DNA of 64,000 nucleotides, taken from IMG/VR virus record IMGVR_UViG_3300042474_001151, positions 48,431-112,430 of that record. One strand, written 5' to 3'. This stretch comes from a virus. The translations under genes were made by a program, and so were the position numbers. This document shows, one piece after another, positions 1-64,000 of the stretch. Numbering within the stretch: position 1 is the first letter of the stretch; every line of letters starts with the position of its first letter. A model generated the notes under the pieces. That model was given only the letters and a program-made list of their open reading frames with translations. It searched no databases and had not been told where the DNA came from.

Positions 1-3000
1 GTTGCAACAACTACTAATAATTTAAGTAGTTCAATATCTAGTTCAATCGGAAGTTTAAGTTCAAGTGTTGCGTCAATTAATAACGCACAAAATGGTAGAT
101 TAGATTCACTTGAAACTGCGAGTGGAAGTATACGGACTAATTTTAATACATTTACATCATCTTATACAACAGTATCAGGTTCAATAGATTCTAGACTAGA
201 TGTATTAGAAGCATATAGTGGATCACAACTTGTACCATCATCTTCAATGTCATTTAGAACATTACAGACTGATGTGTATTGTAAAAACATGTCAGGTACC
301 CAAATAAATAAGGGTACTGTTGTTAGAATTGTGGGATCGGTCGGTGACAACCCATTAATTGGTGTTGCATCATTTTTAACTGAAGGACAATCCGCAAATA
401 CGTTAGGTATTGCATCTGAAAATATTCCAAACGATGGTTTTGGTTTAGTAATAACTGAAGGCGTTTTAACTGGTGTTAACACAGACGGAATGACCGCAGG
501 TCAGTTATTATTTTTAGGTGCAAACGGGACATTCACAACTAGTTACCCAGTTCCTCCAAATCACGGAGTTAGATTAGGTGAAGTACTAAGAGTTCAACAA
601 AATCAGGGTTCAATTTACGTTCGTGTAGACAATGGTGCAGAATTAGGTGAAGCTCACGATGTATATGACACCACAACCAATTCATCATATGGTGATTTAT
701 TGGTAAAAAGTGGTAGTGTATGGGTTAATAGTAGAAGTTTAAATGGTGATTACGTTGTTACTGGTAGTTTAACTGTTACACAGAACTTAACAGTTCTTGG
801 TTCATCATCACTTGTATATGTTACCTCATCAAATTTAGCTGTAAGTGCTTCATTCATAAGTGTAAACGTATTTGAACCTGCAGAAAGATTTGGTGGTTTA
901 AAGGTGTATGATAGTGGTAGTGCGAACGCCACCGCATCTTTAGCGTGGGATAGTTTACATAACCATTGGGTTTACCAAAATGTAAGTGGTAGTAATTACT
1001 CAGGAGGTATGTTACTTTCGGGACCAAGAAATACAGGTTCATTAGGTGATGAACCTAATTTAATTAATGGTAGAATTGTTAAGTCAGTAGGTGGAGATCA
1101 TATCGATGTATCAATTATTTCAGAAACAGGAACAACAATAACAGTTGCCGGAGATTTAGTTGCGAATTCGATAACAGGAGCATTCGATTATTTTGGTTTA
1201 GTTAATCGACCAACATTGATTTCTGGAAGTTCACAAATCAATATAACAGGAACAACAGGTTATTCAACATTTAGTAGTTCAGTAAGTTCAAGTGTGGGTT
1301 TACTATCTTCTTCAGTTGCAACTACAACATCAGGATTAAGTTCTAGTATTAATTCATTAAGTTCTAGTATTGATTCACTAAGTTCTAGTGTTGCAACAAC
1401 AACACTTAATTTAAAAAATCGGGTTGATTCTATTGAAGGTATAACCGGTTCGATATCGTCATTGAATACCTATACAGGTAGTAACAATACAGTAATTGGC
1501 ACGTTACAAACGGCAACAGGAAGTCTTAATACCTTCACTTCAAGTGCGAGTGGAAGGTTGGATTCTTTAGAAAGTGCGAGCAGCAGTATCAGAACTACAT
1601 TGAACTCATATACAAGTTCAAATGATTCAACTAACACCACTCAAAACAGTAGATTAACAAGTATTGAAGGTATAACTGGATCTATCTCATCATTAAATTC
1701 ATTTACCGCTTCAATTAATACAACAATTAAAAGTAAGTTAGATAGTGAAAATGTTGTATCTGGTTCTTCACAAATTATTTATTCTGGATTAACAGGAATA
1801 CCTTCAGGTATTGTATCTGGTTCGATTCAAGTAGAGTTAACCGGAACAACAGGTTATTCAACATTTAGTTCTAGTATATCTACAAGTATTGGGGCGTTAA
1901 GTTCATCAATTTCAACAACAACATTAGGCACAAAAAATCGGGTCGATTCAATTGAATCTAAAACAGGAAGTTATGCAACAACCGGTTCAAATGTATTCAT
2001 TGGTAATCAAAATATAAATGGTAATTTATCTGTAACAGGTAGTGGTAATATAACGGGAGATTTAACTGTTCAAGGTAATTTAATCGCACAACAATATATT
2101 GTCTCATCTTCAGTAACATATTTAACCACATCATTCTCATCAGGTTCGACAAAATTCGGAGATAGTTTAGATGATACACATCAATTTACGGGTTCAGTTC
2201 TTATATCGGGTAGTATTGTATCAACAACAACACCTTTAGTTTCGGGAAGTAGTCAAATATCATATAGTGGATTAACAGGAATACCTTCAGGTATTGTTAG
2301 TGGAAGTTCACAAGTATTAAATGGTAGTGGTGTGTGGTCAGGTTCGGCTCAACTTCCAAGTGGAGTTGTTTCGGGTTCATCACAAATTATTTATTCTGGA
2401 TTAACAGGAATACCGTCAGATATAGTTTCAGGTAGCTCACAATTAACAGGTTCATATGACACACGTTATGTTCTTAGTGGTTCAATCACACAAACAACTT
2501 GGGATAATATTGCATCAAAACCACCTGGCATTATTTCGGGGTCTGTACAAATTGTTAATTTAGGATTTGCAACAACAAGTTCAAATGATTTATATGGAGA
2601 TAGGTATTTGTTTTCAACCGCACTATCAACAGGTTCATGGGTTATTAACCATAACTTAGGTTTTCAATTCCCAAATGTTGATATATATGATTCTTCTAAT
2701 CAAATATTAATACCACAAGCAATTACCGCCACATCAGCAAACAGTATGCAAATTGATTTTGCAACTCCAACTATAGGTAAGGCAATATTAACAATTGGTG
2801 GAGCAAGAAGTACAGGTTTATTTGTACAAAGTGGTTCATTCTACAATGCAACAACTAACATTGGAATCACAGGTTCATTGGTTGTAACAGGTGATGTGGA
2901 CGCTAATAATTTCAACACAACATCTGATAAGAAATTAAAAACAAATCTCGTTAGAATTGAAAATGCATTAGATAAGATTGAAAAATTAAATGGTTATACA

Positions 3001-3234
3001 TTTGATTGGTTAGAAGAATATAGTGAAGATAGAACAAGACAAATCGGGATGGTTGCCGATGAGGTATATGAAGTACAACCAGAATTGATATCACATAGAA
3101 ATATTGTTTTATCAAACAAAGAAGAAAAAATAAAATTATTAGACTACTCTAAAGTGACAGCAATATTAATTGAAGCAATTAAAGAGTTGAACGATAAGGT
3201 TACAAAATTAGAAAATAAAAAGAAGAAAAAATGA
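1..3234 (+). CDS. Giant tail-fibre-type protein with C-terminal S74 chaperone (5' truncated)
   Basis: The reading frame is open from base 1, so the gene starts upstream; the ATG at 247 is internal. About 1077 residues are visible. They begin with Ser-rich coiled-coil-like repeats (SSSIGSL, RLDSLE). At nt 250-645 follows a beta-rich module (INKGTVVRI ... VRLGEVLRV) of a type common in phage virion proteins. Next come long SGSSQI/IPSGIVSG repeats and a module with VYDSGSANATASL that recurs in the other fibres of this window. The C-terminus (nt 2925-3231) matches the intramolecular chaperone of endosialidase (peptidase S74): TSDKKLKTN, LNGYTFDWLEE, RQIGMVADEV, then a helical tail. In that family the domain helps trimeric fibres fold and cleaves itself off before the conserved Ser. 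The role is inferred as a trimeric receptor-binding fibre. The stop overlaps the next gene's ATG. Confidence 0.85.
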   Translation, partial: VATTTNNLSSSISSSIGSLSSSVASINNAQNGRLDSLETASGSIRTNFNTFTSSYTTVSGSIDSRLDVLEAYSGSQLVPSSSMSFRTLQTDVYCKNMSGTQINKGTVVRIVGSVGDNPLIGVASFLTEGQSANTLGIASENIPNDGFGLVITEGVLTGVNTDGMTAGQLLFLGANGTFTTSYPVPPNHGVRLGEVLRVQQNQGSIYVRVDNGAELGEAHDVYDTTTNSSYGDLLVKSGSVWVNSRSLNGDYVVTGSLTVTQNLTVLGSSSLVYVTSSNLAVSASFISVNVFEPAERFGGLKVYDSGSANATASLAWDSLHNHWVYQNVSGSNYSGGMLLSGPRNTGSLGDEPNLINGRIVKSVGGDHIDVSIISETGTTITVAGDLVANSITGAFDYFGLVNRPTLISGSSQINITGTTGYSTFSSSVSSSVGLLSSSVATTTSGLSSSINSLSSSIDSLSSSVATTTLNLKNRVDSIEGITGSISSLNTYTGSNNTVIGTLQTATGSLNTFTSSASGRLDSLESASSSIRTTLNSYTSSNDSTNTTQNSRLTSIEGITGSISSLNSFTASINTTIKSKLDSENVVSGSSQIIYSGLTGIPSGIVSGSIQVELTGTTGYSTFSSSISTSIGALSSSISTTTLGTKNRVDSIESKTGSYATTGSNVFIGNQNINGNLSVTGSGNITGDLTVQGNLIAQQYIVSSSVTYLTTSFSSGSTKFGDSLDDTHQFTGSVLISGSIVSTTTPLVSGSSQISYSGLTGIPSGIVSGSSQVLNGSGVWSGSAQLPSGVVSGSSQIIYSGLTGIPSDIVSGSSQLTGSYDTRYVLSGSITQTTWDNIASKPPGIISGSVQIVNLGFATTSSNDLYGDRYLFSTALSTGSWVINHNLGFQFPNVDIYDSSNQILIPQAITATSANSMQIDFATPTIGKAILTIGGARSTGLFVQSGSFYNATTNIGITGSLVVTGDVDANNFNTTSDKKLKTNLVRIENALDKIEKLNGYTFDWLEEYSEDRTRQIGMVADEVYEVQPELISHRNIVLSNKEEKIKLLDYSKVTAILIEAIKELNDKVTKLENKKKKK

Positions 3235-5738
3235 GAATAGACGGACCTCAAATTACAGGTAGTTTTAATTTAAATGGTGATACCGTTGCTGATTTAGATG
3301 CTTTAGTAACCACGTCGTCATTTAACATGATGACAGCGTCAATGGCAACAACAGGTAGTAACTTATTTAAAGGAACTCAGACAACATCTGGGTCAATAGT
3401 ACCATCAGTTAATAATACATACGACTTAGGTAGTCCAACACATCAGTTTCGTCACGTCTATATCTCAACGGGTTCATTATATATCGATGGGACAAAAGTT
3501 TTAGGCTCAACAAGTTCTGAATTACAAATCACAACAGATGTTGGACAATCATTTAAAGTATTAGAGACAGGTGCCGACACAATCACATTACAAAGTAATG
3601 ATGGAAATGTTACATTAACATCAACAGGTGGCGGTGACATTGTTATGGACCCAAGTACGGGTGTTATTGGTTTAAAAGGTACTGTTACAATTTATACAGG
3701 AAATAAAATTACATCAAGTGACGGTAATGCAATTCAATTTGGTAATGGTATTTCTATTACGGGTAGTATTGTTGCAACAGGAACTAATTTAATATCAGGT
3801 TCATCACAAGTGTTAAATGGTAGTGGTATATGGAGTGGAAGTGCTCAGTTACCTTCAGGTATTATTTCAGGTAGTGCACAATTACCAAGTGGTATTGTAT
3901 CAAGTTCAGCACAAGTAACGGGATATGGATTTTCGACAACAGGTTCTAATAATTTTCAAGGTACACAAACAATTACAGGATCACTTTATATTAGTTCCGA
4001 TTTAGTTGTACAAGGTTCATCTTCACTTCAAAACATAACTGCATCAGCGGTAAACATTGGAGCAAACATAGTAAATCTTAATACCGCAAATCCAGCAATT
4101 AGATTCGCGGGTATAAGTGTTTTTGATAGTGGATCTATCGGTGGTTCTGGTTCTTTTTTATATGATGCTGTACAGGACGAATTTATTTTTATACATAGAG
4201 GTGATGGTACTAATATAACATCATCCGTAACGTTAATGGGTCCACAGACTTACAATAATGTTGGTAACGAAAGTTATCCTACGAATAATCGGATATTAAA
4301 AGGTACCGGTAACGAACACGTTGGGGATAGTATCATAAGTGAAACTGGCGGTGGTATTGGAATAAGTGGCAGTTTATCTATTACCGGTAGTATTGTTGCA
4401 ACAGGAACAAGTTTAGTTTCTGGTAGTTCACAAATATTAAATGGTAGTGGAATTTGGAGTGGTAGCGCACAATTACCGTCAGGTGTTGTAAGCGGTAGTG
4501 CACAAACAATTGCAAATTTACCAAGCGGAACGGTATCGGGTAGTGTACAAGTTGATGTTATGTCAACAACAAACATTGCTCGGTTGGCAACAACTGGTTC
4601 AAATACATTTACAAGTAATCAAATTGTTAGTGGTGCATTTACAACAACTGGAGATATTAACGTTAATTCAAGTGGTATTATAATTAATAGAAACACATCT
4701 GGAGAACCATATTTGTTTTTTAGAAAAGATGGTGTTAATAGAGGTTCTATATATGGTATAACAGGAGGTGGATTAAGATTATTTGACCAAAGTGATAATC
4801 AAGTTCTAACTATGACCGGTAGTATGATAGGAATAAATAAATCATCACCTAGTGGTACACTTGATGTTCAATCATCGGGAGCAAATGGTATTGTTTTATC
4901 TTCTGATTCTGCGGATACTAATAATAGTGGTAGATTATTCTTTATGAGAACCGGCGGTGAAGGTTGGAATATATTCAATAATTCCGGTAACTTAAGTTTT
5001 AGAAGTAACGCAATACCTGGAAACACTTCAGGTAGTGAAAGAATGCGTTTGGATAGTTCGTATAATTTAACATTAAACAATGGACTAACTGTTGCGGGTG
5101 CCACTAACCATACTGGTGCGGTACGGATGAATAATGGTACAGGAGGTTCTTCACCAAGAATAACTTTTGGAACTGAAGATGAAAGCGTACCTGGTAATAA
5201 ATCAATTTATCTTGATACCTATTGGATGATTCTTCAACCTCACGTTAATGAGGGTTTAAGAGTTAGATTCGTTAATGGGTCAGGAACACAAACTGAGACC
5301 GTTAGACTCCAATCAACACAAGCAAGTTTTTACACATCCATAAGTTCTTCAAGTAGTATATCCGCTTCAGGTAATATGGGAGCAAGAAACTTTAATAACT
5401 TAGTTAGAAGTTGGTCCTCAAATGGTTCATATGTTTGGCACGAACAATTAGATGCAATCGCAAGTGTTTTTGATGATGGTGGATTGTATAGAGCATTTAT
5501 TAGAGAATCAAATGCTGCACATTATTATGGATATATGTTTGACATTAATGTTAGTAGTAAAGGATATGGAGGAACATCACTTCAATATGTTGTTCGAAAT
5601 ATGACATCGTCTAATGGAGCGTGGCCAGCAGGTTGTGGAGCAACTTCATTTGCATCAATAGATAATAGTGGATTTACAAAACAAAGTAGTGGTTGTTTTG
5701 ATACTTTACATTTATATATAACAAAAATAGGAGGTTAA
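3231..5738 (+). CDS. Tail-fibre-type structural protein
   Basis: An 835-residue Ser/Thr/Gly-rich protein whose ATG overlaps the preceding fibre stop as ATGA. Modules in order: an N-terminal segment with NTYDLGSPTHQFRHVY, as in marine phage fibres and repeated in the 10557 gene; SGSAQLPSGI repeats; the LYISSDLVVQG module with ISVFDSGS (about residues 250-310), shared with three other fibres here; further SGSSQ repeats; and a distinct C-terminal domain of about 200 residues ending in LHLYITKIGG with two Cys residues near the end. There is no signal peptide or S74 domain. It probably forms a separate fibre or a segment of the same adhesion device as its neighbour. Structural role is well supported, exact position in the virion unknown. 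Confidence 0.8.
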   Translation: MRIDGPQITGSFNLNGDTVADLDALVTTSSFNMMTASMATTGSNLFKGTQTTSGSIVPSVNNTYDLGSPTHQFRHVYISTGSLYIDGTKVLGSTSSELQITTDVGQSFKVLETGADTITLQSNDGNVTLTSTGGGDIVMDPSTGVIGLKGTVTIYTGNKITSSDGNAIQFGNGISITGSIVATGTNLISGSSQVLNGSGIWSGSAQLPSGIISGSAQLPSGIVSSSAQVTGYGFSTTGSNNFQGTQTITGSLYISSDLVVQGSSSLQNITASAVNIGANIVNLNTANPAIRFAGISVFDSGSIGGSGSFLYDAVQDEFIFIHRGDGTNITSSVTLMGPQTYNNVGNESYPTNNRILKGTGNEHVGDSIISETGGGIGISGSLSITGSIVATGTSLVSGSSQILNGSGIWSGSAQLPSGVVSGSAQTIANLPSGTVSGSVQVDVMSTTNIARLATTGSNTFTSNQIVSGAFTTTGDINVNSSGIIINRNTSGEPYLFFRKDGVNRGSIYGITGGGLRLFDQSDNQVLTMTGSMIGINKSSPSGTLDVQSSGANGIVLSSDSADTNNSGRLFFMRTGGEGWNIFNNSGNLSFRSNAIPGNTSGSERMRLDSSYNLTLNNGLTVAGATNHTGAVRMNNGTGGSSPRITFGTEDESVPGNKSIYLDTYWMILQPHVNEGLRVRFVNGSGTQTETVRLQSTQASFYTSISSSSSISASGNMGARNFNNLVRSWSSNGSYVWHEQLDAIASVFDDGGLYRAFIRESNAAHYYGYMFDINVSSKGYGGTSLQYVVRNMTSSNGAWPAGCGATSFASIDNSGFTKQSSGCFDTLHLYITKIGG

Positions 5739-5749
5739 AATTTAAAAAT

Positions 5750-6085
5750 ATGGCAATTAATATTACTATAGTATCAATTAAAAAAACAGATAATTTAGAG
5801 TTACCAAATGTGGTTACAGAAATTACCTATAAAATAACTAAAGAAGAAAATGGTAAAACCGCTTCATTAGAAGGTTTTGCTAATTTAGATTTTAGTGAGT
5901 TAACACAAGAAAATTATATTCCAATTTCAGGATTAACTGAAAATATGATTAAAGATTGGGTATTGAATTCAATTGGAGATAGAATCACATCAATTGAAAG
6001 TTATTTGGATAATGAAATTGAAACTCAAGAAGAGAAATTAAAAATTGTTTCTACTGAAATAAAATTACCTTGGGAAACTAATTAA
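5750..6085 (+). CDS. Small acidic protein, possible fibre-assembly factor (DUF7936-like)
   Basis: A 111-residue protein between two giant fibre genes. Visible pattern: VVTEITYKIT near the start, an acidic middle, LTENMIKDWV at about 64-73, and a C-terminal KLPWE. This arrangement (beta-strand start, then LTe-x-x-I-x-x-Wv, then PW near the end) resembles small DUF7936-type proteins found beside phage tail-fibre genes, but the match is from memory and only moderate. Its location directly after one fibre and before another suggests a chaperone or connector for fibres. No catalytic motif is visible. The ATG follows an A-rich stretch without a Shine-Dalgarno sequence. Confidence 0.55.
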   Translation: MAINITIVSIKKTDNLELPNVVTEITYKITKEENGKTASLEGFANLDFSELTQENYIPISGLTENMIKDWVLNSIGDRITSIESYLDNEIETQEEKLKIVSTEIKLPWETN

Positions 6086-6088
6086 AAC

Positions 6089-6096
6089 TATTTATA
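6089..6096 (+). promoter_or_regulatory. TATTTATA motif before fibre gene
   Basis: TATTTATA ends 4 nt before the ATG of the 6101 fibre gene. The same or nearly the same octamer precedes the genes at 10557, 43283, 50062 and 56675. It could be a -10-like element of phage late promoters, but no mapped start is available and the distance to the ATG varies. Weak support. Confidence 0.3.
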
Positions 6097-6100
6097 ACTA

Positions 6101-8680
6101 ATGGCAAACGGAGCATTTAAATTTAAAGACAATTCGGGTAATGTAGTATCATTTATTTCAGGAAGTGGTTCAAATATATCATTTTCAGGAGGTACGCTTG
6201 ACCTATCAGGAATGACAGGTTTAACCTTGGGTGGTTTAATAATGAGCGGTTCAATTACAAACGCTCTAACAGCATCCTCGGCTCCAAGTTATTTGTTAAC
6301 ATCTTCTTTTAACACATATAGCTCAAGTTTAGCAACTACGGGTTCAAATACTTTTATTGGTAATCAAACAATATCAGGTAGTATTGTATCAACAGTTACA
6401 ACATTAGTATCAGGTTCATCACAAATTACATATTCAGGATTAACAGGAATACCATCAGGTATTGTATCTGGTTCATCACAATTGACATCATCATATGATG
6501 ATAGATATGTGTTGAGCGGTTCAATTACCCAAACAACTTGGGATAACATCGCATCAAAACCATCAGGTATTGCATCAGGTTCATCACAAATTGATATAAC
6601 AGGAACAACAGGATATTCAACATTCAGTTCAAGTATATCCACAAGTATTGGAAGTTTGTCTGGTTCTGTGGCAATCACAACATCAGGATTAAGTTCTTCC
6701 ATAGGAAGTTTATCCTCAAGTTTTGCAACAACTACAATCGGATTAAAAAATCGGATTGATTCTATTGAAACAACAACAGGTTCCTTAAACACATTCACAT
6801 CAAGTGCGTCAGGAAGATTAACTTCTTTGGAAACTGCAAGTGGTTCAATACGTACAGATTTTAATACTTACACAGGTTCTAACGATTCGACAAATACAAC
6901 TCAAAATAGTAGATTGACAAGTATCGAAGGAATTACGGGGTCAATAAGTTCACTTAACACATACACAGGTAGTAACAATACCATAATAGGTACATTACAA
7001 ACTGCAACAAGTAGTTTGAATTCATATACAAGTTCTAATACAACTAATATAAATGCAATTCATACTTCAACGGGTTCGTTTAAATCGTTCACATCATCGT
7101 TCGATACTGCATTTGGAATGAGTGGTGCTGACGTTACCGTTAAAGGTAATTTAACTGTTTCAGGGACACAAACAATTGTCAATTCAACAACGGTAGCAAT
7201 TGGAGATAACATCATTCAATTGAATGGTACAGGTGCAACAAACGCAGGTTTGGTTGTGAGAGATGCAACCGCACCAAATACGGTGTCAGGTTCATTTCTT
7301 TGGGATAGTACCAATGATAAATGGATAGCGGGATCATTGGGTTCAGAAGACGACATCGTATTAAGAACGGCAACTCAAACATTAACAAATAAAACAATTA
7401 ATGCATCCCAATTAGTGGATGCGTCTGTAACAAATACTAAATTAGCAAATTCATCTATAACAATAGCTGGAACATCAACATCGTTAGGTGGTACAATATC
7501 TGCGGCGACAATATTATCAGGTACAGGAACGGTATCAGGTTCATCTCAAATTGATTTAACTGCAACAACCAATTATGCTTCAGGTATATTAACAAGATTA
7601 AATGCTGTTGGTGTTTTTAGTGGTTCTGCTCAGGTTACCGGAATTGGTAATGCACAATTAACAAATTCATCGTTTTTTGTTGGTACAACATCAATATCAT
7701 TAGGTCGGGCAAGTGCATCACAAACGTTAACTGGTGTTGCAATTGATGGAAATGCCGGTACAGTTACAAATGGTGTTTATACAACTGGAGACCAAACAAT
7801 TGGTGGAACAAAAACATTTTCATCGACAATTGTTGGGTCTATTAATGGAAGTGCCGCACAACTTGATGGACAAGGTCAGGCATACTATTTTAGTAAAGCC
7901 AATATGGATGCCGCAAGAAGTATTGTTTCTGGTACTAACTTAGATACTGATTTAGAAAACGGAGGGGCTTATAGTTCTTATGGTGCTGGTGGTACAAGTT
8001 GGAACGCACCATTTGGTTATGGTGGTGTTATAGCATACGCCTTTACAAGTGGGATTAGAGCTCAGTTTGGTTTCGATATTAGACACACGGCTTCTGATTA
8101 TGGTGACCTTTGGTATAGAACTAAAAATAATGTGGGTTATAGTACGTGGAGAAAAATGTGGCACGACGGTAACTTAACAAACTTAAATCAACTTACTAAC
8201 GGTCCCGGATATATTACATCAGATTCCACCAAACTTCCTTTAGCGGGTGGTACAATGACAGGCACAATCCGGTTCTCGAATGTGGTGGGTAACAAAATAG
8301 ATTTTTATTTTCTTGACACTGATAGATACGGTATACAAGTTCAAAGTAGTGAACTTAGAATTCATTCTGGAGCTCAAGGGGCTTCAACGGGAGGTGTTAC
8401 ACTTGGTAAAAGTACGGACACCACATTTACTGAATATTTAAGAGTAAGAAACGATGGTCACGTAGTACCTGGAGGTAACGGTACACAAAATTTAGGTTCA
8501 TCATCATTAAGATGGGCCACAGTCTTCACTTCCGATTTATCCATGAGTAATGGTATTGGTGATTACACAATAGTGGAGGGTGAAGAAAAATTATACTTAT
8601 ATAATAATAAAAATAATAAGGTTTATTCTTTTGTTTTACAAGAAGAAGACCCGGCAACAGCGACACCAAAAATGTCTTAA
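6101..8680 (+). CDS. Tail-fibre-type protein with knob-like C-terminal region
   Basis: An 859-residue virion protein. Order: N-terminal FKFKDNSGNVVSF segment, SGSSQI/IPSGIVSG repeats, coiled-coil-like KNRIDSIE and NSRLTSIE stretches, then VKGNLTVSGTQ ... GDNIIQLNG ... AGLVVRDA ... FLWDSTNDKWIAG, a module I recognise from cyanophage-type structural proteins. It continues with TGDQTIGGTKTF and the fibre motif LTNGPGYITSDS ... LPLAGGTMTG. The end, LGSSSLRWATVFTSDLSMSN ... EGEEKLYLYNN, matches the C-terminal module of the 10557 protein and of many marine phage fibres. Probably a trimeric receptor-binding fibre. KNRID uses CGG where the 50062 paralogue uses CGA for the same Arg. Confidence 0.85.
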   Translation: MANGAFKFKDNSGNVVSFISGSGSNISFSGGTLDLSGMTGLTLGGLIMSGSITNALTASSAPSYLLTSSFNTYSSSLATTGSNTFIGNQTISGSIVSTVTTLVSGSSQITYSGLTGIPSGIVSGSSQLTSSYDDRYVLSGSITQTTWDNIASKPSGIASGSSQIDITGTTGYSTFSSSISTSIGSLSGSVAITTSGLSSSIGSLSSSFATTTIGLKNRIDSIETTTGSLNTFTSSASGRLTSLETASGSIRTDFNTYTGSNDSTNTTQNSRLTSIEGITGSISSLNTYTGSNNTIIGTLQTATSSLNSYTSSNTTNINAIHTSTGSFKSFTSSFDTAFGMSGADVTVKGNLTVSGTQTIVNSTTVAIGDNIIQLNGTGATNAGLVVRDATAPNTVSGSFLWDSTNDKWIAGSLGSEDDIVLRTATQTLTNKTINASQLVDASVTNTKLANSSITIAGTSTSLGGTISAATILSGTGTVSGSSQIDLTATTNYASGILTRLNAVGVFSGSAQVTGIGNAQLTNSSFFVGTTSISLGRASASQTLTGVAIDGNAGTVTNGVYTTGDQTIGGTKTFSSTIVGSINGSAAQLDGQGQAYYFSKANMDAARSIVSGTNLDTDLENGGAYSSYGAGGTSWNAPFGYGGVIAYAFTSGIRAQFGFDIRHTASDYGDLWYRTKNNVGYSTWRKMWHDGNLTNLNQLTNGPGYITSDSTKLPLAGGTMTGTIRFSNVVGNKIDFYFLDTDRYGIQVQSSELRIHSGAQGASTGGVTLGKSTDTTFTEYLRVRNDGHVVPGGNGTQNLGSSSLRWATVFTSDLSMSNGIGDYTIVEGEEKLYLYNNKNNKVYSFVLQEEDPATATPKMS

Positions 8681-8683
8681 TAT

Positions 8684-8968
8684 ATGGAAGAGTTTGATTT
8701 CCCAGAAATGGATCCGAATAGAATTATAACAGAAGACAATCCAATGTATTATGTTATTATTAATACATCGGATTTAGTAAATATAAATTTTGATGATGTG
8801 TTTAACAACGTTGATGAGGATTTAAGATACTCTTTTGATGGCACAAAAACGTTTATAAAATTTAGAGGTGAAATACCATCATGTATACAAAATTTAGAAA
8901 CAAAATCTGAAACATTAACATCAGAAGAAATAAGCAACATTCTTCATACAGAAGAATGGAATTTTTAA
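8684..8968 (+). CDS. Small acidic protein of unknown function
   Basis: A 94-residue acidic protein (MEEFDFPEMDPNR start) with no family that I recognise, placed 3 nt after a fibre gene and 12 nt before a LamG-like lectin gene. It is rich in Asp, Glu, Asn and Ile, has a YSFDGTKTFIKF strand-like stretch, and lacks signal peptide or membrane segment. Like the small proteins at 5750, 16879 and 17900 it sits directly next to virion adhesion genes, which suggests an assembly or accessory role. That is inference from position only. The C-terminus ends LHTEEWNF. Confidence 0.6.
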   Translation: MEEFDFPEMDPNRIITEDNPMYYVIINTSDLVNINFDDVFNNVDEDLRYSFDGTKTFIKFRGEIPSCIQNLETKSETLTSEEISNILHTEEWNF

Positions 8969-8980
8969 TTATATTTTAAT

Positions 8981-9736
8981 ATGCCAATAGACGTTAATAG
9001 TAATGTGATAAATTCATTAGGTACTAAAATTTTTAATTCCACACAAATTGTTTCGTCTGGATTAGTTTGGTATTATGATGCGGGAATTGCGGATTCATAT
9101 GCTGGTAGTGGAACATCTGTTGTGGACCTTACTGGTAATGGAAACAACTCAACATTAAGCGATTTTTCATATGTAAACACATATGGAGGTTCTTTTCAAA
9201 ATACTACGAGTCGGAATGGGTCTCCAGGTATTCAAGTTCCCTTAACTAATTTTTCAAAATTGGTGGGTACTTGTGAATTTTGGGTTAGACCAACAACATA
9301 TAGTAGTGGAAACGGTATGTTTGTAAATCGTGCCGATGATACAGCTAATGCGAGTGATTGGTGGTGGTTAGGTATTTGGGATAGTGGTCAGCGTTTATAT
9401 CTCAGATTAGGTAACAGTGCTGGATGTTGTGGAAATGACAATTCACCTGTTTGGACAGGTGTTCATCCAGTAAATACATGGGGGCACTATGCCGCTACAT
9501 GGAATTCAGGTGTTGAATCGAAAATATATTTTAACGGGGTGTTAAATTCAACAGTATCAATTACATCAATACCAAATTCTAACCCATCTTCAACAGGTAG
9601 GTGGGGTTTAGGTCATAATACTACCAATTCACAATGGTTAGGACAAATGGGGACATTTAAACATTATAATAGAGTATTATCGGCTGCAGAAGTTTTACAA
9701 AATTACCAAGCGGATAGACCGAGATTCGGAAAATAA
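8981..9736 (+). CDS. Concanavalin A-like (LamG-type) domain virion protein
   Basis: A 251-residue protein, nearly all one LamG/concanavalin-like jelly-roll domain. Diagnostic stretches: WYYDAG at about 30-35, VVDLTGNGNNSTL, CEFWVRPT, WGHYAATWN, IYFNGVL, and the terminal HYNRVLSAAEVLQNY that ends most LamG_3-type domains. The short N-terminal segment (about 25 residues, IDVNSNVINSLG) resembles that of the next gene and could be the virion attachment part. The family binds glycans or proteins, so a host-surface binding role is inferred. There is no signal peptide, which fits assembly inside the cell. Paralogues are at 9746 and 17119. Confidence 0.8.
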   Translation: MPIDVNSNVINSLGTKIFNSTQIVSSGLVWYYDAGIADSYAGSGTSVVDLTGNGNNSTLSDFSYVNTYGGSFQNTTSRNGSPGIQVPLTNFSKLVGTCEFWVRPTTYSSGNGMFVNRADDTANASDWWWLGIWDSGQRLYLRLGNSAGCCGNDNSPVWTGVHPVNTWGHYAATWNSGVESKIYFNGVLNSTVSITSIPNSNPSSTGRWGLGHNTTNSQWLGQMGTFKHYNRVLSAAEVLQNYQADRPRFGK

Positions 9737-9745
9737 GATAAGACT

Positions 9746-10495
9746 ATGCCATTTGATATAAACGGAAATATTTTTAATAGCTTCGATGCTAAATTACACA
9801 ACTCAACGAGTGTTATTCGTGATGGGTTGGTATGTTACTTAGATGCTGGAAATGCCGAATCATATGGTGGTAGTGGGTCAACTTGGTACGATTTAAGTGG
9901 TAATGGTAATAATGGTAATTTAAATAGTGTCGATTGGTTACCATCAAATGGGGGGATTTTTCAAACAAACGGATCTAGTTCAAGTTTTATAGACATACCA
10001 TCACCCAATTTATCTTCAAGTAATTACACAGTTATTGGTGCTGCAAGATATACAGGATTAGGTGGTAATAATAGAGAAAGAATGATTAACGCCAAAAATA
10101 ATAACTGGTTGATGGGTCATTGGGGTAATAGTGTTTTGAATTATTATGCTGTAGGGTGGGTTAGTAGTGTTGGTACAGGTGGAACTGATAATAATTGGAG
10201 AATATACTCAGCAACAGGAAGAGGAACATATAGTCTATATGAAAATGGGATTTTAAATGTATCAAATACAAATGGTACCGAAGGTCCAAATGGTCTTACA
10301 ATTGGTAAAATTGGGTATTCAACGAGTGAAGTTAGTAATGGTCAAGTTGGATTTGTATTAGTTTATAATAGAATATTAACTAACCAAGAAATTTTACAAA
10401 TGTATCAAGTTTTTAGACCACGTTATGAAAGATATTTTGATTGTGGTTACGGATGTCAATTGTATAATTACGATCCGGGCTGTACCGCCTGTTAA
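9746..10495 (+). CDS. Concanavalin A-like (LamG-type) protein with Cys-rich tail
   Basis: A 249-residue paralogue of the 8981 protein. The N-terminal segment FDINGNIFNSF corresponds to the neighbour's IDVNSNVINSL. The jelly-roll domain shows CYLDAGN, WYDLSGNGNNG, YSLYENGIL and VYNRILTNQEILQMYQ. Unlike its neighbours it ends in a tail of about 20 residues with four Cys in the pattern CGYGC...CTAC, suggesting disulfides or a metal site. Probably a glycan-binding adhesin. It is followed by a T-rich stretch (10500-10510) without a clear hairpin and then by the regulatory region of the 10557 gene. Confidence 0.8.
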   Translation: MPFDINGNIFNSFDAKLHNSTSVIRDGLVCYLDAGNAESYGGSGSTWYDLSGNGNNGNLNSVDWLPSNGGIFQTNGSSSSFIDIPSPNLSSSNYTVIGAARYTGLGGNNRERMINAKNNNWLMGHWGNSVLNYYAVGWVSSVGTGGTDNNWRIYSATGRGTYSLYENGILNVSNTNGTEGPNGLTIGKIGYSTSEVSNGQVGFVLVYNRILTNQEILQMYQVFRPRYERYFDCGYGCQLYNYDPGCTAC

Positions 10496-10532
10496 AAACT
10501 TTCTTTTTTTTCCACATAACCCATTCCCTAAG

Positions 10533-10553
10533 TATTTATAGTTAAACTATAAA
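10533..10553 (+). promoter_or_regulatory. TATTTATA motif overlapping a 19-bp palindrome
   Basis: TATTTATA (10533-10540) runs into a perfect inverted repeat at 10535-10553: TTTATAGTT, one central A, AACTATAAA. It lies 3 nt before the ATG of the 4.7-kb fibre gene. A near-perfect dyad at this position could be an operator or a dimer-binding site coupled to a late promoter. The sequence is certain, the function inferred. Confidence 0.45.
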
Positions 10554-10556
10554 TTA

Positions 10557-13500
10557 ATGGAATTTTACGGTTCAATTGACTCGGTTTCAGGTTCGATAAC
10601 AGCTTCCCTATTTACAGGTTCATTTAAGGGAGATGGTGGAGGTTTATATAACCTTGCAGCATCAGGTGTTACAGGTCTAAACCTATCACAAATAGCAAGC
10701 GGAAACGCCACAGCATCAATTTCATCAACGGGTTTTACCGTTAATAAAAGTACCCAAATTCAGGGTGATTTATCCGTTACAGGGTCAATTATTGCAACCA
10801 ACTACATTGTAAGTTCATCAGTAACTTATATGACTACAAGTTTTGCTAGTGGTTCATCCATGTTTGGTAACGATGATAATGATGTACATCAATTTACAGG
10901 TTCTGTTCAAATTACGGGTTCAATATCATTAAATGGACAAGCGATTGGTACGGGTAAATTAGACGAAACAACGTTTCAATCATATACATCATCAATATCA
11001 AGTTCAATTGGTTCATTAAGTTCATCAATTGCTTTAACAGATGTTTCACAAAGTAATAGATTAACAACGATTGAAGGTAATTATGCAACGACTGGTAGTA
11101 ACTTATTTAAAGGTAGTCAAACCATATCTGGTTCAATTATACCATCAGTAGATAATTTATATGATTTAGGTAGTTCAACATATCAATGGAGAGACGTTTA
11201 TATCTCTTCAGGGTCATTATATATCGATGGTACCAAAGTATTGGGAAGTACCTCACAGGAACTTACAATTACAACTGACACAGGTCAATCAATTAAAATA
11301 TTAGAGGCAGGTTCGGATTCAATTATATTACAATCTGCGGATGGTGATATCGAATTAAAATCATCAGGTGGTGGAGATATATTATTTGACCCAACAAACG
11401 GTATTATATCAATTAAGGGAACAACACAAATACAAGATGGTTTTAAAATAACTTCATCAGGTGGTAATAGTATTGTGTTTGGTGATGCAGTAATTGTTAG
11501 TGGTTCAATAGATTTAACAGGTAATGTTGACGGTATTGATTTACAATCATTCAGTTCATCGGTATCTGCAAGTATTAGTTCATTATTAGGTGGAAATACA
11601 TCATTAAGTACTAGTATTGCAACCACAACTAGTGGATTAAGTTCTAGTATTAGTTCGTTGAGTTCTAGTGTTGCAACAACAACATCAGGATTAACAAGTA
11701 CCATAACAAGTGTGAGTTCATCTTTGACATCTTCAATTGGTTCTTTGTCAAGTTCATTGGCAACAATAACTAGCGGACTTAGTTCTTCTATTGGAAGTTT
11801 ATCATCATCAGTTGCAACCACTACATCAGGATTAAGTTCTAGTATTGGTTCTCTATCGTCATCTGTAGCGACTACAACATTTAGTTTAAGTTCTAGTATT
11901 GAAAGTTTATCTAGTTCAGTTGCAATCACAACAAGTGGACTGACAAGTACAATTACAAGTTTAAGTTCTTCTTTAACAAGTAGTATTGGAAGTATATCAA
12001 GTTCAATTAATTCAACAATTAGTTCGTTAAGTTCATCGGTATCTACAAGTATTGGAGGTTTATCTTCATCTGTTGCAACAACAACAAGTGAATTAAGTTC
12101 TTCTATCGGGTCTCTATCAAGTTCAATCGCAACAACAACTATAGGTGCAAAAAATCGGGTAGATTCAATTGAAACAACAACAGGTAGTTTGAATACATTT
12201 AGTAGCTCAATTAATACTACCATTAAATCTAAATTAGATATTGAATCAGTTATATCTGGTTCGGTACAAGTTGTTATAACAGGAACAACGGGTTATTCAA
12301 CTTTTAGTTCTTCTGTCTCAACAAGTATTGGTGCGTTAAGTTCTTCAGTATCAACAACAACATCAGATTTATCTTCAAGTATTGGAAGTTTAAGTTCTAG
12401 TGTAGCAACTACAACAAGTGGATTAAGTTCTTCTGTGGCCACCACCACAAGTGGATTGAGTTCTAGTATTGGTTCGTTAAGTTCTAGTATTGCAACAACA
12501 ACATTAGAAACAAAAAATCGGGTCGATTCCATTGAATCAAAAACTGGTAGCTATGCAACAACCGGTTCAAATATATTTCAGGGTATTCAAACAATCACAG
12601 GTTCGTTGTATATTTCACAAAACTTAATTGTACAAGGTTCATCATCTTTAGAAAATATAACAGCATCAGCCGTTAGTATTGGTACGAATAAAATTATACT
12701 AAATTCGGACACACCTGCAATTAGATATGCGGGTATTTCCGTTTTTGATTCTGGGTCAACAAACGTCACTGCGTCCTTGTTTTATGACTCACTAACAAAC
12801 AATTGGAAATTCCAACATTCAGATGTTGGAACCGATGACGCAAGTATTTTATTATATGGGCCGTTAGGTACAGGTATCGATAACACACAAACACTAGTTG
12901 GAAATTTTTTAACCAAGGTTGAGGACAATGGACACGGACACCATTTAACCACTTCAAGTATCTTTGATAATGGAAGTAAAATTAGTCTAAAGAATAATAC
13001 AGAAATTACAGGTTCATTAATTGTTGCAGGCGGTAATAAAATAACAGTAAATGGTGTTGGTGGTGATGAAGGTGGTGAAATTTTATTAGGTAAGGCATCA
13101 ACCAACACAACACTTGCGGGTGAAGGTGTAACAATAGATGTTTGGCAAAATAGATTGAGATTTTTTGAACAAGGTGGTAATGCGAGAGGTGCTTATATTG
13201 ATATCTCATCATTAGCTAATGGTGTTGGGACTAACTTATTAGACACCGCAGCAACCGCATCGTATGTTGAATATTCTAACGTCGCAAATAAACCTACATT
13301 AGTTTCTGGTTCTTCACAAATTACGTTTAGTGGAATAAGTGGTTTACCAACATTAATATCAGGTTCATCTCAAATTGATTTAACCGGTACAACAAACTAC
13401 GCTAGTGGTATATTAACAAGATTAAATGCGGTAGGAGTATTCTCAGGTTCATCACAAGTTACACACGATTCAACAACAGGATACGTTGCAAATAGACATA

Positions 13501-15281
13501 TTGACCACACCGCAGTATCGATTAGTGCAGGTAATGGTTTGAGTGGAGGCGGTGATATCTCAACAACACGGACACTTACATTAGATACTGGTTCTGTACA
13601 TTTCTTAGATGGGGTTAAAAAAGAATTAAATACCGAAGGGGTTGTGTCGGGTTCTTCACAAGTATTAGCTGGAACAACAATACATTCAGGTTCATTCTTT
13701 AATAACATATCAGTTGTATCGGGATCGGCACAAATATCTTTTAATGGAATTACAGATAAACCAACATTGGTTTCTGGTTCAAGTCAAATAACATATAGTG
13801 GTATATCTAGTATTCCAAGTGGAATAGTATCAGGTTCATCTCAAATTGATTTAACCGGTACAACAAACTACGCTAGTGGTATATTAACAAGATTAAATGC
13901 TGTTGGTGTATTCTCAGGCTCAGCACAAGTTACATTATCATCCACAACTGGATATGGTTCTGTTTTAAATCAAGCGGTTCTAACATCAAGTTCACCTACA
14001 TTTGCAGGATTAACTAACAACGGAACATATACCCAAGCAACGACATCAACACAACCACTAACAATTAATGGTGATAGTGGAGATACAAATGGGTTATTTA
14101 GAATTCAAATGGATAGTGTTAGTGATTCATTTGCTTCGGGAGCAAGAACATATTTGGGAGATGGTGGTATTGATATATTTTTAGGTACTAGCAATAGTTC
14201 ATATACACCATCAAATACATATATAGCCTTAAATCATAGTGGTGAAATATCTATGGGTGCTGGTTCGGCAAACAAACACTTCACTTTATCAACTAGTGGA
14301 AATTTAACTATTAGTGGTACTATTGGTGCATCAAACTTTAGCGGAAGTTCATCGGGAACAAATACTGGTGATCAAACATTAAGTGGTTTAGGAGGATTAA
14401 GTAATAATACGGACTCAGAACAAACAATAGGAGGTAGAGCATATTATTTTAATAGTGGTGCGGGAAGAATGAACGCAGACCCAAGATGGAACGAAAGTGG
14501 ATATGACGCGGATTTAGGGTGTCTACACTTATGGTCTTGGACTGCTGCTGGTGTTGCTTATGGTAGGGCAGGTATTGCATTCTATAACGACAACGCATAT
14601 CAATATTTAACAACAAAAAGTAACACAACTGGTTTATTTGTTAATAATAGTTTGATAGCAACTGCCGGAAGTACCCCAACTTTTGCGGGATTATCGTCTA
14701 ATGGAACAATAACAATAACCAGCGGAACACCAACAGGTGCGGCATCTAACAATGCTAATTCATATTTGAGGATAGACTCCGCGGCAAATCAATATATTGA
14801 ATTAAGAACGAATGCAAGTGCAACTGGTGCGATGCAGGGAATGTTATTTACTGATAACGGTGTAAACGGTTTTATTGGATTTAAAGAATATACTGGAGGG
14901 GCTAATTATGGTGAAGCAATACACATTTCAGTTACAGATTATAGCTCAAGTGATGCTGGTAATGGTATTTATCTTGGTGCGTCATCAAATAACGCAAACG
15001 GAGTAACAACACCTTGGTTTTCAATTAGAGGTGGTACTTCATATTTTTACGGAAATGTTTTACCTGATACAAATAATTCAAGAAATTTAGGTTCTGCATC
15101 ATTTGGATGGGCAAACGTTTATACAAACGACTTACACTTAAGTAACATGAATAAACCTGAAGGTAATGATGTTGACGGAACAAATGGTAACTGGACAATT
15201 CAAGAAGGTGCCGAACAATTATACATCATAAATAATAATAATGGAAAGAAATACAAAATAGATTTAACAGAAATTATTTAA
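10557..15281 (+). CDS. Giant tail-fibre protein (1574 residues)
   Basis: The N-terminus (MEFYGSIDSVSG ... GSFKGDGGGLYNL ... GLNLSQIASG) resembles that of the 50062 fibre, so both probably attach in the same way. Then: NLYDLGSSTYQWRDVY, a long array of 18-residue Ser/Thr repeats (SSSVATTTSGL, SSSIGSL; nt 11599-12500), the ISVFDSGSTNVTASL module, the fibre motif GGDISTTRTL, two copies of a repeat encoded by identical 73-bp DNA, and the C-terminal YTNDLHLSN ... WTIQEGAEQLYIINN module known from marine phage fibres. The repeat array places hydrophobic residues at 3/4 spacing, as expected for a trimeric coiled coil. Probably a receptor-binding fibre. The Ser/Thr density makes it an obvious candidate for glycosylation (inference). 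Confidence 0.85.
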   Translation: MEFYGSIDSVSGSITASLFTGSFKGDGGGLYNLAASGVTGLNLSQIASGNATASISSTGFTVNKSTQIQGDLSVTGSIIATNYIVSSSVTYMTTSFASGSSMFGNDDNDVHQFTGSVQITGSISLNGQAIGTGKLDETTFQSYTSSISSSIGSLSSSIALTDVSQSNRLTTIEGNYATTGSNLFKGSQTISGSIIPSVDNLYDLGSSTYQWRDVYISSGSLYIDGTKVLGSTSQELTITTDTGQSIKILEAGSDSIILQSADGDIELKSSGGGDILFDPTNGIISIKGTTQIQDGFKITSSGGNSIVFGDAVIVSGSIDLTGNVDGIDLQSFSSSVSASISSLLGGNTSLSTSIATTTSGLSSSISSLSSSVATTTSGLTSTITSVSSSLTSSIGSLSSSLATITSGLSSSIGSLSSSVATTTSGLSSSIGSLSSSVATTTFSLSSSIESLSSSVAITTSGLTSTITSLSSSLTSSIGSISSSINSTISSLSSSVSTSIGGLSSSVATTTSELSSSIGSLSSSIATTTIGAKNRVDSIETTTGSLNTFSSSINTTIKSKLDIESVISGSVQVVITGTTGYSTFSSSVSTSIGALSSSVSTTTSDLSSSIGSLSSSVATTTSGLSSSVATTTSGLSSSIGSLSSSIATTTLETKNRVDSIESKTGSYATTGSNIFQGIQTITGSLYISQNLIVQGSSSLENITASAVSIGTNKIILNSDTPAIRYAGISVFDSGSTNVTASLFYDSLTNNWKFQHSDVGTDDASILLYGPLGTGIDNTQTLVGNFLTKVEDNGHGHHLTTSSIFDNGSKISLKNNTEITGSLIVAGGNKITVNGVGGDEGGEILLGKASTNTTLAGEGVTIDVWQNRLRFFEQGGNARGAYIDISSLANGVGTNLLDTAATASYVEYSNVANKPTLVSGSSQITFSGISGLPTLISGSSQIDLTGTTNYASGILTRLNAVGVFSGSSQVTHDSTTGYVANRHIDHTAVSISAGNGLSGGGDISTTRTLTLDTGSVHFLDGVKKELNTEGVVSGSSQVLAGTTIHSGSFFNNISVVSGSAQISFNGITDKPTLVSGSSQITYSGISSIPSGIVSGSSQIDLTGTTNYASGILTRLNAVGVFSGSAQVTLSSTTGYGSVLNQAVLTSSSPTFAGLTNNGTYTQATTSTQPLTINGDSGDTNGLFRIQMDSVSDSFASGARTYLGDGGIDIFLGTSNSSYTPSNTYIALNHSGEISMGAGSANKHFTLSTSGNLTISGTIGASNFSGSSSGTNTGDQTLSGLGGLSNNTDSEQTIGGRAYYFNSGAGRMNADPRWNESGYDADLGCLHLWSWTAAGVAYGRAGIAFYNDNAYQYLTTKSNTTGLFVNNSLIATAGSTPTFAGLSSNGTITITSGTPTGAASNNANSYLRIDSAANQYIELRTNASATGAMQGMLFTDNGVNGFIGFKEYTGGANYGEAIHISVTDYSSSDAGNGIYLGASSNNANGVTTPWFSIRGGTSYFYGNVLPDTNNSRNLGSASFGWANVYTNDLHLSNMNKPEGNDVDGTNGNWTIQEGAEQLYIINNNNGKKYKIDLTEII
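11599..12500 (+). repeat. Array of 54-nt (18-codon) Ser/Thr coding repeats
   Basis: In-frame tandem units encoding variants of SSSVATTTSGLSSSIGSL, interrupted at about 12140-12300 by a KNRVDSIE segment. Units differ by synonymous and conservative changes. Hydrophobic positions 4, 11, 15 and 18 of each unit fit a 7+11 coiled-coil spacing. Confidence 0.75.
13357..13429 (+). repeat. 73-bp exact direct repeat, copy 1
   Basis: Identical over 73 bases to 13828-13900. The two start points are 471 bp apart, exactly 157 codons, so recombination between them would delete or add 157 residues without a frameshift. It encodes SGSSQIDLTGTTNYASG and onwards; a diverged copy of the same peptide is in the 6101 fibre gene. 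Confidence 0.9.
13828..13900 (+). repeat. 73-bp exact direct repeat, copy 2
   Basis: Second copy, identical base for base to 13357-13429 and in the same reading frame. Divergence begins at once on both sides. Confidence 0.9.
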
Positions 15282-15282
15282 T

Positions 15283-16077
15283 ATGGCAGTATATGGTAAC
15301 GGTGAATTATTTCGGATATATACACACGATGGAAGCACAAAAGAAAGGGCAGCACCATCTTTAAATCATTTGGTTGAAATAGGAATTTCAACGAATGGCT
15401 TTTATTGGGTCAATCCAAGTTTAGGTTCAACAACACCAATTTATATTTATGTGAATTTCACATATAGAACAAAAGAAGCGTGGGCTTTAGTACTCTCAAA
15501 TAGAATTAATACAACAGGTGTTGCTAATAGTACAACAACCCCTGATGGTGTGAATAGTACATCTTCACAAGCATCAGTTACATATTCAAATGCAGTTAAT
15601 AATGTTAATTACAAAGGTTCGTATGGTAATACTAATTTAGACTTTAACTGTATGATTGGTGTTAAGTATTGGAAATTATTAGGAAGAAATGTTTGCCAAT
15701 TTGTATCATCATCGGCGGTTCCAGTTTCATCAACAGGTAGTCATAATAAAAGATATCGTTGGGCATTTATGGATATGAGCGGAACGTACGCATTTCAAAA
15801 TGTTAGTGGAATTGCAGATGAAACGTCAACTGGAACACCAGGTTTCTATAATTATCACGCGGCAAACGGTTATTCATTAACGACCTTTGATAATGACCAA
15901 GACGTTAATGGTGGAGGAAACTGTGCCACATTTTATAATAATGCCCCAAATTGGTATGGTGCGTGTTGGAGTGGAAATCCGTGGGGTGGAATGGGTGCTG
16001 GATATGCGGATGCATATTTTTGGGATGGTTCTGGTGGTGACTACTATAATTACGGAGCAATTTATATAGGAGGATAA
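15283..16077 (+). CDS. Fibrinogen-related domain (FReD) lectin-like virion protein
   Basis: A 264-residue protein starting 1 nt after the fibre stop. Features of a fibrinogen C-terminal-type domain: NGFYWVNP near the start (the G-x-Y-x-I-x-P block), PIYIYVNF (the vyCdm block), WALVLSNRI (the W-t-v-i-q-R block), and near the end DNDQD at 203-207 followed by C214 ... WYGAC228, which parallels the calcium loop and conserved disulfide of FReD proteins. The last segment DYYNYGAIYIGG parallels the family's terminal strand. FReD proteins such as ficolins and tachylectins bind acetylated sugars, so a glycan-binding tip is inferred. The Cys spacing of 14 is close to that of the family. Its tandem paralogue follows directly. 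Confidence 0.7.
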   Translation: MAVYGNGELFRIYTHDGSTKERAAPSLNHLVEIGISTNGFYWVNPSLGSTTPIYIYVNFTYRTKEAWALVLSNRINTTGVANSTTTPDGVNSTSSQASVTYSNAVNNVNYKGSYGNTNLDFNCMIGVKYWKLLGRNVCQFVSSSAVPVSSTGSHNKRYRWAFMDMSGTYAFQNVSGIADETSTGTPGFYNYHAANGYSLTTFDNDQDVNGGGNCATFYNNAPNWYGACWSGNPWGGMGAGYADAYFWDGSGGDYYNYGAIYIGG

Positions 16078-16081
16078 TATT

Positions 16082-16867
16082 ATGGCATTTTATATAGGAG
16101 GAAACAAATTTAGTGCAAGATTTCATGACGGGTCAACATCCGCCAAGGCCGCACCATCTCTACAACATCTTGCGGAGTTGGGTATAAGAACTAATGGTTT
16201 CTATTGGGTGAATCCACAAGATGCATATTCACCAATTTATATTTATGTCGATTTCAATTATAGAAGAAATGAAGCATGGGCGTTGGTCCTCTCAAATAGA
16301 ATTAATACAGGAGCATTAAATAGTGGTAGTGTTACTGCTGATGGTAACACTGGTATATCAGCACAATCTTTTGTAACATATTCAAATGCGGTTAACAATA
16401 TAAACTACAAAGGTTCGTATGGTAATACTAATTTAGATTTTAACTGTATGGTTGGTGTTAAATATTGGAAACAATTAGGTAAAAATATTTGTCAAATTGT
16501 TTCAACATCCGCACGGACATTATCAGATACGGGAAATCATACAAAAAGATTTCGTTGGGGATTTCGGGATATGTCTGGAACGTATGCGTTTCAAAACATT
16601 TATGCAATTAAGGATGAGGGTGGAGGAACACCAGGGTTTTATTCATATCACGCGGCAAATGGTTACTCATTATCTACATATGATAATGACCAAGATGGAT
16701 ACGGAGCTAGTTGTTCAGTAGCTTACAGTAATTATCCTTGGTGGTATGGTGCTTGTTGGGACGGCAATTACTTTGGAGGTACCGGTCACCAAGATGGACC
16801 GTATTGGTCAGGGTCGAGTGGTGATTATCATAACTATGGAGGAATCTATATAGGTGGTTATATTTAA
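16082..16867 (+). CDS. Fibrinogen-related domain (FReD) lectin-like virion protein, paralogue
   Basis: A 261-residue tandem duplicate of the 15283 protein. Shared blocks: HDGST, AAPSL, TNGFYWVNP, WALVLSNRINT, NYKGSYGNTNLDFNCM, GVKYWK, MSGTYAFQN, YHAANGYSL, DNDQD at 201-205, C211 and C225 (again 14 apart), and a DYHNYGGIYIGG end. Differences cluster between the conserved blocks and in the region after the second Cys (GNYFGGTGHQDGPYW), where ligand specificity would be expected. In the N-terminal block its FSARFHDGST aligns with FRIYTHDGST of the first copy. Probably a second adhesin of related but different specificity. Confidence 0.7.
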   Translation: MAFYIGGNKFSARFHDGSTSAKAAPSLQHLAELGIRTNGFYWVNPQDAYSPIYIYVDFNYRRNEAWALVLSNRINTGALNSGSVTADGNTGISAQSFVTYSNAVNNINYKGSYGNTNLDFNCMVGVKYWKQLGKNICQIVSTSARTLSDTGNHTKRFRWGFRDMSGTYAFQNIYAIKDEGGGTPGFYSYHAANGYSLSTYDNDQDGYGASCSVAYSNYPWWYGACWDGNYFGGTGHQDGPYWSGSSGDYHNYGGIYIGGYI

Positions 16868-16878
16868 AATTTAATACT

Positions 16879-17109
16879 ATGGATACACAATTAAAAGAAA
16901 TGAAATTATTCGTTAAAAAAATATCATCTGACAAATATGTTAGAACGATAAAAGACATGAATGGTTTAGAAATATGGAATGGTGGAGAACAATACTTCAT
17001 ATACATGGGAGACATTGTAATGGATAATGATAGAATGTCCCAATTAATAAACCAAATGCAACAATTACCAGTTTGGAATATTGTTGACATTGAAAACGAT
17101 TTTAGTTAA
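16879..17109 (+). CDS. Small protein of unknown function
   Basis: 76 residues, MDTQLKEMKLF start, beta-rich middle (GLEIWNGGEQYFIYMGDIVMD) and a helical MSQLINQMQQL stretch. No recognised domain, signal peptide or membrane span. Located between the FReD pair and a LamG-type gene, 11 nt after the former. Accessory or assembly role by position only. Confidence 0.6.
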   Translation: MDTQLKEMKLFVKKISSDKYVRTIKDMNGLEIWNGGEQYFIYMGDIVMDNDRMSQLINQMQQLPVWNIVDIENDFS

Positions 17110-17118
17110 ATTTAGATA

Positions 17119-17898
17119 ATGGCACCTTTATATATAGGAACAAAAACTATCACATCTTCAGACACATTTGGGTCTACTGGTGCCTATAAAAATAAGTTTG
17201 AATTACCATTGGGTGGTTTAAAATTATATTTAAGTGGTGACTCATATCGGGCTGGTCCATATTGGACTGACATTGCTCAAAATATTGTATTTGAGGCTAG
17301 AACAACATCAGGCCCATATAATACAAGCCCAACCCCAAGAGCGAGTGTTGGTGGTGTTAACTGTGTTGATTTTAATGATGGGTCTTATTGGGAATCAACA
17401 CAAGCTGGGGCGGATTTAGTTGATATGCGTTATGATTTTACATTGGTGATGATTTATTATTATGAAGGGTTTGCAGCAAGAAGAACAATATTTGAAAAGG
17501 CGGGCAATTCATATGCATCATATCAACAAGAGTTAGCATGTACCATGGAAACTAACGCAACAATGACATGGTATAGAGGACATACAGATTATGATTATTC
17601 AACAACAAAAACATATTCAACTGGTGAATGGAGGATGATTGCAATTAATAGTACTGGTGTTACATCTAGAACTGGTCAATATTACGATGGTAGTGGTTGG
17701 GTAACAGATTATACCAATCGGACAACTAATCCAATTATTGCTGCTGGTCCAATAAGAGTTGGTTTTGGTTATGCGGGAGTTGTTCAAGCGGGTTATATGC
17801 ATGCTTGTTGTGTGTGGGATAGAAAACTAACAACGGCGGAAATTAATAACACATACAGATATTTTCAAACTAATTACGTAACAGGATTAACTGCATAA
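17119..17898 (+). CDS. Concanavalin A-like (LamG-type) virion protein
   Basis: A 259-residue protein. It opens with MAPLYIGTKTITSSDTFGS, then GGLKLYLSGDSY, FTLVMIYYY (outer strand), TGEWRMIAINS (the W-x-x-i-a-x-t block), and CVWDRKLTTAEINNTYRYF, the typical last strand and helix of LamG_3-type domains. It belongs with the 8981 and 9746 proteins but is more diverged. The inferred role is glycan or surface binding. No signal peptide. Last large gene of the first virion cluster; the sugar-modification genes start 200 bp later. Confidence 0.75.
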   Translation: MAPLYIGTKTITSSDTFGSTGAYKNKFELPLGGLKLYLSGDSYRAGPYWTDIAQNIVFEARTTSGPYNTSPTPRASVGGVNCVDFNDGSYWESTQAGADLVDMRYDFTLVMIYYYEGFAARRTIFEKAGNSYASYQQELACTMETNATMTWYRGHTDYDYSTTKTYSTGEWRMIAINSTGVTSRTGQYYDGSGWVTDYTNRTTNPIIAAGPIRVGFGYAGVVQAGYMHACCVWDRKLTTAEINNTYRYFQTNYVTGLTA

Positions 17899-17899
17899 T

Positions 17900-18070
17900 A
17901 TGAATAGAAGATTTATAAATATGGATATGGATAACACCAATTATGGTTATTGGTGGGTAGATTTCATAAATGAAAATGGGGAAATAGAAAGAAGAACATT
18001 TGAAAATGATTTATCTGCTAAATTATTCTATGACGAGTTAATTTTAGAAACAAATACTCCACAATCTTAA
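17900..18070 (+). CDS. Small acidic protein of unknown function (56 residues)
   Basis: ATG at 17900 directly after the preceding TAA, giving a 56-residue acidic protein (MNRRFINMDMDN ... LETNTPQS) with YGYWWVDFINENGE, a strand-turn-strand pattern. No known family. The frame is intact, the spacing is operon-like and the composition resembles neighbouring small proteins, which supports a real gene. Confidence 0.55.
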   Translation: MNRRFINMDMDNTNYGYWWVDFINENGEIERRTFENDLSAKLFYDELILETNTPQS

Positions 18071-18086
18071 TTTTTTTTCTTATATT
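18058..18086 (+). promoter_or_regulatory. Possible promoter before glycosyltransferase operon
   Basis: TATATT at 18081-18086 follows a T-tract and lies 6 nt before the ATG at 18093, as in the other TATATT promoters here. The -35 position 17 bp upstream reads TCCACA, a poor match to TTGACA, so confidence is lower than for the others. Confidence 0.35.
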
Positions 18087-18092
18087 AGTCAC

Positions 18093-18818
18093 ATGAATAA
18101 TATAGGATTTGGAATATTTTGTTTTGGTGAAGACTATTATTATAGAGGAACCAAAGAAAAAATAAAAGAATTATTGAAGGTGGGTTTATCTGTATATGTA
18201 CTGACAGATAAACCTGAAGAATTTACAGAAGTAACTGTGATTCAATATGATAGACATTTAAAATCATATTCAGATAAGATGATATTACCAAAATACATCT
18301 TAAAAAATCATGACATCTGTATATTACTTGATGCAGACACACACGTCACAGATTATTCATTTTTAGAATCATTAAAAACATATAATTTTAAGAAAGGTGT
18401 ATCATATATTGATACTTTATTAAATCATAGTGCAAAGAAAGAATTTGTAAAAGACTTAGTGAATGAAACCAATCCTGAATGGAAAACATATGTTGAATAT
18501 GCGTCTAAATTGTATCCACCATTTTTTAATTTTGAAACAATGTGGGAATACTTTTTGGTAATCAATAAAGATGGGTTTGATATGGATTCATTTTATTATT
18601 ATTATGAAAAATTACAAGTAGTAAAAGAATATTCGGACCTACCTTTGAAAAAAGAGATAAATGGTGCGGGAGAAGGAATATCAATACAAATAAGTTGCAA
18701 ATCAGCTAATATGAATGTACAAAGAGATACCGAATTGTATAAATTATTAGAAGGTAAGATGATAAGTATAAGTAGAAGACACACACCACGACATTTGTGG
18801 CCAAATTGGATGAGATGA
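18093..18818 (+). CDS. Putative GT-A-fold glycosyltransferase
   Basis: A 241-residue protein beginning with a strand (IGFGIFCFG) and carrying CILLDADTHV with D80-A-D82, a DxD-type nucleotide-sugar/metal site, after a helix and strand typical of GT-A enzymes. The middle is aromatic (YPPFFNFETMWEYFLV). It looks like small GT8/GT6-type transferases of phage surface-modification clusters; the exact family is not clear. No membrane span, so it should act in the cytoplasm. First gene of the central operon; its end overlaps the methyltransferase start as ATGA. Confidence 0.6.
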   Translation: MNNIGFGIFCFGEDYYYRGTKEKIKELLKVGLSVYVLTDKPEEFTEVTVIQYDRHLKSYSDKMILPKYILKNHDICILLDADTHVTDYSFLESLKTYNFKKGVSYIDTLLNHSAKKEFVKDLVNETNPEWKTYVEYASKLYPPFFNFETMWEYFLVINKDGFDMDSFYYYYEKLQVVKEYSDLPLKKEINGAGEGISIQISCKSANMNVQRDTELYKLLEGKMISISRRHTPRHLWPNWMR

Positions 18819-19543
18819 TAACGAATGATGATTTCATAAAAAAGAATATCACCAACAATGGTGATGAACCGGTACCATATCGTTGGACACACGGTGCAAC
18901 CGATTTACACATGGGTGACGGACTTTTGGTGTATTCTATCATCCAACACATGAGAGCTAAAATTTGCGTCTGTATAGGGTCAGGAGGAGGGTTCATTCCA
19001 AGAATCATGACACAAGCAAGAATTGATTTACATAAACAAAACATATTTGAAGGAAATGGAGACTATAACTGGGGTGACATTGGTACTAGCTATGTCGTTG
19101 ACGCTTGTAATGGTGTTGGCGGCCCAAATGATTTGGATAATGAAGAATCATTCTATCGGACAAATTTTTATCCGAGGTTTATTAAATCGACTTCTGTCGA
19201 CGCGTATTATGACTTTTTTGTTAGACAAGATATTAAAATAGATGTACTATTCATTGATGGTGACCACTCATATGAAGGGGTTAAAACAGATTTTGAATTA
19301 TATTCAAAGATAATGTCAGATAATGGTATAATCATTATACATGACACAGATGAGAACTATGAAGAAACGTTAATTGTTTCCGAAGATTCAAAAAAAGACC
19401 ACCACAAGTTTAACGGACCGGCAATATTTGTTAAGGAACTTGAAAAAAATCCTAACTATAATTTGATTAATTTACATAATTTTCGTATATTAATGGATAA
19501 ACCATCATCAAGTGGTATAACCATTATTAATAAGAAAAAATGA
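18815..19543 (+). CDS. Class I SAM-dependent methyltransferase (Methyltransf_24-like)
   Basis: I choose the ATG at 18815 (ATGA overlap with the previous stop), giving 242 residues; GTG 18797 and TTG 18806 are possible longer starts. CVCIGSGGGFIPRIM is the SAM-binding glycine loop, and VLFIDGDHSYEGVKTDFELY followed by GIIIIHDT is the hallmark of Methyltransf_24/CmcI-like enzymes that often methylate sugars or cell-surface products. Followed by a glycosyltransferase with another ATGA overlap. Substrate unknown; a glycan O-methylation role is inferred from neighbours. Confidence 0.75.
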   Translation: MITNDDFIKKNITNNGDEPVPYRWTHGATDLHMGDGLLVYSIIQHMRAKICVCIGSGGGFIPRIMTQARIDLHKQNIFEGNGDYNWGDIGTSYVVDACNGVGGPNDLDNEESFYRTNFYPRFIKSTSVDAYYDFFVRQDIKIDVLFIDGDHSYEGVKTDFELYSKIMSDNGIIIIHDTDENYEETLIVSEDSKKDHHKFNGPAIFVKELEKNPNYNLINLHNFRILMDKPSSSGITIINKKK

Positions 19544-20391
19544 TTCGTTTAGTTACAGTTATAGGTCACGGAACAAATTTACTACCACATTTTATTAATC
19601 ATTATAAAAAATATGTTGATGAAATAAACATAGCTGTTTATGAAACCGACATGTATCCATCATTAGGTGATGAGATTAAGGAAATAATTAATAATCATGA
19701 TAATGTAAAAATTATCAAGGTTATTAAAAATAGAGTTTTCGATTGGGAGAAAGTCACACAATTATATAATTTTGTTAAAAATACACAACCAAATGATTGG
19801 TGGGTAGTTGCCGATATTGATGAATTTCATTTATATCCCGAAGACGATTTAAGAAAATTAATTAGTAATTGTGATGAGAATGGATGGGACGTTGTGAGAG
19901 GTGGATTCATTGATAGAATAGGTGAAGATGGGAAGTTCTCTGAAATAAAAAAAGATAAACCGATATTTGAACAATTTCCTGTTATGGGATTTTTCAGATA
20001 CCCGATGAGTAAGGCATGTCCTAATAAGATATGCGTAATGAAAGGATATGTTGAAATCACATCAGGTCAACATTATGCTAAAATTGATGGACAAACAACT
20101 TGGAAATGGCAAGGATGGAACCACCCACTAATTAATCCAAATGAATATGTGCAAGTACACCACTTCAAGTGGGATAAAACTTGTATTGATAGGATTAAAT
20201 CAGTTGCTGATGTAAAACAAGAATATGCATACTCAAATGAATATTCAACGATGTACCATAGTCTAAGAAAAAGTAAATTTAAAATTGATGTTAACCATAA
20301 AGATTTTATGATTGAACATTCATACGGAGAACCAGAATTTAAAAGATATAAACAATGGAATAAATTAATTAAAAAAATCATATCAATATGA
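19540..20391 (+). CDS. Glycosyltransferase family 2/92-like
   Basis: 283 residues. LVTVIGHGTNLLPHFINHY at the start and VVADIDEFHLYP (ADIDEF at 91-96) are typical of GT2/GT92-like enzymes in which the D-x-D-E-F segment binds metal and nucleotide sugar. A basic C-terminal region follows. No transmembrane segment. The start overlaps the previous stop by 4 nt and the end overlaps the next ATG, indicating translational coupling. Expected to transfer a sugar in the cytoplasm; donor and acceptor unknown. Confidence 0.7.
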   Translation: MIRLVTVIGHGTNLLPHFINHYKKYVDEINIAVYETDMYPSLGDEIKEIINNHDNVKIIKVIKNRVFDWEKVTQLYNFVKNTQPNDWWVVADIDEFHLYPEDDLRKLISNCDENGWDVVRGGFIDRIGEDGKFSEIKKDKPIFEQFPVMGFFRYPMSKACPNKICVMKGYVEITSGQHYAKIDGQTTWKWQGWNHPLINPNEYVQVHHFKWDKTCIDRIKSVADVKQEYAYSNEYSTMYHSLRKSKFKIDVNHKDFMIEHSYGEPEFKRYKQWNKLIKKIISI

Positions 20392-20639
20392 CAGAAAAAG
20401 AAGAAAAAACGGAACAATTACTTTTAGAACAACGTAAAGTAAAGGCGCTAGAAAAAATTGCTAATTCAATGGACGCATTAACCATTTGGTTTGAAGAAAT
20501 TAATAAGGACGAATGGAGCGATAGACTTCAATTTTATTTACATGAATGGCATAAGGGACAAATTGATAAACAATCCGATTTTAATACAAAAGAAGAAAAG
20601 GTAATATTAGGTAAAAAAGAAAAAAATGACAAAAAATAA
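20388..20639 (+). CDS. Small charged helical protein of unknown function
   Basis: 83 residues, rich in Glu and Lys, predicted mainly helical (TEKEEKTEQLLLEQRKVKALEKIANSMDAL) with a WFEEINKDEW segment. No recognised family. Its ATG overlaps the preceding stop and its 3' end overlaps the next glycosyltransferase by 14 nt, so it belongs to the operon. Could be a coiled-coil partner of the transferases. Confidence 0.6.
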   Translation: MTEKEEKTEQLLLEQRKVKALEKIANSMDALTIWFEEINKDEWSDRLQFYLHEWHKGQIDKQSDFNTKEEKVILGKKEKNDKK

Positions 20640-22050
20640 GTTAGGTATCATAATACCTTATAGGGATAGATACGAACAACTTATTGGATTTAAAAAAACA
20701 CTAATAGAATATCTAAATTCTAAAGGAATTGATTTTGAATTGATTGTTGTTGAACAAGACGATGCCAAAATTTTTAATAGGGGTAAACTATTAAACATAG
20801 GTTTTATTTATGCCAAAAAATTAAAATGTAACTACGTTGTTTTTCATGATGTGGATATGTTACCTTTAGATGTTGATTATTCTTATTCAGAAATACCATT
20901 ATTATTGGCAAGTAATTTTAAAACAACCGACGGAATCAAAAAAGTTTCATCCGACCAATATTTTAGTGGAGTCACTTTATTCCCTATTGAACTTTTTGAG
21001 AAGATAAATGGATACTCAAATGAATATTGGGGATGGGGATATGAGGATGATGATATGTTATATAGATGTCAAATATCTGACATACCATTAGACAAAAAAG
21101 AAATTCCACAAATGGGTGGAAATACTGCGGCATTAAAGTTTAACGGAGAAAATGCATATGTAAAGGGTAAAAATATTATTGGCAATAGTAAACAAATTAC
21201 ATTTTTTGTTACATTTTATCCTGATGAATTAACGTGTAACCATGAAACATACGACGATTCGTTTTCCGTTTTTACAATACCTGGATTTGATTTATCAATC
21301 AACTATAGTTCATATTCAAGATATAATTTTGAAATGTATGATAATAAAAAAAATATCATATATATCAATTCTGACATTAAAAAGAATTACAAGACAAATA
21401 TTGCAGTTACGATAGATTTTAGTAAAAAAGAAATCATAATGTATCAAGACGGTGTTCTTGTTTCCAATATTATATACACTGAAAGGAACTATGATTATAG
21501 AAAGGTAGATAATTTTTACTTAGGTGTTGGTAACCCCGATAGGGAAAAAAACGAAAAATATTTTAAAGGATTAATAAGTTCATTTTCGGCATTTTCTAAA
21601 ATATTAAACGAAAAAGAAATTGAGGAGATATCTAAAAATAAATTTTTTGGACTAACTCAAAATTTTGGAGAATACCAATCATCACACGATTTAAAAGTCT
21701 ATTATGATGCTAAATTTATTAAAGATTACAAGTTAATAGATTTATCTGGTAATGAAAATAATGGAGAAATTGTTAATTGTGAAATGGTTGGTTATTTATT
21801 CGACGAGGTTAAATTAATTGATGTTCCCTTTAAAAAAGAATGTACATTTGAACTTATACCACATGAAGAAAATGGTTACATTAATGGTGGATGGAAAAAC
21901 ATTACAACCAGATATAACCAAATGAGATTTCATAATGAAGTATCAAAAGGACATAAAAACATAAAAGACGACGGATTAAGTAATTGTACATATAAAGAAC
22001 ACAGTTACTCACATGTCAATAATCAAAAACATGTTGTAGTAGGAATATGA
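20626..22050 (+). CDS. GT7-like galactosyltransferase fused to lectin-like domain(s)
   Basis: 474 residues. Residues 1-150 match the GT7/beta-1,4-galactosyltransferase fold: LGIIIPYRDR, NRGKLLNIGF, FHDVDMLP (D75-V-D77), and WGWGYEDDD at 135-143 with the following YRC, the acceptor/catalytic block of the family. After about residue 180 comes a concanavalin/LamG-like part (ITFFVTFYPD, IIMYQDGVLV, GLISSFSAFSKILNEKEIEEI), and LIDLSGNENNGEI near 375 looks like the start of a second one. A transferase carrying a lectin-like module could bind the glycan or fibre it modifies. ATGA overlap with its paralogue. Confidence 0.75.
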   Translation: MTKNKLGIIIPYRDRYEQLIGFKKTLIEYLNSKGIDFELIVVEQDDAKIFNRGKLLNIGFIYAKKLKCNYVVFHDVDMLPLDVDYSYSEIPLLLASNFKTTDGIKKVSSDQYFSGVTLFPIELFEKINGYSNEYWGWGYEDDDMLYRCQISDIPLDKKEIPQMGGNTAALKFNGENAYVKGKNIIGNSKQITFFVTFYPDELTCNHETYDDSFSVFTIPGFDLSINYSSYSRYNFEMYDNKKNIIYINSDIKKNYKTNIAVTIDFSKKEIIMYQDGVLVSNIIYTERNYDYRKVDNFYLGVGNPDREKNEKYFKGLISSFSAFSKILNEKEIEEISKNKFFGLTQNFGEYQSSHDLKVYYDAKFIKDYKLIDLSGNENNGEIVNCEMVGYLFDEVKLIDVPFKKECTFELIPHEENGYINGGWKNITTRYNQMRFHNEVSKGHKNIKDDGLSNCTYKEHSYSHVNNQKHVVVGI

Positions 22051-23459
22051 GTCATAAATTAGGAATCTGTATACCGTACAGAAATAGAAAGGAACATATT
22101 GATAGGTTAATTCCACACCTCTCAACACATTTAACAAATCAAGGAATTGACCATACGTTCTATGTGGGACATCAGATAGACGATAAACTATTTAATCGTG
22201 GAGCAATGAAAAACATTGCATCGCACTACGCTTTTGAAGACGGATGTGATTATATCGCTTGGCATGATGTTGATATGTTAACCTATGGTGAAGAAGGTCA
22301 AATATTAGGTGATTATTCATATCCTGAAGAAACACCAATACATATTGCAACTAAATTATCAAAATATAATTATGGGTTGGGTTATGATCAATACTTTGGT
22401 GGGGTTGTTTTGTTTAATAAAGAACAGGCATATAGAACAAACGGATATTCAAATGAGTATTGGGATTGGGGTCAAGAAGATGACGATTTATTTTGGAGAT
22501 GTTATTTTGAGGGTTTAACTACTGGTAGAATTATAAAAACAGAAAAAGATAAGTTAATTGCAACCTTTAATGGAGATAATTCTGCAATATATGTACCAAC
22601 AAATAGAGAAATTAGTTCATGTTTACATAATGACCACACAATAACATTGACGTTTAGTGCCGACCAACAAGAGGATAAGGTACCAATTTGGTTAGTGGGG
22701 GACGAAAACAAACAATTCATTGAATACCCTTTATTGAGAAAAGATGGAAGTTGGACGTGGGGATTATCGTTTAACAATTCAAGAGCGGTAACAATGACTG
22801 TATTTGATAGAACAAATATGCGACATTATAATTGGGTAAAAAGATTTGAGGGGATGTGGACACAAGTCACGTTGAGTTACAATTCAGAAGAACAAAATAC
22901 GTACTTCTATGTTAATGACGAATTGATATCTCAAATGAATGGATTAAAACAAAATATACCATTTCCAATTAGAGAACAACTAAAAACACATGACGCGATT
23001 AAACCATTTATATTAGGATTTTGTCCTCATGTTAATACAAGATTTAAAGGTAAGATATCCGACTTTAAAATATATAATAAGTTTTTTAACAATATAAATG
23101 ATGTTTACGAAAATACGGAAAATATTGTTTTAGATATGGACATGAATAGTGAACATATTGTTAATCAAAATACTAATTTATCAATCGAAGATATTGAAAT
23201 AATTGAAAATATTATTCCACATAGAAGAGAGGGTAGTTTTTATTGTTTACCGCACGTAGATGAAGGTTTCATGAACGGAAAATGGGCCAAAGGAGAAACA
23301 ACGGCCAGAAATGAAAAACGATTTGTTACCGAAATGCAACAAGGTAAGATAAACTATAAAGAAGACGGACTAAACAAAATTTTAGATGTTTTAGATATTG
23401 ATAGTATCGACGATACGTTGTACCCTAACACTAAATTCATAAATGTAAAAATGAAATAA
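22047..23459 (+). CDS. GT7-like galactosyltransferase fused to lectin-like domain, paralogue
   Basis: 470 residues, a tandem paralogue of the 20626 protein: LGICIPYRNRKEH, NRGAMKNIASHYAF, AWHDVDMLTY (D74-V-D76) and WDWGQEDDD at 139-147. Residues about 195-350 form a LamG-like segment (HTITLTFSAD, WTQVTLSYN, TYFYVNDELI, GKISDFKIYNKFF). The C-terminal motif EGFMNGKW, with NEKRF downstream, is shared with the first copy (ENGYINGGW, NQMRF), so it is part of the conserved core rather than a random tail. Donor sugar unknown. Cytoplasmic by the absence of membrane spans. Confidence 0.75.
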   Translation: MSHKLGICIPYRNRKEHIDRLIPHLSTHLTNQGIDHTFYVGHQIDDKLFNRGAMKNIASHYAFEDGCDYIAWHDVDMLTYGEEGQILGDYSYPEETPIHIATKLSKYNYGLGYDQYFGGVVLFNKEQAYRTNGYSNEYWDWGQEDDDLFWRCYFEGLTTGRIIKTEKDKLIATFNGDNSAIYVPTNREISSCLHNDHTITLTFSADQQEDKVPIWLVGDENKQFIEYPLLRKDGSWTWGLSFNNSRAVTMTVFDRTNMRHYNWVKRFEGMWTQVTLSYNSEEQNTYFYVNDELISQMNGLKQNIPFPIREQLKTHDAIKPFILGFCPHVNTRFKGKISDFKIYNKFFNNINDVYENTENIVLDMDMNSEHIVNQNTNLSIEDIEIIENIIPHRREGSFYCLPHVDEGFMNGKWAKGETTARNEKRFVTEMQQGKINYKEDGLNKILDVLDIDSIDDTLYPNTKFINVKMK

Positions 23460-24874
23460 TGAATTTTAACGAAACTAAAATAAAGTTGGATAAAATTGGT
23501 TGTGGGTTCTGTTTAGCTAAATGGACTCAGGTTACTATGCACTTACACAATGGAATGACACATTCTTGTCATCATCCAGCTCCCCATAAAATAAGTTTAG
23601 AGGAGTTAGAACGAAACCCAACAGCATTACATAATAGTAAGGTAAAAAAACAAGCAAGAAAGGAAATGATGGAAGGTAAACGACCGTCCGAATGTCAATA
23701 TTGTTGGAACATTGAAGACAACTCAACATCATTTTCTGATAGAGTATTTAAATCGGCAGAACCATGGTCCGAACCTCACTTTGAAGATATTAGTAAATTA
23801 CATTGGAGAGAAGACTATATACCGAAATATGTTGAGGTTAGTTTTTCAAATGTGTGTAATTTTAAATGTGCCTATTGTGGTCCACTATATTCATCTAAAT
23901 GGATGGATGAAATTAATAAACACGGGGGATATGAATTACCATCTTCAACATATAATGGGTTAGATGAGATTGACAGAGATAAAACAAAACCATATAAACA
24001 CTCAGAACAAAATCCATATGTTGATGCGTTTTGGGATTGGTGGCCGAAGTTATATGATAATTTAGATACTTTTAGAATTACAGGAGGAGAACCCCTACTA
24101 TCAAAAGATTTTTGGGGTGTATTGGATAATATATTAAACAACGAATACCCCAATAGGAATCTTAAATTGTCCATTAATAGTAATTTAGGTGTTGATGATG
24201 TTTTAATCGATAAATTAATCGAAAAAGTTGGTAAGATTATAGACGAGGACAGAATTAAAGAATGTATAATTTATACATCATGTGACACATACGGAGAACA
24301 AGCTGAGTATATTAGATACGGATTAAAATTCGATACATTAATATCCAATATAGAAAAAATCCTATCAAAATTAAATAAGGTTACAATTGTTGTTATGTCA
24401 ACATTTAATATCTTTAGTGTTTTTTCATATGAAAAATTAATAAAAAAAATATACGAATTAAAGGTAAAATATTATAATCCAAATAGATATTGGAGTTCGT
24501 CAATTATTTTGGATACGTCTTATCTTAGACATCCAAACTTTTTAAGTTTCACATTATTAGCCGATTATATTAATGAAGATTATTTTGAGAGATTTGAAAA
24601 ATATATGAAGTTTAATTCAACATATGATAGTCTTAAATTTAATCCCCCAAAATCGATTAACGATGTTGGATTTTCACTAAAAGAAATTGAGAAGATAACA
24701 AGATTAAAAGATTATTTTATTAACGAATTTAAAAAGGATGACAAATATTATACTAATCTGAAAGATTTTAATAGTTTCATAAATGAATATGAAGTAAGGA
24801 GAGGTTTGAATTGTATTGAATATTTTCCTGAATTAAAATCGTTTATCAAAAAAATTAACGATAATGAAAATTGA
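23459..24874 (+). CDS. Radical SAM protein with N-terminal twitch/SPASM-like Cys set
   Basis: 471 residues. An N-terminal Cys set (C15, C18, C37, C79, C82) looks like an auxiliary iron-sulfur or twitch region, followed by the radical SAM CxxxCxxC at 133-140 (CNFKCAYC) and GGEP at 210-213. It belongs to the twitch-domain radical SAM proteins found in marine phages, whose substrate is unknown. Between two GT-lectin fusions and a lectin-like protein, it probably modifies a protein or sugar in this pathway. TAATG junction upstream, 11-nt overlap downstream. Confidence 0.8.
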   Translation: MNFNETKIKLDKIGCGFCLAKWTQVTMHLHNGMTHSCHHPAPHKISLEELERNPTALHNSKVKKQARKEMMEGKRPSECQYCWNIEDNSTSFSDRVFKSAEPWSEPHFEDISKLHWREDYIPKYVEVSFSNVCNFKCAYCGPLYSSKWMDEINKHGGYELPSSTYNGLDEIDRDKTKPYKHSEQNPYVDAFWDWWPKLYDNLDTFRITGGEPLLSKDFWGVLDNILNNEYPNRNLKLSINSNLGVDDVLIDKLIEKVGKIIDEDRIKECIIYTSCDTYGEQAEYIRYGLKFDTLISNIEKILSKLNKVTIVVMSTFNIFSVFSYEKLIKKIYELKVKYYNPNRYWSSSIILDTSYLRHPNFLSFTLLADYINEDYFERFEKYMKFNSTYDSLKFNPPKSINDVGFSLKEIEKITRLKDYFINEFKKDDKYYTNLKDFNSFINEYEVRRGLNCIEYFPELKSFIKKINDNEN

Positions 24875-25610
24875 GTATAAAAAACCGTATTGGATAAAAT
24901 ACAAATGGGAACGAAAGGACAACGATAGTCAATTAGTTTTTGTTACTCCGTATAATAGATCACTCGCAAATGAAGTCTCTAATTTTATATATAATGATTG
25001 TTTTTCAATTATGTGTAAATTTAAAATAGAGAATAATTTTACTAAAGATGTAAAGGCAGGAATATACGGTAAGTCTGGTCAAAATTTCGGATTAAATTTT
25101 GATTATTCAATTGATTCGTTGGTTTTTGAATTTAGAACGATAGACATTAATAATGAAATTAAATTTCACTGTATTATTATTGACAAGGTTAATTCAAAAT
25201 TGATAAACGATGGAGTAAACATTATTATTGTTAAAAATAAAAATCAAATTATAATTTATTGTAACTCAAAGGTTGTATTTAAATATGAATATAATGGTGA
25301 CCCACTTATCGAAGATTATAGGGACTTACCGTTTTATTTAGGATGTTTAAATCCTGGCGCCACAGATAAAAAAGATAGATGTTATACAGAAATGAATGTT
25401 AATCACTTCTCAATTATTAATAATAATAAATCAGCGGAAATTGCATTATCATTAATCAATTCTGAATATCATACTTTACCAATGAAATCATATTATAAAG
25501 ATATTTTATGTTTATATGATTTTGAATTAATAAACAGTTACGGTAACATTTTTGATAATTCAAAATACTCTAATTTTTTAGAATTAATACCTAAAAATTA
25601 TGTAATATGA
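24864..25610 (+). CDS. Stand-alone LamG/concanavalin-like protein
   Basis: 248 residues resembling the C-terminal part of the GT7 fusions: FSIMCKFKIENN, GLNFDYSIDSLVFEF, NIIIVKNKNQIIIYCN, FYLGCLNPG, VNHFSIINNNKSAEIALSL, then LCLYDFELINSYGNIFDNS. No signal peptide or catalytic motif. It may supply the glycan-binding module as a separate chain for the radical SAM enzyme before it or the transferase after it. Weak sequence similarity, so the fold call is tentative. Confidence 0.55.
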   Translation: MKIEYKKPYWIKYKWERKDNDSQLVFVTPYNRSLANEVSNFIYNDCFSIMCKFKIENNFTKDVKAGIYGKSGQNFGLNFDYSIDSLVFEFRTIDINNEIKFHCIIIDKVNSKLINDGVNIIIVKNKNQIIIYCNSKVVFKYEYNGDPLIEDYRDLPFYLGCLNPGATDKKDRCYTEMNVNHFSIINNNKSAEIALSLINSEYHTLPMKSYYKDILCLYDFELINSYGNIFDNSKYSNFLELIPKNYVI

Positions 25611-26983
25611 TAAATTTTGGATTTGACGGTGTAATAAGTTATAATGAAATGGGTGAGATAGAGATACCCTACCCAAACGCATACAACAAGGAATTATATT
25701 GGTTTAATATGGATGTGTACTGTGACAAGTACGGCAATTTCCCAATACAAAATAGTTTAATCGATAAAGACGATTTCTTATTTTTAAACGGAAGATCCAT
25801 TTATTCTAATTTAAATGATGATTTATATGCATTTAGAAAAGATACGATAGACAACTACATAAAAAATAACGAATCGTTTCTATATCCAATTTTGATATGG
25901 AATAATGATTTGTTTGATGGACGTGCCGATATTGTTTTATCCGATAAAATCAAAGAACAAGTTAAATTAAATAAATGTAAATTAGTAATCTTCTACATTA
26001 CTGAACCATGGTTTATGTATGAACATTGTTACATTTGGATGTCCGAATTTTCAAAAAAGAATGAACTCAACAAAGATAATTTTATATTCGTCTCATCGAA
26101 TCTATTATCTCCGGAAGTTAAAGATAGATATGTAAGTGAGGGTTTAATTGAGAATAATTTTACCATAATAGAATTTAACTATTTTTTTCATAGGTTATGG
26201 TTCAATAAAGATAATTTTCATAGAGACTTCTCGGAAGATTTGTATGAAAAAATAATGACCGAAAATTTAAGAAAACAAAAAAACACAAAAGAAAAACATT
26301 TTTTATGTTTTAATAGGAAACCACACGACCATCGAGTAGCGATTTTTGCTGAAATAATGACAAACTCAAAGCTAAGGAACAAAAGTATCGTAACCTTAGG
26401 TAGTGAAACATTAATCTATGGTCAAAAAAACAAAGAGGCTATTCGTAGATATATTGACGATTCATATAAACATGGACATCAAAGATTGTACGATTTCATA
26501 GACAATTACGATTCACAAATAGATTACACATATGACACAGAATCATTGGTGGATGAACAATCTATACACATTAACATAGATGCTCAAACTAAGACGTTTT
26601 GTAATGTGGTGACCGAAACATTAACTGCAGAAGATTTATTGTTTTTTTCCGAAAAAATTATAAAACCAATTTTTTCATTACAACCATTTATAATTTTTGG
26701 TAACAGAAATAGTTTAAAAAAATTAAAAGAATATGGATTTAAAACTTTTGATAAATGGTGGGATGAAAGTTACGATGAATTGAAATACCAAAATAGGTTT
26801 GAACGTATTGTGGAGGTAATGGAAGATATCTCAACGTGGGATGATGATAAAATAAATAGAACATTGGAAGAGATGGAATCTATATTAATACATAATTTTA
26901 AAATGTTAATTGAAGATAAATCAACAATTCAATTCTTTGATAAATTCATAAATAAAACTACTAACACAATAAAACCTATATAA
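25607..26983 (+). CDS. Putative glycosyltransferase (fucosyltransferase/exostosin-like C-terminus)
   Basis: 458 residues. The C-terminal half contains FFSEKIIKPIFSLQPFIIFG, which resembles the donor-binding block of GT10 fucosyltransferases and related GT-B enzymes (f-x-t-E-K-l-x-x-p ... P-x-x-x-G), then a helical end typical of such proteins. The N-terminal half (VIFYITEPWFMYEHCYIWM, HFLCFNRKPHDHR) could be the acceptor side; the NRKP segment also recurs in related phage proteins from memory. Operon position between a lectin-like protein and another transferase supports the assignment. Family call moderate. Confidence 0.5.
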   Translation: MINFGFDGVISYNEMGEIEIPYPNAYNKELYWFNMDVYCDKYGNFPIQNSLIDKDDFLFLNGRSIYSNLNDDLYAFRKDTIDNYIKNNESFLYPILIWNNDLFDGRADIVLSDKIKEQVKLNKCKLVIFYITEPWFMYEHCYIWMSEFSKKNELNKDNFIFVSSNLLSPEVKDRYVSEGLIENNFTIIEFNYFFHRLWFNKDNFHRDFSEDLYEKIMTENLRKQKNTKEKHFLCFNRKPHDHRVAIFAEIMTNSKLRNKSIVTLGSETLIYGQKNKEAIRRYIDDSYKHGHQRLYDFIDNYDSQIDYTYDTESLVDEQSIHINIDAQTKTFCNVVTETLTAEDLLFFSEKIIKPIFSLQPFIIFGNRNSLKKLKEYGFKTFDKWWDESYDELKYQNRFERIVEVMEDISTWDDDKINRTLEEMESILIHNFKMLIEDKSTIQFFDKFINKTTNTIKPI

Positions 26984-27828
26984 TGAATTTTACATATGTA
27001 TATGTCCCTAAAGAAGATGATAAGAAATTAGATTCAGAGTTCTATCTAATCGATGTAATATTACTTGTTTTGAGCGTGTCTAAAATAAAAAGATTTAAAA
27101 CTGAGGACGACAAGTTAATATTTTATTCAACCAAAGAGTTCTATGAATACTTAAAACCGTTGAATTTGTTTGATGATTTTTATGAAATTAAAGATGAGAA
27201 TGTCTACATAAAAAATCAACAACATGAATATTGTCATAAGAATAACATATATAAAATATATGTAACTACTTTACAATCAGGACCCTTCATCAATTTTGAC
27301 CATGATTTTGTTGTGTACGATAAGGGATTTTTGGATAAAGTAAAAACTATGGATTTGGTATTGGCTCACCAAGAATTTTTAACCGAACCGGTGTATCAAC
27401 CAACATACTTACCAACTTTAGATTTAGTAATAGATGAAATCGGAGACCATCATGAATTATTACAAAATTTAGACAAAGACTACTCAATTAATGTGTCCAT
27501 CTATGGTGGTAAACGTTCAGATATAATAAAAGACTCATATCAAAAAATATGGAATTTTTATATTGAAAACTACGTAGGATTAAATAGGATTCCACTTATG
27601 GTGATGTTCTTAGATCAATTTCTTTTAAAAACACAAATATACAGAACTGATGTGAGACCATACTATTGTTGGAACGATATTGGGGAGGGTAAATGTGTAC
27701 ACTTCACTGGTTTTAGATATCATTTAGAAAATAGAAAAAGGATAGTGAAAGAACTTATCGAGGAAAATCGTTCAGCATACGACTATATTGTCAAAGAATT
27801 TGGGTTTCATCCAAATTATATGATTTAG
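26983..27828 (+). CDS. Possible glycosyltransferase (DUF6734-like)
   Basis: 281 residues. SGPFINFDHDFVVYDKGF contains a D-x-D-like segment in the context PFInfD, which resembles the DUF6734/capsular GT-A-type proteins; the region after it (VLAHQEF ... YQPTY) also fits loosely. There is no membrane span. It shares one base with the previous stop (TAATG) and ends the first transcriptional block: the next gene has its own promoter. Family assignment is by resemblance only. Confidence 0.4.
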   Translation: MNFTYVYVPKEDDKKLDSEFYLIDVILLVLSVSKIKRFKTEDDKLIFYSTKEFYEYLKPLNLFDDFYEIKDENVYIKNQQHEYCHKNNIYKIYVTTLQSGPFINFDHDFVVYDKGFLDKVKTMDLVLAHQEFLTEPVYQPTYLPTLDLVIDEIGDHHELLQNLDKDYSINVSIYGGKRSDIIKDSYQKIWNFYIENYVGLNRIPLMVMFLDQFLLKTQIYRTDVRPYYCWNDIGEGKCVHFTGFRYHLENRKRIVKELIEENRSAYDYIVKEFGFHPNYMI

Positions 27829-27844
27829 ATTAGGATTTTATTGG

Positions 27845-27873
27845 TTGATTAATTGAATTTTTTGATATATATT
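27845..27873 (+). promoter_or_regulatory. Promoter TTGATT-17-TATATT (TG)
   Basis: TTGATT 27845-27850 and TATATT 27868-27873 separated by 17 bp, followed by TG, so the -10 reads TATATTTG, which equals the Bacteroidetes consensus TAnnTTTG. The ATG of the radical SAM gene is at 27886, 12 nt downstream. Confidence 0.65.
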
Positions 27874-27885
27874 TGTATAGAATAT

Positions 27886-29196
27886 ATGAAAAAATCAAAA
27901 ACATTTTGTGCCATGCCATTCGTTAGTACGATGGTAAATAGTGATGGAAAATATAGATATTGTTGCATCGCTGAGGGTAAACCCGACATTATCGATTTAA
28001 CGAACAACGGAAAAGTTTTACACGTTACCAATTCAACAATAGAGGAAACCTACAATTCAGATACTGTCAGAGACATTAGAAAGAAAATGATTGCCGGTGA
28101 AGAAGTACCCGCATGTAGTAAATGTCAATTACAAAGTAAAATCGGTAGACAAAGTTATCAAGACTTAATGACCAACGAATGGGTATGGAGATTGGGTGCC
28201 GATAAAATAGACGCGTTAGTTAAAGAGGCGGCTGAAAACGATGGATGGATTAATGATTCTCCAGTTTATTTGGATTTACGTTTGGGTAACCTGTGTAATT
28301 TCAGATGTAGAATGTGTAACCCATACAATTCAAGTTCAATCGCAAAAGAACACTTTGACCTTTGGGAGAGAGATGAGAAGTACAAAGAAATCTACCAATC
28401 AGAGTATGGTGGAAACCCAACACATTTAAAGGACCAAGCTACTTGGTTTGAAAGTGATATGTTATGGGACCAAGTCGAGGCGTTGATACCATCATTAAAG
28501 AAGGTTTATATGACTGGCGGGGAACCCACTTTAATAGAAAATAACTATTATTTTATGGAGAAGTGTATTGAAATGGGTAGAAAAGATATTGTTCTATTCT
28601 TCAATACTAACTGTTCAAATTTAACCGATAAGTTCTTAAATATATTATCTAAGTTCGATAAAGTATCGATTAATGCAAGTGTCGACGGTTTTGGTAAATT
28701 GAATGATTATATTAGATACCCATCACATTGGGAAAAAATCAGTGCAAACTTTGAAAAATTAGCTCAATTACCTAACATAGATTTAGGTATGAGTCCGGTT
28801 GTACAAGTTTATAACGTTTTTGATATTGATAAAATAATAGATTATGTTTTTGAGGTTAATAAAAAATACAATAGAGACATTTTTATTGATTTCTTAATTG
28901 ACACTAAACCGAGAAATTTGGATGTCAAGATTTTACCTGACGTTATTAGACAAGCAGCTAAAAATAAGTTAGAAAATTATTTAGAACAAAAGTTTAAAGA
29001 TGGTGTACATGATTATACAAAAAATAGTACATACGCCATATTGAATTTACTAACTGAAGAAAGATTAAAAACAGCCGAATTAGATTTAGAGAGTTTTAAA
29101 TCGTACACCTCAATATTGGACAAAAACAGAAAACAAAATTTCGAAGAGGTGTGTATTGAATTAAATGAACATTTAAAAAAATACTATGCTCAATAA
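27886..29196 (+). CDS. Radical SAM protein with twitch/SPASM-like N-terminal Cys set
   Basis: 436 residues from the ATG at 27886; an earlier in-frame TTG at 27853 lies in the promoter and is rejected. KTFCAMPF (C8), YCC (C26, C27), CSKC (C77, C80), then CNFRCRMC at 137-144 and MTGGEPT (GGEP at 211-214). This layout is that of phage twitch-domain radical SAM proteins. A pair with the next gene, which has the same Cys pattern. Iron-sulfur radical chemistry is certain in type; the substrate is unknown, possibly peptide or sugar. Confidence 0.85.
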   Translation: MKKSKTFCAMPFVSTMVNSDGKYRYCCIAEGKPDIIDLTNNGKVLHVTNSTIEETYNSDTVRDIRKKMIAGEEVPACSKCQLQSKIGRQSYQDLMTNEWVWRLGADKIDALVKEAAENDGWINDSPVYLDLRLGNLCNFRCRMCNPYNSSSIAKEHFDLWERDEKYKEIYQSEYGGNPTHLKDQATWFESDMLWDQVEALIPSLKKVYMTGGEPTLIENNYYFMEKCIEMGRKDIVLFFNTNCSNLTDKFLNILSKFDKVSINASVDGFGKLNDYIRYPSHWEKISANFEKLAQLPNIDLGMSPVVQVYNVFDIDKIIDYVFEVNKKYNRDIFIDFLIDTKPRNLDVKILPDVIRQAAKNKLENYLEQKFKDGVHDYTKNSTYAILNLLTEERLKTAELDLESFKSYTSILDKNRKQNFEEVCIELNEHLKKYYAQ

Positions 29197-30454
29197 AGAT
29201 AGAGAACAAAGTAAAACCTTCTGTATTTTACCATGGGTACATACCGCAACATACACCGACGGAACTGCATTATTATGTTGTGTTGCTTCACCGGATAGTG
29301 GTTTAAATTTAAATACAAGTACAATTAATGACGTTAAAAATAGTGATTACTTTAAGAACGCTAGAAAGACATTATTAAGTGGTGATAAATTTAGTGCATG
29401 TAGTGTTTGTTATAAGGAAGAAGCCGTTGGAGTAAAAAGTCATAGGTTAAATGAAAATCGTTTATGGGATACCCTACTCACTAAAGAATTAGTGGATGAG
29501 ATTGTAAAGAACACACATGAAGACGGTACAATTGATAATGATTTATATACATTAGATTTTAGATTAGGAAACACATGTAATTTGGCGTGTGTGATGTGTA
29601 GACCACAAGATAGTTCTAAGTGGTTAAATGAGGCGAAGAAATTATCTAATGAACTTGAGACTGATGCTAAGTGGGATTGGAAACACAAATCACAAATTGA
29701 CTTAAGTAAGTTTGAATGGTACAAGAGAAAAGAATTCTTAGAAGATTTCTACGAGAGTTGTGGTAATATGAGATTAATGATTTTTGCTGGAGGAGAACCA
29801 CTATTAATCAAAGAACATAAGGAGATGATTCGTGAAATGGTAAAACGTGGACACGCAAAAAACATCCAAGTTAATTATCACACAAACGGAACAATATATG
29901 ATACAGAATTGATGGAGTTATGGAAAAATTTTAAAAAAGTCGAACTATTCATATCAATAGACGGTATTGATAAAGTAACCGAATATGTAAGATACCCATC
30001 AAGTTTCGATGTGATTAAACGTAACCTCAAAATGTATGATGATAATGCCCCCGATAATATGACATTTAAGATTCTTTATACGGTACAAGCATTAAACATA
30101 TTCTATTTACCTGAGTTTGCGGATTGGTTGGAATCACAAAACTATCGTAAGATTATTTTTAGAAGTAAATACGATACCATATTTCACACAGGAGTATTAT
30201 GGGGACCTGATTATTTATCAACTAAAATATTACCAACTAAAGTCAAAGAAATAATCACTAAAAAACTAGGTGACTACGTTGAACTAAAAAAAGATACGTT
30301 GAACGTGTGGAATTTTAATGAAATGGTAAATATTATGAATTCATCTGATGATTCACATTTGTTAAACCAATTCGACGAATATCTAATAAAAATGGATCTT
30401 TATAGAAATTTAAATCATAAGGAAACATTTAAAGAACTACTTAATTTATTTTAA
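29186..30454 (+). CDS. Radical SAM protein with twitch/SPASM-like N-terminal Cys set, paralogue
   Basis: 422 residues, overlapping the previous gene by 11 nt. C13 (TFCILPW), C31 and C32, C72 and C75 (CSVC), then the cluster motif CNLACVMC at 131-138 and AGGEPLL (GGEP at 202-205). Similar in length and order to the 27886 protein, with the same FRLGNTC/LRLGNLC lead-in to the cluster, so the two arose by duplication and may act on related sites. Followed directly by a protein of unknown function that could be a partner. Confidence 0.85.
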   Translation: MLNKDREQSKTFCILPWVHTATYTDGTALLCCVASPDSGLNLNTSTINDVKNSDYFKNARKTLLSGDKFSACSVCYKEEAVGVKSHRLNENRLWDTLLTKELVDEIVKNTHEDGTIDNDLYTLDFRLGNTCNLACVMCRPQDSSKWLNEAKKLSNELETDAKWDWKHKSQIDLSKFEWYKRKEFLEDFYESCGNMRLMIFAGGEPLLIKEHKEMIREMVKRGHAKNIQVNYHTNGTIYDTELMELWKNFKKVELFISIDGIDKVTEYVRYPSSFDVIKRNLKMYDDNAPDNMTFKILYTVQALNIFYLPEFADWLESQNYRKIIFRSKYDTIFHTGVLWGPDYLSTKILPTKVKEIITKKLGDYVELKKDTLNVWNFNEMVNIMNSSDDSHLLNQFDEYLIKMDLYRNLNHKETFKELLNLF

Positions 30455-30456
30455 TT

Positions 30457-31431
30457 ATGGCAAAGATTTTAAAAGTCACAATGACTAAAAAAGATGGTAC
30501 AACATTACCATTACACTATGCACTTTATGACAACAATCCAGTTGTTGATAGATGGATTCAAATGACAAAACAATCATTGGGGAAGAATATGGAAATAAAG
30601 GCTAGAGTGACAAATAACGAATTTAATAATATTGGTTATTTGATGGAACAAATCAATGAAGTACTTGTCTTTATTAATCAAAACTACGATAAGGAATTAC
30701 CAACCTTTACTGACTTTAATGAATTAGATAGCGCAATTTTAAATTACTTACATGAAGAGTTTGAAGTATATGGAGATAGAATCACCTTACTACAAGAGGA
30801 AAATAGGTGGTCGTTTGAATTACATGAGAAATTCTTATCGTTAAATGAATTTATCCATATGATTGAAACTGCAATTCATAGTGCGGAACATAAGTTTCCT
30901 AATTTTAGTTGTTTATATGATTTTTTACCTGCCGGATTACACGAACCCGTAACTGAAGTTGATAAATTGTTCTTAGAAGATAGATTTGAGTGGGGAGGTT
31001 TATATTGTGGATATAATACCTTAGGTAAAGATTATCTTTCAATTGCACCTGAAAATGATTGGGAAGTGATTTACAGAGATGAGGTTAGACCACAAATAAG
31101 ATTTGCACCGGAAACATGGATGAACTTTGGTCCCGACATGACTAATACAATACGAGAAAGTTTTTATAAATGGTACACCACATTATCACCTGAAGTACAA
31201 GCTAAAGTCCCAATAGATGATATGCATAAATTATCTTTAGGAAGATATAAGTTAGGTAGATTAATTTTAGATGATAGTATTAAACAAATTGAACCTAATG
31301 TCGAAAAATGGTTTGTGCCTGCGGGACCATCAGTTGCGTGGGCATTAGGTGACGATAGTTGTAAGGCAAAATGGAATAGAGAAATATTCACACAAGTTAA
31401 CGGGATACAAAAAATTGAAATTTTTGATTAA
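30457..31431 (+). CDS. Conserved-looking protein of unknown function between radical SAM genes
   Basis: 324 residues, no family recognised. MAKILKVTMTKKDG start with beta strands, a long helical centre (YLMEQINEVLVFINQNY, LNEFIHMIETAIHSAEHKF) with an acidic surface, and a C-terminal part with EVRPQIRFAPETWMNFGPDM and GRYKLGRLILDD. No Cys cluster, signal peptide or membrane span. It is sandwiched between radical SAM genes (2 nt after one, TAATG with the next), so it may be a scaffold, substrate or partner. Confidence 0.6.
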   Translation: MAKILKVTMTKKDGTTLPLHYALYDNNPVVDRWIQMTKQSLGKNMEIKARVTNNEFNNIGYLMEQINEVLVFINQNYDKELPTFTDFNELDSAILNYLHEEFEVYGDRITLLQEENRWSFELHEKFLSLNEFIHMIETAIHSAEHKFPNFSCLYDFLPAGLHEPVTEVDKLFLEDRFEWGGLYCGYNTLGKDYLSIAPENDWEVIYRDEVRPQIRFAPETWMNFGPDMTNTIRESFYKWYTTLSPEVQAKVPIDDMHKLSLGRYKLGRLILDDSIKQIEPNVEKWFVPAGPSVAWALGDDSCKAKWNREIFTQVNGIQKIEIFD

Positions 31432-32405
31432 TGAGAATACCAATAAAAGAAGTAGTTAATAACTATCCCGATGTTTTACAAGTAACTTGGGTAATCAACA
31501 CAATATGTTCCAATAAATGTGCGTATTGTGTTCCCGCATTACATAGTGGACATAATCACGGATATACATGGGAAGCAGTTAAAGCATTTTTTGACGAACT
31601 ATTTCTAAGATACCCAAAAATACACGTATCAATCGCAGGTGGAGAACCAACAATGTCACCATTTCTTTTAGATTTATGTAAAATGATACATGAGAAAGGA
31701 AGTACTGTGGGATTAACATCAAACGGCACCAGAAATGTTGAGTATTATTCTGAACTATCTAAGTATGTTAATTATATAGTATTTTCATATCATCCACAAT
31801 ATGGTGATAAAAATAAAGTTCTTGAAAAAATAAGAGCGTCTATTAATAATTGTTATTGTTCATTAAGAATAATGATGGACCCAAAACATTGGGACGTTGC
31901 TGTTAATATGTTTAACACAACTAAAGAAAGTGACGTGATGGAGTATTTTAATATGGAGGCGGTTAAGATTTTAGATTGGGACCAAGTTGATAGGGATACT
32001 TTAGTATACACCGAAGAACAATTAGAATGGTTTAAAGGTGATAATCGAGTTAACACAAAAACATTAATACCAACAGTCAATAAACCAGCATTAATTGGTG
32101 CACATTTTATTTTATCCGACGGTACTGTTGACACAAAAGCAGATGCTGTTGACTACATTAATGAAGGATTAAGTAATTTCTTTGGGTATCAATGTGACAT
32201 TGGATTGGAATCTTTATTTATTTTTGCTGATGGTGAAATAAAACGAGGTAATTGTGTTGGTTTTGATCTTGGTAATATTAATAAATTACAAGAAATAAAA
32301 TGGCCAACTGGTCCTATTACTTGTCCATGGCATATCTGTCATTGTGCAACAGATGTTATGATAAGTAAAAGAAGTCCGGAGTTAGTAAAAGGAAAATTAA
32401 TATGA
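31431..32405 (+). CDS. Radical SAM protein
   Basis: 324 residues. The cluster motif CSNKCAYC at 26-33 lies near the N-terminus, followed by SIAGGEPTMS (GGEP at 70-73), GLTSNGT (the strand-4 block) and a C-terminal set of Cys (YQCDIGLES, KRGNCVGF, CPWHICHC) that may hold an auxiliary cluster, as in SPASM proteins. It lacks the N-terminal twitch part of the other family members. ATGA overlap with a hydroxylase gene suggests that the two act in one pathway. Confidence 0.8.
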   Translation: MRIPIKEVVNNYPDVLQVTWVINTICSNKCAYCVPALHSGHNHGYTWEAVKAFFDELFLRYPKIHVSIAGGEPTMSPFLLDLCKMIHEKGSTVGLTSNGTRNVEYYSELSKYVNYIVFSYHPQYGDKNKVLEKIRASINNCYCSLRIMMDPKHWDVAVNMFNTTKESDVMEYFNMEAVKILDWDQVDRDTLVYTEEQLEWFKGDNRVNTKTLIPTVNKPALIGAHFILSDGTVDTKADAVDYINEGLSNFFGYQCDIGLESLFIFADGEIKRGNCVGFDLGNINKLQEIKWPTGPITCPWHICHCATDVMISKRSPELVKGKLI

Positions 32406-33088
32406 TAAAAAATTTTTTTGATGATGCGTTAACTAATAGTTGGACATCTGATGGTATACCTGAAAATATATTTGATACAAATTGTAATTGGCCATATTCT
32501 GTGATTGATTTTGATAATGATTTTGATGGGATGTTAGAAGAAATTAAATCATTAGAAAAAACATACTTTGTTAAACATAGGGATAAAGATAAAATTAAAT
32601 CGTATAATCATGAAGGATGGAATGCGGTGACGTTACACGGAATTGATTCAACTAAGACGGAACACTTTGACAGATATGGATTTAAAACACAAGAAGAGGC
32701 AAATTATAATTGGACCGACGTTTGTGAATATCTTCCAAAATTAACTAACTTTATAAAATCATTAGGATATGAACAATACGATAGAGTTAGAATTATGAAA
32801 TTAGAGGCGGGAGGTTTTATTATGCCACATACCGACGGTAAAGGAAGAATTTTTGGACCATTTAATATAGCAATAAACAATCCTGAGGGTTGTCAGTTCG
32901 TATTTAAAAACCATGGGTTGGTACCATTTAAAAAAGGTAGAGGGGTGTTCTTAGATTTGGGTAGAGAACATGCAGTTTGGAACAATTCTGATGAGGATAG
33001 ATACCACATAATTGTACACGGACACATTAACCCAAAATTATTAAACGATTCGATAACTTATACTAACACCATTTATGGACATAATTAA
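32402..33088 (+). CDS. Aspartyl/asparaginyl beta-hydroxylase-like 2OG-Fe(II) oxygenase
   Basis: 228 residues. A double-stranded beta-helix with PHTDGKGR (H143, D145), NNPEGCQFVF, then LGREHAVWNNSDEDRYHIIVHG (H190, R200), the iron-binding HxD...H triad and 2-oxoglutarate Arg of the Asp_Arg_Hydrox family. Such enzymes hydroxylate Asp or Asn in proteins; a virion or host substrate is possible. The 3' end overlaps the B12-radical SAM gene by 14 nt. Cytoplasmic. Confidence 0.8.
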   Translation: MIKNFFDDALTNSWTSDGIPENIFDTNCNWPYSVIDFDNDFDGMLEEIKSLEKTYFVKHRDKDKIKSYNHEGWNAVTLHGIDSTKTEHFDRYGFKTQEEANYNWTDVCEYLPKLTNFIKSLGYEQYDRVRIMKLEAGGFIMPHTDGKGRIFGPFNIAINNPEGCQFVFKNHGLVPFKKGRGVFLDLGREHAVWNNSDEDRYHIIVHGHINPKLLNDSITYTNTIYGHN

Positions 33089-36000
33089 TAACGTTTTTAC
33101 AAATAATTTAAATTTATCAATTTGCATATTTCCGGCCGATACGTTACACAATGACGAATTGTCCGAACGGATGATTGAATTTACAAGATTCTACACATAC
33201 AGAATAAAAGAAATTACTGAGAATGGTGCAATTGATGTTATTGTTGATAAATCAATAGATGAAGCGTTGATTAACAATCATGAAAAATATGATCATATAT
33301 TATTCATGTCTGCTGGTGTTAGAATTTACGATAGTAGTATAATATTTGATATTGAAAATGAAATATTAAATAATCCAAATTATATGGCGGCCGGTCATAT
33401 TTTGGAATGGAAAGAAAATTGGTACGAATTACACCACCAATTTATTTTAGTTAATACTAAAAATTGGGTAAAAGCTGGTAAACCTTTTTATGGTGGATGG
33501 GAAGGTAAGTACGATGATTTAGTGGTAATAGAAAGGAGTGTTGAAAATTTTCATGATGATTATACACCATTATGGATTAGAAACACCGGCACCATTGAAA
33601 ATAGATTTCACCAAAAACAAGGATGGAATTTTATTAACGAAGCATTGAAAAATGGATTTGACGTCATCAATTGGAATCAAACCATTAGAAATAAAAGAAC
33701 GTATTATTATCCCGAATCCGACAGTGATAAATTTTTAGAATGTTTAAAAACACAAACTGTTGATACAACATTAAACGTTAATCAAGTTAAATTATTACAG
33801 AGTCCGGATTCAGTTAAAAATCAAATATGGTTGTTAAATTCTGAAGATATGAATTTAACATTCTACAATAAAGAAAGTAGATTAGATGTTATTGCAATAC
33901 CTGCTGGAGGATTTAAGTTTTTGGATATCATTAAAAACAAACATTTAAATGAAAACGGAAAAGTTATAATATACGACTTTAATCAAAAAAGTTTAGATTG
34001 GTTTGATTTTATATTAAAAAACGATACAAGTAATATTAAGGAAACTATAAAAGATTTCCAACACAATAGAAATTTTCACTTTTTAGGAATGGGTCAGAAA
34101 GTTTTTGGAATGGATGGAAATTTCACAAATAATTTCATATTAAGTTTAGATAGAACATTTGAATATTATGGAGGAGAAGATAATTTTCATCAATACCTTA
34201 CTGAATTTAAAAAATTAAATGTCAAATTAGTTAATTCTGATTTAATACGCCATCCAGAAAAACTAATTAATGAATTGGACGGTAGAAAAAATTACATAAG
34301 TATTTCTAACATATTCTCAACGGATTACACAAATACATTTATTGGACTTAAAGAGACTAATGAATATTATTTAAAATTAAGGAGTTTATTACCAAACGAC
34401 ACACTATTGGTTGGTTTTACTCCTGACTGTAAGTATATTGATGAGATTCTTTATAAGAATGAATCCATAAAAGAACAGTTAGATAATATTAGTGGAGATA
34501 GAGACCAATTAATATTAAAACACATTTTAGAAAGAGATTCGGAGAGTACGAGAGAAGTTCCTAACAACCACGCTTCGGCACATATAGGTGGAGTTAAAGG
34601 TATTTTAAAATATCAAAATTTTAATGAACCGGTTGCGTTAAAAGATTTCAATGAAGGTAGAGAGAGAGTTATTATGGCAATTTGTCCCAGTTGGGGGGTT
34701 ATATTCCCACCATACGGTGTGTCAAAAATTGTCGGTACATTAAGAAAAGAGGGATTTGCATGTAAGGTATATGACCTAAACGTTCAACTGTATCATAACT
34801 TAATTGAAAGAACCGGTGAAGACTATTGGAGATCTGAAAAGTTTTTCTATTGGGAAGATTCTTGGTTTTTTAAACAATATCTTTTGGATGAAGTGGAACC
34901 GTACCTTAGTAGGGCTGCGGATAAAATAATATCAGATAACCCAACAGTAATTGGGTTAAGTATGTACACCACGAACAGTCAAGCATCTTTAGTACTAATA
35001 AAGAAATTAAAAGAAAGAGCGCCACACATACCAATCGTTGTTGGAGGACCTGCAGTTGCAACAGAAGAATGGTTATTAAACAACGAGTTCTCAAAATACG
35101 TGAGTTACTTTTTCAAAGGTGAAGCTGAAGAGAGTTTTGTTAAATTTTTAAATGACGGAGTACACTTAAAGAAATTACCAATAGATGGAATTTTTATTGG
35201 GGACACCAATAGTAAAATAAACTTAGACGAAAAGGCATACGCCGATTTTTCTGATTATGATTTGGAGTCTTACTTACATCGAGACGGTGTTAGTATCGAA
35301 ACATCGAGAGGATGTGTTGCACAATGTAGTTTCTGTGCTGAAACTTATTTTTGGAGATTTAGGTCAATGACACCGGAAAGAGTAATTGATGAGATGAAAT
35401 TTCAAATTGAAACATATGGTGTTAAAAGATTTTGGTTTGTTGACAGTTTAGTTAATGGTAACCTAAAGAATTTCCAAAGGTTAGTTGATTTGATATTGGA
35501 AAACAAACTTGAGATTGGATGGAATAGTTATAGTAGATGTGATGGAAGAATGACAAAAGAATTTATCGACAAGGTTGCCGACTCTGGTTGTACTGCATTA
35601 AGTTATGGTGTCGAATCTGGAAGTCAAAAGGTCCTCAATGACATGAGAAAAAAAATCGAGATTTGGGAAATCGAAAATAACTTAAGGGACACATACACCA
35701 CCAATAAAATATTCACTCACGTTAATTGGTTAATCGGATTTCCAACTGAAACTTACATTGATTACTATCATAGTAACATTCTAATTTATAATGTTAGAAA
35801 ATACATACACCAATTAAGTCCTGGTATGGGATGTGGACCGAGTGTTTTAAGTGACTTACAGGAAAGATTTGACCTATATGGAATTGCTTGGAAAGAAAGA
35901 ACGTGGGATAATCAATTTTTAGGTAATTGGTATACACATGGTTTTAAAAATACACAACTAAACAGATTCATTAGAATTAAATTATTTCACATATGGATGG

Positions 36001-36587
36001 AAATATTAAAAAATAGTGCCGGTAGTGTGGTCGATAATCCTCAGAGACATAGTGATATAAACGAATCTTACACATTTAAAACAAATAACTATAATATTGA
36101 TGAATATATGATTCAAGAAGAGAATATTAATTTTAAATTAATTGAAGAGTCTGAGTCAAATTCATTGTTAAGTACATATGTTGCAAATGAACCACTACCA
36201 ATATTCTTTGGGTTATATAAGATATTCAAAGGTTTTGAAATGAATATCACATTTGACCCTGATAAAGATATAAAGTCATGGGGAAGTATTTCTGTCAATT
36301 ACTTTGCAAATATTAACTTTAAAATAGATAATTCTGGAAATTATACATATTCAATTAATCATGGAATGAGACATTATGGAATGACTCCTAAAATTGAAGA
36401 AACATATAAATGGGAAAGAAACAATACTCATGGTGACATGAGTTTTAGTGACCAATTTATTAAAAGTGGAAACATAAAAAATTGGATTACTAATGAAGAT
36501 TATGTTGATGAAACTATTCATGAACAGTATAGAAATAAAACTAAAAAACATTTAACACCGGTTACGGTCACAAAAAGACTAATATAA
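33075..36587 (+). CDS. Giant B12-binding radical SAM fusion protein (1170 residues)
   Basis: Parts in order: residues 1-215 look like a GT-A-type segment (HILFMSAGVRIYDSS, FYGGWEGKYDDLVV); 230-480 unrecognised; 528-690 a cobalamin-binding region (PSWGVIFPPYGVSKIVGTL, VIGLSMYTTN, IPIVVGGPAVATEEW); 735-960 a radical SAM core with RGCVAQCSFC (C747, C751, C754) and SYGVESGSQKVL; then 200 residues without clear family. The usual B12 radical SAM enzyme is 450-700 residues, so the N-terminal half is extra. B12 radical SAM enzymes often do methylations at unreactive carbons. Chemistry type is well supported, substrate unknown. Confidence 0.8.
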   Translation: MDIINNVFTNNLNLSICIFPADTLHNDELSERMIEFTRFYTYRIKEITENGAIDVIVDKSIDEALINNHEKYDHILFMSAGVRIYDSSIIFDIENEILNNPNYMAAGHILEWKENWYELHHQFILVNTKNWVKAGKPFYGGWEGKYDDLVVIERSVENFHDDYTPLWIRNTGTIENRFHQKQGWNFINEALKNGFDVINWNQTIRNKRTYYYPESDSDKFLECLKTQTVDTTLNVNQVKLLQSPDSVKNQIWLLNSEDMNLTFYNKESRLDVIAIPAGGFKFLDIIKNKHLNENGKVIIYDFNQKSLDWFDFILKNDTSNIKETIKDFQHNRNFHFLGMGQKVFGMDGNFTNNFILSLDRTFEYYGGEDNFHQYLTEFKKLNVKLVNSDLIRHPEKLINELDGRKNYISISNIFSTDYTNTFIGLKETNEYYLKLRSLLPNDTLLVGFTPDCKYIDEILYKNESIKEQLDNISGDRDQLILKHILERDSESTREVPNNHASAHIGGVKGILKYQNFNEPVALKDFNEGRERVIMAICPSWGVIFPPYGVSKIVGTLRKEGFACKVYDLNVQLYHNLIERTGEDYWRSEKFFYWEDSWFFKQYLLDEVEPYLSRAADKIISDNPTVIGLSMYTTNSQASLVLIKKLKERAPHIPIVVGGPAVATEEWLLNNEFSKYVSYFFKGEAEESFVKFLNDGVHLKKLPIDGIFIGDTNSKINLDEKAYADFSDYDLESYLHRDGVSIETSRGCVAQCSFCAETYFWRFRSMTPERVIDEMKFQIETYGVKRFWFVDSLVNGNLKNFQRLVDLILENKLEIGWNSYSRCDGRMTKEFIDKVADSGCTALSYGVESGSQKVLNDMRKKIEIWEIENNLRDTYTTNKIFTHVNWLIGFPTETYIDYYHSNILIYNVRKYIHQLSPGMGCGPSVLSDLQERFDLYGIAWKERTWDNQFLGNWYTHGFKNTQLNRFIRIKLFHIWMEILKNSAGSVVDNPQRHSDINESYTFKTNNYNIDEYMIQEENINFKLIEESESNSLLSTYVANEPLPIFFGLYKIFKGFEMNITFDPDKDIKSWGSISVNYFANINFKIDNSGNYTYSINHGMRHYGMTPKIEETYKWERNNTHGDMSFSDQFIKSGNIKNWITNEDYVDETIHEQYRNKTKKHLTPVTVTKRLI

Positions 36588-37381
36588 TGGCTTTAATGTT
36601 AATAAATGGATGTAGTCATACTGCCGGTTCTGAAATCGAATACACCGGTCAAGCTATTTGTTATAATAAATCTTGGGGTAAATGGTTAACAGATATGTCC
36701 GGCGATGAATATGTTAACATATCAATGTCAGGTGCCGGAAATGAATATATATGTAGAACCACAAAAGATTGGATAATTGAGAACGTATTTTTAAATAAAT
36801 TACATAATAAAGAAGACTTACATGTTATTGTAATGTGGTCAGGATTTGATAGAAAGGAAGTATATTACCCCGATTCAAATCGAATGGATAGTGTTAACCC
36901 ATTAAGCGACCCAAAACTTTACACGAAAACAATGCAATATGAAATGAAAAAATTACAAGAAGTGATTGTTTATTTTCATGACGTTATTTATTCAAACTTA
37001 AAAAATATTATTATATTAAACGATTTATTATATTTTTTAAACACATATGAAATAAAATACACATTTTTAAATGCATTAAGTCCATTTATAACGTTTGAAG
37101 AATTGAATGGTTACAAGAATCACGTCTTATACCAATCATACTACAATAATTTATGGATTTTTAATGAAATAAATAAAGGTAAACATTTAGGTATTTTCAA
37201 TAAAGATGAAACGTTTTATCACCATTTAAATAATCATAAAAATTTTAAATGGTCTAAATTTAGTGAATATGGTCATTTTGGTGAGGATGGTCACAAATAT
37301 TGGGCGGAAAAAATTTATGACCTTATTTTTAACAATAAACCAATAAGTAATAAAAAATTAGGTCCAGAAATATTTTTTTAA
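36587..37381 (+). CDS. SGNH/GDSL-like hydrolase or acyltransferase
   Basis: 264 residues. NGCSHTAGSE (block I, nucleophile S10), MSGAGNEYI (block with G-x-x-N), IVMWSGFDR and, near the end, EYGHFGEDGHKYWAEKI giving the D-x-x-H-type catalytic His. These are the SGNH blocks, in order. The family includes esterases and sugar O-acetyl esterases or transferases, so removal or transfer of an acyl group on a glycan is inferred. One of three SGNH proteins in the window. TAATG junction with the gene before. Confidence 0.7.
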   Translation: MALMLINGCSHTAGSEIEYTGQAICYNKSWGKWLTDMSGDEYVNISMSGAGNEYICRTTKDWIIENVFLNKLHNKEDLHVIVMWSGFDRKEVYYPDSNRMDSVNPLSDPKLYTKTMQYEMKKLQEVIVYFHDVIYSNLKNIIILNDLLYFLNTYEIKYTFLNALSPFITFEELNGYKNHVLYQSYYNNLWIFNEINKGKHLGIFNKDETFYHHLNNHKNFKWSKFSEYGHFGEDGHKYWAEKIYDLIFNNKPISNKKLGPEIFF

Positions 37382-37392
37382 AGATTAAAACT

Positions 37393-38541
37393 ATGAAAGT
37401 AGGATTTATTGGTGTAGGTAAATTAGGTAAAGAGGCGGCGGAAGTAATGCACGAAGCGGGTCACGATGTTTTAGGTTATGATACCAGAATAGTTAATGGT
37501 TGTAAACATGAAATGACGTGGTTAATTGAGGATGTCTGTAAACACGGAGAGATAATATTCATTGCGGTACCAACACCTCATCATTCAGATTATGACGGTA
37601 GTCAACCAACATCTCATTTGGAACCAAAGGATTTCGATTATTCAATTGTTAAAAGTGTATTAGAAGAAATAAATCAATACACAACCAAAGAACAATTAGT
37701 TGTATTAATCTCAACAGTTTTACCCGGAACAACGAGACGAGAGTTTATACCGTTGGTTAGAAATTATAGATTCATATATAACCCATACCTAATTGCAATG
37801 GGAACAGTTAAGGAGGACATGGTTAAACCTGAAATGTTAATTATTGGTACCGAAGATGGGACTATGACAGGTGATGCAAGTAAACTTACAGAATTTTATG
37901 GTACATTCATATACCCTAAGACAAGATGTGAAATCGGTACATGGGATGATGCTGAAGCAATTAAAATATTCTACAACACATTCATATCAACAAAAATCGC
38001 ATTGGTTAATATGATTATGGACGTGGCGGAAATAAACGGTAACATGAATACCGATGTTGTGACTGGTGCATTAGAGAGAAGTACATATAGAATATTAGGA
38101 CCGGCATATATGAAAGCTGGTATGGGGGACGGAGGTTCCTGTCACCCAAGAGATAACATTGCGTTAAGATATTTGGCCAAAGAGTATAATTTAGGATATG
38201 ATTTATTCGATTCAATTATGAAGTCTAGAGAGGTACAGGCGAAGAATATTGCAAGTAAATTAATTGAACTACATAATGAAAATGAATTACCTATTGTTAT
38301 TTTGGGTGAAAGTTATAAACCGGGTGTTCCGTATACTGACGGTTCATACACTAAATTAATTGCACATTATTTAAACTACGATTGGTTATATTATGATAAG
38401 ATAGTTGAACCTGCCATATACCTATTAGGACATAGAGGTGTGTATAATGAAACCACATTTCCCGAAGGAAGTATTGTGTTAGACCCATGGAGAGAAAGGA
38501 AAAATAAGGACACTATTTATTATGGATACAAAAGAGAATAA
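37393..38541 (+). CDS. UDP-glucose/GDP-mannose-type dehydrogenase
   Basis: 382 residues. KVGFIGVGKLGKEA is the NAD-binding Rossmann start, FIAVPTPH the conserved AVxTP-like block, and MGDGGSCHPRDN with Cys at 250 is the catalytic thiol block. ILGESYKPGVPYTDGS is the C-terminal nucleotide-sugar-binding block. The family oxidises UDP-sugars twice to uronic acids. The protein is shorter than the usual 430-450 residues, and the exact sugar cannot be told. It would supply an acidic sugar for the glycosyltransferases. Start by the first ATG after the SGNH stop. Confidence 0.8.
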   Translation: MKVGFIGVGKLGKEAAEVMHEAGHDVLGYDTRIVNGCKHEMTWLIEDVCKHGEIIFIAVPTPHHSDYDGSQPTSHLEPKDFDYSIVKSVLEEINQYTTKEQLVVLISTVLPGTTRREFIPLVRNYRFIYNPYLIAMGTVKEDMVKPEMLIIGTEDGTMTGDASKLTEFYGTFIYPKTRCEIGTWDDAEAIKIFYNTFISTKIALVNMIMDVAEINGNMNTDVVTGALERSTYRILGPAYMKAGMGDGGSCHPRDNIALRYLAKEYNLGYDLFDSIMKSREVQAKNIASKLIELHNENELPIVILGESYKPGVPYTDGSYTKLIAHYLNYDWLYYDKIVEPAIYLLGHRGVYNETTFPEGSIVLDPWRERKNKDTIYYGYKRE

Positions 38542-40205
38542 TGTATATAATTGGAATATCAGCATACTATCACGATTCATCAGTTTGTTTATTTAGAAAC
38601 GGACAATTAGTCTATGCTTGTGAAGAAGAAAAATTTACGGGAATCAAACATGATAGTTCCTTTCCCATCAATTCGTTAAATTACGTATATAAACAATACA
38701 AACTAACGAAAGATAAGGTCGAAGCAATTTGTTATTACGAAAACCCAAAATTAAAATTAAACAGGGTTATCGATAATGCAAAGAGTCAATTACTCACTAA
38801 TCCAATATATTGTATTAAATCATATTTTAATATTAAAAAAAATATATGGAATTTAAATAAATTGTTACCAAAATATGGTAATAAGGTATTTTACTCTAAC
38901 CATCACGATTCCCACCTTTACTATTCTTTTTATAGTTCAAATTTTGATAACGGTATTTGTTTATCAATAGATGGTGTTGGCGAATATGAAACAATGTCCA
39001 TGGCGTTAGCGGATAAAAAAAATATAAGTAAAATATCAATGGCGGAATACCCCCATTCTATTGGTTTATTTTATTCTGCGATGACATCATTCTTAGGGTT
39101 TAGACCAAACGAAGGTGAATATAAGGTAATGGGATTGGCACCTTACGGTAATCCAGATGTTTACATTGAAAAAGTAAGAGAATTGATTAAGTATAAGAAT
39201 AGTAAACTAACTTGTAACATGGACGTATTCACATGGAACACATCTGACAAGTTAATGTTCAACGAGAAGTTAATTGAGTTATTGGGTATAGAACCAAGAG
39301 TCCCTGAAGGGGGTTTAGAACCTCATTATAAGGACTTAGCCGCCTCGGTACAGAAAAGATATGAGGAAATACTTTTTGAGGTCTTAAAATCGATTTCTAT
39401 AATAAATGACAATCGAAATTTATGTTTGGGTGGTGGTTGCGCATATAATGGAGTTGCTAACGGTAAAATAGTTAGAAATAGTCATTTTAACAATCTATGG
39501 ATACCACCTGCACCATCTGATGCCGGTTCCTCAATTGGATCTTGTATTAACTATTTGGTAAATAATAATAAACTAAATGGTAGAATTAATAAGAATCCTT
39601 TTATTGGTCCACATTTCTATGATAATCAAATAGTTGCATCAATTAAGGGATATCGGTATTTTAAACTTAATTCTAGAGAAACAATGGTTAGAAATATTGC
39701 AAAAAAATTAAACGAAGGTAAAATTGTTGGATGGTATCAAGGACCTTGTGAATTTGGATCTAGAGCCTTGGGTCATAGATCTATTTTGGCTAACCCAACA
39801 ATTGTGGGTATGAAAGATAAGATTAATAAAACTGTAAAGAAACGAGAAGAATTTAGACCATTCGCACCAATGGTAATAAAAGATAAACAACATGTTTATT
39901 TTAATGTTACTGACGATGTACCATATATGAATCAAGTAGTTACCGTTAAAGATGAGTACTTAGATAAACTACCGGCCGTCACACATGTCGATGGAACCGC
40001 AAGAGTACAAACAATATACAAACATACAATTATGTATGATTTACTAATTGAATTTGAGAAACTAAGTGGTTATCCAATATTGTTGAATACGTCATTTAAT
40101 ATAAAAGATAAAACAATGGTGTTAACACCAAAGGATGCAATAGATACATTTCATAATACCGATATTGATTTGTTAATAATAGACAATTACTTAATATACA
40201 AATAA
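38541..40205 (+). CDS. NodU/CmcH/TobZ-type carbamoyltransferase
   Basis: 554 residues, close to the usual length. IIGISAYYHDSSVCLF with H11-D12, FTGIKHDSSFP, SNHHDSHLYYSFY (about 118-130), LGGGCAYNG, and FGSRALGHRSILANP (about 403) are the family blocks: a Kae1-like part that makes carbamoyl-adenylate and a C-terminal part that transfers it. Carbamoyl groups go onto sugar hydroxyls such as nodulation factors or antibiotics. Direct TAATG coupling to the sugar dehydrogenase suggests a decorated uronic acid or other sugar. This recognition is strong. Confidence 0.9.
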   Translation: MYIIGISAYYHDSSVCLFRNGQLVYACEEEKFTGIKHDSSFPINSLNYVYKQYKLTKDKVEAICYYENPKLKLNRVIDNAKSQLLTNPIYCIKSYFNIKKNIWNLNKLLPKYGNKVFYSNHHDSHLYYSFYSSNFDNGICLSIDGVGEYETMSMALADKKNISKISMAEYPHSIGLFYSAMTSFLGFRPNEGEYKVMGLAPYGNPDVYIEKVRELIKYKNSKLTCNMDVFTWNTSDKLMFNEKLIELLGIEPRVPEGGLEPHYKDLAASVQKRYEEILFEVLKSISIINDNRNLCLGGGCAYNGVANGKIVRNSHFNNLWIPPAPSDAGSSIGSCINYLVNNNKLNGRINKNPFIGPHFYDNQIVASIKGYRYFKLNSRETMVRNIAKKLNEGKIVGWYQGPCEFGSRALGHRSILANPTIVGMKDKINKTVKKREEFRPFAPMVIKDKQHVYFNVTDDVPYMNQVVTVKDEYLDKLPAVTHVDGTARVQTIYKHTIMYDLLIEFEKLSGYPILLNTSFNIKDKTMVLTPKDAIDTFHNTDIDLLIIDNYLIYK

Positions 40206-40206
40206 C

Positions 40207-40323
40207 ATGAACAAAATATATAAGTGGATATTAGAAAAGATAGAAGATTATAAACGTAAGAAACGTTTTAAGAAGAAGTTATCCGAGTTACAAAAACGAG
40301 ACCCATTCATATATAAACATTAA
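40207..40323 (+). CDS. Small basic phage protein (38 residues)
   Basis: MNKIYKWILEKIEDYKRKKRF ... KRDPFIYKH: a short, highly basic helix followed by a conserved-looking RDPFIY tail. I recall similar short proteins with the KRDPFIY ending in marine phages, function unknown. It fills the gap after the carbamoyltransferase, starting 1 nt after its stop. The size is small but the composition argues for a true gene. Confidence 0.55.
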   Translation: MNKIYKWILEKIEDYKRKKRFKKKLSELQKRDPFIYKH

Positions 40324-40327
40324 TAAG

Positions 40328-41053
40328 ATGCAAATAGTAAGGTCATTATGGGGAGATTATGAAAATTACATTAATGAGATTGGGAAACCAAAATACAATG
40401 ATGTTGTTTATGTGTGGGGTGAGGAGAATAATGAGTTTCTTAAAAGTTTTGGTTACGAGACAAAATTAATCTCAAAGAATAAATGTATACATTGTGACAT
40501 TAATAATCAGTTTATACAAAAACTACAATCTTTTAAGTTTGCAGAAGAAGACTATAATGAATTTCTATTTTTAGATTGGGATGTGAAAGAATTAAAACCG
40601 TTAGATAATAATTTTTACACCGTATTAAAGACCCAAGAATTTTCTGCTAGTTTATACGGTTACCCAAAGGAATTTACTGAGTTAAAAAATAAAGTAGATG
40701 ATTGGACCGACAAACAAATAAATCTAATGGATAAACACTGTTGGTTTTATGATGATGTATATATTTTACCAAACGCTGGGTTTGTTTACAATAATAAAAA
40801 AGGTTTTGGTGATGATTTGATTAAAATTGTAAAAGATTTTAATATTGAGACATTAATTGAAGAGTTTGCCATTCAAATATATTCAAACATGTCATTGGAG
40901 GATTATGTTTTAAATCATGAGTCTAAAGTAATCAATGGGAGACCAGAATGGTATTCGGTTAGCGTGAACGGTACCAACATCAACTCACCAAAAAGAATCA
41001 ACGACTATGTTACAAAATTGATTAAAAAAGATATCTATTTTATTCACGAATAG
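40328..41053 (+). CDS. Putative GT-A-type glycosyltransferase
   Basis: 241 residues. FLFLDWDVKELKPLD with D83-W-D85 is a DxD-type site, and LPNAGFVYNNKKG resembles the acceptor block (p-N-a-G-v) of GT8/GT32-like enzymes. No membrane segment. Last gene before a new promoter, so it closes the operon that starts at 27886. Sugar specificity unknown; family by motif only. Confidence 0.55.
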   Translation: MQIVRSLWGDYENYINEIGKPKYNDVVYVWGEENNEFLKSFGYETKLISKNKCIHCDINNQFIQKLQSFKFAEEDYNEFLFLDWDVKELKPLDNNFYTVLKTQEFSASLYGYPKEFTELKNKVDDWTDKQINLMDKHCWFYDDVYILPNAGFVYNNKKGFGDDLIKIVKDFNIETLIEEFAIQIYSNMSLEDYVLNHESKVINGRPEWYSVSVNGTNINSPKRINDYVTKLIKKDIYFIHE

Positions 41054-41055
41054 AT

Positions 41056-41084
41056 TTGACATTATCGATTAATTTTATTATATT
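41056..41084 (+). promoter_or_regulatory. Promoter TTGACA-17-TATATT, leaderless layout
   Basis: TTGACA 41056-41061 and TATATT 41079-41084, spacer 17 bp. The next ATG is at 41091, 6 nt after the -10 box, so the predicted transcription start falls on or beside the start codon. No ribosome-binding site is possible in the remaining space. Confidence 0.7.
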
Positions 41085-41090
41085 AAATCT

Positions 41091-41528
41091 ATGATTATAT
41101 GGTTAACAGGTCAACCTGGAGCAGGTAAAACAACATTAGCAGATTGGTTAAAGGCACATTTCTATAATAATGCAATCATTATAGATGGTGATGACATTAG
41201 AGACGTTTATCAGAATAAAGATTATTCTGAGGAAGGAAGACGACGTAACATTGAAAAGGCTCAGGATTTGGCGTTATTTTTACATCATAAAAAATTAACC
41301 GCAATAGTGTCGTTGGTTTCACCATATCGAGACCAAAGAGAATCGTTTAAACAAAGGTTAGGTGATGACATAAAGGAAGTATATGTCCATACTACTGACA
41401 TTAGGGGTAGAGAAGATTTTCACGTTCATAATTATGAACCACCTTTAGAAAACTTCATTGATATTGATACAACAAATGAGGATCAATACACATCATTTCA
41501 AAAAATTAAAAATCAATTATATGAGTAA
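41091..41528 (+). CDS. cysC: Adenylylsulfate (APS) kinase-like protein
   Basis: 145 residues. GQPGAGKTT at 7-15 is the P-loop; IDGDDIRD, YSEEGRRRNIEKAQDLA and IVSLVSPYRDQRE match the CysC order (DGD-x-x-R, R-R-x-N-I, P-Y-r-x-x-R). It is shorter than the usual 170-200 residues, losing part of the C-terminal lid. CysC makes PAPS, the sulfate donor for sulfotransferases such as those at 45788 and 48635. Other P-loop small-molecule kinases are less likely. The gene overlaps the next by 8 nt. Confidence 0.75.
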   Translation: MIIWLTGQPGAGKTTLADWLKAHFYNNAIIIDGDDIRDVYQNKDYSEEGRRRNIEKAQDLALFLHHKKLTAIVSLVSPYRDQRESFKQRLGDDIKEVYVHTTDIRGREDFHVHNYEPPLENFIDIDTTNEDQYTSFQKIKNQLYE

Positions 41529-41901
41529 AAAATATGCATTATACGTGGGACGTTGGCAAAATTTTCACGCTGGACACGAATGGTTAATTAACCAACAATT
41601 AGAAAAAGGTAAAAATGTTTGGGTTGCAATTAGAGATGTTCCACAAGATGAGAACAACCCTAAAACGGCAATACAAATTTTAAATGAGTTATCAAACGAA
41701 CCTTTCTTCAAAGATAAGTTTGATAGAATATTATTATCAATTATACCTGACATTGAAAGTATTAATTACGGAAGAGGGGTTGGGTATGATGTGATATATC
41801 ACGAACCACCAGCGGATGTTGCGGTTATTAGTGGGACAGCAATTAGAACTGGTCACATGACACCCGATGGTACCATGACTTATGATAAAAACAAGGGATA
41901 A
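41521..41901 (+). CDS. Small HxGH nucleotidyltransferase
   Basis: 126 residues from the ATG at 41521; an extended in-frame start at 41458 lies inside the APS-kinase gene and is unlikely. YALYVGRWQNFHAGHEWLI has the HxGH motif (16-19) and ISGTAIR at 103-109 parallels the I-S-x-T-x-I-R block of cytidylyl- and adenylyltransferases. Phages often encode this small protein next to APS kinase. It may activate sulfate or a phosphosugar; which one cannot be told from sequence. TAATG junction with the next gene. Confidence 0.65.
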   Translation: MSKKYALYVGRWQNFHAGHEWLINQQLEKGKNVWVAIRDVPQDENNPKTAIQILNELSNEPFFKDKFDRILLSIIPDIESINYGRGVGYDVIYHEPPADVAVISGTAIRTGHMTPDGTMTYDKNKG

Positions 41902-42461
41902 TGAATTTTAATTACATAGGAAGTGTGGATATATCCAATATCAAATTAAAATTATTAAATATGAATGAAAGTGTTTGGTTGGAGAATACTATAAGACAAA
42001 CTACATTTGATGTACATAGACACACTGAAACCATTTATTTAATGTGGGATATGGAATCATTGGCTACAAATGTAAAAGGAACTATTCATCCTAATTTTTA
42101 TAATTTTGGTGTTGATAAATTACTTACAATTTTATCTCCTTTATATGAAAAAACATATGGAAATGGAGAATTTATAAGAGTTGTTTTAGCTAAATTAAAA
42201 AAGAATACCAAAATATATCCTCATATAGATAGTGGGGAAAGTTTATCATCTTGCAAAAGAACACATATACCAGTTATATCAAATCCACTTGTTAAATTTA
42301 CAATTGATGATGAAACTAAATTCTTACAAGAAGGAGAAATTTGGGAAATTAACAACCAAAACACACATTCAGTTGAAAATATGAGTGAGATTGATAGAAT
42401 ACATTTTATTATAGATTATATGGTATCAGATAAAATTAAAAAAATAAAATCGTTACTATGA
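41901..42461 (+). CDS. Asp/Asn hydroxylase-like 2OG-Fe(II) oxygenase
   Basis: 186 residues. YPHIDSGESLSSCKRTHIPV gives H108, D110 and the conserved R120-H122, then WEINNQNTHSVENMSEIDRIHFIIDY gives H156 and R166. This is the Asp_Arg_Hydrox pattern in a minimal form. It may hydroxylate side chains on a virion protein. Start at ATG 41901, sharing one base with the previous stop. Confidence 0.75.
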   Translation: MNFNYIGSVDISNIKLKLLNMNESVWLENTIRQTTFDVHRHTETIYLMWDMESLATNVKGTIHPNFYNFGVDKLLTILSPLYEKTYGNGEFIRVVLAKLKKNTKIYPHIDSGESLSSCKRTHIPVISNPLVKFTIDDETKFLQEGEIWEINNQNTHSVENMSEIDRIHFIIDYMVSDKIKKIKSLL

Positions 42462-42673
42462 TAGTAGAGCATAAAAGACATATAGCTAAAACCATCTCAT
42501 ATCGTATTTTAAGTACCCTTATAGGGGTTTTAGTAATGTGGTGGATAAGTGGTTCAATTAAGATAGGAGCTGCATTTGGAGTTGTAGAATTAGTGTATAA
42601 ACCAGTTCAATACTATATTCATGAAAGAGTATGGTATAAATTTATAAAATACGGATTAAAAAAGAAAGACTGA
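42458..42673 (+). CDS. DUF2061-type small membrane protein
   Basis: 71 residues. KRHIAKTISYRILSTLIGVLVMWWISGS forms a membrane segment, then AFGVVELVYKPVQYYIHERVW, the DUF2061 signature (E-x-x-x-K-x-x-x-Y-Y-x-H-E-R-v-W). The family is found in bacteria and marine phages next to sulfur or nucleotide genes; its function is not known. Overlaps neighbours on both sides (ATGA, then TGATG), so it is translated with the two oxygenases. The most likely membrane-bound product of the operon. Confidence 0.8.
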   Translation: MIVEHKRHIAKTISYRILSTLIGVLVMWWISGSIKIGAAFGVVELVYKPVQYYIHERVWYKFIKYGLKKKD

Positions 42674-43233
42674 TGGATAAATTTCATATTATAAAAAATT
42701 TTTTAACCGAAGAGGAATGTTTTAATATTTTAGTAAAATACAAATCTGAATTAAAACTAAAACCTGCCGAGATAGCTAAAATGGGGGGTAATACAATTAG
42801 TGATAAAAGGAGGTCATCCATAGCGTTTATCGATAGTATAAAAACGATAGATGAAAGACTTAATAATATATTAAAGAATACAATACAAATCAAGGGATTT
42901 GAAGTAACAGGTTTAGGTCCATATCAATTTACGGAATATAAAGTTGGTGAACATTACGATTGGCACACCGATTCATCACCCATTGGAGATGAATATAAGG
43001 GTAGATTTTGTTCTATTGTTATTCAGATTAATGATGAATATGACGGTGGATACCTTCAGTTAAAAGATGAGAATGGTGATAATATTCAATTGGATAAAGG
43101 TACGGGAAATATGTATATATTTTATTCAAATATAACTCACAGGGTGGTACCTGTTACAAGTGGCGTGAGATACTCTTTGGTTAATTGGATTTCATTAAAC
43201 CCCATAGAAAACTTTAAAAAAACAATAATATAA
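42673..43233 (+). CDS. Prolyl 4-hydroxylase-like 2OG-Fe(II) oxygenase
   Basis: 186 residues. IIKNFLTEEECFNIL start, YDWHTDSSP (H98, D100), GGYLQL and FYSNITHRVVPVTSGVRYSLVNWISL (H156, R166) match the PKHD/P4HC family of dioxygenases. In phages these may hydroxylate Pro, Lys or other residues in virion proteins, or small molecules. Last gene of the block started at 41091. Confidence 0.8.
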   Translation: MDKFHIIKNFLTEEECFNILVKYKSELKLKPAEIAKMGGNTISDKRRSSIAFIDSIKTIDERLNNILKNTIQIKGFEVTGLGPYQFTEYKVGEHYDWHTDSSPIGDEYKGRFCSIVIQINDEYDGGYLQLKDENGDNIQLDKGTGNMYIFYSNITHRVVPVTSGVRYSLVNWISLNPIENFKKTII

Positions 43234-43251
43234 AATATTCTAAAAATAAGA

Positions 43252-43259
43252 TATTTATA
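43252..43259 (+). promoter_or_regulatory. TATTTATA motif before the Hint-like gene
   Basis: TATTTATA in a 50-bp gap, followed by a second AT-rich stretch (TATAAAACTATAAC), 23 nt before the ATG at 43283. Same octamer as at 10533 and 6089. Promoter role inferred. Confidence 0.3.
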
Positions 43260-43282
43260 TATAAAACTATAACTCATTAGAT

Positions 43283-44734
43283 ATGAAATCACTATTAATC
43301 GCAACAGACTTAATAAAAACAGTCTCAGGAGATATAAAAGTATTGGAAACAAATACAAACGCTCTCGTAAATTATAATTTTAACGACAATATACATTATT
43401 TGGACAATCTTACTACGTTTATCCAAGCCAATCAATTTCAAACGGTACATTGTATATATCCAATTAACTCATCTAATTTTACTAAAAAACTAAAAGAAAT
43501 ATGTGAACCACTAAATATAGAGATTGTTGACCACCTTACGGATGCCGGTTCGGTTACAGTTCCTTACATTGAAGATTCGGAAGATATTTTGATTATTAGA
43601 ATCTCATATGATACAACCGCAATCATTGACGAGGATTATTGTAAAGATAAATTCAAATTACAGAATATTATTAATAATAAGACATATGGTTCTAAAACAT
43701 TTATACCAAACGAGTTAGATAATTTTGAGTTAATACCAGATTTTCAATATTCGGATGATGTACCAAATTTCATTGTAAAAAAGAGATTTCCTAACTACGA
43801 TAGGGAAATTTACCCCAAATTATATAAGATTCAAAATTTGGTGGAATTAAATGAATTAAAGACCACAATAGAATCCGATTGCTACTTACAAGAATTTCAC
43901 CATTCTCAATTGGTAGAAGACAAAAGATGTGTGATTAGAAGTTTAGATCTGTTATATGGTAACAATTTGGACGTATTAAATATTTGTAGTTTTTATAAGA
44001 CAAATCAATTGGCTGAGAATCAATGGGAAAACACATTTAATGAGGATGGGTTGTTGGCTAAAAAAGATAGACCAAAATATATAACAAACACAAATGAAAA
44101 TGCTAGTTCTTTTTGGCCTTATGTTTATGATGTTGATCAAGAATTAATTATGGGTGATGGAGGTAGAAAACCATTTAATGAATTACAAATTGGTAATAGT
44201 GTTAAAACTGTACATATTGATGGGTTAGATTTAGATGAAAGAACTTATAAAATGTTTGAGTGGGTGGGGAATTACAATGATTTCGTATCTAATATATATC
44301 TTAAAGAAACTCAGGTCACATCCATATTTACATCCCCACCAACATCGCAATTATTTTTAAGAGTTACTTTAGACGATGGTGTAACAGAATGGGATGATTT
44401 GAATGAAACACCACTATTAGTAAAGGTTGGTGAAACAATAATTTTTAAGGAGTTCGGAGAACTTCAAATTGGAGATAGTATTGTGACATTTAACTTTGAA
44501 ACTAATTTACCCGAAATTAAAAACGTACAATCTATTGATGTTGTCTTTAAAGATGAACAAGTGTTAGGTTCTATTGATGTTGAACCAGAAGATGTCTATA
44601 TGCCATTAGTATCACAATACATTACAATTATTCAACACAACCAATGTAATAAGGGGTGTAAATCAACAGCATGTGCAGACGCATATTATTGTGGAGACTG
44701 TTCACCTATTTTCTGCGGACCACCCCCAAAATAA
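43283..44734 (+). CDS. Chimera: ATP-grasp-like N-terminus, Hint-like domain, Cys-rich tail
   Basis: 483 residues. About 1-280 is ATP-grasp-like by pattern (FIVKKRFPNYDREI, CYLQEFH, RCVIRSLDLLYG). Residues about 285-452 look like a Hint/intein-type domain: LIMGDGGRKPFNELQIGNSV, VTSIFTSPPTSQLFLRVTLDDG, FGELQIGDSIVTF, ITIIQHNQC, the last matching the intein end H-N-C apart from one inserted Gln. The usual first Cys/Ser is not evident at the start, so splicing is not assured. The tail from 454 holds seven Cys (CNKGC, CADAYYCGDC, FCGPP). Family calls are inference; the whole layout is unusual. Confidence 0.5.
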   Translation: MKSLLIATDLIKTVSGDIKVLETNTNALVNYNFNDNIHYLDNLTTFIQANQFQTVHCIYPINSSNFTKKLKEICEPLNIEIVDHLTDAGSVTVPYIEDSEDILIIRISYDTTAIIDEDYCKDKFKLQNIINNKTYGSKTFIPNELDNFELIPDFQYSDDVPNFIVKKRFPNYDREIYPKLYKIQNLVELNELKTTIESDCYLQEFHHSQLVEDKRCVIRSLDLLYGNNLDVLNICSFYKTNQLAENQWENTFNEDGLLAKKDRPKYITNTNENASSFWPYVYDVDQELIMGDGGRKPFNELQIGNSVKTVHIDGLDLDERTYKMFEWVGNYNDFVSNIYLKETQVTSIFTSPPTSQLFLRVTLDDGVTEWDDLNETPLLVKVGETIIFKEFGELQIGDSIVTFNFETNLPEIKNVQSIDVVFKDEQVLGSIDVEPEDVYMPLVSQYITIIQHNQCNKGCKSTACADAYYCGDCSPIFCGPPPK

Positions 44735-44761
44735 ATTTAAAAATAAAATAAATTATATATT

Positions 44762-44872
44762 ATGTCAATAAAAACTATATTCGCACCCACAGAAGAGGGA
44801 ACTAAAACAGTCGTTGAAACCACAATACAAGATATGGTTTTGACAATCTTGTCAGATGTTCAATCTTCTTAA
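44762..44872 (+). CDS. Small peptide gene (36 residues), unknown
   Basis: ATG at 44762, 27 nt after the Hint-like gene: MSIKTIFAPTEEGTK ... TILSDVQSS, 36 residues, acidic with a helical VETTIQDMVLTIL stretch. No Cys, no clear leader-core split, no match that I recognise. The frame is intact in a 160-bp gap that otherwise has no gene, and its composition looks coding. Confidence 0.4.
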   Translation: MSIKTIFAPTEEGTKTVVETTIQDMVLTILSDVQSS

Positions 44873-44893
44873 TTATTTAATTAGTTCATATCC

Positions 44894-45190
44894 ATGTCAT
44901 CAATAGATATACGAGAAATTACATCAGCTTGGTGGGATTCTTATTTTGCAGATGATAAACAAAAAAAATTAGCAAAACAAAGGTTTAATGTTTGTGAAAG
45001 TTGTCCATCGTTAGAACAAAAATTTAAACAAATAAGAAAAATAACGATTAGCGTTTGTGGTGAATGTGGATGCCCAATCGACAAAAAAATATTTTCAAAT
45101 AAGTTTAATGCATGTCCTTTGGGTAAATGGAAAGAAATAGATGAATCACAACCAGAGTTGTTTAAAATCCGAAAAGATAAAATGTTATGA
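44894..45190 (+). CDS. Zinc-ribbon-type small protein
   Basis: 98 residues. CESCPSLEQ and, later, CGECGCPIDKK ... FNACPLGKW give a CxxC...CxxCxC...C pattern that suggests a zinc ribbon. Similar C-x-x-C-G-C-P-x-x-K-x-x-x-x-x-C-P-x-x-x-W proteins are common in marine phages with unknown role. WWDSYFADDKQKKLAKQRF before it is helical. ATGA overlap with the next oxygenase. Confidence 0.7.
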   Translation: MSSIDIREITSAWWDSYFADDKQKKLAKQRFNVCESCPSLEQKFKQIRKITISVCGECGCPIDKKIFSNKFNACPLGKWKEIDESQPELFKIRKDKML

Positions 45191-45786
45191 ATTACCCCTT
45201 TTATCAAGAAGTTATTTTTACGCAAGAAGAATGTAAAAAAATAATAGAATACTCTAAAGTTTATCCAGCATCTGCTGAAAAAAGAAAATTAGAACCTAAT
45301 ATAAATCTCGAAACAAATCGTGCAGAACAACATATACCATCTATTGATGGAAATAAAAAAGGAAAGGCATTCTTTGTTTATGATATTGTCAGAGAAAAAA
45401 ATACGGAATGGGTTTTTGAAAAACTATTAAATTGGTTTCAAAAAGTTTCAAATATTAAATTAAAAGAAACACCCACACTAAATGGTATGACTTTACTTAA
45501 CTATAAAGTTGGGGATTTTTTTATGAAGCATACCGACATATATAAAAATTTTGAGTGGAGGAGATGGACAATAAACATTCAGTTAGGTAATCAATATAAA
45601 GGAGGTGATTATGTTTTATATTTGGATGATACTGAAATTATTTTGAATAAAGAGATGGGTAATGCAATTGCATATTGGGCTGGTACAGAACACGAAATTA
45701 AAGAAATAAAAGAGGGTGAAAGATGGTCAATTGTGTGTTCGGTAGGAAAACATATGATTATCGAAAACGAAAAAAAGTTATTATAA
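45187..45786 (+). CDS. 2OG-Fe(II) oxygenase (PKHD-like)
   Basis: 199 residues. FTQEECKKIIEYS start, FFMKHTDIYK (H115, D117), GGDYVLYLDD, then WAGTEHEIKEIKEGERWSIVCSVG (H169, R179), the iron and 2-oxoglutarate residues of the P4H-like family. It differs from the 42673 protein at the N-terminus but has the same fold. Substrate unknown. Overlaps the zinc-ribbon gene by 4 nt and lies 1 nt from the sulfotransferase-like gene. Confidence 0.75.
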   Translation: MNYPFYQEVIFTQEECKKIIEYSKVYPASAEKRKLEPNINLETNRAEQHIPSIDGNKKGKAFFVYDIVREKNTEWVFEKLLNWFQKVSNIKLKETPTLNGMTLLNYKVGDFFMKHTDIYKNFEWRRWTINIQLGNQYKGGDYVLYLDDTEIILNKEMGNAIAYWAGTEHEIKEIKEGERWSIVCSVGKHMIIENEKKLL

Positions 45787-45787
45787 A

Positions 45788-46483
45788 ATGTCTTTATTAA
45801 TAAATAATGAATTGATTTGGGTATCAGTTCCAAGATGTGCTAGTCACTCAATTGAAACATCTTTTTACAATTCAAAATTAAAAATAGAACATTACGCCAC
45901 TATTTTTAAGGATTTAGTTCCGACTGATGTTGAATTTAAACATCAACATTACAATTTATATGATTTAAATACTAGATGGTTAAATAAAAAAACAATTAGA
46001 ATCAAACGAGATTGGATGGAACGATGGGTATCTGCGTTAGAACATCTTTGGTTTACTATTGAAAAAAACAATGGAACACCAATTATACCATATAAGGAAA
46101 TTGATAACAATTTTATTTATCGAACGTTCACAAAAAAATTTGGGAATGAATTATACTCTGAAGGGGGGCAATATAAAATATTTTATTACTTAATAAAGGA
46201 TTTTGTTCTAACAGAAAGTTTCAAATTAGGAACGAGAACCGGATTATTATGGTCTCAAAATTATTGGTTAAGTGGTGAAAAAAAGTGTGACTTCGAATTT
46301 GATATATATGAATTAGATAAGTTCGCGGATTTTATTGAAAAAAAGTACGGTGAAAAATTAATTATTGAACATCAAAACAAATCAAAAAAGAAGACAAATA
46401 AAATTGTTATAAACGATGATTTAAAGAATCACATATGGGAAGTTTTTGAATCTCCATTTTATAAATCTTCAAAAATTTTTTAA
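45788..46483 (+). CDS. Sulfotransferase-like protein
   Basis: 231 residues. WVSVPRCASHSIETSF at 11-26 matches the 5'-phosphosulfate (PSB) loop, and RIKRDWMERWVSALEHL the 3'-phosphate block (R-x-x-x-x-R-x-x-S) of PAPS-dependent sulfotransferases. The rest is diverged. It would use the donor made by the APS-kinase-like protein at 41091. The acceptor could be a glycan or Tyr; unknown. Followed by a gap with a strong promoter. Confidence 0.65.
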   Translation: MSLLINNELIWVSVPRCASHSIETSFYNSKLKIEHYATIFKDLVPTDVEFKHQHYNLYDLNTRWLNKKTIRIKRDWMERWVSALEHLWFTIEKNNGTPIIPYKEIDNNFIYRTFTKKFGNELYSEGGQYKIFYYLIKDFVLTESFKLGTRTGLLWSQNYWLSGEKKCDFEFDIYELDKFADFIEKKYGEKLIIEHQNKSKKKTNKIVINDDLKNHIWEVFESPFYKSSKIF

Positions 46484-46495
46484 TTTTTAATAAAT

Positions 46496-46524
46496 TTGAC
46501 AATGTGGACTTTTTTTCGTATATT
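46496..46524 (+). promoter_or_regulatory. Promoter TTGACA-17-TATATT, leaderless layout
   Basis: TTGACA 46496-46501 and TATATT 46519-46524, spacer 17 bp. ATG at 46533, 8 nt after the -10, so the leader would be at most a base or two. Confidence 0.7.
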
Positions 46525-46532
46525 CATATCAT

Positions 46533-46904
46533 ATGATCATTAAAAATAAAATTCAATTAGAGGTAAAATATATAGACGAAACAATGGGTTTCGGTGTTTT
46601 CGCTTCACAGGATATTGACGAAGGTACTATCATTGAAACTTGTTATAGTATTAAAACATACAATCAAACGTTTAACCCGTGTTTTGACTATCTTTTCAGT
46701 TTAAGTAACACAGAATCTTTACTACCTTTGGGTTATGGTTCAATATATAACCACAGTTACACACCAAATATACATTGGAGAGTCGTAAACTACGAAAAGC
46801 CCATCATTGAATTTTTCTCATTAAAAAAAATAAAATCGGGCGATGAGTTGTGTCACAACTATGGTGCTCATTATTGGAAAGTTAGAGAAAAAAAATTACT
46901 ATAA
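46533..46904 (+). CDS. SET-domain protein (putative lysine methyltransferase)
   Basis: 123 residues, essentially a bare SET domain. GFGVFASQDIDEGTII (19-34), YNHSYTPNIHW (N73-H-S to N79, the N-H-S-x-x-P-N block) and GDELCHNYG (103-111, the G-x-E-L-x-x-x-Y-G block) are its motifs; the SAM and lysine channels depend on the N-H-S and Tyr residues, which are present. SET proteins methylate lysines, mostly in eukaryotes, with bacterial and viral examples. Gene start fits the promoter. Substrate could be a virion or host protein. Confidence 0.75.
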   Translation: MIIKNKIQLEVKYIDETMGFGVFASQDIDEGTIIETCYSIKTYNQTFNPCFDYLFSLSNTESLLPLGYGSIYNHSYTPNIHWRVVNYEKPIIEFFSLKKIKSGDELCHNYGAHYWKVREKKLL

Positions 46905-46905
46905 T

Positions 46906-47580
46906 ATGGGAACCCTTTGGACATTTGGAGATTCGTTTACGGCGGGTGATGGATGTGTGGAAAATATACCTATTAGAGATGGTGATTTTAAATATTATAA
47001 CGAATATAAACAATTAGATAGTGATATATGGCCAAACATATTAGGTGAAACTATTAGATATAATGTAAAAAATATGGGAAAAAGTGGGGCAAGTAATGAT
47101 TATATTTTAGATTCTATTATTGATAATTTTAATATGATAACGATGGATGATGTGGTTATAATTGAAAAAACATTTTACCAAAGATTCGATGTCCCTAAAT
47201 TAAATAGTGATGAATTTCAAACAATATATGGTGAAGCTCTTTATATAATGGATACTGATTTAAAAAAAAATAAATATAATAAAGATAAATTAGAGATTGA
47301 AACAATATTAAATTATGGTGTTTTATTTTGTCAAAACTCGCTGTTTCAGGAAAGACAGAACAAACGATTTCGATTTATTGAAACATTATTAAAATTAAAC
47401 GTAAAAAAAATTTTAATTTGGGATATTGATAGTGATTTAAGAAAATCAATTGAAACAATTTCACGACACACAAAAGGTAAAATAAAGGATTATCATTTTA
47501 GTTTTAATGGTCATAAAGAATTTAGTGAACTTTTATATAAAAAACTATACACTAAAGATATTAAACTCACATTAATTTAA
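46906..47580 (+). CDS. SGNH/GDSL-like hydrolase or acyltransferase
   Basis: 224 residues from ATG 46906; an upstream in-frame start at 46843 would lie inside the SET gene and is rejected. LWTFGDSFTAGDGC (block I, S10), MGKSGASNDYIL (block with N) and FSFNGHKEFSELL (C-terminal His, with N in place of D). Block order fits SGNH; the weak final motif makes activity uncertain. 1 nt after the SET stop and adjacent to a radical SAM gene. Confidence 0.65.
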   Translation: MGTLWTFGDSFTAGDGCVENIPIRDGDFKYYNEYKQLDSDIWPNILGETIRYNVKNMGKSGASNDYILDSIIDNFNMITMDDVVIIEKTFYQRFDVPKLNSDEFQTIYGEALYIMDTDLKKNKYNKDKLEIETILNYGVLFCQNSLFQERQNKRFRFIETLLKLNVKKILIWDIDSDLRKSIETISRHTKGKIKDYHFSFNGHKEFSELLYKKLYTKDIKLTLI

Positions 47581-48630
47581 ATGAAAAACAAAATAGATTT
47601 AAAAGATTATGTATGTGGTGTGCCATTCGACTCATTGGAAATACATAATAACCAATATTTTGTATGTTGCCCGTCATGGTTAAGTGTTTCGTTTAAAAGA
47701 GATGATTATGAATTGAATGAAATATGGAATAGTGAACCCGTTCAAAATATTAGAGAAAGTATATTAGATGGTTCATTTAAGTATTGTAATAAAGAACTTT
47801 GCCCATTTTTAAGTAAATTGGTAAATTATGGGGTAGCAACGGGCCCAATTAGTTTGAAATCAAATTCACATATTAATAGTTCTATTATGGAAAATGATAC
47901 TCCTAATATATTAATGATGAATTTTGATAGAACTTGTAATTATAAATGTCCATCATGTAGAGTAGATTTAATCGTTGAAAATGGTCAAGGAATAAAGAGG
48001 GTTGAAAAAACAATTGAAGATATTGATAATTATTATTCTGCAAATGTGAAATCATTATACATAACAGGTTCAGGAGACCCATTTGTATCGGTGGCATTTA
48101 GAAATTATTTAAGAAACTTCAACCCTAAAAAATACCCTAAATTAAAATCGATACATTTACACACCAATGCTTCAATGTGGAATAAAGAAATGTGGGATAG
48201 TATGCCAAACATACACAAATATGTGCGCACTTGTGAAATTAGCATAGATGCTGGAACTAAAGACACTTACGAAAATAAAACAAGATTAGGTGGGGATTGG
48301 GAAAACTTGTTAAATAATCTTAAATTCATAAGTACCTTACCAATAAATGTGAAAACGTCTTTTGTTGTGCAAGATTCCAACTATATGGAAATGGAAACAT
48401 TTTATAATTTAATGTATTCTATATTTGGTAAAAAGGTAAATGTATTTTTTGGTAAGATAACCAATTGGGGAACATTTTCCGATGGAGAATTTAAATTAAA
48501 ACAAGTGTGGGATACAGAACATCCCGAACATCACTTATTCAAAAAAGAGTTTAATAAAATATGGAAAAATCAAAACCTTTTTCATAATCTATATGAGTTT
48601 ATAGATAACACTAAGAAAACTTTAATATAA
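47581..48630 (+). CDS. Radical SAM protein with GSGDP in place of GGEP
   Basis: 349 residues. N-terminal Cys set (C12, C29 and C30, C69, C74) as in the twitch-type enzymes, then CNYKCPSC at 119-126, the cluster motif. The GGEP position reads ITGSGDPFVS, a rare change that should still hold SAM. C-terminal half has LHTNASMWN and EISIDAGTKDTYE, typical strands of the fold. Probably the same general chemistry as the other twitch proteins but a different substrate. Confidence 0.8.
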   Translation: MKNKIDLKDYVCGVPFDSLEIHNNQYFVCCPSWLSVSFKRDDYELNEIWNSEPVQNIRESILDGSFKYCNKELCPFLSKLVNYGVATGPISLKSNSHINSSIMENDTPNILMMNFDRTCNYKCPSCRVDLIVENGQGIKRVEKTIEDIDNYYSANVKSLYITGSGDPFVSVAFRNYLRNFNPKKYPKLKSIHLHTNASMWNKEMWDSMPNIHKYVRTCEISIDAGTKDTYENKTRLGGDWENLLNNLKFISTLPINVKTSFVVQDSNYMEMETFYNLMYSIFGKKVNVFFGKITNWGTFSDGEFKLKQVWDTEHPEHHLFKKEFNKIWKNQNLFHNLYEFIDNTKKTLI

Positions 48631-48634
48631 TTTA

Positions 48635-49201
48635 ATGGTTATAACAATACTCGCTGAACCAAGAACGGGTTCAACAAATTTGGCAGACTGGTTTAAATCA
48701 AATAATGATTTTACCGTTTTACAAGAACCATTAAATAAATATGGAAAATCATATAAAAAAAATAATCCTATTAATACTTGGATATACAATACACCACATT
48801 TATTAATTAAGGAAATATATGACCCAAATAAAGATTTAAGTGAACTAATAGAATTTTCAGATAAAATAATTATTCTTTATAGAGAAAATAAAAAGGAACA
48901 ATTAGAATCTTGGTTAGTTGCGAAGGTGACCAATAATTGGGGAGGTAAATGGGTAAATAGTAAAATTAATATACCCGACAAAGAATTAAAAATTGAGTTT
49001 TTTAATGAAATGGTAAATGGTTTCGAAAAAGAATATAGGTCATGTGATAATATGTTTAAAATATCATATGAAGAGCTTTATTACAATAATGGTTTTGAAA
49101 AAATTGTGAATTATCTTAATATTGATACAGTTAATAATATTGATTTCCCATATGGTCAAAAATATAGGTTGGAAAACATAGAAACAAATAAATTAATATG
49201 A
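48635..49201 (+). CDS. Sulfotransferase-like protein
   Basis: 188 residues. ILAEPRTGSTNLADWF at 5-20 is the PSB loop of sulfotransferases, and IILYRENKKEQLESWL (about 74-89) corresponds to the 3'-phosphate block (l-x-R-x-x-x-x-q-x-x-S). ISYEELYYN near the end matches the late block Y-E-d-L. It is a second, different sulfotransferase type in the window, again without a membrane span. ATGA overlap with the SGNH gene that follows. Confidence 0.7.
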   Translation: MVITILAEPRTGSTNLADWFKSNNDFTVLQEPLNKYGKSYKKNNPINTWIYNTPHLLIKEIYDPNKDLSELIEFSDKIIILYRENKKEQLESWLVAKVTNNWGGKWVNSKINIPDKELKIEFFNEMVNGFEKEYRSCDNMFKISYEELYYNNGFEKIVNYLNIDTVNNIDFPYGQKYRLENIETNKLI

Positions 49202-50007
49202 ATCCATTAAAATATTGGGTCCCCGACACATTCGAAATTTCATCTTACAAATACCCATTAAAAGAAAGAATAAATAAAACTTATACGACCTCCGGTGGGG
49301 ATGATACTGGTAAATGTATTTACACGTACAATGAATTAGGTTTTAGGGGAGACAGTGTGAAAAAAAAAGGATTTAAGATAATGTCAATAGGGTGTTCATT
49401 TACGGAAGGGGTTGGTGTGGACGATACCGAAACTTGGCCGTACCAATTTACTAATTTAATACCAGATGGTGTTAATATGAATTTTGGAACTGGTGGAAGG
49501 AGTAACGATTTTATAACGAGATGTTTATTAACGTATTATGATTTAATAAAACCAGATTTGGTATTAATAATGTATACAAATCCACAAAGAAAAGAAATAT
49601 ACACAAAAGATGGTGGAGTAGAACCATTTATGCCCACTGCCAGTTGGGGTTGGATGGAATTGACCAAAGAAGGACGTGAAGTACAAAATAATTTGGTATC
49701 ACTACAAAACGAAAACGAAGATTTCATAAATTGGTATAAAAATCATTTGCTTATAAAATATTTTTTAGAAACAAAGAAATGTAATTGGGTATGGAATGGT
49801 CATTTTGGTATACCAAACGATTATAATGAATTTAATAGATTTGATGGTGATTACGAAAAACCATTTTTGGATTATGGAGTTGATAAGGTACATCCAGGAC
49901 CAAAACATAATAACGAATATGTTAGACGTTTATTTAATCACATATATATAAATTTTAGAGAGTACTTACCAGAAGACCTAACCCAACCCAAAAAGAGGTT
50001 AATTTAA
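49198..50007 (+). CDS. SGNH/GDSL-like hydrolase or acyltransferase
   Basis: 269 residues. ELGFRGD precedes IMSIGCSFTEGVG (block I, S67), GTGGRSNDFI (block with N), PDLVLIMYTNPQR (block III-like), and VDKVHPGPKHN with the D-x-x-H pair. FrG ahead of block I is frequent in phage and polysaccharide-modifying SGNH proteins. Likely removes or adds acyl groups on a glycan; exact role unknown. Last gene before the second virion cluster. Confidence 0.75.
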   Translation: MNPLKYWVPDTFEISSYKYPLKERINKTYTTSGGDDTGKCIYTYNELGFRGDSVKKKGFKIMSIGCSFTEGVGVDDTETWPYQFTNLIPDGVNMNFGTGGRSNDFITRCLLTYYDLIKPDLVLIMYTNPQRKEIYTKDGGVEPFMPTASWGWMELTKEGREVQNNLVSLQNENEDFINWYKNHLLIKYFLETKKCNWVWNGHFGIPNDYNEFNRFDGDYEKPFLDYGVDKVHPGPKHNNEYVRRLFNHIYINFREYLPEDLTQPKKRLI

Positions 50008-50032
50008 TTCAGTCACAATACGAACTCTCAAG

Positions 50033-50039
50033 TATTTAT
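50033..50039 (+). promoter_or_regulatory. AAGTATTTAT motif before fibre gene
   Basis: AAGTATTTAT (the TATTTAT part at 50033-50039) 22 nt before the ATG of the 5.4-kb fibre gene. The preceding bases AAG are shared with the motif at 10533, which precedes a fibre gene with a related N-terminus. Promoter role inferred. Confidence 0.35.
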
Positions 50040-50061
50040 CTAAGTATAATACCATATTTAG

Positions 50062-53000
50062 ATGAAAATATTTGACGCACACATATCGGGGAGTTTATCA
50101 GTATCCTCCTCAGCCGAAATTTCGAATGATCTACTCGTTTCGGGTAACTTAAACGTGCTCGGCACCATTAATGGTAGTATTTCAGGAAGCACAACCAACG
50201 CTGACACCGCTTCTTTCGCTCCAAAATATAGTTTAACCTCTAGTTTCAACACATTTACCTCCTCTTACAACACAGGTTCATTTACCGGATCATTCAAGGG
50301 AGATGGTTCTAATTTATATAACATACCCGCAAGCGGAGTAACAGGATTAGAGTTAAATAAAATAGTAAACGGTTCTGCAAGTGCCTCAGTTTTAAGTGAT
50401 GGTACTTTTAGAGTAAATGGAGATGCCTATATTGATGGTACATTAACCGCAAAAGAAATACATACGAGTATTGTTACGTCTTCAGTACTTTACGAAAGTG
50501 GTAGTACTAAATTTGGAGACACGGTTGATGATACTCATTCATTTACTGGTTCTGTTAACATTACAGGTTCAATATCGTTAAATGGACAAGCAATTGGTAC
50601 AGGTAAGTTAGATGAAACAACGTTTCAATCATATACATCATCAATATCAAGTTCAATAGGGTCATTAGAAACTGCGAGTGGTAGTATTAGAACTACATTA
50701 AATTCATATACAAGTTCAAACGATTCAACAAACACAACTCAGAATAGTAGGTTAACATCAATTGAGGGGGTAACGGGTTCGATAGGATTACTTAACACTT
50801 ATACAGGTAGTAATAATATTAGATTGGGTAATATTGAAACCTCAACTGGAAGTTTGAACACATTTACTTCGAGTGCGAGTGGAAGATTAACATCACTTGA
50901 ATCTGCAAGTTCTAGTATTCAAGGTGATTTTAATAGTTTTACCTCTTCGTACAATACTGTAAGTGGTTCCATTAATAATAGATTAGGTAGTTTAGAATCC
51001 TTTAGTGGTTCATATACAGGTTCATTCTCAGGGTCTTTTAAAGGTGACGGTACAAACTTATTTAACATCCCCGCAAGTGGGGTTACAGGTCTTAATTTAA
51101 CACGGATTGCCGATGGAGCAGCCACAGCATCTATTTCAAATACAAACGGACTAAGGGTTAACTCAAATACCGAAATTACGGGGACATTAAAACTTAATAA
51201 AGTAAACTTAGGTAGTAACAACATTGTTGATATTACTCTAACAGATGGGGGAGGGAAATATTTCATCAACGGACTGAAAGCCCCGAGGTTATCCTTCATT
51301 AAGGGATTCAAATATAGATTTTATTATAATAACATTGCTACTCACCCATTACTTTTCTCGTTAACTAGCGACGGGGAACATAATGGAGGAACAATATATA
51401 CTACTGGAGTAACAACCAATTCTGACCCTTTTTATATTGAGGTTGATGTTACCGATGCAACAGCTGCAACATTCTATTATTGGTGTGACCATCATGTTGG
51501 GATGGGTAATTCTATAACAGTATATTCGGATTTTCTACATGGTCAATCTAGTATTGGTCTCATTAACGTAGATACAACTGCACTTGCCACAACCGGGTCA
51601 AATAACTTTACAAATATTCAAAGAACAAGTGGGTCCTTAGTGGTGACCGGTTCCGTTGATATCACAGGTTCAATTACATTGAATGGTCAAGCAATTGGAA
51701 CAGGAAAATTGGATGAAACAACATTTCAATCATATACAAGTTCAAACGATAGTAGAGTTTCATCTTTAGAAAGTTCAACAGGATCTTTAAATACGTTTAC
51801 AAGTTCAATTGACACCACTATTAAAAATAAACTCAACACAGAAACAGTTATATCTGGAAGTGTTCAAGTTTTAATAACCGGAACCACAGGATATTCGACA
51901 TTCAGTTCAAGTATATCTACAAGTATAGGCTCATTATCTGGTTCAGTTGCCACCACAACAAGTGGATTATCATCTAGCATTGGTTCATTAAGTTATAGTG
52001 TTGATTCTTTATCCTCATCAATTGCAACAACAACTAGTGGATTGAGTTCTAGTATTGCAACAACAACATCCGGTTTAAGTTCAAGTATTGGTTCTTTGAG
52101 TTATAGTGTTGCAACAACAACATCTGGATTAAGTTCTAGCATCGGAAGTTTATCTTCATCTGTGGCAACAACAACATTAGGACTAAGTTCTAGTATCGGG
52201 AGTTTATCCTCATCAATTGCAACAACAACATTAGGATTAAGTTCTAGTATCGGAAGTTTATCTTCATCGGTTGCAACAACAACCCTTAATTTAAAAAATC
52301 GAGTTGATTCTATTGAAACAAGCACTGGTTCGTTAAATTCATTTACTAGTTCAATTAATACAACAATAAAAGACAAGATGAATTCTGAAAGTGTTCTATC
52401 TGGTTCTATACAAGTTAATCTAACAGGAACAACTGGTTATGGTACATTTAGTTCTTCAATTGCAACAACAACCAATGATTTAAGTACTAGTATTGCAACT
52501 ACAACATCTGGATTAAGTTCATCCATCGGAAGTTTATCTTCTAGTGTTGCAACTACAACATCAGGATTAAGTTCATCCATAGGAAGTTTAAGTTCTAGTA
52601 TTGCAACAACCACATTAGGGACAAAAAATCGGGTTGATTCAATTGAAGCAAAAACTGGAAGTTATGCAACAACAGGTAGTAATAATTTTCAAGGAACACA
52701 AACAATAACAGGTTCACTCTACATTAGTCAAAATTTAATTGTACAGGGTTCATCATCTTTAGAAAATATTACTGCATCTGCAGTGTCAATTGGAACCAAT
52801 ACAATTGTATTAAACACAGATAGCCCAGCATTTAGATATGCGGGTATTTCCGTTTTTGATTCTGGTTCAACAAACATTACCGCTTCATTATTTTATGATT
52901 CATTAACAAATCAATGGAAATTTAAACATGTGGATACGGGTACCAATGATGCAAGCATCATGTTATTTGGTCCTTTAGGTAATGATATTGACAACGCACC

Positions 53001-55497
53001 ACTATTAGATGGGAATTACCTAACAAAGGTAGAAAATAACGGACACGGTCACCATTTAACAACTTCAAATATATTCGATAATGGTTCTAAGGTATCTATT
53101 AATTCAAATACAGAAATAACGGGTACGTTAAATGTCACAGGAAATATTATTAACCCTAATATAACCGCAATTCAATCATCAACTGGAAGTTTAAATACTT
53201 TTACAGCATCATTATTAAGTGCAATAGAATTAACAGGTTCTAACTTAACCGTTAGAGGTAACTTATTGGTTAAAGGAACAACAACAAACGTTAATACATC
53301 AACATTAGATGTTGATAACAATTTAATTAACCTTAATGGAGCTGGAGCCGCCAATGCTGGTCTAAGAATAAAAGATACCACCGGTGTAAGCCAACTTTCA
53401 GGTTCATTATTATGGGACGCAACAAATGATTATTGGATAGCAGGTCAATTAGGTTCAGAACAAAGATTAGTTAGAGAAACAGAATTTAATAATGCTGTCA
53501 CAAGAATAGGTAATGTTGAATCAAGTACTGGTTCATTGAATTCATTTACTTCATCTATTAACACAACCATTAAATCAAAATTAAATAGTGATGGTGTTTT
53601 AAGTGGTTCCATTCAAGTAAACCACAACGCAACAACAAATTATGTTGCAAATCAACACATAGACCACACAACCGTTTCAATTACTGCGGGTAGTGGTTTA
53701 ACAGGCGGTGGAGATATATCATCTACACGGACAATTAACGTTGGTGCTGGTAATGGTATAACAGTAAACGCAGATGATATTGCAATTGATACGTCATCAG
53801 CAACATTTACAACGGGTGTTAAATCAAAATTAAATGCTGATGGTGTTGTCAGTGGTTCATCACAAATAGACGGATCACAATTAGGACTTAATAAAACAAT
53901 TACAATTGGTTCCACATCAACAACATTGGGTGGGACATCAACAACACTTGTTGGATTAACATCTGTAACATCGACAGCATTAACAGGTTCACTACAAGGA
54001 AGTATATCGGGTAATGCGGGTACGGTTACAAATGGTGTTTACACAACAGGTGACCAAACAATTGGAGGTATTAAAACGTTCAGTAGTGCAATAACCGCAT
54101 CAAACTATAGTGGAACACATACAGGTGCATCATCAGGAACAAATACGGGTGATGAAACTTTGGCAAGGGTAAATGCGTTAGCGATAACAACCGTCGGTAC
54201 AATTGGTACGGGTGTTTGGAATGGTTCATCGATTAGTACAACATACACCGCAGCTAAAGTTACAAGTGTAAGTTCAGGAACTGGTATTAGTGTTGATACA
54301 ACAACAGGTGCCGTTACAGTCACAAATAGTGGTGTAACATCTTTAACAGGAACAACTAATCAAGTAACGGTTAGTGCAAATACTGGTGGTGTTACATTAA
54401 GTTTACCACAAAGTATTGCAACAACATCAACACCAACATTTGCGGGAGTAACCTCTACCTATTTAAGAAGTGGTACTGCAACATCAAATCTTGTTAAATT
54501 TTCATCTGGTGCGGGTAGTGTAACATTTGGTAATTCATTTGGTGGAAATGCAACAGACACAAGTAGAACAGTATATTTTAGAGGTACATCAACCGCATCA
54601 GTTTGGTGGGGAGCACCAGATGTAAATGGAGATAACGTTCCACATGGTGCAATTGATAGTCTTAGTACTGGTGGTTTAACTCATTGGTACAACTCAGCCG
54701 GAACGGGTGGAGGTACTTGGACCAAAATAATGACCGTTGACAGTGCGGGGGTAACAATGAACTCCGGTAATTTTGTTGGTACATTAACTGGAAATGCAAC
54801 TAACATAACCGCATCATCAAATACATCTTTAACATCTTTAGCGAACTTAGCAACTGTTGGTACAATCGGTACAGGTGTTTGGAATGGTAGTTCAATTGCA
54901 ACAACATACACCGCAGCTAAAGTAACTGCAGTTAATGCGGGAACAGGTGTTGGTGTTGATACAACAACAGGTTCAGTAACAGTTTCGATTGGTCAATCGG
55001 TTGCAACGTCAGCGGTACCAACATTTAAGGCTGCGATATTTACCAGTGACACAGATAGTCGGGTTTTAAAATTAAGAGAGTTAGCTTCAACTAGTGGTAA
55101 CATTATTCAATTTCAAGACTCTGCGGGAAATAACAAATGGGAAATAGTTGGTAGATCTAATACAGATGCAACGCCATTTTACATTTATAAAAATGATGGA
55201 ACAAATACCGGGTATATATTTTCAATTAGTGGAGGTGGTATACCAAATTTCCACACCGCATTAACTATCGGTGGAAGTACCGCTAAATCAATTTCAAACT
55301 CATCATATTCAACATCATTTAGTAGTGTATCATCAGTAACAGTTACACATAGTTTAGGAACAAAAGACGTGGCGGTATTTGTTTATGACAGTTCAGATAA
55401 TATGTTCTGGCCATCATCAATTGTTACAACAAGTACATCCGTTGTAACAATAACTTTTGCATCTTCTAGATCAGGAAGGGTTGTAGTTGTAAGATAA
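50062..55497 (+). CDS. Giant tail-fibre protein with cupredoxin-like insert (1811 residues)
   Basis: N-terminus related to the 10557 fibre: GSFKGDGSNLYNIPASGVTGL. At about residues 385-490 (nt 51216-51535) lies a cupredoxin-like domain: YFINGLKAP, THPLLFSLTSDG, YYWCDHHVGMGN. The His, Cys, His and Met of a type 1 copper site are all present; such domains occur in marine phage virion proteins. It continues with 18-residue Ser repeats (51909-52610), the ISVFDSGSTNITASL module, LTVRGNLLVKG ... WIAG, GGDISSTRTI, TTYTAAKVT repeats, and a C-terminal strand-rich part (SLGTKDVAVFVYD) ending in RSGRVVVVR. Likely a long receptor-binding fibre. Confidence 0.85.
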   Translation: MKIFDAHISGSLSVSSSAEISNDLLVSGNLNVLGTINGSISGSTTNADTASFAPKYSLTSSFNTFTSSYNTGSFTGSFKGDGSNLYNIPASGVTGLELNKIVNGSASASVLSDGTFRVNGDAYIDGTLTAKEIHTSIVTSSVLYESGSTKFGDTVDDTHSFTGSVNITGSISLNGQAIGTGKLDETTFQSYTSSISSSIGSLETASGSIRTTLNSYTSSNDSTNTTQNSRLTSIEGVTGSIGLLNTYTGSNNIRLGNIETSTGSLNTFTSSASGRLTSLESASSSIQGDFNSFTSSYNTVSGSINNRLGSLESFSGSYTGSFSGSFKGDGTNLFNIPASGVTGLNLTRIADGAATASISNTNGLRVNSNTEITGTLKLNKVNLGSNNIVDITLTDGGGKYFINGLKAPRLSFIKGFKYRFYYNNIATHPLLFSLTSDGEHNGGTIYTTGVTTNSDPFYIEVDVTDATAATFYYWCDHHVGMGNSITVYSDFLHGQSSIGLINVDTTALATTGSNNFTNIQRTSGSLVVTGSVDITGSITLNGQAIGTGKLDETTFQSYTSSNDSRVSSLESSTGSLNTFTSSIDTTIKNKLNTETVISGSVQVLITGTTGYSTFSSSISTSIGSLSGSVATTTSGLSSSIGSLSYSVDSLSSSIATTTSGLSSSIATTTSGLSSSIGSLSYSVATTTSGLSSSIGSLSSSVATTTLGLSSSIGSLSSSIATTTLGLSSSIGSLSSSVATTTLNLKNRVDSIETSTGSLNSFTSSINTTIKDKMNSESVLSGSIQVNLTGTTGYGTFSSSIATTTNDLSTSIATTTSGLSSSIGSLSSSVATTTSGLSSSIGSLSSSIATTTLGTKNRVDSIEAKTGSYATTGSNNFQGTQTITGSLYISQNLIVQGSSSLENITASAVSIGTNTIVLNTDSPAFRYAGISVFDSGSTNITASLFYDSLTNQWKFKHVDTGTNDASIMLFGPLGNDIDNAPLLDGNYLTKVENNGHGHHLTTSNIFDNGSKVSINSNTEITGTLNVTGNIINPNITAIQSSTGSLNTFTASLLSAIELTGSNLTVRGNLLVKGTTTNVNTSTLDVDNNLINLNGAGAANAGLRIKDTTGVSQLSGSLLWDATNDYWIAGQLGSEQRLVRETEFNNAVTRIGNVESSTGSLNSFTSSINTTIKSKLNSDGVLSGSIQVNHNATTNYVANQHIDHTTVSITAGSGLTGGGDISSTRTINVGAGNGITVNADDIAIDTSSATFTTGVKSKLNADGVVSGSSQIDGSQLGLNKTITIGSTSTTLGGTSTTLVGLTSVTSTALTGSLQGSISGNAGTVTNGVYTTGDQTIGGIKTFSSAITASNYSGTHTGASSGTNTGDETLARVNALAITTVGTIGTGVWNGSSISTTYTAAKVTSVSSGTGISVDTTTGAVTVTNSGVTSLTGTTNQVTVSANTGGVTLSLPQSIATTSTPTFAGVTSTYLRSGTATSNLVKFSSGAGSVTFGNSFGGNATDTSRTVYFRGTSTASVWWGAPDVNGDNVPHGAIDSLSTGGLTHWYNSAGTGGGTWTKIMTVDSAGVTMNSGNFVGTLTGNATNITASSNTSLTSLANLATVGTIGTGVWNGSSIATTYTAAKVTAVNAGTGVGVDTTTGSVTVSIGQSVATSAVPTFKAAIFTSDTDSRVLKLRELASTSGNIIQFQDSAGNNKWEIVGRSNTDATPFYIYKNDGTNTGYIFSISGGGIPNFHTALTIGGSTAKSISNSSYSTSFSSVSSVTVTHSLGTKDVAVFVYDSSDNMFWPSSIVTTSTSVVTITFASSRSGRVVVVR
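51909..52610 (+). repeat. Array of 54-nt (18-codon) Ser/Thr coding repeats
   Basis: Same kind of in-frame units as at 11599-12500 (SSSIGSL, VATTTSGL), here with SLSYS variants and interrupted by KNRVDSIE at about 52295-52320. The DNA units are near-identical to those of the 10557 gene, so exchange between the two genes 40 kb apart is possible. Confidence 0.7.
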
Positions 55498-55509
55498 AAT
55501 TCGTATATT
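55481..55509 (+). promoter_or_regulatory. Promoter TTGTAG-17-TATATT, leaderless layout
   Basis: TTGTAG 55481-55486 (inside the fibre gene end) and TATATT 55504-55509, spacer 17 bp. The ATG at 55517 is 7 nt after the -10. Confidence 0.55.
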
Positions 55510-55516
55510 ATAGAAT

Positions 55517-56656
55517 ATGTTAAGAGAGAATGTTGAAGTAAGTGGTTCATTAAATATAAGTGGACAATATATTATACCAAGAGGGCCAAGAGCAAATAGA
55601 CCGTCTAGTCCTGATATTGGTTCTTTATATTTGGAAGAGTCAACAAGTGGTAGTTTTGTTGTAACATACACAGCCTCATCAAATTATGATGGTGGTTGGG
55701 AACCAGTTGGTTCACAAAATACAGATAGAACAGGATTTAAATACAGACAGGTTATTAATTACTCATACTTAGCTGGTGGTTATAAATCCGCATCACCATG
55801 GAAGAATGTTCATAGAACAACAAATTCAACAGACCAAACGGTTCACTTAGGTGAATTATTAGATTACCCAGCATCATATACATCTGGTGCTTGCAGTAAA
55901 AGTATTTTATTTCTATGGTCAACAAACACAGATGGTACATTTAAAGGAGATAGTACTATTCATTCAACATGGACTAGTGGTGTACACATGGTTAATGAAA
56001 CCGCATATGCTCACCAATCAAAATGGGATTTAGCAAATGCAAGAGATGACTGCGGTACTTTACATCAAGAAACAGAGTTTGCGTGGATATTCGGTGCTGG
56101 TGTGGCTGCTGTTGAGAAATTTAATTTAACAAATGAAACGATGTATAGTGTGTACTATGGTGGACCGTACACTTTAACTGCAATGGAAACATCAATTACA
56201 GGTAGTGGTCCTTCTGGTGCATCAGGATTTTCAGATGAGAATTATGGTTATGGATGGACACAACAAAGTGGCACAAAACTATTCTTCGCAAATGATACAT
56301 TCACAAATAATCAGCAGTGGGGTGCGAGCGGTCAACAAAAAGGTATTAGTTCAAAGGTGGGTAAAGGTTATGCGGGAAATGAAGGAACATATAATGGGGG
56401 TTATAATTTAAGAAGATGGAATGTTTTTACTGAAACTAATTTAGGTAACGTTTCAAAACCGCACCCTAACTGCGGAGAAGAAAACTTTACAATGGGACAA
56501 GATCATCAATATATGTTAGGTTGTTATGACGGTGCACAGGTAAATACTAGTTGGAAATTTGGTTACACTACGGATACTGGTACAGTAAACCCTAGTGGTT
56601 TGGCGCCAGGAGTAAATGATGGAACATCATCAGGTCATTGCGGTTGGAGAACATAA
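55517..56656 (+). CDS. Propeller-like virion protein, paralogue 1 of 3
   Basis: 379 residues. N-terminal short segment (ENVEVSGSLNISGQ ... GSLYLEESTSGSF) of a phage structural type, then a repeat-rich body with YLAGGYKSASPWKN, FAWIFGAGVAAVEKFNL, GYGWTQQSGTKLFF and KVGKGYAGNEGTYNGGYNLRRW, whose alternation of GG-Y and V-x-K-F/d-L recalls Kelch-like blades. Ends NPSGLAPGVNDGTSSGHCGWRT, shared with two paralogues. Beta-propeller fold is a guess from repeats. Probably a receptor-binding or fibre-cap protein. Confidence 0.7.
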   Translation: MLRENVEVSGSLNISGQYIIPRGPRANRPSSPDIGSLYLEESTSGSFVVTYTASSNYDGGWEPVGSQNTDRTGFKYRQVINYSYLAGGYKSASPWKNVHRTTNSTDQTVHLGELLDYPASYTSGACSKSILFLWSTNTDGTFKGDSTIHSTWTSGVHMVNETAYAHQSKWDLANARDDCGTLHQETEFAWIFGAGVAAVEKFNLTNETMYSVYYGGPYTLTAMETSITGSGPSGASGFSDENYGYGWTQQSGTKLFFANDTFTNNQQWGASGQQKGISSKVGKGYAGNEGTYNGGYNLRRWNVFTETNLGNVSKPHPNCGEENFTMGQDHQYMLGCYDGAQVNTSWKFGYTTDTGTVNPSGLAPGVNDGTSSGHCGWRT

Positions 56657-56662
56657 AATTTA

Positions 56663-56670
56663 TATTTATA
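56663..56670 (+). promoter_or_regulatory. TATTTATA motif before paralogue 2
   Basis: TATTTATA 4 nt before the ATG at 56675, the same spacing as at 6089. Role inferred. Confidence 0.3.
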
Positions 56671-56674
56671 AGAT

Positions 56675-57781
56675 ATGCTACACGAAAATATTGAAATTAG
56701 CGGGTCCCTAAAAGCACAAGGTGTGATAAAATCACCAGTAGGCACGCGGGCAAATAGACCTAGCAGTCCACAAACTGGTTCTTTATATTTAGAGCAGGCA
56801 ACTAGTGGTAGTTTTTTAATGGTTTATGTTGGTTTAAGTAATAGTGATAGTGGATGGGTTAGGGTATCTTCTCAAGTAAATGCCAATGTTGGTTTTAAAT
56901 TTAGACAGATAATTAGTGTTTCTTATCTTGCGGGTGGTTATAAAGATTCATCCCCTTGGAAAAATGTCCACAAAACAATTAATGCGACCGATCAGACAAC
57001 ACACATTGGTGAGTTATTAGATTTTCCTGCGTCGTATACATCTGGAGCTTGTAGTAAATATATTTTTTTTGTTTGGTCTGTCAATGAAGACAACGTTTTT
57101 AAGGGGCCAAGTGATGTTAATGGTGTGAGAACATCTGCAATTAATATGGCAAACGATACCAAGTATGCACATAATTCTAAGTTTAACATAACAACAGCTA
57201 GAAGCGATGTTGGAACTATGCACAAAGAAACTGAAATTGCATATCTATTTACAGGCGGTAGCTCCACTGTTGAAAAATTTGACCTAAGTACGGAGACAAT
57301 TGCAACTGGTTTTAATTTATCAACAATAAATGGTGGTGATGGTGGTTCAGCATTTTCTGATGAAAATTTTGGATACGGTTGGACATCTAGTGAAGGAATT
57401 AAAATGAGTTTTGCCACAGAAACATTTACATCATCTGGAATGTGGGGGGCACATTCACAACAGAAGGGAATGAGTTCTAAAGTTGGAAAAGGTTATGCTG
57501 GAAACGAAGGTTCATATAATGGTGGTTACAACTTAAGAAGATGGAGTAATGCTAATGATACCAACATTGGAAACGTATCAAAGCCTCATCCTAATTGCGG
57601 TGAAGAAAATTTTACAATGGGACAAGATCACCAATATATGTTGGGTAATTATGATGGCGCTCAAAATAATACAAGTTGGAAATTTTATTACTCAACGGAC
57701 ACCGGGACGACCAGCGTAAGCGGTCTAGCCCCTGGCGTAAATGCGGGGACATCATCCGGACATTGTGGTTGGAGAGCATAA
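56675..57781 (+). CDS. Propeller-like virion protein, paralogue 2 of 3
   Basis: 368 residues, clear duplicate of the 55517 protein: GSLYLEQATSGSF, YLAGGYKDSSPWKN, LDFPASYTSGACSKY, IAYLFTGGSSTVEKFDLSTET (the clearest Kelch-like block), SDENFGYGWTSSEGI, KVGKGYAGNEGSYNGGYNLRRW, and the GHCGWRA end. The central region and the loops between blocks vary most, as expected for specificity determinants. Cys near the C-terminus (HPNCGEEN, GHCGW) is conserved in all three. Confidence 0.7.
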   Translation: MLHENIEISGSLKAQGVIKSPVGTRANRPSSPQTGSLYLEQATSGSFLMVYVGLSNSDSGWVRVSSQVNANVGFKFRQIISVSYLAGGYKDSSPWKNVHKTINATDQTTHIGELLDFPASYTSGACSKYIFFVWSVNEDNVFKGPSDVNGVRTSAINMANDTKYAHNSKFNITTARSDVGTMHKETEIAYLFTGGSSTVEKFDLSTETIATGFNLSTINGGDGGSAFSDENFGYGWTSSEGIKMSFATETFTSSGMWGAHSQQKGMSSKVGKGYAGNEGSYNGGYNLRRWSNANDTNIGNVSKPHPNCGEENFTMGQDHQYMLGNYDGAQNNTSWKFYYSTDTGTTSVSGLAPGVNAGTSSGHCGWRA

Positions 57782-57794
57782 AAATAATTAAATT

Positions 57795-58904
57795 ATGATA
57801 TACGAGAATTTAGAAGTTAGTGGTAGTTTAACATCGGATAGAGTGGTGAATAGACCACCTAGAGGAACAAGAGCAAATAGAGTTGGTTCACCATTGTCTG
57901 GTTCATTATATTTGGAAGAATCTACGAGCGGTAGTTTCTTAATGTTATATACTGGAGTGTCAAATATTGATAATGGATGGGAAAGAATTGCCGCACAAGA
58001 AACCATACCAATTGCGTTTAAATATAGACAAGTTTTATCATACACATATTTGGCCGGTGGTTATAAAGACTCATCACCGTGGAGAAACGTACACAAAACA
58101 ACAAACTCAACAAGTCAAACAACACACGTTGGTGAATTATTAGATTATCCAGTATCTTATACATCAGGAGCGTGTAATAAAACAATATTGTTTATTTGGT
58201 CAGTAAATGACGATGGAGCATGGAAAGGGCCGGATAGTATTCATGGAACTCGGACATCGGCAATCAATATGTTTAATGATACAAACTATGCTCACCAAGC
58301 TAAATTTAATACAGGTATTGCTAGAAGTGACGTTGCTACCATGCAAAAGGAAACGGAATTTGCTTACTTAATATCAGGTGGATCAACCACTATTGAAAAA
58401 TTTAATTTATCTAACGAAAGTTATGTAAGTGGATTTGGTGTAACGTCAATAAGTGGAACGGATGGTGCTGGTGCATTTTATGATGAAAGTTTTGGATATG
58501 CATGGACAACATCCGCAGGAATAAAATTTAATTTTTCCAACGAAACACCAAGTTCCTCAACACAATGGGGCGCACACGCACAACAAAAAGGTGTACCATC
58601 TAAAGTCGGTAAGGGATATTGCGGTAACGAGGGATCATATAATGGTGGTTATAACCTAAGAAGGTGGAGTAACTCCACAGATACGAATCTTGGTAACGTA
58701 GCTAAACCACACCAAAACTGTGGAGAAGAAAACTTAGCATTAGGACAAGATTGGCAGTATATGTTAGGTAATTACGATGGAACGGGTCAAAATAACACTA
58801 GTTGGCAATTAATATATGCAACCGACACTGGATCAAATGCGGTTACCGGATTAGCTCCAGTGGTAAATGCCGGAACATCATCCGGACATTGTGGTTGGAG
58901 ATAA
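57795..58904 (+). CDS. Propeller-like virion protein, paralogue 3 of 3
   Basis: 369 residues, third copy. NRPPRGTRANRVGSPLSG, YLEESTSGSFLMLY, YLAGGYKDSSPWRN, FAYLISGGSTTIEKFNLSNE, YDESFGYAWTTSAGI, SKVGKGYCGNEGSYNGGYNLRRW, and the GHCGWR end, ending directly at the Arg. Three tandem copies with different loops suggest several specificities or a hetero-oligomer. Same N-terminal attachment segment (ENLEVSGSL) as the other copies. Confidence 0.7.
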   Translation: MIYENLEVSGSLTSDRVVNRPPRGTRANRVGSPLSGSLYLEESTSGSFLMLYTGVSNIDNGWERIAAQETIPIAFKYRQVLSYTYLAGGYKDSSPWRNVHKTTNSTSQTTHVGELLDYPVSYTSGACNKTILFIWSVNDDGAWKGPDSIHGTRTSAINMFNDTNYAHQAKFNTGIARSDVATMQKETEFAYLISGGSTTIEKFNLSNESYVSGFGVTSISGTDGAGAFYDESFGYAWTTSAGIKFNFSNETPSSSTQWGAHAQQKGVPSKVGKGYCGNEGSYNGGYNLRRWSNSTDTNLGNVAKPHQNCGEENLALGQDWQYMLGNYDGTGQNNTSWQLIYATDTGSNAVTGLAPVVNAGTSSGHCGWR

Positions 58905-58907
58905 CAT

Positions 58908-58936
58908 TTGACTTTATGAATATTTTTCACTATATT
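58908..58936 (+). promoter_or_regulatory. Promoter TTGACT-17-TATATT
   Basis: TTGACT 58908-58913 and TATATT 58931-58936 with a 17-bp spacer. The ATG at 58955 is 18 nt downstream, allowing a short leader of about 12 nt. Confidence 0.65.
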
Positions 58937-58954
58937 GTATAAAAACAATTAATT

Positions 58955-59719
58955 ATGGAACAAGGTTACAAATACGACAGGTCTAATTTTATCAATAACC
59001 CATTTGATGAAAAACTAATGCAAATATCTGAAAGCATGTCATTTGCATTACCGAAATATAAGGCATATAATTTCGTTGGGGGTGCACAAATAACTCCATA
59101 TGCGAGATTAAAACAATGGTTATTGGAATTAAGAGGTAGAGAAGATGCTGTTGAACATTTGGAATATACAGTAAGAAAGGCCGAACTTGAAATTCAAATG
59201 GACGAAGAAAGTAAAGAATTTATTACCGACACCAAAAGAAAAGAAATGGTCGATTTAACCATTGCAGATAAACGTATTGATTTAAGAAAATTTAATAGAA
59301 ATCTTAAAGATGCGTATAGAGAAAGACAAGGGTTTATTGATTTAATTAAGGAATATTTGGAATCAGATGATGCCACCTTACCCGATGGTACCAAATTAAT
59401 TGATGTTTTTGGTAATCCAGAATTGGAAGAAAAATATGAGCACGAATATTGGACTGTTCGTATGGCTAAACAAGCAATGTTGGATATGATTTCATATGGT
59501 AGAATTGGTACAGGTAACTTAGATTCAATTCTTATGATGGACCCTGAACAACAAAAACAAGTTTTAACTTTGGCTTCAGCATACACGATTTCTATTGATA
59601 AAAATATAAATCAATTAATGTCACAAGCTACAACAGATAATTTCTCAATTGAAGAGTCGTTAAAGAATCAATTGAAATTAACAGAACCAAATAAAATAGA
59701 AACAGAAAAATTATTATAA
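58955..59719 (+). CDS. Unknown protein, helical
   Basis: 254 residues. Strongly helical and charged after residue 50 (KQWLLELRGREDAVEHLEYTVRKAELEIQMDEE), with DMISYGRIGTGNLDSILMMDPEQQKQVL near 190-215. No family recognised. Carries its own promoter and starts a block with the next unknown gene. It could be a virion or replication-linked protein; nothing in the sequence decides. Confidence 0.6.
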   Translation: MEQGYKYDRSNFINNPFDEKLMQISESMSFALPKYKAYNFVGGAQITPYARLKQWLLELRGREDAVEHLEYTVRKAELEIQMDEESKEFITDTKRKEMVDLTIADKRIDLRKFNRNLKDAYRERQGFIDLIKEYLESDDATLPDGTKLIDVFGNPELEEKYEHEYWTVRMAKQAMLDMISYGRIGTGNLDSILMMDPEQQKQVLTLASAYTISIDKNINQLMSQATTDNFSIEESLKNQLKLTEPNKIETEKLL

Positions 59720-60459
59720 TGACACATATTCTTTTTAAAGTACAAGGGAATGTTCCAGGTTATATACACGTAGTTGGAATGTATTTAAATTACAATTACG
59801 GTAGAATAGCTGATGAGTATAACGACATGAGAGTTGAATTAAATAAACTTGGTGCAATAGTTATACCAGAAGAGGTTGCTAAAGGATTTGTTTTTGCTGA
59901 CATATATAAAGATTATATTAGTGTTAGAACAAATTCAAATATCATGGATGAAATTCCACAGTTGGCAGAATCCAGTGAAACAGAAGCGGAAAAAGTAAAA
60001 CATTTTCTTACTGACGAAGACAAAGCGGCCGGCGTCGCGTTTAATAAAGCTGCGATGAGAAAAGTAGTTGCAGATAGATTTTCTGAAAGATACAAAGAGC
60101 TTATGGTTGATGCTTCTATACTGGAGAAAGACACTTGGGAAGAGCAAAAAAGAGAAGCGTTTGGTTGGACTGCTGATGAAGATTATCAAACACCAATCAT
60201 TGATATTTTATGTGCTGGTAGAAATATTGAAAAATCAGTATTTGTACAAAAAATCATTAATAATGTAACAGCGTATAATACTAAACTGGCTAATCTATTA
60301 TTAGAACAACAACTATTAGAAGAAAGAATTAAAGCGTGTGAAACTATTGCTGATTGTCACAGACTTAAGCATGAGAAGTTTGGCGTTGCAATGAGTAAGC
60401 AACAAAGGGAAGATGAGAATATTGAAACAACACCTCTCACATTGAGAATGGACTTTTAA
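59719..60459 (+). CDS. Unknown protein
   Basis: 246 residues, TAATG coupled to the 58955 gene. Starts THILFKVQGNVPGYIHVVGMYLNY, then helical, with RKVVADRFSERYKELMVD and AYNTKLANLLLEQQLLEERIKACE, likely coiled coil. No Cys cluster or membrane span. Function unknown; the junction with the previous gene suggests a complex. Confidence 0.6.
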   Translation: MTHILFKVQGNVPGYIHVVGMYLNYNYGRIADEYNDMRVELNKLGAIVIPEEVAKGFVFADIYKDYISVRTNSNIMDEIPQLAESSETEAEKVKHFLTDEDKAAGVAFNKAAMRKVVADRFSERYKELMVDASILEKDTWEEQKREAFGWTADEDYQTPIIDILCAGRNIEKSVFVQKIINNVTAYNTKLANLLLEQQLLEERIKACETIADCHRLKHEKFGVAMSKQQREDENIETTPLTLRMDF

Positions 60460-60469
60460 ATAATTTTTA

Positions 60470-61471
60470 ATGAATTTAGCGATAAACGGAACGTGTGCTA
60501 AGGGATGTTCATTTTGTTTCACAAAAGAAGATGCAAGATTAAAACACACGTTAGGAGAAATGGATATAGAAATGGTCGATAAAATTATCGACCATTATCG
60601 TCTAAGTAACTCTAATGAAGAGATTACTATACTTGGAGGAGAACCAACACAACATTCAAATTTTATTGGGATATTAGACCATATATTTTCTAAGGGATTT
60701 AAAGTAAATCTTGTTAGTAATTTTCTATTTGGTAAAACCACCAGAGAGTATATAATAGAGAATATCAAAAACATTAGATGGGTCTTTCCAAATGCCGCTG
60801 AACTCAATGAGAAAAACAGGATGGTTATTTTTAAAAAAAACTATATAGAAATTTATAAGGCATATGCAAACACGTGGGGATTTGACACTCACCCAAGATT
60901 ATATTTGGCATTAACAATGTCGAGTGATTGGAAAGATAGAAATTTCTATGAATATATTAAGTGGTTATACCATGAATTAGATGGTAAAATAAATGCTATT
61001 AGATTAGGTTTAGACTTAACCGGCACCTATCTCATTAATAATAAAGAGATGGGTCAGGAAATGATTAAAATACTTAAATTTGGTCTATATAATCAAATAA
61101 AAATCACATCAGATTGTCAAGTACCACCATGTCTTTGGGAGGGTAAAACAAAAGGTGCGGTAATGGAAAACTCATTAAATTTTGCCACATTCAAAATCCC
61201 TGAGTATGAAACCATATGTGGATTTATGCCGTTAGATATATTTCCCGACGGAAGTTCAATCCATTGTTATCCATTGGAAGATAAAGTAAAGATTAATAAT
61301 GTTTTGGAAATATCAGGAAAAAATGGTATATTAGGGTTAAGAGAAGAGTTTGATAAACTTTATATTAATAATTATAAAAATTACTCAATCCCACAAGATT
61401 GTTTAGATTGTGTTTTCTATAAAACAGAATGTAATGGAATATGTGGCGGTTGTATGGAAGGTAGCAAATGA
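60470..61471 (+). CDS. Radical SAM protein with C-terminal Cys cluster
   Basis: 333 residues. The cluster motif CAKGCSFC at 9-16 is at the very start, LGGEPTQHSN (GGEP at 56-59) follows, and the C-terminus holds CGFMPLDIFPDGSSIHCYP and DCLDCVFYKTECNGICGGC, probable ligands for auxiliary clusters of SPASM type. Directly coupled by a 4-nt overlap to a U32-like protein gene. Confidence 0.8.
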   Translation: MNLAINGTCAKGCSFCFTKEDARLKHTLGEMDIEMVDKIIDHYRLSNSNEEITILGGEPTQHSNFIGILDHIFSKGFKVNLVSNFLFGKTTREYIIENIKNIRWVFPNAAELNEKNRMVIFKKNYIEIYKAYANTWGFDTHPRLYLALTMSSDWKDRNFYEYIKWLYHELDGKINAIRLGLDLTGTYLINNKEMGQEMIKILKFGLYNQIKITSDCQVPPCLWEGKTKGAVMENSLNFATFKIPEYETICGFMPLDIFPDGSSIHCYPLEDKVKINNVLEISGKNGILGLREEFDKLYINNYKNYSIPQDCLDCVFYKTECNGICGGCMEGSK

Positions 61472-62508
61472 CAAAGAAAATATTTTCAATACCGTTTAAT
61501 CCGATGTTAACGGAGGATATGTTTGTAAATAAATTTTACCCATTCTTAGAAAGAAACAAAGATTGGATTTATGACATTTATTTTACATGTAGAATACCAC
61601 CATTCACTCAGGATGCGATGGGTGCGATATTCAGAGAAGAAGATAGGGACATTGTATTTGAAAACGCAATGATTATACAAAAAGCGTTAGGTATTAAAAT
61701 AAGTGCAACATTCAATAATGTTAATGTCTCACCCAAGTACGAAAATTACAAATTGTTTGTTGATAATCTAAAACCATTATATGAAAAGGGTTTAAGGTGT
61801 ATAACTATTCCACATGGTCATTGGGTTGCAATGGGATTGAAGAAACATTTTCCCGAAATGGAAATTAAAAATACAATATTAAGAAAAGTTGCTACTGGAC
61901 AAGATTTTTGGTACAATGCTGACCAAGGGTTTGACTACATTAATCTCGATAGAATTTTAATGAGGGATGTTGAAGAATTAAAAAATATCAAGAGAGCACA
62001 ATTAAAATATTACGAAGAGAAGGGTAGATATGTTAAACTATCACTTTTAGTTAATGAAGGTTGTCTAGGTAGATGCCCAGTAATGGATGAACACTATTCA
62101 TATAATAACCTTAGACAACCTAATGAGTTACCATATTTTCATCATGAGATATCTAAAGTAACATGTGAATACAAATGGGAAAAAGAGATCAATGCATTCT
62201 TTTTTAAAGCCGCAACAATACCACCATTTAAAGAAGAGTTCGATGAATTATTGGAGTACATTGATGTATTCAAAATGCATGGTAGAGATAGTTTTAATAG
62301 GCTAGATGAAACAATTGAAATTGTTGACTCCTATGTTGCAAATAGTGAAGTACTCTCCAAGACCTCTGAAACATATTTGGACGGTATACCATATGATGAA
62401 TTGAAGGGATGGAGAAATAAAATAAAGAAATGTAAATTCCAATGTTGGGATTGTAATTATTGCGACATAGTTGCTGACCATAAAAAGAAATCTCATGGAC
62501 TTAATTAA
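61468..62508 (+). CDS. U32 peptidase/UbiU-like protein
   Basis: 346 residues. FDYINLDRILMRDVEELKNIKRA followed by LSLLVNEGCLGRCPVMDEHY (C199, C203) matches the U32-type pattern (d-x-x-l-x-R-d-x-x-e-L ... v-N-e-g-C-x-x-x-C-p-x-x-x-x-H). More Cys residues follow at about 232 and in CQCWDCNYC-like order at the end, as in UbiU/UbiV, which hold a [4Fe-4S] cluster and use prephenate in hydroxylation. Family call is moderate. It forms a unit with the radical SAM gene and a methyltransferase. Confidence 0.55.
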   Translation: MTKKIFSIPFNPMLTEDMFVNKFYPFLERNKDWIYDIYFTCRIPPFTQDAMGAIFREEDRDIVFENAMIIQKALGIKISATFNNVNVSPKYENYKLFVDNLKPLYEKGLRCITIPHGHWVAMGLKKHFPEMEIKNTILRKVATGQDFWYNADQGFDYINLDRILMRDVEELKNIKRAQLKYYEEKGRYVKLSLLVNEGCLGRCPVMDEHYSYNNLRQPNELPYFHHEISKVTCEYKWEKEINAFFFKAATIPPFKEEFDELLEYIDVFKMHGRDSFNRLDETIEIVDSYVANSEVLSKTSETYLDGIPYDELKGWRNKIKKCKFQCWDCNYCDIVADHKKKSHGLN

Positions 62509-63160
62509 ACACATTGACGACTCCATTGAATGGGGTAAACTTGAGGTATCTAAATTAAATCAAGACATTCTTGATATCCACGGAATAACAAGTAATAAAG
62601 TTAAATGCTTTCTTAATAACATTTGTAATATTGATAATGCTACATATCTTGAACTAGGTGTTTTTAGAGGTGCAACTTTTTGTTCCGCAGTTCACGGTAA
62701 TGACATTTACTCAATAGGTATTGATAACTTTATGTCTCCTAACTTAACACCAAAAGGAGTAAGTCAAAAAATTGGCAACTATTATAAACATAATATTGAT
62801 ATACCACCACAAGAAGAATTTTTATCGAACGTTAAAAGACATTGTAATGTCAATAAAACATCCATATACAAAACTGATTACCAAACCTTTGATTTTAAAA
62901 CATTACCAAATGTTGATATTATTTTTTATGATGGAGAAACAAAATTTCATGACCAGTACATTGCATTAAAAAACATTTTACCGATATTTTCTAAAGAAAC
63001 TATAGTCATTATGGATGATTGGAATTGGAATAGTGGTGCCTTTGAAAAGTTTGTTAGTGATAATAACTTATTTATTAGCCATTATAGGGAATTATATACA
63101 TCAGGTGAAGACTCCGAAGATTTTTGGAATGGTCTTGGAATATTTTTGATTGAAAGGTAG
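62495..63160 (+). CDS. Class I SAM methyltransferase (Methyltransf_24-like)
   Basis: 221 residues from ATG 62495; a longer TTG start at 62471 is unlikely. LELGVFRGATFCSAV is the SAM-binding loop, DIIFYDGETKFHDQYIALKNILPIF and TIVIMDDWNWNSGA match the acidic strand blocks of Methyltransf_24 enzymes. The start overlaps the U32-like gene by 14 nt. Substrate unknown; possibly the product of the radical SAM/U32 pair. Confidence 0.7.
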   Translation: MDLIKHIDDSIEWGKLEVSKLNQDILDIHGITSNKVKCFLNNICNIDNATYLELGVFRGATFCSAVHGNDIYSIGIDNFMSPNLTPKGVSQKIGNYYKHNIDIPPQEEFLSNVKRHCNVNKTSIYKTDYQTFDFKTLPNVDIIFYDGETKFHDQYIALKNILPIFSKETIVIMDDWNWNSGAFEKFVSDNNLFISHYRELYTSGEDSEDFWNGLGIFLIER

Positions 63161-63189
63161 TTGATTATCTGATATTTTTTGTTTATATT
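63161..63189 (+). promoter_or_regulatory. Promoter TTGATT-17-TATATT before the tRNA
   Basis: TTGATT 63161-63166 and TATATT 63184-63189, spacer 17 bp. The tRNA 5' end is at 63204, 14 nt downstream. A second TATATT is at 63194-63199. The same element as before the radical SAM gene at 27886. Confidence 0.65.
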
Positions 63190-63203
63190 ATAATATATTG
63201 TAA

Positions 63204-63293
63204 GGGGAGGTGGGTGAGTGGTTTAAACCGACAGCCTCCGAAGCTGTTATTGGACTTAACATTCAATCGAGAGTCCGAATCTCTTCCTCCCCG
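63204..63293 (+). tRNA. Class II tRNA with long variable arm, anticodon CCG
   Basis: A full cloverleaf: 7-bp acceptor GGGGAGG/CCTCCCC, short D stem with GG in the loop (GAGTGGTTTAA), anticodon stem ACAGC/GCTGT with loop CTCCGAA (anticodon CCG at 63238-63240), 21-nt variable region holding a 6-bp stem (ATTGGA/TTCAAT) with one unpaired base before the T stem, T loop TCCGAAT, discriminator G; CCA is not encoded. The long arm, G discriminator and one unpaired base are tRNA-Ser traits; CCG reads the Arg codon CGG. Identity is therefore unclear. Confidence 0.85.
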
Positions 63294-63326
63294 CAATTTT
63301 ATAAACTTTTCTTAAACAAAAAACAG

Positions 63327-64000
63327 ATGAGAAAAACAATTACAATGCTATCGCTAATGTTAGCACTATTGTTTACTACCACTATGTCATTTGGACAATA
63401 TAGTAGTAGTGCAATTCAGAAAGGTTCGGAACAATCCTTAAAAGTTCAAACGGACACAGTCCCTAATCAATTACAAGAAATTGTTGTTACATCAAAGAAA
63501 GTCCCATTAATGACCAACGTAGGTCCTTATGGTCAACCACTTTGGACAACAATGAGAATGTTTGCATCCACTAGAGTTTATGTGATGAATCCACCAGGTA
63601 CTGCAATGTACGAGAAGTGGTTTGACATCAGACAACGAAGAAATGGTCCTGCACAAATTAGAATGAGAGATGAATTCACATTCGGTTTAGGTAAGAGGCT
63701 TCAGTTGGATTTATATTCCCACACGGTTTATGACGGTAAAGATGGGGATAAACAATTTAAATGGAGAGGTTTTTCTTGGGAGTTTCGTTATGCTCTTGCT
63801 GATTGGGGTAAATTATGGGGTAATCCAACTCTATATTGGGAAACAAAAATGTTAAATGGTCGCTGGGGTGTTGAACCAAAGTTATTACTCGGTGATAGAA
63901 TCGGTAAAAGTGGTATCTGGGGTTTCAATGCTATCTACGAAGGTAATCTAGCAGATAAAAAAGAACTCCGTGAAGATGAATATGCGTATACCGCATCATA
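63327..64000 (+). CDS. Outer-membrane-type protein with signal peptide (3' truncated)
   Basis: The frame is open from ATG 63327 to the window end (224 codons). MRKTITMLSLMLALLFTTTMS is a signal peptide with the SFGQ-type end usual in Bacteroidota. Then EIVVTSKKV, reminiscent of TonB-plug-type strands, and a body of alternating strands (LQLDLYSHTVYD, WEFRYALADW, TLYWETKML, WGVEPKLLLGDRI, IWGFNAIYEGNL) like an outer-membrane beta-barrel. It uses CGC, CGT and CTC codons more than the rest of the window, where Arg is mostly AGA. Probably host-derived cargo or flanking DNA. Confidence 0.65.
   Translation, partial: MRKTITMLSLMLALLFTTTMSFGQYSSSAIQKGSEQSLKVQTDTVPNQLQEIVVTSKKVPLMTNVGPYGQPLWTTMRMFASTRVYVMNPPGTAMYEKWFDIRQRRNGPAQIRMRDEFTFGLGKRLQLDLYSHTVYDGKDGDKQFKWRGFSWEFRYALADWGKLWGNPTLYWETKMLNGRWGVEPKLLLGDRIGKSGIWGFNAIYEGNLADKKELREDEYAYTAS

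What the first reader, a model, noticed from the sequence alone, without database searches (positions are those of the whole stretch)
18093..50007. Protein- or glycan-decoration island flanked by Ser/Thr-rich fibre clusters
About 32 kb of modification genes lies between two clusters of giant Ser/Thr fibres and lectin-like proteins. It includes at least six glycosyltransferase-type genes, six radical SAM proteins, four 2OG oxygenases, a carbamoyltransferase, APS kinase with two sulfotransferase-like proteins, a SET protein, a methyltransferase and three SGNH proteins. The families are known one by one; their combination next to fibres suggests that the virion surface is extensively modified. 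That link is inference.
Basis: partly seen in the sequence, partly recalled or inferred. Interest (0 to 1): 0.75.

Follow-up and report, generated by a model that had tools for sequence, protein, structure and literature searches.

The report
Phage cassette for self-cut cysteine peptides
Between two groups of tail-fibre genes this aquatic phage carries a sugar- and protein-modifying gene island, and inside it a swappable cassette, shared with over 200 uncultured viral contigs, that appears to make a small six-cysteine peptide cut free by its own precursor and altered by neighbouring enzymes; no described system that I could find has this build.

Summary
The island is real (18,093-50,007). Six radical SAM proteins, four 2OG oxygenases, carbamoyltransferase, APS kinase, SET and methyltransferase are confirmed; only 3-4 glycosyltransferases and one SGNH protein have family support. 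Part A (18.1-40.2 kb, glycosyltransferases and radical SAMs) keeps its order and place between fibres in two further phages; such fibre-linked glycan islands are known from pelagimyophages. Part B (40.3-47.5 kb) is new. A 36-52-aa ORF follows in 78/78 loci; 2OG oxygenases, sulfotransferase-like proteins and often a Trp halogenase surround it. In a phage with a 98%-identical backbone, part B is replaced by a distant version while nearby lectin-like proteins stay 90-99% identical. Best reading: part B makes a self-released, enzymatically modified peptide. Cleavage, modification and role are inferred; fibre decoration is unproven.

The parts
18093..40205 (+). Part A: conserved glycan / radical-SAM core (19 ORFs)
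   Evidence: Same order in L016/G001 and L017-L018/G002-G003; 58-99% aa identity to G003, 39-85% to G001
18797..19543 (+). Methyltransf_24 methyltransferase
   Evidence: Pfam PF13578 4.1e-12
19540..20391 (+). GT2-type glycosyltransferase
   Evidence: PF13704 9.2e-7
20626..23459 (+). Two GT7 galactosyltransferase-like proteins, each with a LamG-like domain
   Evidence: PF13733/PF02709/PF13385
23459..24874 (+). Twitch radical SAM protein
   Evidence: NF033640 321.7 bits, cut-off 170
27853..30454 (+). Tandem pair of twitch radical SAM proteins
   Evidence: NF033640 363 and 362 bits, cut-off 170; the adjacent pair also occurs in Bdellovibrionota genomes
31431..32405 (+). Radical SAM protein, distantly viperin-like
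   Evidence: PF04055 4.7e-12; pVip 1.3e-14 but NCBIfam viperin 42.9 bits against cut-off 180
32402..33088 (+). Asp/Asn hydroxylase-type 2OG oxygenase
   Evidence: PF05118 1.8e-11
33075..36587 (+). N-part of unknown family + B12-binding + radical SAM (methyltransferase type)
   Evidence: PF02310, PF04055; TIGR03975 2.7e-37, under its cut-off; N-part is a separate gene in L026 and C-part alone in L019-L025
37393..38541 (+). UDP-glucose/GDP-mannose dehydrogenase
   Evidence: PF03721 1.2e-17, PF00984 3e-17
38541..40205 (+). Carbamoyltransferase
   Evidence: PF16861 1.9e-62, PF02543 5.8e-58
40328..47580 (+). Part B: exchangeable peptide cassette
   Evidence: Median 34% aa identity to G003 over the 7 genes still alignable, against a 98.5% backbone; related gene set in dozens of viral contigs
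41091..42673 (+). APS kinase, nucleotidylyltransferase, AspH-type 2OG oxygenase, DUF2061 membrane protein
   Evidence: PF01583 3.4e-18; TIGR00125 4.2e-5; PF05118 2.5e-11; PF09834 6.2e-16
42673..43233 (+). 2OG-Fe(II) oxygenase
   Evidence: PF13640 5.8e-15
43283..44092 (+). ATP-grasp-like N-domain of ORF 43283-44734 (glutathionylspermidine synthase / YgiC / eukaryotic GSH synthase type)
   Evidence: AlphaFold model mean pLDDT 82.6; Foldseek 7uk8 3.5e-5, 2ioa 1.3e-4, 1m0t 9.2e-4; D9, E22, N24, R106, D110, K166, R219 invariant in 50/50
44120..44641 (+). Hint domain of the same ORF, Cys1 position replaced, ends in invariant His452-Asn453
   Evidence: Foldseek hedgehog autoprocessing 1at0 8.5e-8, TMt 0.82, inteins, BIL; Cys1-equivalent is H/I/V in 50/50, HN in 50/50
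44642..44731 (+). Six-cysteine tail, predicted released peptide QCNKGCKSTACADAYYCGDCSPIFCGPPPK
   Evidence: Six Cys in 46 of 50 aligned members; Cys 21% of tails against 0.6% of the rest; modelled as disordered
44762..44872 (+). 36-aa partner ORF
   Evidence: A small ORF directly downstream in 78/78 loci, 36-52 aa in nearly all (G001's first one, 69 aa, is of another type)
44894..45190 (+). 98-aa Cys-containing small protein
   Evidence: phrog_13558 1.1e-7; beside the ORF 43283 family in 49/54 loci
45187..45786 (+). 2OG-Fe(II) oxygenase
   Evidence: PF13640 2.3e-8
45788..46483 (+). Sulfotransferase-like protein
   Evidence: Family profile against heparan sulfate 2-O-sulfotransferase 1.7e-4; Sulfotransfer_2 in 3/39 members; no significant fold match
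46533..46904 (+). SET-domain protein
   Evidence: PF00856 3.4e-14
46843..50007 (+). SGNH-like protein, radical SAM 47581, sulfotransferase-like 48635, SGNH-like 49198
   Evidence: PF04055 2.4e-8 for 47581; the others by motif and position; 47581 and 49198 are 82.5% and 71.4% identical to G003

Best explanation
The island joins two functions. Part A (18.1-40.2 kb) builds or edits a surface glycan or glycoconjugate. Part B (40.3-47.5 kb) makes a small modified peptide. Its precursor, ORF 43283-44734, is ATP-grasp ligase-like domain + Hint domain + six-cysteine tail. The Hint domain has lost the N-terminal nucleophile but keeps His-Asn, so by asparagine cyclization it should cut only at its C end and free the tail. 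Neighbouring 2OG oxygenases, PAPS-using sulfotransferase-like enzymes (APS kinase nearby) and, in relatives whose tail holds tryptophan, a Trp halogenase would then modify it; the ATP-grasp domain may ligate the peptide or the 36-52-aa partner. The whole cassette is exchanged between near-identical phages, as expected of a factor in receptor use or phage-phage competition. Shown: domain architecture, invariant motifs, gene neighbourhood, exchange. Inferred: cleavage, modifications, substrate of the ATP-grasp domain, and biological role.
For: Family of at least 241 loci plus an S74-fused subfamily. Model pLDDT 82.6; Hint fold (1at0 TMt 0.82) and GspS/YgiC-type ATP-grasp. His-Asn and a Cys just after it in 50/50, variable residue after HN, no Cys/Ser/Thr at the Cys1 position in 50/50, as for BIL-type domains prone to C-terminal cleavage (PMC5874633). 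Six Cys in 46/50 tails; Trp 7.8% of tails against 0.7% of the rest. L082 and L083 carry a second Hint domain after the Cys stretch, matching PF14890/PF01079 over cut-off. Partner ORF in 78/78 loci. Among 54 non-redundant loci: 2OG 52, 98-aa protein 49, sulfotransferase-like 48, a further 2OG-type family 43, Trp halogenase 31. Every locus examined with a halogenase has Trp in the tail, and no record with a Trp-free tail has one. Part B is exchanged between 98.5%-identical phages; a tree places the G000 and G003 precursors in different supported clades.
Against: No experiment. The halogenase-Trp link does not survive correction for relatedness: only 4-5 independent changes, sign test uninformative. 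Some +1 residues such as Pro are poor for Hint chemistry. The sulfotransferase profile resembles carbohydrate sulfotransferases, so its substrate may be a sugar. The ATP-grasp match has low whole-model TM (0.25-0.29), expected for a two-domain query but not decisive. No secretion signal or transporter was identified. Six Cys could simply bind metal. In G000 itself the tail has no Trp and the genome no halogenase.
Confidence: 0.45

Rival explanations
1. Host-surface remodelling: the glycosyltransferases, sugar dehydrogenase, carbamoyltransferase and radical SAMs change the host's O-chain or capsule during infection so that other phages cannot adsorb; fibre and glycan genes lie together because both concern host recognition.
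For: Published reading of the host recognition cluster of pelagimyophages, which likewise mixes tail fibres, glycosyltransferases and radical SAM cassettes (PMC7029224). GT7, UDP-glucose dehydrogenase and carbamoyltransferase are glycan-type enzymes. Relatives of the radical SAM pair occur in Bdellovibrionota, in some loci near a carbamoyltransferase; one more distant locus has a UDP-glucose dehydrogenase homologue.
Against: The Bdellovibrionota loci looked at are not obvious polysaccharide loci. Does not explain the Hint/Cys precursor, its partner ORF or the Trp halogenase of part B.
Confidence: 0.35
2. Virion decoration: the enzymes modify Ser/Thr-rich fibres and lectin-like proteins.
For: Conserved placement between fibres in three phages; S74-like fibre chaperone fused to the Cys-rich part in one subfamily.
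Against: Part B occurs without the fibre in many large phages; lectin-like proteins downstream stay 90-99% identical while the enzymes are swapped.
Confidence: 0.2
3. ORF 43283 is a structural protein whose Hint domain is a dead relic and whose six-Cys tail is a metal- or disulfide-stabilised tip; nothing is released.
For: Cys1 is lost; an S74-like fusion in about 20 loci suggests a fibre-like protein; six Cys suit metal binding.
Against: His-Asn is invariant in 50/50 although the Hint domain is otherwise diverged, which a relic would not keep; conserved ATP-grasp residues; two members place a canonical second Hint domain after the Cys stretch.
Confidence: 0.25
4. The 36-52-aa ORF downstream is the true modified peptide (graspetide-like substrate of the ATP-grasp domain), and the Cys tail has another role.
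For: Present in 78/78 loci, and its sequence type follows the precursor subfamily; ATP-grasp ligases act on short precursors in graspetides (own knowledge).
Against: No conserved Thr/Ser-Glu/Asp core is visible; its conserved part is a helix-like end (IKxKHLS in the main subfamily); does not explain the Hint domain.
Confidence: 0.15

Closest known systems
Host recognition cluster of pelagimyophages and cyanomyophages (PMC7029224)
   Same: T4-like phages; tail fibres, glycosyltransferases, UDP-glucose dehydrogenase and radical SAM cassettes together; hypervariable
   Different: The ATP-grasp/Hint/six-Cys precursor and its cassette are not described there (no halogenase or sulfotransferase mentioned); position relative to VrlC and gp14 not tested here
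Bacterial intein-like (BIL) and hedgehog Hint domains
   Same: Hint fold; C-terminal His-Asn; variable residue after Asn
   Different: Cys1 lost in 50/50; fused between an ATP-grasp domain and a six-Cys tail
Glutathionylspermidine synthase / YgiC / eukaryotic glutathione synthase type ATP-grasp ligases
   Same: Fold; invariant D..ExN near the N-terminus
   Different: No sequence-level family match; fused to Hint and peptide; substrate unknown
RiPP systems (precursor peptide with clustered tailoring enzymes)
   Same: Short Cys-rich C-terminal peptide next to 2OG, sulfotransferase-like, halogenase and radical SAM genes
   Different: The precursor carries its own ligase-like and self-cutting domains; encoded by viruses; no transporter identified; no product known
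Peptidase_S74 tail-spike chaperone proteins
   Same: C-terminal domain of one subfamily (L113, L138, L161-L202)
   Different: Weak match only (E 0.041) and not present in the window's member

Membership tests
Host recognition cluster (pelagimyophage type) | tail fibres together with glycosyltransferase and radical SAM genes | tested here: met
   definition
Host recognition cluster (pelagimyophage type) | hypervariable between close relatives | tested here: met
   backbone 98.5%, core island median 82.7%, part B median 34.4%
Host recognition cluster (pelagimyophage type) | lies between VrlC and gp14 | not tested
   those genes were not identified in this record
Hint / BIL domain | Hint fold | tested here: met
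   1at0 8.5e-8, TMt 0.82; BIL 6y75 7.6e-8
Hint / BIL domain | C-terminal His-Asn | tested here: met
   50/50
Hint / BIL domain | N-terminal Cys/Ser nucleophile | tested here: not met
   H/I/V in 50/50; so full splicing is not claimed
Hint / BIL domain | self-cleavage | not testable with these tools
   needs expression
ATP-grasp ligase (GspS/YgiC type) | ATP-grasp fold | tested here: met
   7uk8 3.5e-5, 2ioa 1.3e-4 (low TM over the whole two-domain model)
ATP-grasp ligase (GspS/YgiC type) | conserved metal-binding residues | tested here: inconclusive
   D9, E22, N24 invariant, but equivalence to GspS ligands is from memory
ATP-grasp ligase (GspS/YgiC type) | sequence-family match | tested here: not met
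   no Pfam or NCBIfam ATP-grasp hit above cut-off; weak RimK hit for L083 only
RiPP | genetically encoded precursor with a distinct core peptide | tested here: inconclusive
   variable six-Cys tail after invariant HN
RiPP | clustered tailoring enzymes | tested here: met
RiPP | modified product | not testable with these tools
   needs mass spectrometry
Twitch radical SAM NF033640 | score over 170 bits | tested here: met
   23459, 27853, 29186 (322-363 bits); 47581 not (55.5 bits)
Prokaryotic viperin | NCBIfam score over 180 bits | tested here: not met
   31431 scores 42.9, 60470 scores 33.7

The most novel reading that the evidence does not exclude
Large aquatic phages carry a so far undescribed class of viral biosynthetic system: a single polyprotein (peptide ligase + self-cleaving Hint domain + six-cysteine peptide) with a dedicated small partner protein and swappable hydroxylating, sulfating and halogenating enzymes, producing chemically elaborate peptides used in host recognition or phage-phage competition.
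Probability: 0.3. Interest if true: 0.92.

Novelty: new variant of a known kind. Interest (0 to 1): 0.75.

Why it matters
If cassette B works as proposed, viruses make modified peptides from a precursor that processes itself, an architecture I found in no family library and no held paper, and one present in hundreds of uncultured phage contigs. It would give a testable chemical product for a large set of unexplained modification genes in aquatic phages, a new natural way to release Cys-rich peptides, and a concrete case of phages with near-identical genomes exchanging a chemical module.

Tried and rejected
Cultured relatives of ORF 43283: none by tblastn with the window's member or with L110. 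Cellular homologues: pattern plus tblastn scan of GTDB genomes found none. A single-sequence scan of viral contigs for ORF 43283 found nothing; only the three-sequence alignment opened the family. Halogenase presence against Trp in the tail looked strong (Fisher p 2e-4) but fails once relatedness is counted: kept as consistent, not as proof. Viperin: rejected for 31431 and 60470 by cut-off. Sulfotransferase fold by Foldseek: not significant, although sulfotransferases are among the few matches; the profile hit is the better evidence. S74 fragment against PDB sequences: nothing; Pfam only 0.041. Hypothesis that part B always accompanies the giant fibre: rejected. Bdellovibrionota loci as a source of function: radical SAM pair shared, but neighbours in L206 and L212 (Lon, patatin, aminotransferase, carbamoyltransferase, amidohydrolase) do not form a clear pathway. 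Literature searches for phage Hint/ATP-grasp systems found none; most subscription journals and preprints are not in that library.
Full report
WHAT THE RECORD IS. The window is positions 48431-112430 of a 176,430-base virus record, possibly a fragment. G+C is 32%. A conserved protein outside the island (58955-59719) has relatives in 123 phage records, all cyanophages, at about 30% identity: a distant T4-like phage. Several small proteins outside the window start like Bacteroidota lipoproteins, which makes such a host possible; this is inference.

THE OBSERVATION. The island is there. Family searches confirm six radical SAM proteins, four 2OG oxygenases, the carbamoyltransferase, APS kinase, SET protein and methyltransferase. 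Three of the radical SAM proteins are twitch-type and score 322-363 bits against a cut-off of 170. The claims of six glycosyltransferases and three SGNH proteins are only partly supported by families (three to four, and one). The sulfotransferase claim gains support from the family of 45788, whose profile matches heparan sulfate 2-O-sulfotransferase (1.7e-4).

CONSERVATION. Searching viral contigs with the 1170-aa B12 radical SAM protein gave eleven loci. Two further phages, G001 and G003 (G002 nearly the same as G003), hold the island in the same order, beginning after lectin-like homologues of 16082-17898 (visible in G001) and ending before homologues of the giant fibre 50062. Compared gene by gene, the G000-G003 backbone is 98.5% identical (median), part A is 58-99%, and part B (40.3-47.5 kb) is 22-58% for six of the seven genes still alignable (the nucleotidylyltransferase is 82%), others being replaced. 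Downstream lectin-like proteins stay 90-99% identical. Part B is therefore exchanged as a block.

PART A. Glycosyltransferases, UDP-glucose dehydrogenase, carbamoyltransferase and radical SAM proteins beside fibres match the published host recognition cluster of pelagimyophages, including its radical SAM cassettes; there the authors favour modification of the host O-chain (PMC7029224). A smaller version (two twitch radical SAMs, 30457, the AspH-type oxygenase, the N-part of 33075) occurs at 38-54% identity in G008. The adjacent twitch pair also occurs in Bdellovibrionota. Part A is a member of a known kind; whether it acts on virion or host is open.

PART B. ORF 43283-44734 had no hit in Pfam, NCBIfam, PHROGs or PADLOC, none in cultured phages, and its family none in GTDB genomes. 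An alignment with its counterparts in G001 and G003 found 241 related loci in IMG/VR, of which 80 were kept. An AlphaFold model from 50 members has mean pLDDT 82.6. Foldseek matches its second domain to hedgehog and intein Hint domains (1at0 TMt 0.82) and its first to glutathionylspermidine synthase, YgiC and yeast glutathione synthase, that is, ATP-grasp ligases. The Hint domain ends in His-Asn in 50/50, with a variable next residue and then Cys; the position of the usual N-terminal Cys is H, I or V in 50/50. A review describes bacterial intein-like domains lacking the C-flanking nucleophile as prone to C-terminal cleavage (PMC5874633). After His-Asn comes a short tail with six cysteines in 46/50; Trp is 7.8% of tails against 0.7% of the rest. 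In L082 and L083 a second, canonical Hint domain follows the Cys stretch, and in about twenty loci a longer Cys-rich stretch is followed by an S74-like fibre chaperone domain.

NEIGHBOURHOOD. Directly downstream of the precursor a small ORF, nearly always 36-52 aa, was found in 78/78 loci; its sequence type follows the precursor subfamily. Among 54 non-redundant loci, 2OG oxygenases occur in 52, the 98-aa Cys protein in 49, sulfotransferase-like proteins in 48, another 2OG-type family in 43, a Trp halogenase (PF04820, 1.2e-87) in 31; APS kinase and nucleotidylyltransferase lie upstream in many loci that reach that far. The cassette appears in phage records of up to 289 kb, in several away from fibres and once inverted.

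HALOGENASE AND TRYPTOPHAN. Of loci with enough flank, 25/25 with a halogenase have Trp in the tail; all six tails without Trp lack it, and whole-record searches agree. On a tree of the precursor without its tail, however, halogenase changes only about five times, so the association is not independent evidence. The same tree places G000 and G003 in different supported clades, confirming exchange.

MECHANISM. Best reading: translation gives a ligase-Hint-peptide polyprotein; Asn cyclization frees the peptide; neighbouring enzymes hydroxylate, sulfate or halogenate it; the ATP-grasp domain joins it to something, perhaps the small partner. The block exchange suggests a role in host recognition or competition. 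Sequence architecture, invariance, neighbourhood and exchange are shown; all chemistry is inferred. A silent structural protein with a metal-binding tip remains the main alternative.

VERDICT. The unreported precursor in part B is the surprising element.

Noticed in passing
window 60470-61471: A seventh radical SAM protein outside the island, next to a conserved phage protein of phrog_1458/36869 (61468-62508), conserved at 87-92% in relatives.
   Followed up: partly
genome 113.7-125.7 kb (about 65.3-77.3 kb in window numbering, outside the window): A second, minus-strand block of sugar genes (epimerase-like, glycosyltransferase-like proteins) whose middle is completely different in G003.
   Followed up: partly
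genome 161.7-163.3 kb: Two more sulfotransferase-like ORFs (KGRCGSHS / GRSGTTS motifs) far from the island, related to those in the cassette.
   Followed up: no
window 9746-10495: LamG-like protein ending in a Cys-rich tail DCGYGCQLYNYDPGCTAC, reminiscent of the six-Cys tails but without a Hint domain.
   Followed up: no
L044-L048 (G005, 81.5 kb): A viral contig with 15 radical SAM matches in 81 kb.
   Followed up: no
L203-L213, L222-L223: Tandem twitch radical SAM pairs homologous to 27853/29186 recur in Bdellovibrionota genomes.
   Followed up: partly
window 33075-36587: The 1170-aa B12 radical SAM protein is a fusion: its N-part is a separate gene in G008 and its C-part stands alone in G004-G007.
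   Followed up: partly
G001 (locus L016 record, precursor ORF): The G001 precursor holds only a very short stretch KCTWSGFC between its two Hint domains, and the second lacks the terminal His-Asn.
   Followed up: no
genome 138.0-138.7 kb: IscU-like and IscA-like iron-sulfur assembly genes, fitting the many radical SAM proteins.
   Followed up: no
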